The notes beneath the pieces were generated by a model. The model had not been told where the DNA came from. It did not search any database and saw only the letters and a list, made by a program, of their open reading frames with translations. From contig CANTAL010000126.1 of the NCBI GenBank assembly GCA_947650365.1, forward strand, positions 62,001 through 126,000: a stretch of DNA of 64,000 nt. The letters are read 5' to 3'. Source of the DNA: Chamaelirium japonicum (taxonomy: Eukaryota; Streptophyta; Magnoliopsida; Liliales; Melanthiaceae). This document shows, one piece after another, positions 1 to 64,000 of this stretch; position 1 is the stretch's first letter, and each line of letters begins with the position of its first letter. A program made the translations under genes and the position numbers.

Positions 1-1324
1 TCGTACGATCCATTCTAATTCATTCGTACGATCTATTCTAATTCATTCGCACGAATGTATCCAATCTAGTTCATTCGTACGATCCATTCTAATTCATTCG
101 TACGATCCATTCTAATTCATTTGCACGATCCATTCTAATTCATTCGTACGATCCATTTTAATTCATTCATATGATCCATTCTAATTCATTCGTACGATCC
201 ATTCTAATTCATTCGCACGAATGTATCCATTCTAGTTCATTCGTACGATCCATTCTAATTCATTCGTACGATCTATTCTAATTCATTCGCACGATCCATT
301 CTAATTCATTCGTACGATCCATTCTAATTCATTCATATGATCCATTCTAATTCATTCGTACATCCATTCTAATTCATTCGTACGAATGTATCCATTCTAA
401 TTCATTCGTACGATCCATTCTAATTCATTCGTACGATCCATTCTAATTCATTCGTAAGATCCATTCTAATTCATTCCCACGATCCATTCTAATTTATTCG
501 TACGATCCATTCTAATTCATTCGTACGATCTATTCTAATTCATTCGCACGAATGTAACCATTCTAATTCATTCATACGATTCATTCTAATTCATTCGTAT
601 GAGCTATTCTAATTCATTCATACGCTCCATTCTAATTCATTCGTACGATCCATTCTAATTCATTCATACAATCCATTTAGATTCATTCGCACAAATGTAT
701 CCATTCAAATTCATTCGTACGATCCAGTCTAATTCATTCGTACGATCCATTCTAATTCATTCGCATGAATATATCCATTCTAATTCTTTCGTACGATGCA
801 TTCTAATTCATTCGTACGATCCATTCTAATTCATTCTCACAAATGTATCCATTCTAATTCATTCGTACGATCCATTCTAATTCATTCCTACGATCTATTC
901 TAATTCATTCGCTCGAATGTATCCATTTTAATTCATTCGTATGATCCATTCTAATTCATTCGTACGATCTAATTCATTCGTACGATCCATTCTAATTCAT
1001 TCGTACGATCGATTCTAATTCATTCGCACTATCCATTCTAATTCATTCGTACGATCCATTCTAATTCATTCGTATGATCCATTCTAATTTATTCATTCAA
1101 ATATATCCATTCTAATTCATTCGTACGATCCATTCTAATTCATTCGCACGATCCATTCTAATTCATTCACACGAATGTATCCATTCTAATTCATTTGCAC
1201 GATCTATTCTAATTCATTTGTACGATCCATTCTAATTCATTCTAATTCATTCGTACGATCCATTCTACGATCCATTCTAATTCATTCGTATATTCCATTC
1301 TAATTCATTAGCACGATCCATGTT
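1..1324 (+). repeat. Satellite block, + orientation
   Basis: About 55 monomers. The first half shows the regular pattern of six short plus one long monomer (166 bp). Near 960-990 and 1230-1290 there are truncated monomers (CGATCTAATTC, double TCTAATTCATTC, TCTACGATCC). Confidence 0.95.
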
Positions 1325-1347
1325 AATGAATTAGAATGGATCGTACG
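1325..1347 (-). repeat. Single inverted monomer
   Basis: One '-' monomer between GCACGATCCATGTT and GATCCAATC. The right edge is a 16-bp palindrome, TGGATCGTACGATCCA. It is conserved at 41059 and 50842. Confidence 0.93.
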
Positions 1348-2798
1348 ATCCAATCTAATTCATTCATACGATCCATTCTTACTCATTCGTATGATCCATT
1401 CTAATTCAATCGTACGATCCATTCTAATTCATTCGTACGATCCATTCTAATTCCTTCGTACGATCCATTCTAATTCATTCGTACGATCCATTCTAATTCA
1501 TTCGTACGATCCATTCTAATTCCTTTGTACGATCCGTTCTAATTCATTCGTACGATCCATTTTAATTCATTCGCGCAATCTATTCTAATTCATTCGTACG
1601 ATCCATTCTAATTCATTCGTACGATCCATTCTAATTCATTCATACAATCCATTCTAATTTATTCGCACGAATGTATCCATTCTAATTCATTCGTACGATG
1701 CATTCTAATTCATTCGCACAATCTATTCTAATTCATTCATACGATCCATTCTAATTCATTCGCACGAATGTATCCATTCTAATTCATTCATATGATCCAT
1801 TCTACTTCATTCGTACTATCCGTTCTAATTCACTGATACGATCCATTCTAATTCATTCATACGATCCATTCTAATTTATTTGCACGAATATATCCATTCT
1901 AATTCATTCGTACGATCCATTCTAATTCCTTCGTACGATCCATTCTAATTCCTTCGTACGATCCATTCTATTTCATTCGTATGATCCATTCTAATTCCTT
2001 CGTACGATCCATTCTAATTCCTTCGTATCCATTCTAATTCACTCATACGATCCATTCTAATTCATTCGTACGATCCATTCTAATTTATTCATACAATCCA
2101 TTCTAATTCTTTCGCACGAATGTATCCATTCTAATTCATTCGTACGATCAGTTCTAATTCATTCACAAAATCTATTCTAATTCATTCATACGATCCATTC
2201 TAATTCATTCACACGAATATATCCATTCTAAATCATTCATACGATCCATTCTAATTCATTCGTACGATCCATTCTAATTCACTCATACGATCCATTCTAA
2301 TACATTCATACGATCCATTCTAATTTATTTGCACGAATATATCCATTCTAATTCATTCGTACGATCCATTCTAATTCCTTCGTACGATCCATTCTAATTC
2401 ATTCGTACGATCTATTCTAATTCATTCGTACGATCCATTCTAATTCATTCGTACGATCCATTCTAATTCCTTCGTACGATCCATTCTAATTCATTCGTAC
2501 GATCCATTCTAATTCATTCATACAATCCATTCTAATTCTTTCACACGATCCATTCTAATTCATTCGTACGATCCATTCTAATTCATTCGTGCAATCCATT
2601 CTATTTCATTCGTACGATCCATTCTAATTTCTTCGTACGATCCATTCTAATTCATTCATACGATCCATTCTAATTCATTCATACAATCCATTCTAATTCT
2701 TTCACACGATCCATTCTAATTCATTCGTAAGATCCATTCTAATTCATTCGTGCAATCCATTCTAATTCATTCGTGCAATCCATTCTAATTCATTCGTA
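1348..2798 (+). repeat. Satellite block, + orientation
   Basis: About 60 monomers ending at J7. CTAATTCC and CACTCATACG variants are frequent. Its length, 1451 bp, is identical to 50865-52315. Confidence 0.95.
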
Positions 2799-3730
2799 GA
2801 ATAGATTGTACGAATGAATTAGATTGGATCGTACGAATGAATTAGAATGGATCGTACGAAGGAATTAGAATGGATCGTACGAATGAATTAGAATGGATAC
2901 ATTCGTGCGAATGAATTAGAATAGATTGTGCGAATGAATTAGAATGGATCGTACGAATGAATTAGAATGGATCATACGAATGAATTAGAATGGATACATT
3001 CGTGCGAATGAATTAGAATGGATCGGACGAATGAATTAGAATGGATCGTACCAATGAATTAGAATGGATCGTACGAATGAATTAGAATGGATACATTCGT
3101 GCGAATGAATTAGAATTGATCGTACGAATGAATTAGAATGGATCGTGCGAATGAATTAGAATGGATCGTACGAATGAATTAGAATGGATCGTACGAATGA
3201 ACTAGAATGGATACATTCGTGCGAATGAATTTGAATGGATCGTACGAATGAATTAGAATGGATCGTACGAATGAATTAAAATGGATCTTACGAATGAATT
3301 AGAATGGATCGTACGACTAAATTAGAATGGATCGTACGAATGAATTAGAATGGATACATTCGTGCAAATGAATTAGAATGGATCGGACGAATGAATTAGA
3401 ATGGATCATACGAATGAATTAGAATGGGTCAAATGAATGAATTAGAATGGTTACATTCATGCGAATGAATTAGAATGGATCGTACGAATGGATTAGAATG
3501 GATCGTATGAATGGATTAGAATGGATACATTCGAGCGAATGAATTAGAATGGATCGTACGAATGAATTAGAATGGATCGTACGAATGGATTAGAATGGAT
3601 CCTACGAATGGATTAGAATGGATACCTTTGTGCATATGAATTAGAATGGATCGTACGAATGAATTAGAATGGATCATATTAATGAATTAGAATGGATCGT
3701 ACGAATGAATTAGAATGGATACATTCGTGC
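2799..3730 (-). repeat. Satellite block, - orientation
   Basis: About 39 monomers between J7 and J5. Its length, 932 bp, is identical to 52316-53247. A group of GGATTAG variants lies near the right end. Confidence 0.95.
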
Positions 3731-3896
3731 ACGATCCATTATAATTTATTCGCACGAATGTATCCATTCTAATTCATTCGTACGATCCATTCTAATTCAT
3801 TAATATGATCCCTTCTAATTCATTCGTACGATCCATTCTAATTCATATGCACATAGGTATCCATTCTAATTCAGTCGTACGATCCATTCTAATTCA
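3731..3896 (+). repeat. Satellite block, + orientation, 166 bp
   Basis: Seven monomers between J5 and J6. It carries a CATATGCACATAGGTATCC long variant. Five blocks of this same length exist in the window. Confidence 0.95.
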
Positions 3897-6418
3897 GGAT
3901 CGTACGAATGAATTAGAATGGATACATTCGTGCGAATGAATTAGAATTGATCGTATGAATGAATTAGAATGGATCGTGCGAATGAATTAGAATGGATCGC
4001 ATGAATGAATTAGAATGGATCGTACGAATGAACTAGAATGGATACATTCGTGCGAATGAATTAGAATGGATCGTACGAATGAATTAGAATGGATCGTACG
4101 AATGAATTAGAATGGATCTTACGAATGAATTAGAATGGATCGTACGAATGAATTAGAATGGATCGTACGAATGAATTAGAATGGATACATTCGTGCGAAT
4201 GAATTAGAATGGATCGGACGAATGAATTAGAATGGATCGTACGAATGAATTAGAGTGGTTACATTCATGCGAATGAATTAGAATGGATCGTACGAATGGA
4301 TACGAATGGATCATACGAATGGATTAGAATGGATACATTCGAGCGAATGAATTAGAACGGATCATACGAATGAATTAGAATGGATCGTACGAATGGATTA
4401 GAATGGATCCTACGAATGGATTAGAATTGATACCTTTATGCATATGAATTAGAATGGATCGTACGAATGAATTAGAATGGATCATATTAATGAATTAGAA
4501 TGGATCGTACGAATGAATTAGAATGGATACATTCGTGCGAATGAATTAGAATGGATCGTGCGAATCAATTAGACTGGATCGTGCGAATGAATAAGAATAG
4601 ATCATACGAATGAATTAGAATGGATCGTACGAATTAATTAGAATGGATACATTCATGCGAATGAATTAGAATGGATTGTATGAATGAATTAGAATGGATC
4701 GTACGAATGAATTAGAATGGATCATACGAATTAATTAGAATGGATCATACGAATGAATTAGAATGGATCGTACGAATGAATTAGAATGGATTCATTCGTG
4801 CGAATGAATTAAAATGGATTGTGCGAATGAATAAGAACAGATCGTGCGAATGAATTAGAATGGATCGTACGAATGAATTAGAATGGATCGTGCGAATGAA
4901 TTAGAATGGATCGTACGAATGAATTAGAATGGATACATTTGTACGAATGAATTAGAATGGATCGTACGAATGAATTGGAATGGATCGTATGAATGAATTA
5001 GAATGGATCGTACGAATGAATTAGAATGGATCGTGCGAATGAATTAGAATGGATCGTACGAATGAATTTGAATGGATCATACAAATGAACTAGAATGGAT
5101 ACATTCGTGCGAATGAATTAGAATGGATCATACGAATGAATTAGAATGGATCGTACAAATGAATTAGAATGGATCTTTCGAATGAATTAGAATGGATCGT
5201 ACGAATGAATTAGAATGGATCGTACGAATGAATTAGAATGGATACATTCGTGCGAATGAATTAGAATGGATCGGACGAATGAATTAGAATGGATCGTACG
5301 AATGAATTAGAATGGATCGTACGAATGAATTAGAATGGATCCTACGAATAAATTAGAATGGATACATTCGTCCGAATGAATTAGAATGGATCGTGTGAAA
5401 GAATTAGAATGGCGAATGAATTAGAATGGATACATTTGTGCGAATGAATTAGAATGGATCGTACGAATGAATTAGAATGGATCGTATGAAAGAATTAGAA
5501 TGGATCGTACGAATTAATTAGAATGGATCGTGCGAATGAATTAGAATGGATTGTATGAATGAATTAGAATGGATCATACGAATGAATTAGAATGGATACA
5601 TTCTTGCGAATGAATTAGAATGGATCGTACGAATGAATTAGAATGGATTGTACGAATGAATTAAAATGGATCTTACGAATGAATTATAATGGATCGTACG
5701 AATGAATTAGAATGGATCGTACGAATGAATTAGAATGGATCTTACGAATGAATTAGATTAGATCGTACGAATAAATTAGAATGGATCGTATGAATGATTT
5801 AGAATGGATACATTCGTGCGAATGAATTAGAATGGATCGGACGAATGAATTAGAATGGATCGTAGGAATGAATTAGAATGGATCAAATGAATGAATTAGA
5901 ATGGTTACATTCATGCGAATGAATTAGAATGGATCGTACGAATGGATTAGAATGGATCGGACGAATGGATTAGAATGGATACATTCGTGCGAATAAATTA
6001 GAATGGATCATACGAATGAGTAAGAATGGATCGTACGAATGAAATAGAATGGATTGTACGAATGAATTAGAATGGATCGTGCGAATGAATTTGAATGGAT
6101 TGTACGAATGAATTAGAATGGATCGTGCTAATGAATTAGAATTGATCGTACGAATGAAATAGAATGGATTGTAGGAATGATTTAGAATGGATCATACGAA
6201 TGAATTAGAATGGATCGTACGAATGATATAGAATGGATATATTCGTGCGAATGAATTAGAATGGATCATACGAATGAGTAAGAATGGATCGTACGAATGA
6301 AATAGAATGGATTGTACGAATGAATTAGAATGGATTCGTACGAATGAATTAGAATGGATACATTCGTGCGAATGAATTAGAATGGATCGTATGAATGAAT
6401 TAGAATAGATTGTGCGAT
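3897..6418 (-). repeat. Satellite block, - orientation
   Basis: About 105 monomers between J6 and J8. It matches 53414-55912 with one extra 23-bp monomer. A truncated monomer (GAATTAGAATGGCGAATG) lies near 5405. Confidence 0.95.
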
Positions 6419-6691
6419 CGTACGATCCATTCTAATTCATTCGTACGATCCATTCTAATTCATTCGTAAGATCCATTCTAATTCATTCGTACGATCTATT
6501 CTAATTCATTCGTACGATCCATTCTAATTCATTCGCACGAATGTATCTATTCTAGTTCATTCATACGATCCATTCTAATTCATTCGTACGATCCATTCTA
6601 ATTCATTTGCACGATCCATTCTAATTCATTCGTACGATCAATTCTATTTCATTCGCACGAATGTATCCATTCTAATTCATTCGTACGATCC
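6419..6691 (+). repeat. Satellite block, + orientation, 273 bp
   Basis: About 11 monomers between J8 and J9. The identical length occurs at 47226 and 55913. Confidence 0.95.
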
Positions 6692-7389
6692 TGAATTAGA
6701 ATGGATCGTACGAATGAATTAGAATGGATCGTACGAATGAACTAGAATGGATACATTCGTGTGAATGAATTAGAATGGATCGTACGAATGAATTAGAATG
6801 GATCATACGAATGAATTAGAATGGATCGTACGAATGAATTAGAATGGATCATACGAATGAATTAGAATGGATCATACGAATGAGTAATAATGGATCGTAC
6901 GAATGAAATAGAATGGATTGTACGAATGAATTAGAATGGATCGTACGAATGAATTAGAATGGATCGTGTGAAAGAATTAGATTGGATTGTATGAATGAAT
7001 TAGAATGGATCATATGAATGAATTAGAATGGATCGTGCGAAGGAATTCGAATGGATCGTACGAAAGAATTAGAATGGATCGTACGAATTAATTAGAATGG
7101 ATACATTCGTGCGAATGAATTAGAATGGATTCATTCGTGCGAAAGAATTAGAATAGATCGTATGAATGAATTAGAATGGATCCTATAAATGAATTAGAAT
7201 AGATCGTGCAAATGAATTAGAATGGATCGTACGAATGAATTAGAATGGATCGTGCTAATGAATTAGAATTGATCGAACGAATGAATTAGCATGGATCGTG
7301 CTAATGAATTAGAATGGAACGTACGAATGAATTAGAATGGATCGTGTGAAAGAATTAGAATGGATTGTATGAATGAATTAGAATGAATT
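6692..7389 (-). repeat. Satellite block, - orientation, 698 bp
   Basis: About 30 monomers between J9 and J3. The identical length occurs at 47499 and 56186. It contains GTGCTAATG and GAACGAATG variants. Confidence 0.95.
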
Positions 7390-7838
7390 CGTACGATCCA
7401 TTCGAATTGATTCGCACGATCCATTCTAATTCATTCCTACGATCCATTCTAATTCATTCATACAATCCATTCTAATTCTTTCACACGATCCATTCTAATT
7501 CATTCGTAGGATCCATTCTAATTCATTCGAACAATCTATTCTATTTCATTCGTACGATCCATTCTTACTCATTCGTATGATCCATTCTAATTCATTCGGA
7601 CGAATGTATCCATTCTAATTTATTCGTACGATCCATTCTAATTCATTCGTACGATCCATTCTAATTCATTCGTACGATCCATTCTTACTTATTCGTATGA
7701 TCCATTCTAATTCATTCGTACGATCCATTCTAATTCATTCTTACGATCCATTCTAATTCATTCGCATAATCTATTCTAATTCATTCGTACGATCCATTCT
7801 AATTCATTCGTACGATCCATTCTAATTCATTCGTACGA
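7390..7838 (+). repeat. Satellite block, + orientation
   Basis: About 19 monomers between J3 and J10. It carries several TTCTTACTCATTC variants that remove the usual TAA. Confidence 0.95.
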
Positions 7839-7853
7839 TCGTACGAATGAATT
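7824..7853. repeat. 30-bp perfect palindrome at J10
   Basis: Centred on CGATCG where '+' monomers meet '-' monomers. It is shorter than the equivalent sites in copies C and B because an ATTCG variant interrupts the right arm. Confidence 0.95.
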
Positions 7854-8596
7854 CGAATGGATCGTACAGAATGAATTAGAATGGATTGTATGAATGAATT
7901 AGAATGGAGACATTCGTGTGAATGAATTAGAATGGATCATACGAATGAGTAAGAATGGATCGTACGAATGAAATAGAATGGATTGTACGAATGAATTAGA
8001 ATGGATCGTACAAATGAATTAGAATGGATCGTACGAATGAATTAGAATGAATCATACGAATGAGTAAGAATGGATCGTACAAATGAAAGAGAATGGATTG
8101 TACGAATGAATTAGAATGGATCGTACGAATGAATTAGAATGGATCGTGTGAACGAATTAGAATGCATTGTATGAATGAATTAGAATGGATCGTATGAATG
8201 AATTAGAATGGATCGTGCGAATGAATTCGAATGGATCGCATAATCCATTCGAATAGAATGGATCATATGAATGAATTAGAATGGATCGGGCGAATGAATT
8301 AGAATGGATTGTAGGAATGAATTAGAATGGATCGTATGAATGAATTAGAATGGATCGTATGAATGAATTAGAATGGATCGTGCGAATGAATTAGAATGGA
8401 TCTTACGAATGAATTAGAATGGATCGTACGAATGAATTAGAAAGGATCATACGAATGAATTAGAATGGATCATACGAATGAGTAAGAATGGATCGTATGA
8501 ATGAAATAGAATGGATTATACGAATGAATTAGAATGGATACATTCATGCGAATGAATTAGAATGGATCGGACGATTGAATTAGAATGGATCGTACG
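7839..8596 (-). repeat. Satellite block, - orientation, 758 bp
   Basis: About 33 monomers between J10 and J11. It contains the CGCATA micro-inversion. The same length occurs at 48577 and 57310. Confidence 0.95.
8225..8254. repeat. Inverted repeat with 12-bp arms, 6-base spacer
   Basis: ATTCGAATGGAT, spacer CGCATA, then the complement. It is a micro-inversion of about half a monomer inside a '-' block, and is also found at 48963 and, imperfect, near 57708. Confidence 0.9.
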
Positions 8597-9544
8597 ATTC
8601 ATTCTAATCATTCGTACGATCCATTCTAATACATTCGTACGATTCATGCTAATTCATTCGCACGATCCATTCTAATTCATTCGTACGAATGTATCCATTC
8701 TAATTCATTCGTACGATCCATTCTAATTCATTAATATGATCCATTCTAATTCATTCGTCCGATCCATTCTAATTCATTCGCACGAATGTATCCATTCTAA
8801 TTCATTCGTACGATCCATTCTAATTCATTCGTAAGATCCATTCTAATTCATTCGTACGATCCATTCTAATTCATTCGTACGATCCATTCTAATTCATTCG
8901 CACGAATGTATCCATTCTAGTTCATTCATACGATCCATTCTAATTCATTCGTACGATCCATTCTAATTCATTCGCACGATCCATTCTAATTCATTCGTAC
9001 GATCCATTCTAATTCATTCATACGATCCATTCTAATTCATTCGTACGATCCATTCTAATTTATTCGCACGATCCATTCTAATTCATTCGTACGATCCATT
9101 CTAATTCTTTCACACGATCCATTCTAATTCATTCGTACGATCCATTCTAAATCATTTGCACGATCCATTCTAATTCATTCATATGATCCATACTAATTTA
9201 TTCGTATGATCCATTCTAATTAATTCGTATGATCCATTCTAATTCATTCGTACGATCCATTCTAATTCATTCATACAATCCATTCTAATTCATTCGCACG
9301 AATGTATCCATTCTAATTAATTCGTACGATCCATTCTAATCCATTTGTATGATCTATTCTTATTCATTCGTACGATCCAGTCTAATTGATTCGCACGATC
9401 CATTCTAATTCATTCGCACGAATGTATCCATTCGAATTCATTCGTACGATCCATTCTAATTCATTAATATGATCCATTCTAATTCATTCGTACGATCCAT
9501 TCTAATTCATATGCACAAAGGTATCCATTCTAATTCATTCGCCC
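8597..9544 (+). repeat. Satellite block, + orientation
   Basis: About 40 monomers between J11 and J12. It is four monomers (92 bp) shorter than its partner 58068-59107. Confidence 0.95.
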
Positions 9545-9846
9545 GAAAGAATTAGAATGGATTGTATGAAAGAATTAGAATGGATCGTGTGAATGAATTA
9601 GAATGGATCGTACGAAGGAATTAGAATGGATCGTATGAAGGAATTAGAATGGATCATACGAATTAGTAAGAATGGATCGTACGAATGAAATAGAATAGAT
9701 TGTACGAATGAAATTGAATGGATCCTACGAATGAATTAGAATGGATCGTGTGATAGAATTAGAATGGATTGTATGAATGAATTAGAATAGATCGTATGAA
9801 TGAATTAGAATGGATTGTGCGAATGAATTCGAATGGATCGTACGAA
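9545..9846 (-). repeat. Satellite block, - orientation, 302 bp
   Basis: About 13 monomers between J12 and J1. The identical length occurs at 59108. Confidence 0.95.
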
Positions 9847-12065
9847 TTCATTCTAATTCATTCATACAATCCATTCTAATTCTTTCACACGATCCATTCT
9901 AATTCATTCGTACGTTCCATTCTAATTCATTAGCACGATCCATGCTAATTCATTCGTTCGATCAATTCTAATTCATTAGCACGATCCATTCTAATTCATT
10001 CGTACGATCCATTCTAATTCATTCGCACGATCCATTCTAATTCATTCATAGGATCCATTCTAATTCATTCATACGATCTATTCTAATTCTTTCGCACGAA
10101 TGTATCCATTCTAATTCATTCGCACGAATGTATCCATTCTAATTCATTCGTACGATCCATTCTAATTCATTCGTACGATCCATTCTAATTCATTCATACG
10201 ATCTATTCTAATTCATTCATACAATCCATTCTAATTTTTTCACACGATCCATTCTAATTCATTCGTACGATCCATTCTAATTCATTCGCACAATCCGTTC
10301 TATTTCATTCATACGATCCATTCTTACTCATTGGTATGATCCATTCTAATTCATTCGCACGAATGTATCCATTCTAATTCATTCGTACGAATCCATTCTA
10401 ATTCATTCGTACAATCCATTCTATTTCATTCGTACGATCCATTCTTACTCATTCGTATGATCCATTCTAATTCATTCGCACGAATGTATCCATTCTAAAT
10501 CATTCGTACGATCCATTCTATTTCATTCGTACGATCCATTCTAAATCATTCGTACAATCCATTCTATTTCATTCGTACGATCAATTCTAATTCATTAGCA
10601 TGATCCATTATAATTCATTTGTACGATCCATTCAAATTCATTCGCACGATCCATTCTAATTCATTCGTACAATCCATTCTATTTCATTCGTACGATCCAT
10701 TCTTACTCATTCGTATGATCCATTCTAATTCATTCACACGAATGTATCCATTCTAATCCATTCGTACGATCCATTCTAATCCATTCGTATGATCCATTCT
10801 AATTCATTCGCATGAATGTAACCATTCTAATTCATTCATTTGATCCATTCTAATTCATTCGTACGATCCATTCTAATTCATTCGTCCGATCCATTCTAAT
10901 TCATTCGCACGAATGTATCCATTCTAAACCATTCATACGATCCATTCTAATTTATTCGTACGATCTATTCTAATTCATTCGTAAGATCCATTCTAATTCA
11001 TTCGTACGATCCATTCTAATTCATTCGTACGATCCATTCTAATTCATTCGTCCGATCCATTCTAATTCATTTGCACGAATGTATCCATTCTAGTTCATTC
11101 GTACGATCCATTCTAATTCATTCGTACGATCCATTCTAATTCATTCGCACGATCCATTCTAATTCATTCGTACGATCCATTCTAATTCATTCATACGATC
11201 CATTCTAATTCATTCGTACGATCCATTCTAATTCATTCGCACAAATGTATCCATTCTAATTCATTCGTACGATCCATTCTAATTCATTCGCATGATCCAT
11301 TCTAATTCATTCGTACGATCCATTCTAATTCTTTCACACGATCCATTCTAATTCATTCGTACGATCCATTCTAATTCATTCGCACGATCCATTCTAATTC
11401 ATTCGTACGATCAATTCTAATTCATTCATACGATCCATTCTAATTCATTCGTACGATCCATTCTAATTCATTCGCACAAATGTATCCATTCTAATTCATT
11501 CGTACGATCCATTCTAATTCATTCGCACGATCCATTCTAATTCATTCGTACGATCCATTCTAATTCATTCGCACAATCTGTTCTTATTCATTCGCACAAT
11601 CCATTCTAATTCATTCGCACGAATGTATCCATTCTAATTCATTCGTACGATCCATTCTAATTCATTCGTACGATCCATTCTAATTCATTCGTACGATCCA
11701 TTCTAATTCATTCGTATGATCCATTCTAATTCATTCGTACGATCCATTCTAATTCATTCATACAATCCATTCTAATTCATTCATACAATCCATTCTAATT
11801 CATTCGTACGATCCATTCTAATTCACTCATACGATCCATTCTAATACATTCATAGGATCCATTCTAATTCATTTGCACGAATATATCCATTCTAATTCAT
11901 TCGTACGATCCATTCTAATTCCTTCGTACGATCTATTCTAATTCATTCGTACGATCCATTCTAATTCTTTCGTACGATCCATTCTAATTTCTTCGTACGA
12001 TCCATTCTAATTCATTCGTACGATCCATTCTAATTCATTCGTACAATCTATTCTAATTCATTCGT
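9847..12065 (+). repeat. Satellite block, + orientation
   Basis: About 94 monomers between J1 and J4. It is two monomers longer than 59410-61582. The GATCTGTTCTTATTC variant near 11575 is shared with 18233, 22922, 26667 and 61140. Confidence 0.95.
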
Positions 12066-13079
12066 ACGAATGGATACATTCGTGTGAATGAATTAGAATG
12101 GATCGTACGAATGAGTAAGAATGGATCGTACGAATGAAATAGAATGGATTGCACAAATGAATTAGAATGGATCGTACGAATGAATTAGAATGGATTGTAT
12201 GAATGAATTAGAATGGTTCGTACGAATGAATTAGAATGGATCATACGAATTAATTAGAATGGATCATACGAATGAATTAGAATGGATCGTACGAATGAAT
12301 TAGAATGGATACATTCGTGCGAATGAATTAAAATGGATTGTGCGAATGAATAAGAATAGATCATGCGAATGAATTAGAATGGATCGTACGAATGAATTAG
12401 AATGGATCGTGCGAATGAATTAGAATGGATCGTACGAAGGAATTAGAATGGATACATTTGTGCGAATGAATTAGAATGGATCGTACGAATGAATTATAAT
12501 GGATCGTATGAATGAATTAGAATGGATCATACGAATGAATTAGAATGGATCGTGCGAATGAATTAGAATGGATCGTACGAATGAACTAGAATGGATACAT
12601 TCGTGCGAATGAATTAGAATGGATCATACGAATGAATTAGAATGGATCGTACGAATGAATTAGAATGGATCTTACGAATGAATTAGAATGGATCGTACGA
12701 ATGAATTAGAATGGATCGTACGAATGAATTAGAATGGATACATTCGTGCGAATGAATTAGAATGGATCAGACGAATGAATTAGAATGGATCGTACGAATG
12801 AATTAGAATGGATCGTACGAATGAATTAGAATGGATCGTTCGAATAAATTAGAATGGATACATTCGTCCGAATGAATTAGAATGGATCATACGAATGAGT
12901 AAGAATGGATCGTACGAATGAAATAGAATAGATTGTACGAATTAATTAGAATGGATCCTACGAATGAATTAGAATGGATCGTGTGAAAGAATTAGAATGG
13001 ATTGCATGAATGAATTAGAATGGATCATATGAATGAATTAGAATGGATCGTGCGAATCAATTCGAATGGATCGTACGAA
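12066..13079 (-). repeat. Satellite block, - orientation, 1014 bp
   Basis: About 42 monomers between J4 and J1. The identical length occurs at 61583. Confidence 0.95.
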
Positions 13080-14294
13080 TTCATTCTAATTCATTTATAC
13101 AATCTATTCTAATTCTTTCACACAATCCATTCTAATTCATTCGTACGTTCCATTCTAATTCATTAGCACGATCCATGCTAATTCATTCGTTCGATCAATT
13201 CTAATTCATTAGCACGATCCATTCTAATTCATTCGTACGATCCATTCTAATTCATTCGCACGATCCATTCTAATTCATTCATAGGATCCATTCTAATTCA
13301 TTCATACGATCTATTCTAATTCTTCCGCACGAATGTATCCATTCTAATTCATTCGCACGAATGTATCCATTCTAATTCATTTGTACGATCCATTCTAATT
13401 CATTTGTACGATCCATTCTAATTCATTTATACGATCTATTCTAATTCATTCATACAATCCATTCTAATTCTTTCACACGATCCATTCTAATTCATTCATA
13501 CGATCCATTCTAATTCATTCGCACAATCCATTCTATTTCATTCGTACAATCCATTCTTACTCATTGGTACGATCCATTCTAATTCATTTGCACGAATGTA
13601 TCCATTCTAATTCATTCGTACAAATCCATTCTAATTCATTCGTACAATCCATTCTATTTCATTCATACGTTCCATTCTTACTCATTCGTATGATCCATTC
13701 TAATTCATTCGCACGAATGTATCCATTCTAAATCATCCGTACGATCTATTCTAATTCATTCGTACGATCCATTCTATATCATTCGTACAATCCATTCTAT
13801 TTCATTCGTACGATCAATTCTAATTCATTAGCATGATCCATTCTAATTCATTCGTACGATCCATTCAAATTCATTCGCACGATCCATTCTAATTCATTCG
13901 TATAATCCATTCTATTTCATTCGTACGATCCATTCTTACTCATTCGTATGATCCATTCTAATTCATTCGCACGAATGTATCCATTCTAATCCATTCGTAC
14001 GATCTATTCTAATCCATTCGTACGATCCATTCTAATTCATTCGCATGAATGTAACCATTCTAATTCATTCATTTGATCCATTCTAATTCATTCGTACGAT
14101 CCATTCTAATTCATTCGTCCGATCCATTCTAATTCATTCGCACGAATGTATCCATTCTAAACCATTCATACGATCCATTCTAATTTATTCGTACGATCCA
14201 TTCTAATTCATTCATAAGATCTATTCTAATTCGTTCGTACGATCAATTCTAATCCATTCGTACGATCCATTCTTACTCATTCGTATAATCCATT
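13080..14294 (+). repeat. Satellite block, + orientation, 1215 bp
   Basis: About 51 monomers between J1 and J2. The identical length occurs at 62597, and a slightly shorter relative lies at 44881. Confidence 0.95.
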
Positions 14295-15789
14295 ATGGAT
14301 ACATTCGTGCGAATGAATTAGAATGGATCATATGAATGAGTAAGAATGGATCGTACGAATGAAATAGAATGGATTGTGCGAATGAATTAGAATGGATCGT
14401 ACGAATGAATTAGAATGGATCGTGTGAAAGAATTAGAATGGCGAATGAATTAGAATGGATACATTTGTGCGAATGAATTAGAATGGATCGTACGAATGAA
14501 TTAGAATGGATCGTATGAATAAATTAGAATGGATCGTACGAATGAATTAGAATGGATCGTGCGAATGAATTAGAATGGATCGTACGAATGAATTAGAATG
14601 GATCGTACGAATGAACTAGAATGGATACATTCGTGCGAAAGAATTAGAATGGATCGTACGAATGAATTAGAATGGATTGTACGAATGAATTAGAATGGAT
14701 CTTACGAATGAATTAGAATGGATCGTACGAATGAATTAGAATGGATCGTACGAATGAATTAGAATGGATCTTACGAATGAATTAGAATGGATCATACGAA
14801 TAAATTAGAATGGATCGTATGAATGATTTAGAATGGATACATTCGTGCGAATGAATTAGAATGGATCGGACGAATGAATTAGAATGGATCGTACGAATGA
14901 ATTAGAATGGATCAAATGAATGAATTAGAATGGTTACATTCATGCGAATGAATTAGAATGGATCGTATGAATGGATTAGAATGGATCATACGAATGGATT
15001 AGAATGGATACATTCGTGCGAATGAATTAGAATGGATCATACGAATGAGTAAGAATGGATCGTACGAATGAAATAGAATGGATTGTACGAATGAATTAGA
15101 ATGGATCGTGCGAATGAATTTGAATGGATCGTAAAAATGTATTAGAATGGATCGTGCTAATGAATTAGAATTGATCATACGAATGAAATAGAATGGATTG
15201 TACGAATGATTTAGAATGGATCGTACGAATGAATTAGAATGGATCGTACGAATGATTTAGAATGGATACATTTGTGCGAATGAATTAGAATGGATCGTAC
15301 CAATGAGTAAGAATGGATCGTACGAATGAAATAGAATGGATTGTGCGAATGAATTAGAATGGATCGTACGAATGAATTAGAATGGATCGTGTGAAAGAAT
15401 TAGAATGGATTGTATGAATGACTTAGAATAGATCGTATGAATGAATTAGAATGGATCGTATGAATGAATTAGAATGGATCGTACGAATGAATTAGAATGG
15501 ATACATTCGTGCGAATGAATTAGAATGCATACATTCGTGCGAAAGAATTAGAATAGATCGTATGAATGAATTAGAATGGATCCTATGAATGAATTAGAAT
15601 GGATCGTGTGAATGAATTAGAATGGATCGTACGAATGAATTAGAATGGATCGTGCTAATGAATTAGAATTGATCGAACGAATGAATTAGCATGGATCGTG
15701 CTAATGAATTAGAATAGAACATACAAATGAATTAGAATGGATCGTGTGAAAGAATTAGAATGGATTGTATGAATGAATTAGAATGAATT
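14295..15789 (-). repeat. Satellite block, - orientation
   Basis: About 63 monomers between J2 and J3. It shares the truncated GAATGGCGAATG monomer near 14438 with 5413, 46217, 54904 and 63957. Confidence 0.95.
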
Positions 15790-16238
15790 CGTACGATCCA
15801 TTCGAATTCATTCGCACGATCCATTCTAATTCATTCATACAATCCATTCTAATTCATTCATACAATCCATTCTAATTTTTCACACGATCCATTCTAATTC
15901 ATTCGTAGGATCCATTCTAATTCATTCGTACAATCTATTCTATTTCATTCGTACGATCCATTCTTACTCATTCGTATGATCCATTCTAATTCATTTGGAC
16001 GAATGTATCCATTCTAATTTATTTGTACGATTCATTCTAATTAATTCGTACGATCCATTCTAATTTATTCGTACGATCCATTCTAATTCATTCGTCCGAT
16101 CCATTCTAATTCATTCGCACGAATGTATCCATTCTAATTCATTCGTAGGATCCATTCTAATTCATTCGTACGATCCATTCTAATTCATTCGTAAGATCCA
16201 TTCTAATTCATTCATACAATCCATTCTAATTCATTCGT
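15790..16238 (+). repeat. Satellite block, + orientation
   Basis: About 19 monomers from J3 to the centre of the 40-bp palindrome. Confidence 0.95.
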
Positions 16239-16258
16239 ACGAATGAATTAGAATGGAT
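16219..16258. repeat. 40-bp perfect palindrome
   Basis: Centred on CGTACG, with arms running through CATTCTAATT and its complement to ATCC/GGAT. It forms a unique + to - switch. Confidence 0.95.
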
Positions 16259-17206
16259 ACATTCGTGCGAATGAATTAGACTTGATCGTGCGAATGAATT
16301 AGAATGGATCGTACGAATAAATTAGAATGGATCGTACGAATTAATTAGAATGGATCGTTCAAATAAATTAGAATGGATCGTGCGAATCAATTAGACTTGA
16401 TCGTGCGAATGAATAAGAATAGATCATACGAATGAATTAGAATGGATCGTACGAATTAATTAGAATGGATACATTCGTGCGAATGAATTAGAATGGATTG
16501 TATAAATGAATTAGAATGGATCGTACGAATGAATTAGAATGGATCATACGAATTAATTAGAATGGATCGTACGAATGAATTAGAATGGATCGTACGAATG
16601 AATTAGAATGGATCGTACGAATGAATGAGAATGGATCGTGCGAATGAATTAGAATGGATCGAACGAATGAATTAGAATGGATACATTTGTGCGAATGAAT
16701 TAGAATGGATCGTACGAATGAATTAGAATGGATCGTATGAATGAATTAGAATGGATCGTACAAATGAATTAGAATGGATCATGCTAATCAATTAGAATGG
16801 ATCGTACGAATGAATTAGAATGGATCGTGTGAAAGAATTAGAATGGATCGTACGAATAAATTAGAATGGATCGTGCGAATGTATTAGAATGGATCGTACG
16901 AATGAATTAGAATGGATACATTTGTGCGAATGAATTAGAATGGATCGTACGAATGAATTAGAATGGATCGTATGAATGAATTAGAACAGATCGTACGAAT
17001 GAATTAGAATGGATCGTGCGAATGAATTAGAATGGATCGTACGAATGAATTAGAATGGATCGTACGAATGAACTAGAATGGATACATTCGTGCGAATGAA
17101 TTAGAATGGATCGTACGAATGAATTAGAATGGATCGTACGAATGAACTTGAATGGATACATTCGTGCGAATGAATTAGAATGGATCGTACGAATGAATTA
17201 GAATCG
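16239..17206 (-). repeat. Satellite block, - orientation
   Basis: About 41 monomers. It ends at GAATCGATCGTACGATCC, a switch related to J8. Confidence 0.95.
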
Positions 17207-18723
17207 ATCGTACGATCCATTCTAATTCATTCGCTCGAATGTATCCATTCTAATCCATTCGTATGATCCATTCTAATCCATTCGTACGATCCATTCAAAT
17301 TCATTCGCATGAATGTAACCATTCTAATTCATTCATTTGATCCATTCTAATTCATTCGTACGATCCATTCTAATTCATTCGTCCGATCCATTCTAATTCA
17401 TTCGCACGAATGTATCCATTTTAAACCATTCATACGATCCATTCTTATTTATTCATACGATCCATTCTAATTCATTCGTAAGATCCATTCTAATTCATTC
17501 GTACGATCCATTCTAATTCATTCGTACGATCTATTCTAATTCATTCGTAAGATCCATTCTAATTCATTCGTACGATCCATTCTAATTCATTCGTACTATC
17601 CTTTCTAATTCATTCGCACGAATGTATCCATTCTAGTTCATTCGTACGATCCATTCTAATTCATTCGTACGATCCATTCTAATTCATTCGCATGATCCAT
17701 TCTAATTCATTCATACGATCCATTCTAATTCATTCATACGATCCATTCTAATTCATTCGTACGATCCATTCTAATTCATTCGCACAAATGTATCCATTCT
17801 AATTCATTCGTACGATCCATTCTAATTCATTCGCACGATCCATTCTAATTCTTTCACACGATCCATTCTAATTCATTCGTACGATCCATTCTAATTCATT
17901 CGCACGATCCATTCTAATTCATTCGTACGATCCATTCTAATTCATTCGCACGATCCATTCTAATTCATTCGTACGATCCATTCTAATTCTTTCACACGAT
18001 ATATTCTAATTCATTCGTACGATCCATTCTAATTCATTCGCACGATCCATTCTAATTCATTCGTACGATCCATTCTAATTCATTCATACGATCCATTCTA
18101 TTTCATTCGTACGATCCATTCTAATTCATTCGCACAAATGTATCCATTCTAATTCATTCGTACGATCCATTCTAATTCATTCGCACGATCCATTCTAATT
18201 CATTCGTACGATCCATTCTAATTCATTCGCACGATCTGTTCTTATTCATTCGCACAATCCATTCTAATTCATTCGCACGAATGTATCCATTCTAATTCAT
18301 TCGTACGATCAATTCTAATTCATTCGTACGATCCATTCTAATTCATTCGTATGATCCATTCTAATTAATTCGTATGATCCATTCTAATTCATTCGTACGA
18401 TCCATTCTAATTCATTCATACAATCCATTCTAATTCATTCGTACGATCCATTCTAATTCACTCATACGATCCATTCTAATACATTCATACGATCCATTCT
18501 AATTCATTTGCATGAATATATCCATTCTAATTCATTCGTACGATCCATTCTAATTCCTTCGTACGATCCATTCTAATTCATTCGTACGATCTATTCTAAT
18601 TCATTCATACGATCCATTCTAATTCATTCGTACGATCCATTCTAATTCCTTCGTACGATCCATTCTAATTTATTCGTACGATCCATTCTAATTCATTCGT
18701 ACAATCTATTCTAATTCATTCGT
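17207..18723 (+). repeat. Satellite block, + orientation
   Basis: About 64 monomers ending at J4. From 17461 it belongs to the 3-kb duplicated segment. Confidence 0.95.
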
Positions 18724-20449
18724 ACGAATGGATACATTCGTGTGAATGAATTAGAATGGATCGTACGAATGAGTAAGAATGGATCGTACGAATTAAATAG
18801 AATGGATTGCACGAATGAATTAGAATGGATCGTACGAATGAATTAGACTGGATCGTGTGAAAGAATTAGAATGGATTGTATGAATGAATTAGAATGGATC
18901 GTAAGAATGAATTAGAATGGATCGTACGAAGGAATTAGAATGGATTGTACGAATGAATTAGAATGGATCGTATGAATGAATTATAATAGATCGTATGAAT
19001 GAATTAGAATGGAACGTACGAAGGAATTAGAATGGATCGTACGAATGAATTAGAATGGATATATTCATGCAAATGAAGTAGAATGGATCGTATGAATGTA
19101 TTAGAATGGATCGTATGAGTGAATTAGAATGGATCGTACGAATGAATTAGAATGGATACATTCGTGTGAATGAATTAGAATGAATCGTATGAATGAATTA
19201 GAATAGATTTTGTGAATGAATTAGAACTGATCGTACGAATGAATTAGAATGGATACATTCGTGCGAATGAATTAGAATGGATTGTATGAATGAATTAGAA
19301 TGGATCGTACGAATGAATTAGAATGGATCGTATGAGTGAATTAGAATGGATACGAAGGAATTAGAATGGATCGTACGAAGGAATTAGAATGGATCATACG
19401 AATGAAATAGAATGGATCGTACGAAGGAATTAGAATGGATCATACGAAGGAATTAGAATGGATATATTCATCCAAATGAATTAGAATGGATCGTATGAAT
19501 GAATTAGAATGGATCGTATGAGTGAATTAGAATGGATAGTACGAATGAAGTAGAATGGATCGTATGAATGAATTAGAATGGATACATTCGTGCGAATGAA
19601 TTAGAATGGATCGTATGAATGAATTAGAATAGATTGTGCGAATGAATTAGAATTGATCGTACGAATGTATTAGAATGGATACATTCGTGCGAATAAATTA
19701 GAATGGATTGTATGAATGAATTAGAATGGATCGTACGAATGAATTAGAATGGATCGTACGAATGAATTAGAATAGATTGCGCGAATGAATTAGAATGGAT
19801 CGTACGAATGAACTTGAATGGATCGTACGAAGGAATTAGAATGGATCGTACGAATGAATTAGAATGGATCGTACGAATGAATTAGAATGGATCGTACGAA
19901 GGAATTAGAATGGATCGTACGAATGAATTAGAATGGATCGTACGAATGAATTAGAATGAACTAGAATGGATCGTACGAATGAATTAGAATAGATCCTAGG
20001 AATGAATTAGAATGGATCGTGCAAATGAATTAGAATGGATACATTCATGCGAATGAATTAGAATGGATCGTGCGAATGAATTAGAATGGATCGTACGAAT
20101 GAATTAGAATTGATATATTTGAACGAATAAATTAGAATGGATCATACGAATAAATTAGAATGGATCGTACGAATGAATTAGAATGGATAGTGCGAATGAA
20201 TTAGAATCGATCGTACGAATGAATTAGAATGGATCGTACGAATAAATTAGAATGGATCATACGAATGAGTAAGAATGGATCGTACGAATGAATTAGAATG
20301 GATCGTACGAATGAATTAGAATGGATCGTACGAATAAATTAGAATGGATACATTCGTCCGAATGAATTAGAATGGATCATACGAATGAGTAAGAATGGAT
20401 CGTACGAATGAAATAGAATAGATTGTACGAATGAATTAGAATGGATCCT
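17461..20449. repeat. 3-kb segment, first copy (partner 22081-25120)
   Basis: Shares private variants with the second copy: CTATCCTTT (17596 and 22285), GATCTGTTCTTATTC (18233 and 22922), the J4 junction (18721 and 23364) and GATTTTGTGAATG (19207 and 23873). The offset moves between 4620 and 4689 in 23-bp steps. The last shared bases are ATGGATCCT, ending at a strand switch. Confidence 0.85.
18724..20449 (-). repeat. Satellite block, - orientation
   Basis: About 73 monomers from J4 to a unique switch, ATGGATCCTAGTACGATCC, where the 3-kb similarity also stops. Confidence 0.95.
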
Positions 20450-20677
20450 AGTACGATCCATTCTAATTCATTCGTACGATCCATTCTAATTCATTCGTAC
20501 GATCCATTCTAATTCATTCATAAAATCCATTCTAATTCTTTCACATGATCCATTCTAATTCATTCGTACGATCCATTCTAATTCATTCGTGCAATCTATT
20601 CTATTTCATTCGTACGATCCATTCTTACTTATTCGTACGATCCATTCTAATTCATTCACACGAATGTATCCATTCGT
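20450..20677 (+). repeat. Satellite block, + orientation
   Basis: About 10 monomers ending at the unique switch TATCCATTCGTACGAATG. Confidence 0.93.
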
Positions 20678-20972
20678 ACGAATGAATTAGAATAGATTAT
20701 ACAAATGAATTAGAATGGATCGTACGAATGAATTAGAATGGATCATACGAAGGAATTAGAATAGATCGTACGAATGAATTAGAATGGATCGTACGAATGA
20801 ATTAGAATAGATCGTACGAATGAATTAGAATGGATCGTACGAAGGAATTAGAATGGATCGTACGAATGAATTAGAATGGTTCGTGTGAAAGAATTAGAAT
20901 GGATTGTATGAATGAATTAGAATAGATCGTTTGAATGAATTAGAATGGATCGTACGAATGAATTAGAATGTA
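20678..20972 (-). repeat. Satellite block, - orientation
   Basis: About 13 monomers ending at the 16-bp-arm inverted repeat. Confidence 0.93.
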
Positions 20973-20990
20973 TCCATTCTAATTCATTCG
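20955..20990. repeat. Inverted repeat, 16-bp arms, 4-base spacer
   Basis: The left arm CGAATGAATTAGAATG and its complement flank TATC. This is a - to + switch found only here. Confidence 0.95.
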
Positions 20991-22030
20991 CACGATCCAT
21001 TCTAATTTATTCGTACGATCCATTCTAATTCATTCATACGATCCATTCTAATTCATTCGTACGATCCATTCTAATTCATTCGCACAAATGTATCCATTCT
21101 AATTCATTCGTATGATCCATTCTAATTCATTCGCACGATCCATTCTAATTCATTCCTACAATCCATTCTAATTCTTTCACACGATCCATTCTAATTCATT
21201 CGTAAGATCCATTCTAATTCATTCGTACAATCTATTCTATTTCATTCGTACGATCCATTCTTACTCATTCGTATGATCCAATCTAATTCATTCGGACGAA
21301 TGTATCCATTCTAATTTATTAGTACGATCCATTCTAATTCATTCGTACGATCCATTCTAATTCATTCGTATGATCCATTCTAATTCATTCGTCCGTTCCA
21401 TTCTAATTCATTCGCACGAATGTATCCATTCTAATTCATTCGTACGATCCATTCTAATTCATTCGTACGATCCATTCTAATTCATTCGTAAGATCCATTC
21501 TAATTCATTCGTATGATCCATTCTAATTCATTCGTACGATCCATTCTAATTCATTCGCACGAATGTATCCATTCTAGTTCATTCGTACGATCCATTCTAA
21601 TTCATTCGTACGATCCATTCTAATTCATTCGCACGATCCATTCTAATTCATTCGTACGATCCATTCTAATTCATTCATACGATCCATTCTAATTCATTCG
21701 TACAATCCATTCTAATTCATTCGCACAAATGTATCCATTCTAATTCATTCGTACGATCCATTCTAATTCATTCGTACGATCCATTCTAATTCATTCGCAC
21801 GAATATATCCATTCTAATTCATTCGTACGATCCATTCTAATTCATTCGTACGATATATTCTAATTAATTCGTACGATCCATTCTAATTCATTCGTATGAT
21901 TCATTCTAATTCATTCGTACGATCCATTCTTACTCATTCATACGATCCATTCTAATTCCTTTGTACGATCCATTCTAATTCATTCGCACGATCCATTCTA
22001 ATTCTTTCAGACAATCCATTCTAATTCTTT
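20973..22030 (+). repeat. Satellite block, + orientation
   Basis: About 45 monomers. It resembles the run around 47226-47498 and 25841-26300 in order of long monomers. Confidence 0.93.
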
Positions 22031-22080
22031 CGTGCGAATGAATTAGAATGGATACCTTTGTGCATATGAATTAGAATGGA
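22031..22080 (-). repeat. Two-monomer inverted block
   Basis: A GTGCGAATG monomer and an ATACCTTTGTGCATATG variant, the latter typical of '-' blocks near 3630 and 42880. It lies between CTTTCGTGCG and J13. Confidence 0.93.
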
Positions 22081-22095
22081 TCCATTCTAATTCAT
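22066..22095. repeat. 30-bp perfect palindrome at J13
   Basis: Centred on GGATCC at the end of a two-monomer '-' block. It also marks the left edge of the 3-kb second copy. Confidence 0.95.
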
Positions 22096-23366
22096 TCGTA
22101 AGATCCATTCTAATTCATTCGTACGATCCATTCTAATTCATTCGTACGATCCATTCTAATTGATTCGTAAGATCCATTCTAATTCATTCGTACGATCCAT
22201 TCTAATTCATTCGTACGATCCATTCTAATTGATTCGTAAGATCCATTCTAATTCATTCGTACGATCCATTCTAATTCATTCGTACTATCCTTTCTAATTC
22301 ATTCGCACGAATGTATCCATTCTAGTTCATTCGTACGATCCATTCTAATTCATTCGTACGATCCATTCTAATTCATTCGCACGATCCATTCTAATTCATT
22401 CATACGATCCATTCTAATTCATTCGTACGATCCATTCTAATTCATTCGCACAAATGTATCCATTCTAATTCATTCGTACGATCCATTCTAATTCATTCGC
22501 ACGATCCATTCTAATTCATTCGTACGATCCATTCTAATTCTTTCTCACGATCCATTCTAATTCATTCGTACTATCCATTCTAATTCATTCGCACGATCCA
22601 TTCTAATTCATTCGTACGATCCATTCTAATTCATTCGCACGATCCATTCTAATTCATTCGTACGATCCATTCTAATTCTTTCACACGATATATTCTAATT
22701 CATTCGTACGATCCATTCGAATTCATTCGCACGATCCATTCTAATTCATTCGTACGATCCATTCTAATTCATTCATACGATCCATTCTATTTCATTCGTA
22801 CGATCCATTCTAATTCATTCGCACAAATGTATCCATTCTAATTCATTCGTACGATCCATTCTAATTCATTCGCACGATCCATTCTAATTCATTCGTACGA
22901 TCCATTCTAATTCATTCGCACGATCTGTTCTTATTCATTCGCACAATCCATTCTAATTCATTCGCACGAATGTATCCATTCTAATTCATTCGTACGATCA
23001 ATTCTAATTCATTCGTACGATCCATTCTAATTCATTCGTATGATCCATTCTAATTAATTCGTATGATCCATTCTAATTCATTCGTACGATCCATTCTAAT
23101 TCATTCATACAATCCATTCTAATTCATTCGTACGATCCATTCTAATTCACTCATACGATCCATTCTAATACATTCATACGATCCATTCTAATTCATTTGC
23201 ACGAATATATCCATTCTAATTCATTCGTACGATCCATTCTAATTCCTTCGTACGATCCATTCTAATTCATTCGTACGATCTATTCTAATTTATTCGTACG
23301 ATCCATTCTAATTCATTCGTATGATCCATTCTAATTCATTCGTACAATCTATTCTAATTCATTCGT
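22081..23366 (+). repeat. Satellite block, + orientation
   Basis: About 54 monomers between J13 and J4. It is the left half of the second 3-kb copy. Confidence 0.95.
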
Positions 23367-24698
23367 ACGAATGGATACATTCGTGTGAATGAATTAGAAT
23401 GGATCGTACGAATGAGTAAGAATGGATCGTACGAATGAAATAGAATGGATTGCACGAATGAATTAGAATGGATCGTACGAATGAATTAGAATGGATCGTG
23501 TGAAAGAATTAGAATGGATTGTATGAATGAATTAGAATGGATCGTACGAATGAATTAGAATGGATCGTACGAAAGAATTAGAATGGATCGTACGAATGAA
23601 TTAGAATGGATCGTACGAATGAATTAGAATAGATCGTACGAATAAATTAGAATGGATCGTACGAAGGAATTAGAATGGATCGTACGAATGAATTAGAATG
23701 GATATATTCGTGCAAATGAATTAGAATGGATCGTATGAATGTATTAGAATGGATCGTATGAGTGAATTAGAATGGATCGTACGAATGAATTAGAATGGAT
23801 CGTATGAATGAATTAGAATGGATACATTCGTGTGAATGAATTAGAATGGATCGTATGAATGAATTAGAATAGATTTTGTGAATGAATTAGAACTGATCGT
23901 ACGAATGAATTAGAATGGATACATTCGTGCGAATGAATTAGAATGGATTGTATGAATGAATTAGAATGGATCGTACGAATGAATTAGAATGGATCGTATG
24001 AGTGAATTAGAATGGATACGAAGGAATTAGAATGGATCGTACGAAGGAATTAGAATGGATCATACGAATGAATAAGAATGGATCGTACGAAGGAATTAGA
24101 ATGGATCGTACGAAGGAATTAGAATGGATCGTACGAAGGAATTAGAATGGATCGTACGAATGAATTAGAATGGATATATTCGTGCAAATGAATTAGAATG
24201 GATTGTATGAATGAATTAGAATGGATCGTATGAGTGAATTAGAATGGATAGTACGAATAAAGTAGAATGGATCGTATGAATGAATTAGAATGGATACATT
24301 CGTGCGAATGAATTAGAATGGATCGTATGAATGAATTAGAATAGATTATGCGAATGAATTAGAATGGATCGTACGAATGAATTAGATTGATACATTTGTG
24401 CGAAGAAATTAGAATGGATTGTATGAATGAATTAGAATGGATCGTACGAATGAATTAGAATGGATCGTACGAATGAATTAGAATAAATTGTGCGAATGAA
24501 TTAGAATGGATCGTACGAATGAATTAGAATGGATCGTACGAAGGAATTAGAATGGATCGTACGAATGAATTAGAATGGATCGTACGAATGAATTAGAATG
24601 GATCATACGAATGAATTAGAATGGATCGTACGATTGAATTAGAATGGATCATACGAATGAGTAAGAAGGGATCGTATGAATGAATTAGATTGGATCGT
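23367..24698 (-). repeat. Satellite block, - orientation
   Basis: About 56 monomers from J4. It contains GGAATTAG and GAGTGAATTAG variants shared with 19050-19550. Confidence 0.95.
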
Positions 24699-24720
24699 AC
24701 GATCCATTCTAATTCATTAG
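24699..24720 (+). repeat. Single inverted monomer
   Basis: One '+' monomer inside a '-' region. The left edge is the 16-bp palindrome TGGATCGTACGATCCA; the right edge is CATTAGCATGGATCG. It is absent from the paired copy near 20000. Confidence 0.9.
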
Positions 24721-25240
24721 CATGGATCGTGCTAATGAATTAGAATGGAATATACGAATGAATTAGAATGGATCTTAGAATGGATCGTACGAATGAATTA
24801 GAATGGATCGTACGAATGAATTAGAATAGATCATAGGAATGAATTAGAATGGATCGTGCAAATGAATTAGAATGGATACATTCGTGCGAATGAATTAGAA
24901 TGGATCGTGCGAATGAATTAGAATGGATCGTACGAATGAATTAGAATGGATCATACGAATGAATTAGAATGGATCGTATCAATGAATTAGAATGGATCGT
25001 ACGAATAAATTAGAATGGATACATTCGTCCGAATGAATTAGAATGGATCATACGAATGAGTAAGAATGGATCGTACGAATGAAATAGAATAGATTGTACG
25101 AATGAATTAGAATGGATCCTACGAATGAATTAGAATGGATCGTGTGAAAGAATTAGAATGGATTGTATGAATGAATTAGAATGAATCATATGAATGAATT
25201 AGAATGGATAGTGCGAATGAATTCGAATGGATCGTACGAA
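24721..25240 (-). repeat. Satellite block, - orientation
   Basis: About 22 monomers ending at J1 (variant GTACGAATTTATTC). Confidence 0.95.
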
Positions 25241-27811
25241 TTTATTCTAATTCATTCATACAATCCATTCTAATTCTTTCCCACGATCCATTCTAATTCA
25301 TTCGTACGTTCCATTCTAATTCATTAGCACGATCCATGCCAATTCTTTCGCACGAATGTATCCATTCTAATTCATTCGCACGAATGTATCCATTCTAATT
25401 CACTCGTACGATCCATTCTAATTCATTCGTATGATCCATTCTAATTCATTCATACGATCCATTCTAATTCATTCATACGATCTATTCTAATTCATTCATA
25501 CAATCCATTCTAATTCTTTCTCATGATCCATTCTAATTCATTCGTACGATCCATTCTAATTCATTCGCACAATCCATTCTATTTCATTCGTACGATCCAT
25601 TCTTACTTGTTGGTACGATCCATTCTAATTCATTCGTACGATCCATTCTAATACATTCGCACAATCCATTCTATTTCATTCGTACGATCCATTCTTACTC
25701 ATTGATACGATCCATTCTAATTTATTCGCACGAATGTATCCATTCTAATTCATTCGTACGAATCCTTTCTAATTCATTCGTACAATCTATTCTATTTCAT
25801 TCGTACGATCCATTCTTACTCATTCGTATGATCTATTCTAATTCATTCGGACGAATGTATCCATTCTAATTTATTCGTACGATCCATTCTAATTCATTCG
25901 TACGATCCATTCTAATTCATTCGTCCGATCCATTCTAATTCATTCGCACGAATGTATCCATTCTAATATTTTCGTACGATCCATTCTAATTCATTCGTAC
26001 GATCCATTCTAATTCATTCGTAAGATCCATTCTAATTCATTTGTACGATCCATTCTAATTCATTCGTACGATCCATTCTAATACATTCGCACGAATGTAT
26101 CCACTCTAGTTCATTCGTACGATCCATTCTAATTCATTCGTACGATCCATTCTAATTCATTCGCACGATCCATTCTAATTCATTCGTACGATCCATTCTA
26201 ATTCATTCATACGATCCATTCTAATTCATTCGTACAATCCATTCTAATTCATTTGCACAAATGTATCCATTCTAATTCATTCGTACGATCCATTCTAATT
26301 CATTCGCACGATCCATTCTAATTCTTTCACACGATCCATTCTAATTCATTCGTACGATCCATTCTAATTCATTCGCACGATCCATTCTAATTCATTCGCA
26401 CGAATATATCCATTGTAGTTCATTCGTACGATCCATTCTAATTCATTCGTACGATCCATTCTAATTCATTCGCACGATCCATTCTAATTCATTCGTACGA
26501 TCCATTCTAATTCATTCATACGATCCATTCTAATTCATTCGTACGATCCATTCTAATTCATTCGTACAAATGTATCCATTCTAATTCATTCGTATGATCC
26601 ATTCTAATTCATTCGCACGATCCCTTCTAATTCATTCGTACGATCCATTCTAATTCATTCGCACGATCTGTTCTTATTCATTCGCACAATCCATTCTAAT
26701 TCATTCGCACGAATGTATCCATTCTAATTCATTCGTACGATCCATTCTAATTCATTCGTATGATCCATTCTAATTCATTCGTACGATCCATTCTAATTCA
26801 TTCATACAATCCATTCTAATTCATTCGCACGAATGTATCCATTCTAATTAATTCGTACGATCCATTCTAATTCATTCGTATGATCTATTCTTATTTATTC
26901 GCACGATCCAGTTTAATTGATTCGCACGATCCATTCTAATTCATTCGCACGAATGTATCCATTCTAATTCATTCGTACGATCCATTCTAATTCATTAATA
27001 TGATCCATTCTAATTCATTCGTACGATCCATTCTAATTCATATGCACAAAGGTATCCATTCTAATCCATTCGTAGGATCCATTCTAATCCATTCGTACGA
27101 TCCATTCTAATTCATTCGTATGATCCATTCTAATCCATTCGTAGGATCCATTCTAATCCATTCTTACGATCCATTCTAATTCATTCGTACGATCCATTCT
27201 AATTCATATGCACAAAGGTATCCATTCTAATCCATTCATTGGATCCATTCTAATCCATTCGTACGATCCATTCTAATTCATTCGTACGATCCATTCTAAT
27301 TCATTCGCTCGAATGTATCCATTCTAATCCATTCGTACGATCCATTCTAATTCATTCGCATGAATGTAATCATTCTAATTCATTCATTTGATCCATTCTA
27401 ATTCATTCATACGATCCATTCTAATTCATTCGCCCGATCCATTCTAATTCATTCGCACGAATGTATCTATTCTAATTCATTCGTACGATCCATTCTAATT
27501 CATTAATATGATCAATTCTAATTCATTCGTATGATCCATTCTAATTCATTCGTACGATCCATTCTAATTCATTCGTAAGATCCATTCTAATTCATTCGTA
27601 CGATCCATTCTAATTCATTCGTACGATCCATTCTAATTCATTCGCACGAATGTATCCATTCTAGTTCATTCGTACGATCCATTCTAATTCATTCGTACGA
27701 TCCATTCTAATTCATTAATATAATCCATTCTAATTCATTCGTACGATCCATTCTAATTCATATGCACAAAGGTATCCATTCTAATTCATTCGTATGATCC
27801 ATTCTAATTCA
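25241..27811 (+). repeat. Satellite block, + orientation, the longest
   Basis: About 108 monomers between J1 and J6. Several internal repeats of 200-700 bp are evident, such as the two CATATGCACAAAGGTATCC runs near 27040 and 27205. Confidence 0.95.
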
Positions 27812-28375
27812 GGATCGTACGAATGAATTAGAATGGATACATTCGTGCGAATGAATTAGAATTGATTGTACGAATGAATTAGAATGGATCGTGCAAATGA
27901 ATTAGAATGGATCGTACGAATGAACTAGAATGGATACATTCATGCGAATGAATTAGAATGGATCGTACGAATGAATTAGAATGGATCTTAGGAATGAATT
28001 AGAATGGATCGTACGAATGAATTAGAATGGATCGTACGAAGGAATTAGAATGGATACATTCGTGCGAATGAATTAGAATGGATCGGACGAATGAATTAGA
28101 ATGGATCATACGAATGAATTAGAATGGATCAAATGAATGAATTAGAATGGTTACATTCATGCGAATGAATTAGAATGGATCGTACGAATGGATTAGAATG
28201 GATCGTACGAATGGATTAGAATGGATACATTCGAGCGAATGAATTAGAATGGATCATACGAATGAATTAGAATGGATCGTACGAATGGATTAGAATGGAT
28301 CCTACGAATGGATTAGAATGGATACCTTTGTGCAGAATGGATCGTACGAATGAATTAGAATGGATACATTCATGC
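27812..28375 (-). repeat. Satellite block, - orientation, 564 bp
   Basis: The '-' part of 730-bp unit 1, between J6 and J5. It has a short monomer, CCTTTGTGCAGAATGG, near 28326. Confidence 0.95.
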
Positions 28376-28541
28376 ACGATCCTTTCTAATTCATTCGCAC
28401 GAATGTATCCATTCTAATTCATTCGTACGATCCATTTTAATTCATTAATATGATCCATTCTAATTCATTCATACGATCCATTCTAATTCATATGCACAAA
28501 GGTATCCATTCTAATTCATTCGTACGATCCATTCTAATTCA
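28376..28541 (+). repeat. Satellite block, + orientation, 166 bp
   Basis: The '+' part of 730-bp unit 1: seven monomers between J5 and J6. Confidence 0.95.
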
Positions 28542-29105
28542 GGATCGTACGAATGAATTAGAATGGATACATTCGTGCGAATGAATTAGAATTGATCGTA
28601 CGAATGAATTAGAATGGATCGTACGAATGAATTAGAATGGATCGTTCGAATGAACTAGAATGGATACATTCGAGCGAATGAATTAGAATGGATCGTACGA
28701 ATGAATTAGAATGGATCTTACGAATGAATTAGAATGGATTGTACGAATGAATTAGAATGGATCGTACGAATGAATTAGAATGGATACATTCGTGCAAATG
28801 AATTAGAATGGATCGGACGAATGAATTAGAATGGATCGTACGAATGAATTAGAATGGATCAAATGAATGAATTAGAATGGTTACATTCATGCGAATGAAT
28901 TAGAATGGATTGTACGAATGGATTAGAATGGATCGTACGAATGGATTAGAATGGATACATTCGAGCGAATGAATTAGAATGGATCATACGAATGAATTAT
29001 TATGGATCGTACGAATGGATTAGAATGGATCCTACGAATGGATTAGAATGGATACCTTTGTGCAGAATGGATCGTACGAATGAATTAGAATGGATACATT
29101 CGTGC
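28542..29105 (-). repeat. Satellite block, - orientation, 564 bp
   Basis: The '-' part of 730-bp unit 2, with the same CCTTTGTGCAGAATGG short monomer. Confidence 0.95.
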
Positions 29106-29271
29106 ACGATCCTTTCTAATTCATTCGCACGAATGTATCCATTCTAATTCATTCGTACGATCCATTCTAATTCATTAATATGATCCATTCTAATTCATTC
29201 ATACGATCCATTCTAATTCATTTGCACAAAGGTATCCATTCTAATTCATTCGTACGATCCATTCTAATTCA
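29106..29271 (+). repeat. Satellite block, + orientation, 166 bp
   Basis: The '+' part of 730-bp unit 2. Confidence 0.95.
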
Positions 29272-30861
29272 GGATCGTACGAATGAATTAGAATGGATAC
29301 AATCGTGCAAATGAATTAGAATTGATCGTACGAATGAATTAGAATGGATCGTGCGAATGAATTAGAATGGATCGTACGAATGAATTAGAATGGATCGTTC
29401 GAATGAACTAGAATGGATACATTCGTGCGAATGAATTAGAATGGATCGTACGAATGAATTAGAATGGATCGTACGAATGAATTAGAATGGATCTTACGAA
29501 TGAATTAGAATGGATCGTACGAATGAATTAGAATGGATCGTACGAATGAATTAGAATGGATACATTCGTGCGAATGAATTAGAATGGATCGGACGAATGA
29601 ATTAGAATGGATCGTACGAATGAATTAGAATGGATCAAATGAATGAATTAGAATGGTTACATTCATACGAATGGATTAGAATGGATACATTCGAGCGAAT
29701 GAATTAGAATGGATCGTACGAATGAATTAGAATGGATCGTATAAATGGATTAGAATGGATCCTACGAATGGATTAGAATGGATACCTTTGTGCATATGAA
29801 TTAGAATGGATCGAACGAATGAATTAGAATGGATCATATTAATGAATTAGAATGGATCGTACGAATGAATTAGAATGGATACATTCGTGCGAATGAATTA
29901 GAATGGATCGTGCGAATCAATTAGACTGGATCGTGCGAATGAATAAGAATAGATCATACGAATGAATTAGAATGGATCGTACGAATTAATTAGAATGGAT
30001 ACATTCGTGCGAATGAATTAGAATGGATTGTATGAATGAATTAGAATGGATCGTACGAATGAATTAGAATGGATCATACGAATTAATTAGAATGGATCAT
30101 ACGAATGAATTAGAATAGATCGTACGAATTAATTAGAATGGATCGTACGAATGAATTAGAATGGATACATTCGTGCGAATGAATTAGAATGGATTGTGCG
30201 AATGAATAAGAACAGATCGTGCTAATGAATTAGAATGGATCGTACGAATGAATTAGAATGGATCGTGCGAATGAATTAGAATGGATCGTACGAATGAATT
30301 AGAATGGATACATTTGTGCGAATGAATTAGAATGGATCATACGAATGAATTAGAATGGATCGTATGAATGAATTAGAATGGATCGTACGAATGAATTAGA
30401 ATGGATCGTGTGAATGAATTAGAATGGATCGTACGAATGAATTAGAATGGATCATACGAATGAACTAGAATGGATACATTCGTGCGAATGAATTAGAATG
30501 GATCGTACGAATGAATTAGAATGGATCGTACGAATGAATTAGAATGGATCTTACGAATGAATTAGAATGGATCGTACGAATGAATTAGAATGGATCGTAC
30601 GAATGAATTAGAATGGATCGTACGAATAAATTAGAATGGATACATTCATCCGAATGAATTAGAATGGATCATACGAATGAGTAAGAATGGATCGTACGAA
30701 TGAAATAGAATAGATTGTACGAATAAATAAGAATGGATCCTACGAATGAATTAGAATGGATCGTGTGAAAGAATTAGAATGGATTGTATGGATGAATTAG
30801 AATGGATCGTATGAATGAATTAGAATGGATCGTGCGAATGAATTCGAATGGATCGTACGAA
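29272..30861 (-). repeat. Satellite block, - orientation
   Basis: About 67 monomers between J6 and J1. Its right part is the beginning of the first 4.7-kb unit. Confidence 0.95.
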
Positions 30862-31245
30862 TTCACTCTAATTCATTCATACAATCCATTCTAATTCTTT
30901 CACACGATCTATTCTAATTCATTCGTAGGATCCATTCTAATTCATTCGTACAATCTATTCTATTTCATCCGTACGATCCATTCTTACTCATTCGTATGAT
31001 CCATTCTAATTCATTCGGACGAATGTATCCATTCTAATTTATTCGTACGATCCATTCTAATTCATTCGTACGATCCATTCTAATTCATTCGTACGATCCA
31101 TTCTAATTCATTCGTCCGATCCATTCTAATTCATTCGCACGAATGTATCCATTCTAATTCATTCGTACAGTCCTATCTAATTCATTCGCACAATCCATTC
31201 TATTATATTCGTACGATCCATTCTTACTCATTCGTATGATCCATT
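30862..31245 (+). repeat. Satellite block, + orientation, 384 bp
   Basis: About 16 monomers between J1 (variant TCACTC) and J2. It includes an unusual CGTACAGTCCTATC monomer near 31163. Confidence 0.95.
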
Positions 31246-32393
31246 ATGGATACATTCGTGCGAATGAATTAGAATGGATCATACGAATGAGTAAGAATGG
31301 ATCGTACGAATGAAATAGAATGGATTGTGCGAATGAATTAGAATGGATCGTACGAATGAATTAGAATGGATCGTGTGAAAGAATTACAATGGATTGTATG
31401 AATGAATTAGAATAGATCGTATGAATGAATTAGAATGGATCGTACGAATGAATTAGAATGGATCGTACGAATGAACTAAAATGGATACATTCGTGCGAAT
31501 GAATTAGAATGGATCGTACGAATGAATTTGAATGGATCGTACGAATGAATTAGAATGGATCTTACGAATGAATTAGAATGGATCGTACGAATGCACGATC
31601 CATGCAAATGAATTAGAATAGATCGTACGAATGAATTAGAATGGATACATTCGTGCGAATGAATTAGAATGGATCGTACGAATGAATTAGAATGGATCGT
31701 ATGAATGAATTAGAATGGATCATACGAATGAATTAGAATGGATCGTACGAATGAATTAGAATGGATCGTACGAATGAATTAGAATGATTACATTCGTGCG
31801 AATTAATTAGAATGGATACATTCGTGCGAAAGAATTTGAATAGATCGTATGAATGAATTAGAATGGATCCTATGAATGAATTAGAATGGATCGTGCGAAT
31901 GAATTAGAATGGATCGTATGAATGAATTATAATGGATCGTGCTAATGAATTAGAATTGATCGAACGAATGAATTAGAATGGATACATTCGTGCGAATGAA
32001 TTAGAATGGATCGGACGAATGAATTAGAATGGATCGTACGAATGAGTAAGAATGGATCGTACGAATGAAATAGAATAGATCGTACGAATGAATTAGAATG
32101 GATCGTACGAAGGAATTAGAATGGATCGTACGAATGAATTAGAATGGATATATTCGTGCAAATGAATTAGAATGGATCGTATGAATGTACTAGAATGGAT
32201 TGTATGAGTTAATTAGAATGGATCGTACGAATGAATTAGAATGGATCGTATGAATGAATTAGAATGGATACATTCGTGTGAATGAATTAGAATGGATCGT
32301 ATGAATGAATTAGAATAGATTTTGTGAATGAATTAGAACTGATCGTACGAATATATTAGAGTGGATACATTCGTGCGAATGAATTAGAATGGA
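31246..32393 (-). repeat. Satellite block, - orientation, 1148 bp
   Basis: About 48 monomers between J2 and J13, with the CACGATCCATG micro-inversion inside. Confidence 0.95.
31594..31604 (+). repeat. Micro-inversion CACGATCCATG
   Basis: Eleven '+' bases sit inside a '-' block, between GTACGAATG and CAAATGAATTAG. The same piece recurs exactly 4654 bp downstream. Confidence 0.85.
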
Positions 32394-32411
32394 TCCATTC
32401 TAATTCATTCG
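32376..32411. repeat. 36-bp perfect palindrome at J13
   Basis: Centred on GGATCC, with arms reaching CGAATG/CATTCG. It is a - to + switch inside the first 4.7-kb unit. Confidence 0.95.
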
Positions 32412-32565
32412 TACGATCCATTCTAATTCATTCGTCCGATCCATTCTAATTCATTCGCAGGAATGTATCCATTCTAATTAATTCGTACGGTCCATTCTAA
32501 TTCATTCGCATAATCCATTCTATTTTATTCGTACGATCCATTCTTACTCATTTGTATGATCCATT
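32394..32565 (+). repeat. Satellite block, + orientation, 172 bp
   Basis: Seven monomers between J13 and J2. Confidence 0.95.
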
Positions 32566-33065
32566 ATGGATACATTCGTGCGAATGAATTAGAATGGATC
32601 ATACGAATGAGTAAGAATGGATCGTACGAATGAAATAGAATGCATTGTGCGAATGAATTAGAATGGATCGTACGAATGAATTAGAATGGATCGTGTGAAA
32701 GAATTAGAATGGATTGTATGAATGAATCAGAATAGATCGTATGAATGAATTAGAATGGGTCGTACGAATGAATTAGAATGGATCGTACGAATGAATTAGA
32801 ATGGATCGTACGAATGAATTAGAATGGATCTTACGAATGAATTAGAATGGATCGTACGAATGAATTAGAATGGATCGTACGAATAAATTAGAATGGATAC
32901 ATTCGTCCGAATGAATTAGAATGGATCATACGAATGAGTAAGAATGGATCGTATGAATGAAATAGAATAGATTGTACGAATGAATTAGAATGGATCCTAC
33001 GAATGAATTAGAATAGATCATGTGAAAGAATTAGAATGGATTGTATGAATGAATTAGAATGAATT
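32566..33065 (-). repeat. Satellite block, - orientation, 500 bp
   Basis: About 21 monomers between J2 and J3. Confidence 0.95.
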
Positions 33066-34026
33066 CGTACGATCCATTCGAATTCATTCGCACAATCCAT
33101 TCTAATTCATTCATACGATCCATTCTAATTCATTCATACAATCCATTCTAATTCTTTCACACGATCCATTCTAATTCATTCGTAGGATCCATTCTAATTC
33201 ATTCGTACAATCTATTCTATTTCATTCGTACGATCCATTCTTTCTCATTCGTATGATCCATTCTAATTCATTCGTACGATCTATTCTAATTCATTCGTAC
33301 AATCTATTCTATTTCATTCGTACGATCCATTCTTACTCATTCGTATGATCCATTCTAATTCATTCGGACGAACGTATCCATTCTAATTTATTCGTATGAT
33401 CCATTCTAATTCATTCGTACGATCCATTCTAATTCATACGCACGATCCATTCTAATTCATTCGTACGATCCATTCTAATTCATTCATATGATCCATTCTA
33501 ATTCATTCGTACGATCCATTCTTACTCATTCATATGATCCATTCTAATTCATTCGGACGAACGTATCCATTCTAATTTATTCGTATGATCCATTCTAATT
33601 CATTCGTACGATCCATTCTAATTCATTCGCACGATCCATTCTAATTCATTCGTACGATCCATTCTAATTCATTCATACGATCCATTCTAATTCATTCGTA
33701 TGATCCATTCTAATTCATTCATACAATCCATTCTAATTCATTTGTACGATCCATTCAAATTCACTCATACGATCCATTCTAATACATTCATACGATCCAT
33801 TCTAATTCATTTGCACGAATATATCCATTCTAATTCATTCGTATGATCCATTCTAATTCCTTCATACGATCCATTCTAATTCATTCGTACGATCTATTCT
33901 AATTCATTCGTACGATCCATTCTAATTCATTCGTACGATCCATTCTAATTCCTTCGTACGATCCATTCTAATTCATTCGTACGATCCATTCTAATTCATT
34001 CGTACAATCTAGTCTAATTCATTCGT
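33066..34026 (+). repeat. Satellite block, + orientation, 961 bp
   Basis: About 41 monomers between J3 and J4. The GGACGAACG variant occurs twice, 189 bp apart. Confidence 0.95.
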
Positions 34027-35515
34027 ACGAATGGATACATTCGTGTGAATGAATTAGAATGGATCGTACGAATTAGTAAGAATGGATCGTACGAATGAAA
34101 TAGAATGGATTGCACGAATGAATTAGAATGGATCATACGAATGAATTAGAATGGATCGTGTGAAAGAATTAGAATGGATTGTATGAATGAATTAGAATGG
34201 ATCGTACGAAGGAATTAGAATGGATCGTACGAATGAATTAGAATGGATCGTACGAATGAATTAGACTAGATCGTACGAATGAATTTGAATGGATCGGACG
34301 AATGAATTAGAATGGATCGTACGAATGAATTAGAATGGATCAAATGAATGAATTAGAATGGTTACATTCATACAAATGGATTAGAATGGATACATTCGAG
34401 CGAATGAATTAGAATGGATCGTACGAATGAATTAGAATGGATCGTATAAATGGATTAGAATGGATCCTACGAATGGATTAGAATGGATACCTTTGTGCAT
34501 ATGAATTAGAATGGATCGAACGAATGAATTAGAATGGATCATATTAATGAATTAGAATGGATCGTACGAATGAATTAGAATGGATACATTCGTGCGAATG
34601 AATTAGAATGGATCGTGCGAATCAATTAGACTGGATCGTGCGAATGAATAAGAATAGATCATACGAATGAATTAGAATGGATCGTACGAATTAATTAGAA
34701 TGGATACATTCGTGCGAATGAATTAGAATGGATTGTATGAATGAATTAGAATGGATCGTACGAATGAATTAGAATGGATCATACGAATTAATTAGAATGG
34801 ATCATACGAATGAATTAGAATAGATCGTACGAATTAATTAGAATGGATCGTACGAATGAATTAGAATGGATATATTCGTGCGAATGAATTAGAATGGATT
34901 GTGCGAATGAATAAGAACAGATCGTGCTAATGAATTAGAATGGATCGTACGAATGAATTAGAATGGATCGTGCGAATGAATTAGAATGGATCGTACGAAT
35001 GAATTAGAATGGATCGTATGAATGAATTAGAATGGATCGTACAAATGAATTAGAATGGATCGTGTGAATGAATTAGAATGGATCGTACGAATGAATTAGA
35101 ATGGATCATATGAATGAACTAGAATGGATACATTCGTGCGAATGAATTAGAATGGATCGTACGAATGAATTAGAATGGATCGTACGAATGAATTAGAATG
35201 GATCTTACGAATGAATTAGAATGGATCGTACGAATGAATTAGAATGGATCGTACGAATGAATTAGAATGGATCGTACGAATAAATTAGAATGGATACATT
35301 CATCCGAATGAATTAGAATGGATCATACGAATGAGTAAGAATGGATCGTACGAATGAAATAGAATAGATTGTACGAATAAATAAGAATGGATCCTACGAA
35401 TGAATTAGAATGGATCGTGTGAAAGAATTAGAATGGATTGTATGAATGAATTAGAATGGATCGTATGAATGAATTAGAGTGGATCGTGCGAATGAATTCG
35501 AATGGATCGTACGAA
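34027..35515 (-). repeat. Satellite block, - orientation
   Basis: About 63 monomers between J4 and J1. It contains the boundary between the two 4.7-kb units near 34275 with no irregular bases at the join. Confidence 0.95.
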
Positions 35516-35899
35516 TTCACTCTAATTCATTCATACAATCCGTTCTAATTCTTTCACACGATCTATTCTAATTCATTCGTAGGATCCATTCTAATTCATT
35601 CGTACAATCTATTCTATTTCATTCGTACGATCCATTCTTACTCATTCGTATGATCCATTCTAATTCATTCGGACGAATGTATCTATTCTAATTTATTCGT
35701 ACGATCCATTCTAATTCATTCGTACGATCCATTCTAATTCATTCGTACGATCCATTCTAATTCATTCGTCCGATCTATTCTAATTCATTCGCACGAATGT
35801 ATCCATTCTAATTCATTCGTACAGTCCTATCTAATTCATTCGCACAATCCATTCTATTTTATTCGTACGATCCATTCTTACTCATTCGTATGATCCATT
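35516..35899 (+). repeat. Satellite block, + orientation, 384 bp
   Basis: The copy of 30862-31245 in the second 4.7-kb unit. Confidence 0.95.
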
Positions 35900-37047
35900 A
35901 TGGATACATTCGTGCGAATGAATTAGAATGGATCATACGAATGAGTAAGAATGGATCGTACGAATGAAATAGAATGGATTGTGCGAATGAATTAGAATGG
36001 ATCGTACGAATGAATTAGAATGGATCGTGTGAAAGAATTAGAATGGATTGTATGAATGAATTAGAATAGATCGTATGAATGAATTAGAATGGATCGTACG
36101 AATGAACTAGAATGGATCGTACGAATGAACTAAAATGGATACATTCGTGCGAATGAATTAGAATGGATCGTACGAATGAATTTGAATGGATCGTACGAAT
36201 GAATTAGAATGGATCTTACGAATGAATTAGAATGGATCGTACGAATGCACGATCCATGCAAATGAATTAGAATAGATCGTACGAATGAATTAGAATGGAT
36301 ACATTCGTGCGAATGAATTAGAATGGATCGTACGAATGAATTAGAATGGATCGTATGAATGAATTAGAATGGATCATACGAATGAATTAGAATGGATCGT
36401 ACGAATGAATTAGAATGGATCGTACGAATGAATTAGAATGATTACATTCGTGCGAATTAATTAGAATGGATACATTCGTGCAAAAGAATTTGAATAGATC
36501 GTATGAATGGATTAGAATGGATCCTATGAATGAATTAGAATGGATCGTGCGAATGAATTAGAATGGATCGTATGAATGAATTATAATGGATCGTGCTAAT
36601 GAATTAGAATTGATCGAACGAATGAATTAGAATGGATACATTCGTGCGAATGAATTAGAATGGATCGGACGAATGAATTAGAATGGATCGTACGAATGAG
36701 TAAGAATGGATCGTACGAATGAAATAGAATAGATCGTACGAATGAATTAGAATGGATCGTACGAAGGAATTAGAATGGATCGTACGAATGAATTAGAATG
36801 GATATATTCGTGCAAATGAATTAGAATGGATCGTATGAATGTGTTAGAATGGATTGTATGAGTTAATTAGAATGGATCGTACGAATGAATTAGAATGGAT
36901 CGTATGAATGAATTAGAATGGATACATTCGTGTGAATGAATTAGAATGGATCGTATGAATGAATTAGAATAGATTTTGTGAATGAATTAGAACTGATCGT
37001 ACAAATATATTAGAGTGGATACATTCGTGCAAATGAATTAGAATGGA
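35900..37047 (-). repeat. Satellite block, - orientation, 1148 bp
   Basis: The copy of 31246-32393, including the micro-inversion. Confidence 0.95.
36248..36258 (+). repeat. Micro-inversion CACGATCCATG, second copy
   Basis: The counterpart of the 31594 micro-inversion in the second 4.7-kb unit. Confidence 0.85.
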
Positions 37048-37063
37048 TCCATTCTAATTCATT
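37032..37063. repeat. 32-bp perfect palindrome at J13
   Basis: The counterpart of the 32376 palindrome in the second 4.7-kb unit, shortened by a GCAAATG variant in the left arm. Confidence 0.95.
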
Positions 37064-37219
37064 CGTACGATCCATTCTAATTCATTCGTCCGATCCATCC
37101 TAATTCATTCTCAGGAATGTATCCATTCTAATTCATTCGTACGGTCCATTCTAATACATTCGCACAATCCATTCTATTTTATTCGTATGATCCATTCTTA
37201 CTCATTTGTATGATGCATT
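37048..37219 (+). repeat. Satellite block, + orientation, 172 bp
   Basis: The copy of 32394-32565. Its J2 reads GCATTATGG here. Confidence 0.95.
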
Positions 37220-37719
37220 ATGGATACATTTGTGCGAATGAATTAGAATGGATCATACGAATGAGTAAGAATGGATCGTACGAATGAAATAGAATGCATT
37301 GTCCGAATGAATTAGAATGGATCGTACGAATGAATTAGAATGGATCGTGTGAAAGAATTAGAATGGATTGTATGAATGAATCAGAATAGATCGTATGAAT
37401 GAATTAGAATGGGTCGTACGAATGAATTAGAATGGATCGTACAAATGAATTAGAATGGACCGTACGAATGAATTAGAATGGATCTTACGAATGAATTAGA
37501 ATGGATCGTACGAATGAATTAGAATGGATCGTACGAATAAATTAGAATGGATACATTCGTCCGAATGAATTAGAATGGATCATTCGAATGAGTAAGAATG
37601 GATCGTATGAATGAAATAGAATAGATTGTACGAATGAATTAGAATGGATCCTACGAATGAATTAGAATAGATCATGTGAAAGAATTAGAATGGATTGTAT
37701 GAATGAATTAGAATGAATT
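37220..37719 (-). repeat. Satellite block, - orientation, 500 bp
   Basis: The copy of 32566-33065. Confidence 0.95.
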
Positions 37720-38680
37720 CGTACGATCCATTCGAATTCATTCGCACGATCCATTCTAATTCATTCATACGATCCATTCTAATTCATTCATACAATCCAT
37801 TCTAATTCTTTCACACGATCCATTCTAATTCATTCGTAGGATCCATTCTAATTCATTCGTACAATCTATTCTATTTCATTCGTACGATCCATTCTTTCTC
37901 ATTCGTATGATCCATTCTAATTCATTCGTACGATCTATTCTAATTCATTCGTACAATCTATTCTATTTCATTCGTACGATCCATTCTTACTTATTCATAT
38001 GATCCATTCTAATTCATTCGGACGAACGTATCTATTCTAATTTATTCGTATGATCCATTCAAATTCATTTGTACGATCCATTCTAATTCATACGCACGAT
38101 CCATTCTAATTCATTCGTACGATCCATTCTAATTCATTCATATGATCCATTCTAATTCATTCGTACGATCCATTCTTACTCATTCATATGATCCATTCTA
38201 ATTCATTCGGACGAACGTATCCATTCTAATTTATTCGTATGATCCATTCTAATTCATTCGTACGATCCATTCTAATTCATTCGCACGATCCATTCTAATT
38301 CATTCGTACGATCCATTCTAATTCATTCATACGATCCATTCTAATTCATTCATACGATCCATTCTAATTCATTCATACAATCTATTCTAATTCATTTGTA
38401 CGATGCATTCAAATTCACTCATACGATCCATTCTAATACATTCATACGATCCATTCTAATTCATTTGCACGAATATATCCATTCTAATTCATTCGTATGA
38501 TCCATTCTAATTCCTTCGTACGATCCATTCTAATTCATTCGTACGATCTATTCTAATTCATTCGTACGATCCATTCTAATTCATTCGTACGATCCATTCT
38601 AATTCCTTCGTACGATCCATTCTAATTCATTCGTACGATCCATTCTAATTCATTCGTACAATCTATTCTAATTCATTTGT
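37720..38680 (+). repeat. Satellite block, + orientation, 961 bp
   Basis: The copy of 33066-34026, with the same paired GGACGAACG variants. Confidence 0.95.
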
Positions 38681-39372
38681 ACGAATGGATACATTCGTGT
38701 GAATGAATTAGAATGGATCGTACGAATGAGTAAGAATGGATCGTACGAATGAAATAGAATGGATTGCACGAATGAATTAGAATGGATCATACGAATGAAT
38801 TAGAATGGATCGTGTGAAAGAATTAGAATGGATTGTATGAATGAATTAAAATGGATCGTACGAAGGAATTAGAATGGATCGTACGAATGAATTAGAATGG
38901 ATTGTACGAATGAATTAGACTAGATCGTACGAATGAATTAGAATGGATCGTACGAATGAATTAGAATGGATCGTGTGAAAGAATTAGAATGGATCGTACG
39001 AATGAATTTGAATGGATTGTGCGAATGAATTAGAATGGATCGTACGAATGAATTAGAATGGATCGTGCTAATGAATTAGAATTGATCGAACGAATGAACT
39101 AGAATGGATACATTTGTGCGAATGAATTAGAATGGATCATACGAATGAATTAGTATGGATCTTACGAATGAATTAGAATAGATCGTACGAATGAATTAGA
39201 ATGGATCGTACGAATGAATTAGAATGGATACATTCGTGCGAATGAATTTGAATGGATCGGACGAATGAATTAGAATGGATCGTACGAATGAATTAGAATG
39301 GATCAAATGAATGAATTAGAATGGTTACATTCATGCAAATGAAATAGAATGGATCGTACGAATGGATTAGAA
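38681..39372 (-). repeat. Satellite block, - orientation
   Basis: About 29 monomers from J4 to a unique switch, GGATTAGAATTCCTACG, where the mosaic copy C begins. Confidence 0.95.
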
Positions 39373-39748
39373 TTCCTACGATTTATTCTAATTCATTCGC
39401 TCGAATGTATCCATTTTAATTCATTCGTACGATCCATTCTAATTCATTCGTACGATCTAATTCATTCGTATGATCCATTCTAATTCATTCGTACGATCGA
39501 TTCTAATTCATTCGCACTATCCATTCTAATTCATTCGTACGATCCATTCTAATTCATTCGTATGATCCATTCTAATTTATTCGTTCAAATATATCCATTC
39601 TAATTCATTCGTACGATCCATTCTAATTCATTCGCACGATCCATTCTAATTAATTCGCACGAATGTATCCATTCTAATTTATTTGCACGATCCATTCTAA
39701 TTCATTCCTATGATCTATTCTAATTCATTCGTACGATCCATTCTAATT
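39373..39748 (+). repeat. About 375-bp local duplication, copy 1
   Basis: Starts with TCCTACGATTTATTC and contains CGCTCGAATG, a truncated monomer before CGTATGATCC, and GTTCAAATATATCC. The same run occurs 1223 bp downstream and around 886 in copy A. Confidence 0.8.
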
Positions 39749-40595
39749 CATTCGCTCGAATGTATCCATTCTAATTCATTCGTACGATCCATTCTAATTC
39801 GTTTATATGATCCATTCTAATTCGTTCGTACGATCCATTCTAATTCGTTCGTATGATCCATTCTAATTCATTTGTATGATCCATTCTAATTCATTCGTAC
39901 GATCCATTCTAATTCATTCATACAATCCGTTCTAATTCATTCGCACGAATGTATCCATTCTAATCCATTCGTACGATCCATTCTAATCCATTCGTACGAT
40001 CCATTCTAATTCATTCGCATGAATGTAACCATTCTAATTCATTCATTTGATCTATTCTAATTCATTCGTACGATCCATTCTAATTCAGTCGTCCGATCCA
40101 TTCTAATTCATTCGCACGAATGTATCCATTCTAATTCATTCGTACGATCCATTCTAATTCATTCATACGATCCATTCTAATTCATTCGTAAGATCCATTC
40201 TAATTCATTCCCACGATCCATTCTAATTTATTCGTACGATCCATTCTAATTCATTCGTACGATCAATTCTAATTCATTCGCACGAATGTAACCTTTCTAA
40301 TTCATTCATACGATTCATTCTAATTCATTCGTATGAGCTATTCTAATTCATTCGTACGATCCATTCTAATTCATTCGTACAATCCATTTAGATTCATTCA
40401 CACAAATGTATCCATTCAAATTCATTCGTACGATCCAGTCTAATTTATTCGTACGATCCAGTCTAACTCATTCGCACGAATATATCCATTCTAATTCTTT
40501 CGTACGATGCATTCTAATTCATTCGTACGATCCATTCCAATTCATTCTCACAAATGTATCCATTCTAATTCATTCGTACGATCCATTCTAATTAA

Positions 40596-40971
40596 TTCCT
40601 ACGATCTATTCTAATTCATTCGCTCGAATGTATCCATTTTAATTCATTCGTACGATCCATTCTAATTCATTCGTACGATCTAATTCATTCGTATGATCCA
40701 TTCTAATTCATTCGTACGATCGATTCTAATTCATTCGCACTATCCATTCTAATTCATTCGTACGATCCATTCTAATTCATTCGTATGATCCATTCTAATT
40801 TATTCGTTCAAATATATCCATTCTAATTCATTTGTACGATCCATTCTAATTCATTCGCACGATCCATTCTAATTCATTCGCACGAATGTATCCATTCTAA
40901 TTCATTTGCATGATCCATTCTAATTCATTCCTATGATCTTTTCTAATTCATTCGTACGATCCATTCTAATT
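40596..40971 (+). repeat. About 375-bp local duplication, copy 2
   Basis: Partner of the preceding run at a constant 1223-bp offset. This copy continues in the copy-A order (double TCTAATTCATTC, then the inverted monomer), so it is the more complete of the two. Confidence 0.8.
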
Positions 40972-41058
40972 CATTCTAATTCATTCGTACGATCCATTCT
41001 ACGATCCATTCTAATTCATTCGTATATTCCATTCTAATTCATTAGCACGATCCATGCT

Positions 41059-41081
41059 AATGACTTAGAATGGATCGTACG
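41059..41081 (-). repeat. Single inverted monomer
   Basis: The copy C counterpart of the inverted monomer at 1325, with a GACTTAG variant. Confidence 0.93.
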
Positions 41082-42103
41082 ATCCAATCTAATTCATTCA
41101 TACGATCCATTCTTACTCATTCATATGATCCATTCTAATTCAATCGTACGATCCATTCTAATTCATTCGTACGATCCATTCTAATTCATTCGTACGATCC
41201 ATTCTAATTCATTCCTACGATCCATTCTAATTCCTTCGTACGATCTGTTCTAATTCATTCGTACGATCCATTCTAATTCATTCGTATGATCCATTCTAAT
41301 TCCTTCGTACGATCCATTCTAATTCCTTCGTATCCATTCTAATTCACTCATACGATCCATTCTAATTCATTCGTACGATCCATTCTAATTCATTCATACA
41401 ATCCATTCTAATTCATTCGCACGAATGTATCCATTCTAATTCATTCGTACGATCAGTTCTAATTCATTCACAAAATCTATTCTAATTCATTCATACGATC
41501 CATTCTAATTCATTCACACGAATGTATCCATTCTAATTCATTCATACGATCCATTCTAATTTATTCGTACGATCCATGCTAATTCACTCATACGATCCAT
41601 TCTAATACATTCATACGATCCATTCTAATTTATTTGCACGAATATATCCATTCTAATTCATTCGTACGATCCATTCTAATTCCTTCGTACGATCCATTCT
41701 AATTCATTCGTACGATCTATTCTAATTCATTCGTACGATCCATTCTAATTCATTCGTACGATCCATTCTAATTCCTTCGTACGATCCATTCTAATTCATT
41801 CGTACGATCCATTCTAATTCATTCATACAATCCATTCTAATTCTTTCACACGATCCATTCTAATTCATTCGTACGATCCATTCTAATTCATTCGTGCAAT
41901 CCATTCTATTTCATTCGTATAATCCATTCTAATTCCTTCGTACGATCCATTCTAATTCATTCGTACGATCCATTCTAATTCATTCATACAATCCATTCTA
42001 ATTCTTTCACACGATCCATTCTAATTCATTCGTACGATCCATTCTAATTCATTCGTGCAATCCATTCTAATTCATTCGTGCAATCCATTCTAATTCATTC
42101 GTA
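41082..42103 (+). repeat. Satellite block, + orientation
   Basis: About 44 monomers ending at J7. It is 429 bp shorter than 1348-2798, mainly because of a loss of monomers in the 1440-1980 equivalent. Confidence 0.95.
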
Positions 42104-42989
42104 GAATAGATTGTACGAATGAATTAGAATGGATCGTACGAATGAATTAGAATGGATCGTACGAAGGAATTAGAATGGATCGTACGAATGAATTAGAATG
42201 GATACATTCGTGCGAATGAATTAGAATGGATTGTGCGAATGAATTAGAATGGATCGTACGAATGAATTAGAATGGATCGTACGAATAAATTAGAATGGAT
42301 ACATTCGTGCGAATGAATTAGAATGGATCGGACGAATGAATTAGAATGGATTGTACGAATGAATTAGAATGGATCGTACGAATGAATTAGAATGGATCGT
42401 ATGAATGAATTAGAATGGATACATTCGTGCGAATGAATTAGAATTGATCGTACGAATGAATTAGAATGGATCATCCGAATGAATTAGAATGGATCGTACG
42501 AATGAATTAGAATGGATCGTACGAATGAACTAGAATGGATACATTCTTGCGAATGAATTAGAATGGATCGTACGAATGAATTAGAATGGATCGTACGAAT
42601 GAATTAGAATGGATCGTACGAATGAATTAGAATGGATACATTCGTGCGAATGAATTAGAATGGATCGGACGAATGAATTAGAATGGATCGTACGAATGAA
42701 TTAGAATGGATCAAATGAATGAATTAGAATGGTTACATTCATGCGAATTAATTAGAATGGATCGTACGAATGGATTAGAATGGATCGTACGAATGGATTA
42801 GAATGGATACATTCGAGCGAATGAATTAGAATGGATCGTACGAATGGATTAGAATGGATCCTACGAATGGATTAGAATGGATACCTTTGTGCATATGAAT
42901 TAGAATGGATCGTACGAATGAATTAGAATGGATCATATTAATGAATTAGAATGGATCATACGAATGAATTAGAATGGATACATTCGTGC
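42104..42989 (-). repeat. Satellite block, - orientation
   Basis: About 37 monomers between J7 and J5. It is 46 bp (two monomers) shorter than 2799-3730. Confidence 0.95.
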
Positions 42990-43155
42990 ACGATCCATTC
43001 TAATTCATTCGCACGAATGTATCCATTCTAATTCATTCGTACGATCCATTCTAATTCATTAATATGATCCATTCTAATTCATTCGTACGATCCATTCTAA
43101 TTCATATGCACAAAGGTATCCATTCTAATTCATTCGTACAATCCATTCTAATTCA
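42990..43155 (+). repeat. Satellite block, + orientation, 166 bp
   Basis: Seven monomers between J5 and J6, the same as 3731-3896. Confidence 0.95.
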
Positions 43156-44880
43156 GGATCGTACGAATGAATTAGAATGGACACATTCGTGCGAATGAAT
43201 TAGAATTGATCATACGAATGAATTAGAATGGATCGTGCGAATGAATTAGAATGGATCGCACGAATGAATTAGAATGTATCGTACGAATGAACTAGAATGG
43301 ATACATTCGTGCGAATGAATTAGAATGGATCGTACGAATGAATTAAAATGGATCATACGAATGAATTAGAATCGATCTTACGAATGAATTAGAATGGATC
43401 GTACGAATGAATTAGAATGGATACATTCGTGCGAATGAATTACAATGGATCGGACGAATGAATTAGAATGGATCGTACGAATGAATTAGAATGGATCAAA
43501 TGAATGAATTAGAGTGGTCACATTCATGCGAATGAATTAGAATGGATCGTACGAATGGATTAGAATGGATCGTACGAATGGATTAGAATGGATACATTCG
43601 AGCAAATGAATTAGAATGGATCGTACGAATGTATTAGAATGGATCGTACGAATGGATTAGAATGGATCCTACGAATGGATTAGAATGGATACCTTTGTGC
43701 ATATGAATTAGAATGGATCGTACGAATGAATTAGAAATGTTTGAGGACAGGAGAGAACTTGCTTCAATCGAAGCCGGATCATATTAATGAATTAGAATGG
43801 ATCGTACGAATGAATTAGAATGGATACATTCGTGCGAATGAATTAGAATGTATCGTGCGAATCAATTAGACTGGATCGTGCGAATGAATAAGAATAGATC
43901 ATACGAATGAATTAGAATTGATCGTACGAATTAATTAGAATGGATACATTCGTGCGAATGAATTAGAATGGATTGTATGAATGAATTAGAATGGATCGTA
44001 CGAATGAATTAGAATGGATCATACGAATTAATTAGAATGGATCATACGAATGAATTAGAATGGATTGTACGAATGAATTAGAATGGATCGTACGAATGAA
44101 TTAGAATGGATACATTCGTGCGAATGAATTAAAATGGATTGTGCGAATGAATAAGAACAGATCGTGCGAATGAATTAGAATGGATCGTACGAATGAATTA
44201 GAATGGATCGTGAGAATGAATTAGAATGGATCGTACGAATGAATTAGAATGGATACATTTGTGCGAATGAATTAGAATGGATCGTACGAATGAATTAGAA
44301 TGGATCGTATGAATGAATTAGAATGGATCGTACGAATGAATTAGAATGGATCGTGCGAATGAATTAGAATGGATCGTACGAATGAATTAGAATGGATCGT
44401 ACGAATGAACTAGAATAGATACATTCGTGCGAATGAATTAGAATGGATCGTACGAATGAATTAGAATGGATCTTACGAATGAATTAGAATGGATTGTACG
44501 AATGAATTAGAATGGATCGTACGAATGAATTAGAATGGATACATTCGTGCGAATGAATTAGAATGGATCGGACGAATGAATTAGAATGGATCGTACGAAT
44601 GAATTAGAATGGATCAAACGAATTAATTAGAATGGATCGTACGAATAAATTAGAATGGATACATTCGTCCGAATGAATTAGAATGGATCATATGAATGAG
44701 TAAGAATGGATCGTACGAATGAAATAGAATAGATTGTACGAATAAATTAGAATGGATCCTACGAATGAATTAGAATGGATCGTGTGAAAGAATTAGAATG
44801 GATTGTATGAATGAATTAGAATGGATCGTATGAATGAATTAGAATGGATCGTGCGAATGAATTCGAATGGATCGTACGAA
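43156..44880 (-). repeat. Satellite block, - orientation, interrupted by the 39-bp insert
   Basis: About 72 monomers between J6 and J1. It follows copy A from 3897 up to about 5330, then switches to the 12800-13079 type. Confidence 0.95.
43737..43775. other. 39-bp non-satellite insert
   Basis: Between GAATTAGAA and GGATCATATT, where parallel copies (4475, 53185) have a single T, there are 39 bases unrelated to the monomer, beginning ATGTTTGAGGAC. It is G-rich compared with its surroundings and contains GCTTCAATCGAAGC, a 5-bp hairpin stem with a 4-base loop. There is no target-site duplication and no terminal repeat. One frame is open for all 13 codons, which is too short to mean anything alone. 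It is probably filler DNA copied in at a repaired break; the source is not recognised. Confidence 0.9.
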
Positions 44881-46072
44881 TTCATTCTAATTCATTTATA
44901 CAATCCATTCTAATTCTTTCACACGATCCATTCTAATTCATTCGTACGTTCCATTCTAATTCATTAGCACGATCCATGCTAATTCATTCGTTCGATCAAT
45001 TCTAATTCATTAGCACGATCCATTCTAATTCATTCGTATGATCCATTCTAATTCATTCGCACGATCCATTCTAATTCCTTCATAGGATCCATTCTAATTC
45101 ATTCATATGATCTACTCTAATTCTTTCGCACGAATGTATCCATTCTAATTCATTCGCACGAATGTATCCATTCTAATTCATTCGTATGATCCATTCTAAT
45201 TCATTCATACGATCTATTCTTATTCATTCATACAATCCATTCTAATTCTTTCACACGATCCATTCTAATTCATTCGTACGATCCATTCTAATTCATTCGC
45301 ACAATCCATTCTATTTCATTCGTACGATCCATTCTTACTCATTGGTACGATCCATTCTAATTCATTCGCACGAATGTATCCATTCTAATTCATTCGTACG
45401 AATCCATTCTAATTCATTCGTACAATCCATTCTATTTCATTCATACGTTCCATTCTTACTCATTCGTATGATCCATTCTAATTCATTCGCACGAATGTAT
45501 CCATTCTAAATCATCCGTACGATCCATTCTAATTCATTCATACGATCCATTCTATATTATTCGTACAATCCATTCTATTTCATTCATACGATCAATTCTA
45601 ATTCATTAGCATGATCCATTCTAATTCATTCGTACGATCCATTCAAATTCATTCGCACGACCCATTCTAATTCATTCGTATAATCCATTCTATTTCATTC
45701 GTACGATCGATTCTTACTCATTCGTATGATCCATTCTAATTCATTCGCACGAATGTATCCATTCTAATCCATTCGTACGATCTATTCTAATCCATTCGTA
45801 CGATCCATTTTAATTCATTCGCATGAATGTAACCATTCTAATTCATTCATTTGATCCATTCTAATTCATTCGTACGATCCATTCTAATTCATTCGTCCGA
45901 TCCATTCTAATTCATTCGCATGAATGTATCCGTTCTAAACCATTCATACGATCCATTCTAATTTATTCGTACGATCCATTCTAATTCATTCGTAAGATCT
46001 ATTATAATTCATTCGTACGATCCATTCTAATCCATTTGTACGATCCATTCTTACTCATTCGTATGATCCGTT
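44881..46072 (+). repeat. Satellite block, + orientation
   Basis: About 50 monomers between J1 and J2 (variant CCGTTATGG). It is one monomer shorter than 13080-14294. Confidence 0.95.
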
Positions 46073-47225
46073 ATGGATACATTCGTGCGAATGAATTAGA
46101 ATGGATCATACGAATGAGTAAGAATGGATCGTACGAATGAAATAGAATGGATTGTGCGAATGAATTAGAATGGATCGTACGAATGAATTAGAATGGATCG
46201 TGTGAAAGAATTAGAATGGCGAATGAATTAGAATGGATACATTTGTGCGAATGAATTAGAATAGATCGTACGAATGAATTAGAATGGATCGTACGAATGA
46301 ATTAGAATGGATCGTACGAATGAATTAGAATGGATCGTGCGAATGAATTAGAATGGATCGTACGAATGAATTAGAATAGATCGTATGAATGAATTAGAAT
46401 GGATACATTCGTGCGAATGAATTAGAATGGATCGTACGAATGAATTAGAATGGATTGTACGAATGAATTAGAATGAATCTTACGAATGAATTAGAATGGA
46501 TTGTACGAATGAATTAGAATGGATCGTACGAATGAATTAGAATGGATCTTACGAATGAATTAGAATGGATCGTACGAATAAATTAGAATGGATCGTATGA
46601 ATGATTTAGAATGGATACATTCGTGCGAATGAATTAGAATGGATTGGACGAATGAATTAGAATGGATCGTACGAATGAATTAGAATGGATCAAATGAATG
46701 AATTAGAATGGTTACATTCATGCGAATGAATTAGAATGGATCGTACAAATGGATTAGAATGGATCGTACGAATGGATTAGAATGGATACATTCGTGCGAA
46801 TGAATTAGAATGGATAATACGAATGAGTAAGAATGGATCGTACGAATGAAATAGAATGGATTGTACGAATGAATTAGAATGGATCGTGCGAATGAATTTG
46901 AATGGATCGTACGAATGAATTAGAATGGATCGTGCTAATGAATTAGAATTGATCGTACGAATGAAATAGAATGGATTGTACAAATGATTTAGAATGGATC
47001 GTACGAATGAATTAGAATGGATCGTACGAATGATTTAGAATTGATACATTCATGCGAATGAATTAGAATGGATCATACGAATGAGTAAGAATGGATCGTA
47101 CGAATGAAATAGAATGGATTGTACGAATGAATTAGAATGGATTCGTAGGAATGAATTAGAATGGATACATTCGTGCGAATGAATTAGAATGGATCGTATG
47201 AATGAACTAGAATAGATTGTGCGAT
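46073..47225 (-). repeat. Satellite block, - orientation
   Basis: About 48 monomers between J2 and J8. The left part resembles 14295 onward and the right part resembles 5600-6418, so a join between two sources lies inside. A 68-codon chance ORF lies at 46777-46983. Confidence 0.95.
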
Positions 47226-47498
47226 CGTACGATCCATTCTAATTCATTCGTACGATCCATTCTAATTCATTCGTAAGATCCATTCTAATTCATTCGTACG
47301 ATCCATTCTAATTCATTCGTACGATCCATTCTAATTCATTCGCACGAATGTATCCATTCTAGTTCATTCGTACGATCCATTCTAATTCATTCGTACGATC
47401 CATTCTAATTCATTCGCACGATCCATTCTAATTCATTCGTACGATCAATTCTAATTTATTCGCACGAATGTATCCATTCTAAGTCATTCGTACGATCC
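47226..47498 (+). repeat. Satellite block, + orientation, 273 bp
   Basis: The copy of 6419-6691 between J8 and J9. Confidence 0.95.
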
Positions 47499-48196
47499 TG
47501 AATTAGAATGGATCGTACGAATGAATTAGAATGGATCGTACGAATGAACTAGAATGGATACATTCGTGCGAATAAATTAGAATGGATCGTACGAATGAAT
47601 TAGAATGGATCGTACGAATGAATTAGAATGGATCATACGAATGAATTAGAATGGATCATACGAATGAATTAGAATGGATAATACGAATGAATAAGAATGG
47701 ATCGTACGATTGAAATAGAATGGATTGTACGAATGAATTAGAATGGATCGTACGAATGAATTAGAATGGATCGTGTGAAAGAATTAGAATGGATTGTATG
47801 AATGAATTAGAAAGGATCATATGAATGAATTAGAATGGATCGTGCGAATGAATTCGAATGGATCGTACGAATGAATTAGAATGGATCGTACGAATGAATT
47901 AGAATGGATATATTCGTGCGAATGAATTAGAATGGATACATTCGTGCGAAAGAATTAGAATAGATCGTATGAATGAATTAGAATGGATCCTATGAATGAA
48001 TTAGAATGGATCGTGCGAATGAATTAGAATGGATCGTACGAATGAATTAGAATGGATCATGCTAATGAATTAGAATTGATCGAACGAATGAATTAGCATG
48101 GATCGTGCTAATGAATTAGAATGGAACGTACGAATGAATTAGAATGGATCGTGTAAAAGAATTAGAATGGATTGTATGAATGAATTAGAATGAATT
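47499..48196 (-). repeat. Satellite block, - orientation, 698 bp
   Basis: The copy of 6692-7389 between J9 and J3. Confidence 0.95.
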
Positions 48197-48576
48197 CGTA
48201 CGATCCATTCGAATTCATTCGCACGATCCATTCTAATTCATTCATACGATCCATTCTAATTCATTCATACAATCCATTCTAATTCTTTCACACGATTCAT
48301 TCTAATTCATTCATAGGATCCATCCTAATTCATTTGTTCAATCCATTCTAATTCATTCGGACAAATGTATCCATTCTAATTTATTCGTACGATCCATTCT
48401 AATTCATTCGTACGATCCATTCTAATTCATTTGTACGATCCATTCTTACCCATTTGTATGATCCATTCTAATTCATTCGTACGATCCATTCTAATTCATT
48501 CGTACGATCCATTCTAATTCATTCGCACAATCTATTCTAATTCATTCGTACGATCCATTCTAATTCATTCGTACGA
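48197..48576 (+). repeat. Satellite block, + orientation
   Basis: About 16 monomers between J3 and J10. It is three monomers (69 bp) shorter than 7390-7838. Confidence 0.95.
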
Positions 48577-48606
48577 TCGTACGAATGAATTAGAATGGAT
48601 CGTACG
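48547..48606. repeat. 60-bp perfect palindrome at J10
   Basis: Centred on CGATCG. Each 30-bp arm runs from CGTACG to CGTACGA. Perfect pairing stops at an extra G on the right (CGTACGGAATG), after which near-pairing continues. Confidence 0.95.
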
Positions 48607-49334
48607 GAATGAATTAGAATGGATTGAATGAATGAATTAGAATAGATACATTCGTGCGAATGAATTAGAATAGATCATACGAATGAGTAAGAATGGATCG
48701 TACGAATGAAATAGAATGGATTGTACGAATGAATTTGAATGGATCGTACAAATGAATTAGAATGGATCGTAAGAATGAATTAGAATATATCATACGAATG
48801 AGTAAGAATGGATCGTACAAATGAAATAGAATGGATTGTTCGAATGAATTAGAATGGATCGTACGAATGAATTAGAATGGATCGTGTGAAAGAATTAGAA
48901 TGGATCGTGTGAATGAATTAGAATGGATCGTATGAATGAATTAGAATGGATCGTGCGAATGAATTCGAATGGATCGCATGATCCATTCGAATAGAATGGA
49001 TCGTATGATTGAATTACAATGGATCGGGCGAATGAATTAGAATGGATTGTAGGAATGAATTAGAATGGATCGTATGAATGAATTAGAATGGATCGTATGA
49101 ATGAATTAGAATGGATCGTGCGAATGAATTAGAATGGATCGTTCGAATGAATTAGAATGGATCGTACGAATGAATTAGAATGGATCCTACAAATGAATTA
49201 GAATGGATCATATGAATGAGTAAGAATGGATCGTACGAATGAAATAGAATGGATTGTACGAATGAATTAGAATAGATACATTCATGTGAATGAATTAGAA
49301 TGGATCGGACGATTGAATTAGAATGGATCGTACG
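48577..49334 (-). repeat. Satellite block, - orientation, 758 bp
   Basis: The copy of 7839-8596 between J10 and J11, with the CGCATG micro-inversion. Confidence 0.95.
48963..48992. repeat. Inverted repeat with 12-bp arms, 6-base spacer
   Basis: Partner of the 8225 site, here with spacer CGCATG. Confidence 0.9.
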
Positions 49335-50841
49335 ATTCATTCTAATTCATTCGTACGATCCATTCTATTACATTCGTACTATTCATGCTAATTCATTCGC
49401 ACGATCCATTCTAATTCATTCGTACGAATGTATCCATTCTAATTCATTCGTACGAGCCATTCTAATTCATTAATATAATCCATTCTAATTCATTCGTACG
49501 ATCCATTCTAATTCATTCGTACGATCTATTCAAATTCATTCGTAAGATCCATTCTAATTCATTCGTACGATCCATTCTAATTCATTCGTACGATCCATTC
49601 TAATTCATTCGCACGAATGTATCCAATCTAGTTCATTCGTACGATCCATTCTAATTTATTCGTACGATCCATTCTAATTCATTTGCACGATCCATTCTAA
49701 TTCATTCGTACGATCCATTTTAATTCATTCATATGATCCATTCTAATTCATTCGTACGATCCATTCTAATTCATTCGCACGAATGTATCCATTCTAGTTC
49801 ATTCGTACGATCCATTCTAATTCATTCGTACGATCCATTCTAATTCATTCATATGATCCATTCTAATTCATTCGTACGATCCATTCTAATTCATTCGTAC
49901 GAATGTATCCATTCTAATTCATTCGTACGATCCATTCTAATTCATTCGTACGATCCATTCTAATTCATTCGTAAGATCCATTCTAATTCATTCCCACGAT
50001 CCATTCTAATTTATTCGTACGATCCATTCCAATTCATTCGTACGATCTATTCTAATTTATTCGCACGAATGTAACCATTCTAATTAATTCATACGATTCA
50101 TTCTAATTCATTCGTATGAGCTATTCTAATTCATTCATACGCTCCATTCTAATTCATTCGTACGATCCATTCTAATTCATTCATACAATCCATTTAGATT
50201 CATTCGGACAAATGTATCCATTCAAATTCATTCGTACGATCCAGTCTAATTCATTCGTACGATCCATTCTAATTCATTCGCATGAATATATCCATTCTAA
50301 TTCTTTCGTACGATGCATTCTAATTCATTCGTACGATCCATTCTAATTCATTCTCACAAATGTATCCATTCTAATTCATTCGTACGATCCATTCTAATTC
50401 ATTCCTACGATCTATTCTAATTCATTCGCTCGAATGTATCCATTTTAATTCATTCGTATGATCCATTCTAATTCATTCGTACGATCTAATTCATTCGTAC
50501 GATCCATTCTAATTCATTCGTACGATCGATTCTAATTCATTCGCACTATCCATTCTAATTCATTCGTACGATCCATTCTAATTCATTCGTATGATCCATT
50601 CTAATTTATTCATTCAAATATATCCATTCAAATTCATTCGTACGATCCATTCTAATTCATTCGCACGATCCATTCTAATTCATTCACACGAATGTATCCA
50701 TTCTAATTCATTTGCACGATCTATTCTAATTCATTTGTACGATCCATTCTAATTAATTCTAATTCATTCGTACGATCCATTCTACGATCCATTCTAATTC
50801 ATTCGTATATTCCATTCTAATTCATTAGCACGATCCATGCT
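49335..50841 (+). repeat. Satellite block, + orientation, join of copies C and B
   Basis: The first 230 bp or so follow 8597 onward; from about 49563 the block follows position 1 onward. No irregular bases mark the join. Confidence 0.93.
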
Positions 50842-50864
50842 AATGAATTAGAATAGATCGTACG
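50842..50864 (-). repeat. Single inverted monomer
   Basis: The copy B counterpart of the inverted monomer at 1325. Confidence 0.93.
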
Positions 50865-52315
50865 ATCCAATCTAATTCATTCATACGATCCATTCTTACT
50901 CATTCGTATGATCCATTCTAATTCAATCGTACGATCCATTCTAATTCATTCGTACGATCCATTCTAATTCCTTCGTACGATCCATTCTAATTCATTCGTA
51001 CGATCAATTCTAATTCATTCGTACGATCCATTCTAATTCCTTTGTACGATCCGTTCTAATTCATTCGTACGATCCATTTTAATTCATTCGCGCAATCTAT
51101 TCTAATTCATTCATACGATCCATTCTAATTCATTCGTACGATCCATTCTAATTCATTCATACAATCCATTCTAATTTATTCGCACGAATGTATCCATTCT
51201 AATTCATTCGTACGATGCATTCTAATTCATTCGCACAATCTATTCTAATTCATTCATACGATCCATTCTAATTCATTCGCACGAATGTATCCATTCTAAT
51301 TCATTCATATGATCCATTCTACTTCATTCGTACTATCCGTTCTAATTCACTGATACGATCCATTCTAATTCATTCATACGATCCATTCTAATTCATTTGC
51401 ACGAATATATCCATTCTAATTCATTCGTACGATCCATTCTAATTCCTTCGTACGATCCATTCTAATTCCTTCGTACGATCCATTCTATTTCATTCGTATG
51501 ATCCATTCTAATTCCTTCGTACGATCCATTCTAATTCCTTCGTATCCATTCTAATTCACTCATACGATCCATTCTAATTCATTCGTACGATCCATTCTAA
51601 TTTATTCATACAATCCATTCTAATTCTTTCGCACGAATGTATCCATTCTAATTAATTCGTACGATCAGTTCTAATTCATTCACAAAATCTATTGTAATTC
51701 ATTCATACGATCCATTCTAATTCATTCACACGAATATATCCATTCTAAATCATTCATACGATCCATTCTAATTCATTCGTACGATCGATTCTAATTCACT
51801 CATACGATCCATTCTAATACATTCATACGATCCATTCTAATTTATTTGCATGAATATATCCATTCTAATTCATTCGTACGATCCATTCTAATTCCTTCGT
51901 ACGATCCATTCTAATTCATTCGTACGATCTATTCTAATTCATTCGTACGATCCATTCTAATTCATTCGTACGATCCATTCTAATTCCTTCGTACGATCCA
52001 TTCTAATTCATTCGTACGATCCATTCTAATTCATTCATACAATCCATTCTAATTCTTTCACACGATCCATTCTAATTCATTCGTACGATCCATTCTAATT
52101 CATTCGTGCAATCCATTCTATTTCATTCGTACGATCCATTCTAATTTCTTCGTACGATCCATTCTAATTCATTCATACGATCCATTCTAATTCATTCATA
52201 CAATCCATTCTAATTCTTTCACACGATCCATTCTAATTCATTCGTACGATCCATTCTAATTCATTCGTGCAATCCATTCTAATTCATTCGTGCAATCCAT
52301 TCTAATTCATTCGTA
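50865..52315 (+). repeat. Satellite block, + orientation, 1451 bp
   Basis: The copy of 1348-2798, equal in length, ending at J7. Confidence 0.95.
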
Positions 52316-53247
52316 GAATAGATTGTACGAATGAATTAGAATGGATCGTACGAATGAATTAGAATGGATCGTACGAAGGAATTAGAATGGATCGTACGAA
52401 TGAATTAGAATGGATACATTCGTGCGAATGAATTAGAATGGATTGTGCGAATGAATTAGAATGGATCGTACGAATGAATTAGAATGGATCATACGAATGA
52501 ATTAGAATGGATACATTCGTGCGAATGAATTAGAATGGATCGGACGAATGAATTAGAATGGATCGTACGAATGAATTAAAATGGATCGTACGAATGAATT
52601 AGAATGGATACATTCGTGCGAATGAATTAGAATTGATCGTACGAATGAATTAGAATGGATCGTGCGAATGAATTAGAATGGATCGTACGAATGAATTAGA
52701 ATGGATCGTACGAATGAACTAGAATGGATACATTCGTGCGAATGAATTAGAATGGATCGTACGAATGAATTAGAATGGATCGTACGAATGAATTAGAATG
52801 GATCTTACGAATGAATTACAATGGATCGTACGACTAAATTAGAATGGATCGTACGAACGAATTAGAATGGATACATTCGTGCAAATGAATTAGAATGGAT
52901 CGGACGAATGAATTAGAATGGATCGTACGAATGAATTAGAATGGGTCAAATGAATGAATTAGAATGGTTACATTCATGCGAATGAATTAGAATGGATCGT
53001 ACGAATTGATTAGAATGGATCGTATGAATGGATTAGAATGGATACATTCGAGCGAATGAATTAGAATGGATCGTACGAATGAATTAGAATGGATCGTACG
53101 AATGGATTAGAATGGATCCTACGAATGGATTAGAATGGATACCTTTGTGCATATGAATTAGAATGGATCGTACGAATGAATTAGAATGGATCATATTAAT
53201 GAATTAGAATGGATCGTACGAATGAATTAGAATGGATACATTCGTGC
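52316..53247 (-). repeat. Satellite block, - orientation, 932 bp
   Basis: The copy of 2799-3730, equal in length. Confidence 0.95.
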
Positions 53248-53413
53248 ACGATCCATTATAATTCATTCGCACGAATGTATCCATTCTAATTCATTCGTAC
53301 GATCCATTCTAATTCATTAATATGATCCCTTCTAATTCATTCGTACGATCCATTCTAATTCATATGCACATAGGTATCCATTCTAATTCATTCGTACGAT
53401 CCATTCTAATTCA
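53248..53413 (+). repeat. Satellite block, + orientation, 166 bp
   Basis: The copy of 3731-3896, including the rare ATAGGTATCC variant. Confidence 0.95.
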
Positions 53414-55912
53414 GGATCGTACGAATGAATTAGAATGGATACATTCATGCGAATGAATTAGAATTGATCGTATGAATGAATTAGAATGGATCGTGCGAAT
53501 GAATTAGAATGGATCGCATGAATGAATTAGAATGGATCGTACGAATGAACTAGAATGGATACATTCGTGCGAATGAATTAGAATGGATCGTACGAATGAA
53601 TTAGACTGGATCGTACGAATGAATTAGAATGGATCTTACGAATGAATTAGAATGGATCGTACGAATGAATTAGAATGGATCGTACGAATGAATTAGAATG
53701 GATACATTCGTGCGAATGAATTAGAATGGATCGGACGAATGAATTAGAATGGATCGTACGAATGAATTAGAATGGATTAAATGAATGAATTAGAGTGGTT
53801 ACATTCATGCGAATGAATTAGAATGGATCGTACGAATGGATTTGAATGGATCGTACGAATGGATTAGAATGGATACATTCGAGCGAATGAATTAGAACGG
53901 ATCATACGAATGAATTAGAATGGATCGTACGAATGGATTAGATTGGATCCTACGAATGGATTAGAATGGATACCTTTATGCATATGAATTAGAATGGATC
54001 GTACGAATGAATTAGAATGGATCATATTAATGAATTAGAATGGATCGTACGAATGAATTATAATGGATACATTCGTGCGAATGAATTAGAATGGATCGTG
54101 CGAATCAATTAGACTGGATCGTGCGAATGAATAAGAATAGATCATACGAATGAATTAGAATGGATCGTACGAATTAATTAGAATGGATACATTCGTGCGA
54201 ATGAATTAGAATGGATTGTATGAATGAATTAGAATGGATCGTACGAATGAATTAGAATGGATCATACGAATTAATTAGAATGGATCATACGAATGAATTA
54301 GAATGGATCGTACGAATGAATTAGAATGGATTCATTCGTGCGAATGAATTAAAATGGATTGTGCGAATGAATAAGAACAGATCGTGCGAATGAATTAGAA
54401 TGGATCGTACGAATGAATTAGAATGGATCGTGCGAATGAATTAGAATGGATCGTACGAATGAATTAGAATGGATACATTTGTGCGAATGAATTAGAATGG
54501 ATCGTACGAATGAATTAGAATGGATCGTACGAATGAATTAGAATGGATCGTGCGAATGAATTAGAATGGATCGTACGAATGAATTTGAATGGATCATATG
54601 AATGAACTAGAATGGATACATTCGTGCGAATGAATTAGAATGGATCATACGAATGAATTAGAATGGATCGTACAAATGAATTAGAATGGATCTTTCGAAT
54701 GAATTAGAATGGATCGTACGAATGAATTAGAATGGATCGTACGAATGAATTAGAATGGATACATTCGTGCGAATGAATTAGAATGGATCGGACGAATGAA
54801 TTAGAATGGATCGTACGAATGAATTAGAATGGATCCTACGAATAAAATAGAATGGATACATTCGTCCGAATGAATTAGAATGGATCGTGTGAAAGAATTA
54901 GAATGGCGAATGAATTAGAATGGATACATTTGTGCGAATGAATTAGAATGGATCGTACGAATGAATTAGAATGGATCGTATGAAAGAATTAGAATGGATC
55001 GTACGAATTAATTAGAATGGATCGTGCGAATGAATTAGAATGGATTGTATGAATGAATTAGAATGGATCATACGAATGAATTAGAATGGATACATTCGTG
55101 CGAATGAATTAGAATGGATCGTACGAATGAATTAGAATGGATTGTACGAATGAATTAGAATGGATCTTACGAATGAATTATAATGGATCGTACGAATGAA
55201 TTAGAATGGATCGTACGAATGAATTAGAATGGATCTTACGAATGAATTAGATTAGATCGTACGAATAAATTAGAATGGATCGTATGAATGATTTAGAATG
55301 GATACATTCGTGCGAATGAATTAGAATGGATCGGACGAATAAATTAGAATGGATCGTACGAATGAATTAGAATGGATCAAATGAATGAATTAGAATGGTT
55401 ACATTCATGCGAATGAATTAGAATGGATTGTACGAATGGATTAGAATGGATCGGACGAATAGATTAGAATGGATACATTCGTGCGAATGAATTAGAATGG
55501 ATCATACGAATGAGTAAGAATGGATCGTATGAATGAAATAGAATGGATTGTACGAATGAATTAGAATGGATCGTGCGAATGAATTTGAATGGATTGTACG
55601 AATGAATTAGAATGGATCGTGCTAATGAATTAGAATTGATCGTACGAATGAAATAGAATGGATTGTACGAATGATTTAGAATGGATCGTACGAATGAATT
55701 AGAATTGATCGTACGAATGATATAGAATGGATACATTCGTGCGAATGAATTAGAATGGATCATACGAATGAGTAAGAATGGATCGTACGAATGAAATAGA
55801 ATGGATTGTACGAATGAATTAGAATGGATTCGTACGAATGAATTAGAATGGATACATTCGTGCGAATGAATTAGAATGGATCATATGAATGAATTAGAAT
55901 AGATTGTGCGAT
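53414..55912 (-). repeat. Satellite block, - orientation
   Basis: The copy of 3897-6418, one monomer shorter. It holds a 99-codon chance ORF at 55464-55763. Confidence 0.95.
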
Positions 55913-56185
55913 CGTACGATCCATTCTAATTCATTCGTACGATCCATTCTAATTCATTCGTAAGATCCATTCTAATTCATTCGTACGATCCATTCTAATT
56001 CATTCGTACGATCCATTCTAATTCATTCGCACGAATGTATCCATTCTAGTTCATTCGTACGATCCATTCTAATTCATTCGTATGATCCATTCTAATTCAT
56101 TCGCACGATCCATTCTAATTCATTCGTACGATCAATTCTATTTCATTCGCACGAATGTATCCATTCTAATTCATTCGTACGATCC
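55913..56185 (+). repeat. Satellite block, + orientation, 273 bp
   Basis: The copy of 6419-6691. Confidence 0.95.
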
Positions 56186-56883
56186 TGAATTAGAATGGAT
56201 CGTACGAATGAATTAGAATGGATCGTACGAATGAACTAGAATGGATACATTCGTGCGAATGAATTAGAATGGATCGTACGAATGAATTAGAATGGATCGT
56301 ACGAATGAATTAGAATGGATCGTACGAATGAATTAGAATGGATCATACGAATGAATTAGAATGGATCATACGAATGAGTAATAATGGATCGTACGAATGA
56401 AATAGAATGGATTGTACGAATGGATTAGAATGGATCGTACGAATGAATTAGAATGGATCGTGTGAAAGAATTAGATTGGATTGTATGAATGAATTAGAAT
56501 GGATCATATGAATGAATTAGAATGGATCGTGCGAAGGAATTCGAATGGATCGTACGAAAGAATAAGAATGGATCGTACGAATGAATTAGAATGGATACAT
56601 TCGTGCGAATGAATTAGAATGGATTCATTCGTGCGAAAGAATTAGAATAGATCGTATGAATGAATTAGAATGGATCCTATAAATGAATTAGAATAGATCG
56701 TGCAAATGAATTAGAATGGATCGTACGAATGAATTAGAATGGATCGTGCTAATGAATTAGAATTGATCGAACGAATGAATTAGCATGGATCGTGCTAATG
56801 AATTAGAATGGAACGTACGAATGAATTAGAATGGATCGTGTGAAAGAATTAGAATGGATTGTATGAATGAATTAGAATGAATT
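56186..56883 (-). repeat. Satellite block, - orientation, 698 bp
   Basis: The copy of 6692-7389. Confidence 0.95.
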
Positions 56884-57309
56884 CGTACGATCCATTCGAA
56901 TTGATTCGCACGATCCATTCTAATTCATTCATACGATCCATTCTAATTCATTCATACAATCCATTCTAATTCTTTCACACGATCCATTCTAATTCATTCG
57001 TAGGATCCATTCTAATTCATTCGTACAATCTATTCTATTTCATTCGTACGATCCATTCTTACTCATTCGTATGATCTATTCTAATTCATTCGGACGAATG
57101 TATCCATTCTAATTTATTCGTACGATCCATTCTAATTCATTCGTACGATCCATTCTAATTCATTCGTACGATCCATTCTTACTTATTCGTATGATCCATT
57201 CTAATTCATTCGTACGATCCATTCTAATTCATTCTTACGATCCATTCTAATTCATTCGCATAATCTATTCTAATTCATTCGTACGATCCATTCTAATTCA
57301 TTCGTACGA
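56884..57309 (+). repeat. Satellite block, + orientation
   Basis: The copy of 7390-7838, one monomer shorter. Confidence 0.95.
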
Positions 57310-57339
57310 TCGTACGAATGAATTAGAATGGATCGTACG
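57280..57339. repeat. 60-bp perfect palindrome at J10
   Basis: The same structure and the same terminating extra G as at 48547, showing that the two sites descend from one event. Confidence 0.95.
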
Positions 57340-58067
57340 GAATGAATTAGAATGGATTGTATGAATGAATTAGAATGGAGACATTCGTGCGAATGAATTA
57401 GAATGGATCATACGAATGAGTAAGAATGGATCGTACGAATAAAATAGAATGGATTGTACGAATGAATTAGAATGGATCGTACAAATGAATTAGAATGGAT
57501 CGTACGAATGAATTAGAATGAATCATACGAATGAGTAAGAATGGATCGTACAAATGAAATAGAATGGATTGTACGAATGAATTAGAATGGATCGTACGAA
57601 TGAATTAGAATGGATCGTGTGAAAGAATTAGAATGCATTGTATGAATAAATTAGAATGGATCGTATGAATGAATTAGAATGGATCGTGCGAATGAATTTG
57701 AATGGATCGCATAATCCATTCGAATAGAATGGATCGTATGAATGAATTAGAATGGATCGGGCGAATGAATTAGAATGGATTGTAGGAATGAATTAGAATG
57801 GATCGTATGAATGAATTAGAATGGATCGTATGAATGAATTAGAATGGATCGTGCGAATGAATTAGAATGGATCATACGAATGAATTAGAATGGATCGTAC
57901 GAATGAATTAGAAAGGATCATACGAATGAATTAGAATGGATCAGACGAATGAGTAAGAATGGATCGTACGAATGAAATAGAATGGATTGTACGAATGAAT
58001 TAGAATGGATACATTCATGCGAATGAATTAGAATGGATCGGACGATTGAATTAGAATGGATCGTACG
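57310..58067 (-). repeat. Satellite block, - orientation, 758 bp
   Basis: The copy of 7839-8596. A 66-codon chance ORF at 57918-58118 straddles its right edge. Confidence 0.95.
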
Positions 58068-59107
58068 ATTCATTCTAATCATTCGTACGATCCATTCTAA
58101 TACATTCGTACGATTCATGCTAATTCATTCGCACGATCCATTCTAATTCATTCGTACGAATGTATCCATTATAATTCATTCGTACGATCCATTCTAATTC
58201 ATTAATATGATCCATTCTAATTCATTCGTCCGATCCATTCTAATTCATTCGCATGAATGTATCCATTCTAATTCATTCGTACGATCCATTCTAATTCATT
58301 CGTAAGATCCATTCTAATTCATTCGTACGATCCATTCTAATTCATTCGTACGATCCATTCTAATTCATTCGCACGAATGTATCCATTCAAGTTCATTCAT
58401 ACGATCCATTCTAATTCATTCGTACGATCCATTCTAATTCATTCGCACGATCCATTCTAATTCATTCGTACGATCCATTCTAATTCATCCATACGATCCA
58501 TTCTAATTCATTCGTACGATCCTTTCTAATTCATTCGCACGATCCATTCTAATTCATTCGTACGATCCATTCTAATTCTTTCACACGATCCATTCTAATT
58601 CATTCGTACGATCCATTCTAAATCATTTGCACGATCCATTCTAATTCATTCGTACGATTCATTCTAATTCATTCGTACGATCCATTCTAATTCATTCGCA
58701 CGATCCATTCTAATTCATTCGTACGATCCATTCTAATTCATTCGTATGATCCATTCTAATTTATTCGTATGATCCATTCTAATTAATTCGTATGATCCAT
58801 TCTAATTCATTCGTACGATCCATTCTAATTCATTCATACAATCCATTCTAATTCATTCGCACGAATGTATCCATTCTAATTAATTCGTACGATCCATTCT
58901 AATCCATTTGTATGATCTATTCTTATTCATTCGTACGATCCAGTCTAATTGATTCGCACGATCCATTCTAATTCATTCGCACGAATGTATCCATTCTAAT
59001 TTATTCGTACGATCCATTCTAATTCATTAATATGATCCATTCTAATTCTTTCGTACGATCCATTCTAATTCATATGCACAAAGGTATCCATTCTAATTCA
59101 TTCGCAC
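58068..59107 (+). repeat. Satellite block, + orientation
   Basis: The copy of 8597-9544 plus four monomers near 58650-58750. Confidence 0.95.
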
Positions 59108-59409
59108 GAAAGAATTAGATTGGATTGTATGAAAGAATTAGAATGGATCGTGGGAATGAATTAGAATGGATCGTACGAAGGAATTAGAATGGATCGTATG
59201 AAGGAATTAGAATGGATCATACGAATGAGTAAGAATGGATCGTACGAATGAAATAGAATAGATTGTACGAATGAAATTGAATGGATCCTACGAATGAATT
59301 AGAATGGATCGTGTGAAAGAATTAGAATGGATTGTATGAATGAATTAGAATGGATCGTATGAATGAATTAGAATGGATTGTGCGAATGAATTCGAATGGA
59401 TCGTACGAA
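59108..59409 (-). repeat. Satellite block, - orientation, 302 bp
   Basis: The copy of 9545-9846. Confidence 0.95.
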
Positions 59410-61582
59410 TTCATTCTAATTCATTCATACAATCCATTCTAATTCTTTCACACGATCCATTTTAATTCATTCGTACGTTCCATTCTAATTCATTAGCACG
59501 ATCCATGCTAATTCATTCGTTTGATCAATTCTAATTCATTAGCACGATCCATTCTAATTCATTCGTACGATCCATTCTAATTCATTCGCACGATCGATTC
59601 TAATTCATTCATAGGATCCATTCTAATTCATTCATACGATCTATTCTAATTCTTTCGCACGAATGTATCCATTCTAATTCATTCGCACGAATGTATCCAT
59701 TCTAATTCATTCGTACGATCCATTCTAATTCATTCGTACGATCCATTCTAATTCATTCATACGATCTATTCTAATTCATTCATACAATCCATTCTAATTT
59801 TTTCACACGATCCATTCTAATTCATTCGTACGATCCATTCTAATTCATTCGCACAATCCGTTCTATTTCATTCATACGATCCATTCTTACTCATTGGTAC
59901 GATCCATTCTAATTCATTCGCACGAATGTATCCATTCTAATTCATTCGTACGAATCCATTCTAATTCATTCGTACAATCCATTCTATTTTATTCGTACGA
60001 TCAATTCTTACTCATTCGTATGATCCATTCTAATTCATTCGCACGAATGTATCCATTCTAAATCATTCGTACGATCCATTCTAATTCATTCGTACGATCC
60101 ATTCTAAATCATTCATACAATCCATTCTATTTCATTCGTACGATCAATTCTAATTCATTAGCACGATCCATTATAATTCATTTGTACGATCCATTCAAAT
60201 TCATTCGCACGATCCATTCTAATTCATTCGTACAATCCATTCTATTTCATTCGTACGATCCATTCTTACTCATTCGTATGATCCATTCTAATTCATTCGC
60301 ACGAATGTATCCATTCTAATCCATTCGTACGATCCATTCTAATCCATTCGTACGATCCATTCTAATTCATTCGCATGAATGTAACCATTCTAATTCATTC
60401 ATTTGATCCATTCTAATTCATTCGTACGATCCATTCTAAGTCATTCGTCCGATCCATTCTAATTCATTCGCACGAATGTATCCATTCTAAACCATTCATA
60501 CGATCCATTCTAATTTATTCGTACGATCCATTCTAATTCATTCGTAAGATCCATTCTAATTCATTCGTACGATCCATTCTAATTCATTCGTACGATCCAT
60601 TCTAATTCATTCGTACGATCCATTCTAATTCATTCGTACGATCCATTCTAATTCATTCGCACGAATGTATCCATTCTAGTTCATTCGTACGATCCATTCT
60701 AATTCATTCGCACGATCCATTCTAATTCATTCGTACGATCCATTCTAATTTATTCATACGATCCATTCTAATTCATTCGTACGATCCATTCTAATTCATT
60801 CGCACAAATGTATCCATTCGAATTCATTCGTACGATCCATTCTAATTCATTCGCACGATCCATTCTAATTCATTCGTACGATCCATTCTAATTCTTTCAC
60901 ACGATCCATTCTAATTCATTCGTACGATCCATTCTAATTCATTCGCACGATCCATTCTAATTCATTCGTACGATCAATTCTAATTCATTCATACGATCCA
61001 TTCTAATTCATTCGTACGATCCATTCTAATTCATTCGCACAAATGTATCCATTCTAATTCATTCGTACGATCCATTCTAATTCATTCGCACGATCCATTC
61101 TAATTCATTCGTACGATCCATTCTAATTCATTCGCACGATCTGTTCTTATTCATTCGCACAATCCATTCTAATTCATTTGCACGAATGTATCCATTCTAA
61201 TTCATTCGTACGATCCATTCTAATTCATTCGTACGATCCATTCTAATTCATTCGTACGATCCATTCTAATTCATTCGTACGATCCATTCTAATTCATTCA
61301 TACAATCCATTCTAATTCATTCATACAATCCATTCTAATTCACTCATACGATCCATTCTAATACATTCATAGGATCCATTCTAATTCATTTGCACGAATA
61401 TATCCATTCTAATTCATTCGTACGATCCATTCTAATTCCTTCGTACGATCTATTCTAATTCATTCGTACGATCCATTCTAATTCTTTCGTACGATCCATT
61501 CTAATTTCTTCGTACGATCCATTCTAATTCATTCGTACGATCCATTCTAATTCATTCGTACAATCTATTCTAATTCATTCGT
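59410..61582 (+). repeat. Satellite block, + orientation
   Basis: The copy of 9847-12065, two monomers shorter. Confidence 0.95.
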
Positions 61583-62596
61583 ACGAATGGATACATTCGT
61601 GTGAATAAATTAGAATGGATCGTACGAATGAGTAAGAATGGATCGTACGAATGAAATAGAATGGATTGCACGAATGAATTAGAATGGATCGTACGAATGA
61701 ATTAGAATGGATTGTATGAATGAATTAGAATGGATCGTACGAATGAATTAGAATGGATCATACGAATTAATTAGAATGGATCATACGAATGAATTAGAAT
61801 GGATCGTACGAATGAATTAGAATGGATCGTACGAATGAATTAGAATGGATACATTCGTGCGAATGAATTAAAATGGATTGTGCGAATGAATAAGAACAGA
61901 TCATGCGAATGAATTAGAATGGATCGTACGAATGAATTAGAATGGATCGTGCGAATGAATTAGAATGGATCGTACGAAGGAATTAGAATGGATACATTTG
62001 TGCGAATGAATTATAATGGATCGTACGAATGAATTATAATGGATCGTATGAATGAATTAGAATGGATCGTACGAATGACTTAGAATGGATCGTGCGAATG
62101 AATTAGAATGGATCGTACGAATGAACTAGAATGGATACATTCGTGCGAATGAATTAGAATGGATCGTACGAATGAATTAGAATGGATCGTACGAATGAAT
62201 TAGAATGGATCTTACGAATGAATTAGAATGGATCGTACGAATGAATTAGAATGGATCGTACGAATGAATTAGAATGGATACATTCGTGCGAATGAATTAG
62301 AATGGATCGGACGAATGAATTAGAATGGATCGGACGAATGAATTAGAATGGATCGTACGAATAAATTAGAATGGATACATTCGTCCGAATGAATTAGAAT
62401 GGATCATACGAATGAGTAAGAATGGATCGTACGAATGAAATAGAATAGATTGTACGAATGAATTAGAATGGATCCTACGAATGAATTAGAATGGATCGTG
62501 TGAAAGAATTAGAATGGATTGCATGAATGAATTAGAATGGATCATATGAATGAATTAGAATGGATCGTGCGAATGAATTCGAATGGATCGTACGAA
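61583..62596 (-). repeat. Satellite block, - orientation, 1014 bp
   Basis: The copy of 12066-13079, equal in length. Confidence 0.95.
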
Positions 62597-63811
62597 TTCA
62601 TTCTAATTCATTTATACAATCTATTCTAATTCTTTCACACGATCCATTCTAATTCATTCGTACGTTCCATTCTAATTCATTAGCACGATCCATGCTAATT
62701 CATTCGTTCGATCAATTCTAATTCATTAGCACGATCCATTCTAATTCATTCGTACGATCCATTCTAATTCATTCGCACGATCCATTCTAATTCATTCATA
62801 GGATCCATTCTAATTCATTCATACGATCTATTCTAATTCTTCCGCACGAATGTATCCATTCTAATTCATTCGCACGAATGTATCCATTCTAATTCATTCG
62901 TACGATCCATTCTAATTCATTTGTACGATCCATTCTAATTCATTTATACGATCTATTCTAATTCATTCATACAATCCATTCTAATTCTTTCACACGATCC
63001 ATTCTAATTCATTTATTTGATCCATTCTAATTCATTCGCACAATCCATTCTATTTCATTCGTACGATCCATTCTTACTCATTGGTACGATCCATTCTAAT
63101 TCATTTGCACGAATGTATCCATTCTAATTCATTCGTACAAATCCATTCTAATTCATTCGTACAATCCATTCTATTTCATTCATACGTTCCATTCTTACTC
63201 ATTCGTATGATCCATTCTAATTCATTCGCACGAATGTATCCATTCTAAATCATCCGTACGATCCATTCTAATTCATTAGTACGATCCATTCTATATCATT
63301 CATACAATCCATTCTATTTCATTCGTACGATCAATTCTAATTCATTAGCACGATCCATTCTAATTCATTCGTACGATCCATTCAAATTCATTCGCACGAT
63401 CCATTCTAATTCATTCGTATAATCCATTCTATTTCATTCGTACGATCCATTCTTACTCATTCGTATGATCCATTCTAATTCATTCGCACGAATGTATCCA
63501 TTCTAATCCATTCGTACGATCTATTCTAATCCATTCGTACGATCCATTCTAATTCATTCGCATGAATGTAACCATTCTAATTCATTCATTTGATCCATTC
63601 TAATTCATTCGTACGATCCATTCTAATTCATTCGTCCGATCCATTCTAATTCATTCGCACGAATGTATCCATTCTAAACCATTCATACGATCCATTCTAA
63701 TTTATTCGTACGATCCATTTTAATTCATTCATAAGATCTATTCTAATTCGTTCGTACGATCCATTCTAATCCATTCGTACGATCCATTCTTACTCATTCG
63801 TATGATCCATT
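62597..63811 (+). repeat. Satellite block, + orientation, 1215 bp
   Basis: The copy of 13080-14294, equal in length. Confidence 0.95.
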
Positions 63812-64000
63812 ATGGATACATTCGTGCGAATGAATTAGAATGGATCATATGAATGAGTAAGAATGGATCGTACGAATGAAATAGAATGGATTGTGCGAAT
63901 GAATTAGAATGGATCGTACGAATGAATTAGAATGGATCGTGTGAAAGAATTAGAATGGCGAATGAATTAGAATGGATACATTTGTGCGAATGAATTAGAA
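63812..64000 (-). repeat. Satellite block, - orientation, cut by window end
   Basis: About eight monomers after J2. It follows 14295 onward and continues beyond the window. Confidence 0.95.

Follow-up and report, generated by a model that had tools for sequence, protein, structure and literature searches.

The DNA analysed here (64,000 bp, referred to in its whole length as the window) is a satellite array of alternating orientation, in which most strand switches occur at a limited set of reused junctions. The array is very probably composed of Chio1/Chio2, the CENH3-bound holocentromere repeat of Chionographis japonica, and most of its joins were probably formed once and then copied between chromosomes, whereas a second set of junctions has a recurrent appearance. 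The satellite fills the window from end to end without interruption. Its tandem-repeat consensus units are a 23-bp monomer and a 28-bp variant that differ by a 5-bp indel and one substitution, and it contains TTCGTACGA with 8-bp dyad symmetry, as do Chio1/Chio2. The identification follows from the fit of the monomer lengths, the 5-bp indel plus single substitution, and TTCGTACGA to the available text of PMC10264360 and PMC12722358; the monomers were matched by eye to their verbal description in PMC10264360. That description shares with the window 23- and 28-bp monomers, an 8-bp dyad, and mixed forward/reverse arrays, and it gives CENH3 enrichments of 11.1- and 11.7-fold for two clusters and roughly 100 centromere units in Chionographis japonica. 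Chio1/Chio2 arrays of mixed orientation are thus already published (Kuo et al. 2023, PMC10264360). By comparison with these papers, the window satellite is very probably plant centromere DNA.

A total of 73 orientation reversals had been reported for this array in the earlier note. An 8-mer two-state HMM reproduced this number (91, 73, 73, 73, and 69 switches at five switch penalties), and a circular profile HMM built on the 23-bp monomer placed 65 switches (two other penalties gave 63 and 71); the surplus of eight is due to four tiny inverted intervals of 10–27 bp. Blocks between switches range from 49 to 2986 bp in length, and orientation is nearly balanced, with 31,659 bases in forward (F) and 32,341 bases in reverse (R) orientation. 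The window flips strand about once per kb and the sampled arrays about 1.1 times (312 switches in 284 kb).

When both strands were read, the 65 switches fell into 13 classes, 11 of which are multi-copy in the window and together hold 63 of the switches (Table 1), in agreement with the small set of reused junctions claimed previously. The circular profile HMM recovered all eight positions quoted for J1 exactly and all seven for J2 to within 1 base. The reverse-complement copies of J1 would form a separate class if one strand alone were read. K5 was located 174–178 bp away from a K6 junction in nine sampled cases on three contigs, and K3, K4, and K7 jointly account for 12 of the 65 window switches. 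The class threshold of 4 of 40 core bases is a choice, and thresholds of 2, 3, 4, 5, and 6 result in 83, 72, 63, 55, and 42 classes, respectively. Agreement within 4 of 40 core bases was observed for 2426 of 24,027 same-type junction pairs, compared to a chance level of 113, 174, and 128 pairs in three sets for which real satellite was joined at random.

Table 1. Repeat structure and junction classes of the window (positions in bp; F, forward; R, reverse).
Feature	Location	Strand	Details
Satellite array	1..64000	.	66 blocks, median 814.5 bp
14.5-kb compound block, copy one	1..14483	+	repeated at 49517-64000, 95.0% identity
14.5-kb compound block, copy two	49517..64000	+	
Near-tandem repeat, 4.7-kb offset	29094..39324	+	29094-34680 vs 33833-39324, 94.3%
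Micro-inversions	1324/1341, 24695/24722, 41065/41075, 50842/50858		8-mer HMM
17-bp micro-inversion	1324..1340	-	counterpart 50842-50857 inside 14.5-kb duplication
J1 (class K0), R to F	9747..9946 (representative)	+	+ copies 9846, 13079, 25240, 30861, 35515, 44880, 59409, 62596
J1 reverse-complement copies (six)	7386, 15786, 33062, 37716, 48193, 56880		
J2 (class K2), F to R	31146..31345 (representative)	+	copies 14295, 31246, 32566, 35900, 37220, 46073, 63812
Class K1, F to R	34009..34048	-	12068, 18726, 20674, 23369, 34029, 38683, 61585
Class K5, F to R	28522..28561	+	3897, 6692, 27812, 28542, 29272, 43156, 47499, 53414, 56186
Class K6, R to F	29074..29113	+	3719, 28366, 29094, 42978, 53236
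Class K3, F to R	16215..16254	.	centre = 8-bp palindrome TCGTACGA; 9539, 16235, 22030, 59102
Class K4, R to F	17188..17227	.	centre = TCGTACGA; 8590, 17208, 49328, 58061
Class K7, R to F	22059..22098	.	mostly GATC-centred; 20971, 22079, 32392, 37046

A scan of the whole assembly, along the lines proposed in the earlier note, found the cores of both J1 and J2 thousands of times and in both orientations. The exact 35-bp core of J1 occurs 13,576 times genome-wide (6780 on the plus and 6796 on the minus strand) and the exact core of J2 7,861 times (3964 and 3897, respectively); these strand figures are whole counts, and the listings of places, one of which omits minus-strand places present in locus L016, were not used. 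Neither two made-up 35-bp junctions nor the J1 and J2 patterns read backwards had a match in the genome. The exact canonical core of K4 was counted 2174 times on the plus and 2154 times on the minus strand, but since this core is palindromic the two figures mostly represent identical sites counted on each strand. In the genome DNA searches, 40 of 424 candidates were scored in one case and 40 of 446 in another. Loci found via J1 (L001–L008) were excluded from the class counts, a locus that is not satellite (L022) and the COX1 loci L012–L015 were dropped, and one of the 312 junctions was removed for lying within 60 bases of an end, leaving 311; low-scoring or mixed loci (L027, L034, L035) were excluded from the counts for clean loci and from the baselines. 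With the window included, 256 of the 311 sampled junctions belong to a class also present on another contig. The same applies to 61 of the 65 window junctions, and at clean loci outside contig C138 111 of 172 junctions belong to a class also present in the window. J1 was detected on 8 of 11 sampled contigs. Class sharing was uneven (1/5 on C6, 5/14 on C12, 8/20 at C4:66.9 Mb, and 15/25 on C8). The idea that degenerate loci share fewer classes was not borne out, as the worst-scoring locus (C9:73.3 Mb) nevertheless shared 8/8.

Flank ancestry, assessed by start-anchored alignment because free end gaps let flanks slide within a tandem repeat, divided the 15 largest classes into two kinds. Eleven of them (K0, which is J1; K2, which is J2; K1, K5, K6, K8–K12, and K14) are linked: 60–100% of their pairs have a common flank at an identity of at least 94%, compared to 2.5% for one random flank, and their flanks are related even across contigs, over a median of approximately 300 bp. 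Flanks of J1 compared between contigs had a median identity of 0.96 at a distance of 20–70 bp (baseline 0.86) and of 0.85 at 220–420 bp (baseline 0.81). In contrast, only 9–16% of the pairs were linked in K3, K4, K7, and K13, whose cross-contig flanks were near (K3, K4) or at (K7) the baseline, and at or near it in K13, a class of five copies that lacks a palindrome. The previous assertion that each inversion arose once is thus supported in the 11 linked classes but not in these four, within which flanks resemble the baseline and a recurrent or very old origin looks likely; unrelated flanks inside a class are what the earlier note had named as evidence against its interpretation. K8 is GATC-centred and yet linked (0.75), so a palindromic centre need not mean unlinked flanks.

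That junctions in general re-form at preferred sites, through sequence-directed breakage or hairpin folding and not by descent, is unlikely. Such hot spots would fit K3, K4, K7, and K13, which combine an equal core with baseline-like flanks, and they agree with the microhomology of at least 2 bases found at 18 of 43 class breakpoints, compared to 19.1% of random joins; among multi-copy classes the figure is 11 of 27, or 8 of 23 once K3, K4, K7, and K8 are set aside. However, they do not account for the flank similarity far above baseline in the 11 linked classes, nor for the recurrence of neighbouring junction pairs on another contig with a spacing within 10%, which was observed in 50 of 288 cases (null mean 14.2, maximum 29); when spacing was disregarded, neighbouring class pairs were not enriched (124 of 288, against a null mean of 112 and a maximum of 136). 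Joins at a TCGTACGA centre made up 49 of the 311 junctions, compared to 5.8% of 996 random joins, but this excess was absent when counted per class (2 of 43). Mirror symmetry of the junction arms, as a test for fold-backs, exceeded the 95th percentile of the baseline in 8 of 301 junctions. One case was strong (L011:3576; about 98% over 200 bp, followed by decay). Junction arms thus do not mirror each other, and there is hardly any sign of recent fold-backs.

Spread of the junctions by duplication of larger compound units, as suggested in the earlier note, is supported inside the array, where the 14.5-kb block is repeated. Tracts common to different contigs are mostly short, with a median of 292 bp and a maximum of 2984 bp (266 pairs; baseline median 49, 238 pairs). 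In chromosome-specific higher-order repeats of the alpha-satellite type, copies cluster by chromosome. In the J1 tree, copies did not group by contig (18 changes, with as few or fewer in 65 of 300 shuffles), and the mean flank identity of J1 was 0.932 within the same unit, 0.925 within the same contig, and 0.924 to other contigs. Copies of K2 did group by contig (10 changes, with as few or fewer in 0 of 300 shuffles) and those of K1 did so weakly (22 of 300 shuffles), which indicates that mixing is incomplete.

The closest precedent is provided by the conserved inversion sites of Tribolium madens (PMC13081366). The available text of that paper describes macro-dyad satellites in putative (peri)centromeric arrays that reverse at such sites, represented by 2044, 3486, and 6428 sequences at 98.2–98.9%. 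J1 and J2 resemble this type in reversing orientation at conserved sites that exist in thousands of copies. The Tribolium arrays differ in their elements of approximately 110 bp, predominantly two subarrays per array, and three named inversion types (PMC13081366), whereas dozens of classes, of two kinds by flank ancestry, were found here; the window is divided into 66 short blocks and not into two long, roughly symmetric inverted subarrays. The Chama satellite of the sister genus species Chamaelirium luteum is CENH3-bound and has the 9-bp motif TTCGTACGA in common with the window satellite, but consists of 60-bp monomers in arrays that run in one direction over hundreds of kb, according to the part of PMC12722358 available. 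For Chio1/Chio2, the accessible text of PMC10264360 mentions a higher-order cluster, CL73, and arrays of mixed orientation; it does not describe classes of junctions, how many copies these have, or how far centromere units share them. No report of junction reuse in Chio arrays was found among titles and the opening lines of abstracts, and one may be in print in supplements or on bioRxiv.

Still less probable than hot spots is that selection maintains the alternation as a structural requirement of the centromere, in the form of a macro-dyad or cruciform, and conserves the junctions for function. The similar organisation with conserved inversion sites reported from Tribolium (PMC13081366) and the 8-bp dyad noted in PMC10264360 are in line with this explanation, as is the somewhat lower divergence of cores than of flanks, seen in each of three comparisons (2.4/3.2%, 1.9/3.2%, and 1.7/3.1%), although this difference is small and biased because the classes were chosen on the core; there may be mild constraint on junction cores. 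Against it, identity falls smoothly across hundreds of bases beyond the core, the related Chama arrays are described as consistently oriented (PMC12722358), and the class frequencies fit neutral turnover by drift (homozygosity 0.147 vs 0.133 for FR and 0.098 vs 0.099 for RF). Satellite arrays are prone to misassembly, but a reading of the switches as assembly errors, that is, mis-joined inverted arrays, is very unlikely, because a base-exact join repeated as often, in both orientations, and on as many contigs as J1 is not what such errors would produce.

A single origin followed by copying thus remains the preferred explanation for most classes. The join, usually with a characteristic misfit, would probably have formed one time and would then have been copied to arrays on many chromosomes, thousands of times for J1 and J2. 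Homology-driven exchange, such as ectopic gene conversion, break-induced copying, or re-insertion of circles, may have achieved this copying. Since an R-to-F junction stays R-to-F on either strand, it could take the place of any other R-to-F junction whichever way round the two lie, and equal copy numbers in both orientations would result. Duplication of larger compound units inside an array adds to this. The second set, chiefly centred on TCGTACGA, a palindrome of the monomer itself, has little or no flank ancestry in common and looks like the product of recurrent fold-back or microhomology joining; recurrence is preferred here over great age.

According to the available text of Kuo et al. 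2025 (PMC12722358), it is not known how the centromere units of C. japonica came to be distributed along whole chromosomes, and non-allelic gene conversion has been suggested. An inversion junction whose breakpoint is idiosyncratic makes a good tag for centromere DNA that moves between chromosomes. If each junction formed once, a copy on another chromosome represents a transfer, and tract lengths, rates, and barriers therefore become measurable from an assembly. The flank test also helps to tell descent from function at "conserved inversion sites" such as those of Tribolium. Reused junctions make the spread of holocentromere units countable. It is conceivable, though put forward tentatively, that the approximately 100 centromere units form one exchanging population in which R-to-F and F-to-R junctions drift neutrally like two allele series, and that orientation-blind conversion homogenises the holocentromere and may explain its spread.

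Satellite fills the entire window (satellite fraction 1.00), the 10-kb pieces on either side of it and the first 10 kb of its contig, C138, are also satellite, and the two strand orientations of the blocks, F and R, are nearly equally represented (31,659 and 32,341 bases). The monomer lengths, the 5-bp indel plus one substitution between monomer variants and the shared TTCGTACGA fit the 23-/28-bp satellites Chio1 and Chio2 of Chionographis japonica as described in the available text of PMC10264360 (Kuo et al. 2023) and PMC12722358 (Kuo et al. 2025). The same text reports CENH3 enrichment of these satellites and a mixed, frequently alternating orientation of their arrays, so that the alternation per se is already known.

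An 8-mer HMM detected 73 strand switches in the window, the number claimed in the earlier note, and a circular profile HMM of the 23-bp monomer detected 65; the surplus of eight consists of four inverted intervals of 10–27 bp. The 311 junctions analysed came from the window, from three further 10-kb segments of C138 and, on ten other contigs, from 19 segments of this size that bear satellite (L022, the one remaining segment of 20 fetched, was not satellite). The distribution of their core distances is bimodal: it peaks at 1 and 16 mismatches per 40 and has its minimum at 7. A threshold of 4 mismatches in the 40-bp core gave 63 classes, including 34 singletons (Good's coverage 0.89, Chao1 133). 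When three loci that scored low or were mixed are set aside, 269 junctions form 43 classes (coverage 0.94; Chao1 58, a lower bound for the genome). Close same-type core pairs numbered 2426 of 24,027, compared with 113, 174, and 128 in random joins of real satellite. The proposed small set of reused junctions was borne out, since the 65 window switches fall into 13 classes, with 63 switches in classes recurring inside the window; 61 belong to classes found on another contig. Across all samples this applies to 256 of 311 junctions, or to 189 of 244 if classes K3, K4, K7, and K13 are excluded. Sharing is uneven among loci: the majority share most of their junctions, and low values were found on C6 (1/5), C12 (5/14), C4 at 66.9 Mb (8/20), and C8 (15/25). 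At the C8 locus L033 (C8:1841001-1851000), switch density reaches 25 per 10 kb, approximately twice the average of the sampled satellite.

Descent of the 15 largest classes (K0–K14; K0 is the R-to-F junction J1 and K2 the F-to-R junction J2) was assessed by aligning the sequence outside the 40-bp core from the junction outward and comparing it with phase-matched random satellite from other contigs. For J1, the between-contig medians in four successive bins were 0.96, 0.96, 0.91, and 0.85 (109 flank comparisons), well above the random values of 0.86, 0.86, 0.85, and 0.81, whereas flanks were close to random in K3 (0.86, 0.86, 0.81, 0.77 versus 0.84, 0.86, 0.81, 0.75) and K4 (0.86, 0.88, 0.88, 0.83 versus 0.84, 0.86, 0.84, 0.80). 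Pairs were regarded as linked if one flank reached at least 94% identity over 100 bp, scored by the best pairing out of at most four for K3, K4, K7, and K8, for which both orientations were tried because their cores are nearly symmetric, and out of two for the other classes; the single-flank baseline of 0.025 corresponds arithmetically to roughly 0.10 and 0.05, respectively. Linkage was 0.60–1.00 in K0, K1, K2, K5, K6, K8–K12, and K14, for which the proposal that each inversion arose once is supported, but it is not supported for K3 (0.15), K4 (0.16), K7 (0.09), and K13 (0.10). An 8-bp palindrome forms the centre of K3 and K4 and GATC that of most K7 copies, whereas K13 (five copies) lacks a palindrome; K8 is GATC-centred yet linked (0.75), with cross-contig flank medians near the core of just 0.90 versus 0.88. 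Joins at the centre of TCGTACGA make up 49 of the 311 junctions, compared with 5.8% of 996 random joins in the identical pipeline, but only 2 of 43 when counted by class. We read the four unlinked classes as recurrent in origin; they may instead be very old.

Exact 35-place junction cores were searched in 1,518,659,071 bases in 3253 contigs. Read in the standard code, copies of COX1 in this assembly have stop-free frames of approximately 532 aa, as in plant mitochondria, and a full copy of equal score occurs, among the matches listed, on at least 59 contigs between C514 and C3216; many redundant, presumably mitochondrial, fragments were thus kept. J1 cores were found 6780 times on the plus and 6796 times on the minus strand (13 and 13 in 284 kb of sampled satellite) and J2 cores 3964 and 3897 times, while both patterns read backwards and two made-up junctions of canonical monomers had no match genome-wide. 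The seamless palindrome-centred R-to-F join had 2174 plus and 2154 minus matches, mostly the same sites read from both strands. Among the matches listed, these joins cluster on C1 near 1–3, 27–31, 40, 49–51, 65–67, 76, 115–119, and 134–135 Mb, in agreement with published work describing several units on each chromosome.

Flank identity of J1 is nearly independent of distance (0.932 within a unit, 0.925 within a contig, 0.924 between contigs). Its tree (39 rows, 19 from C138) showed no clustering by contig (an equally low value in 65 of 300 shuffles); clustering was weak for K1 (22/300) and clear for K2 (0/300). In clean loci outside C138, class frequencies fit a model of neutral turnover: 273 and 410 of 1000 simulations equalled or exceeded the observed unevenness. 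The samples were small, and recurrent classes were lumped in. Divergence is somewhat lower in cores than in flanks (2.4 versus 3.2%, 1.9 versus 3.2%, 1.7 versus 3.1%), but cores were chosen for similarity, which makes this weak evidence; the cores may nevertheless be under mild constraint.

Shared tracts (identity of at least 0.9 in 60-bp windows; linked classes, with no more than 40 pairs from each class and category) had a median of 292 bp between contigs (maximum 2984; 266 pairs), 297 bp between units of one contig (83 pairs), and 401 bp within a unit (maximum 5964; 217 pairs), against a baseline of 49 bp, for which flanks extended at most 600 bp per side (238 pairs). For 50 of 288 neighbouring junction pairs, another contig carried the same pair at a spacing within 10% (null mean 14.2, maximum 29; 300 shuffles); with spacing ignored there was no excess (124; null mean 112, maximum 136). 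Duplicated compound blocks in the window measure 14.5 kb (95.0%) and 5.6 kb (94.3%), the former suggesting a long-period compound organisation of the array. Large duplications were therefore observed locally, where the suggested spread by larger compound units applies, and between-contig sharing involves mostly short pieces, or longer pieces since eroded.

Contig and duplicated block of the window
Feature	Position	Details
Window contig	C138	880,813 bp
14.5-kb block, two copies	window 1-14483 and 49517-64000	~49.5 kb apart, 95% identity

According to the available text of PMC13081366, Tribolium madens likewise has conserved inversion sites occurring thousands of times, but its blocks are longer and fewer; its authors state that macro-dyads were previously documented in Tribolium only. 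In the sister genus, the satellite Chama has the palindrome in common with the window satellite but is described without strand switching in the accessible part of PMC12722358, which argues that the palindrome is insufficient for switching.

Breakpoint microhomology is in modest excess (at least two bases in 18 of 43 classes versus a null of 19.1%, P ~5e-4; 11 of 27 multi-copy classes, P ~0.008), which is compatible with an origin by template switching or mediated by microhomology. Few junctions looked like fresh fold-backs with mirror arms: 8 of 301 exceeded the 95th percentile of the baseline, one of them strongly (L011:3576). This J1 copy has arms mirroring each other at ~98% over 200 bp past the core (next junction 0.935), possibly by recent arm-to-arm conversion or fold-back. 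Since an R-to-F junction stays R-to-F in reverse complement, a homologous swap between such junctions would be orientation-blind: one could be replaced by another via homology, regardless of orientation. Such replacement would explain the 1:1 orientation ratio with no further assumptions.
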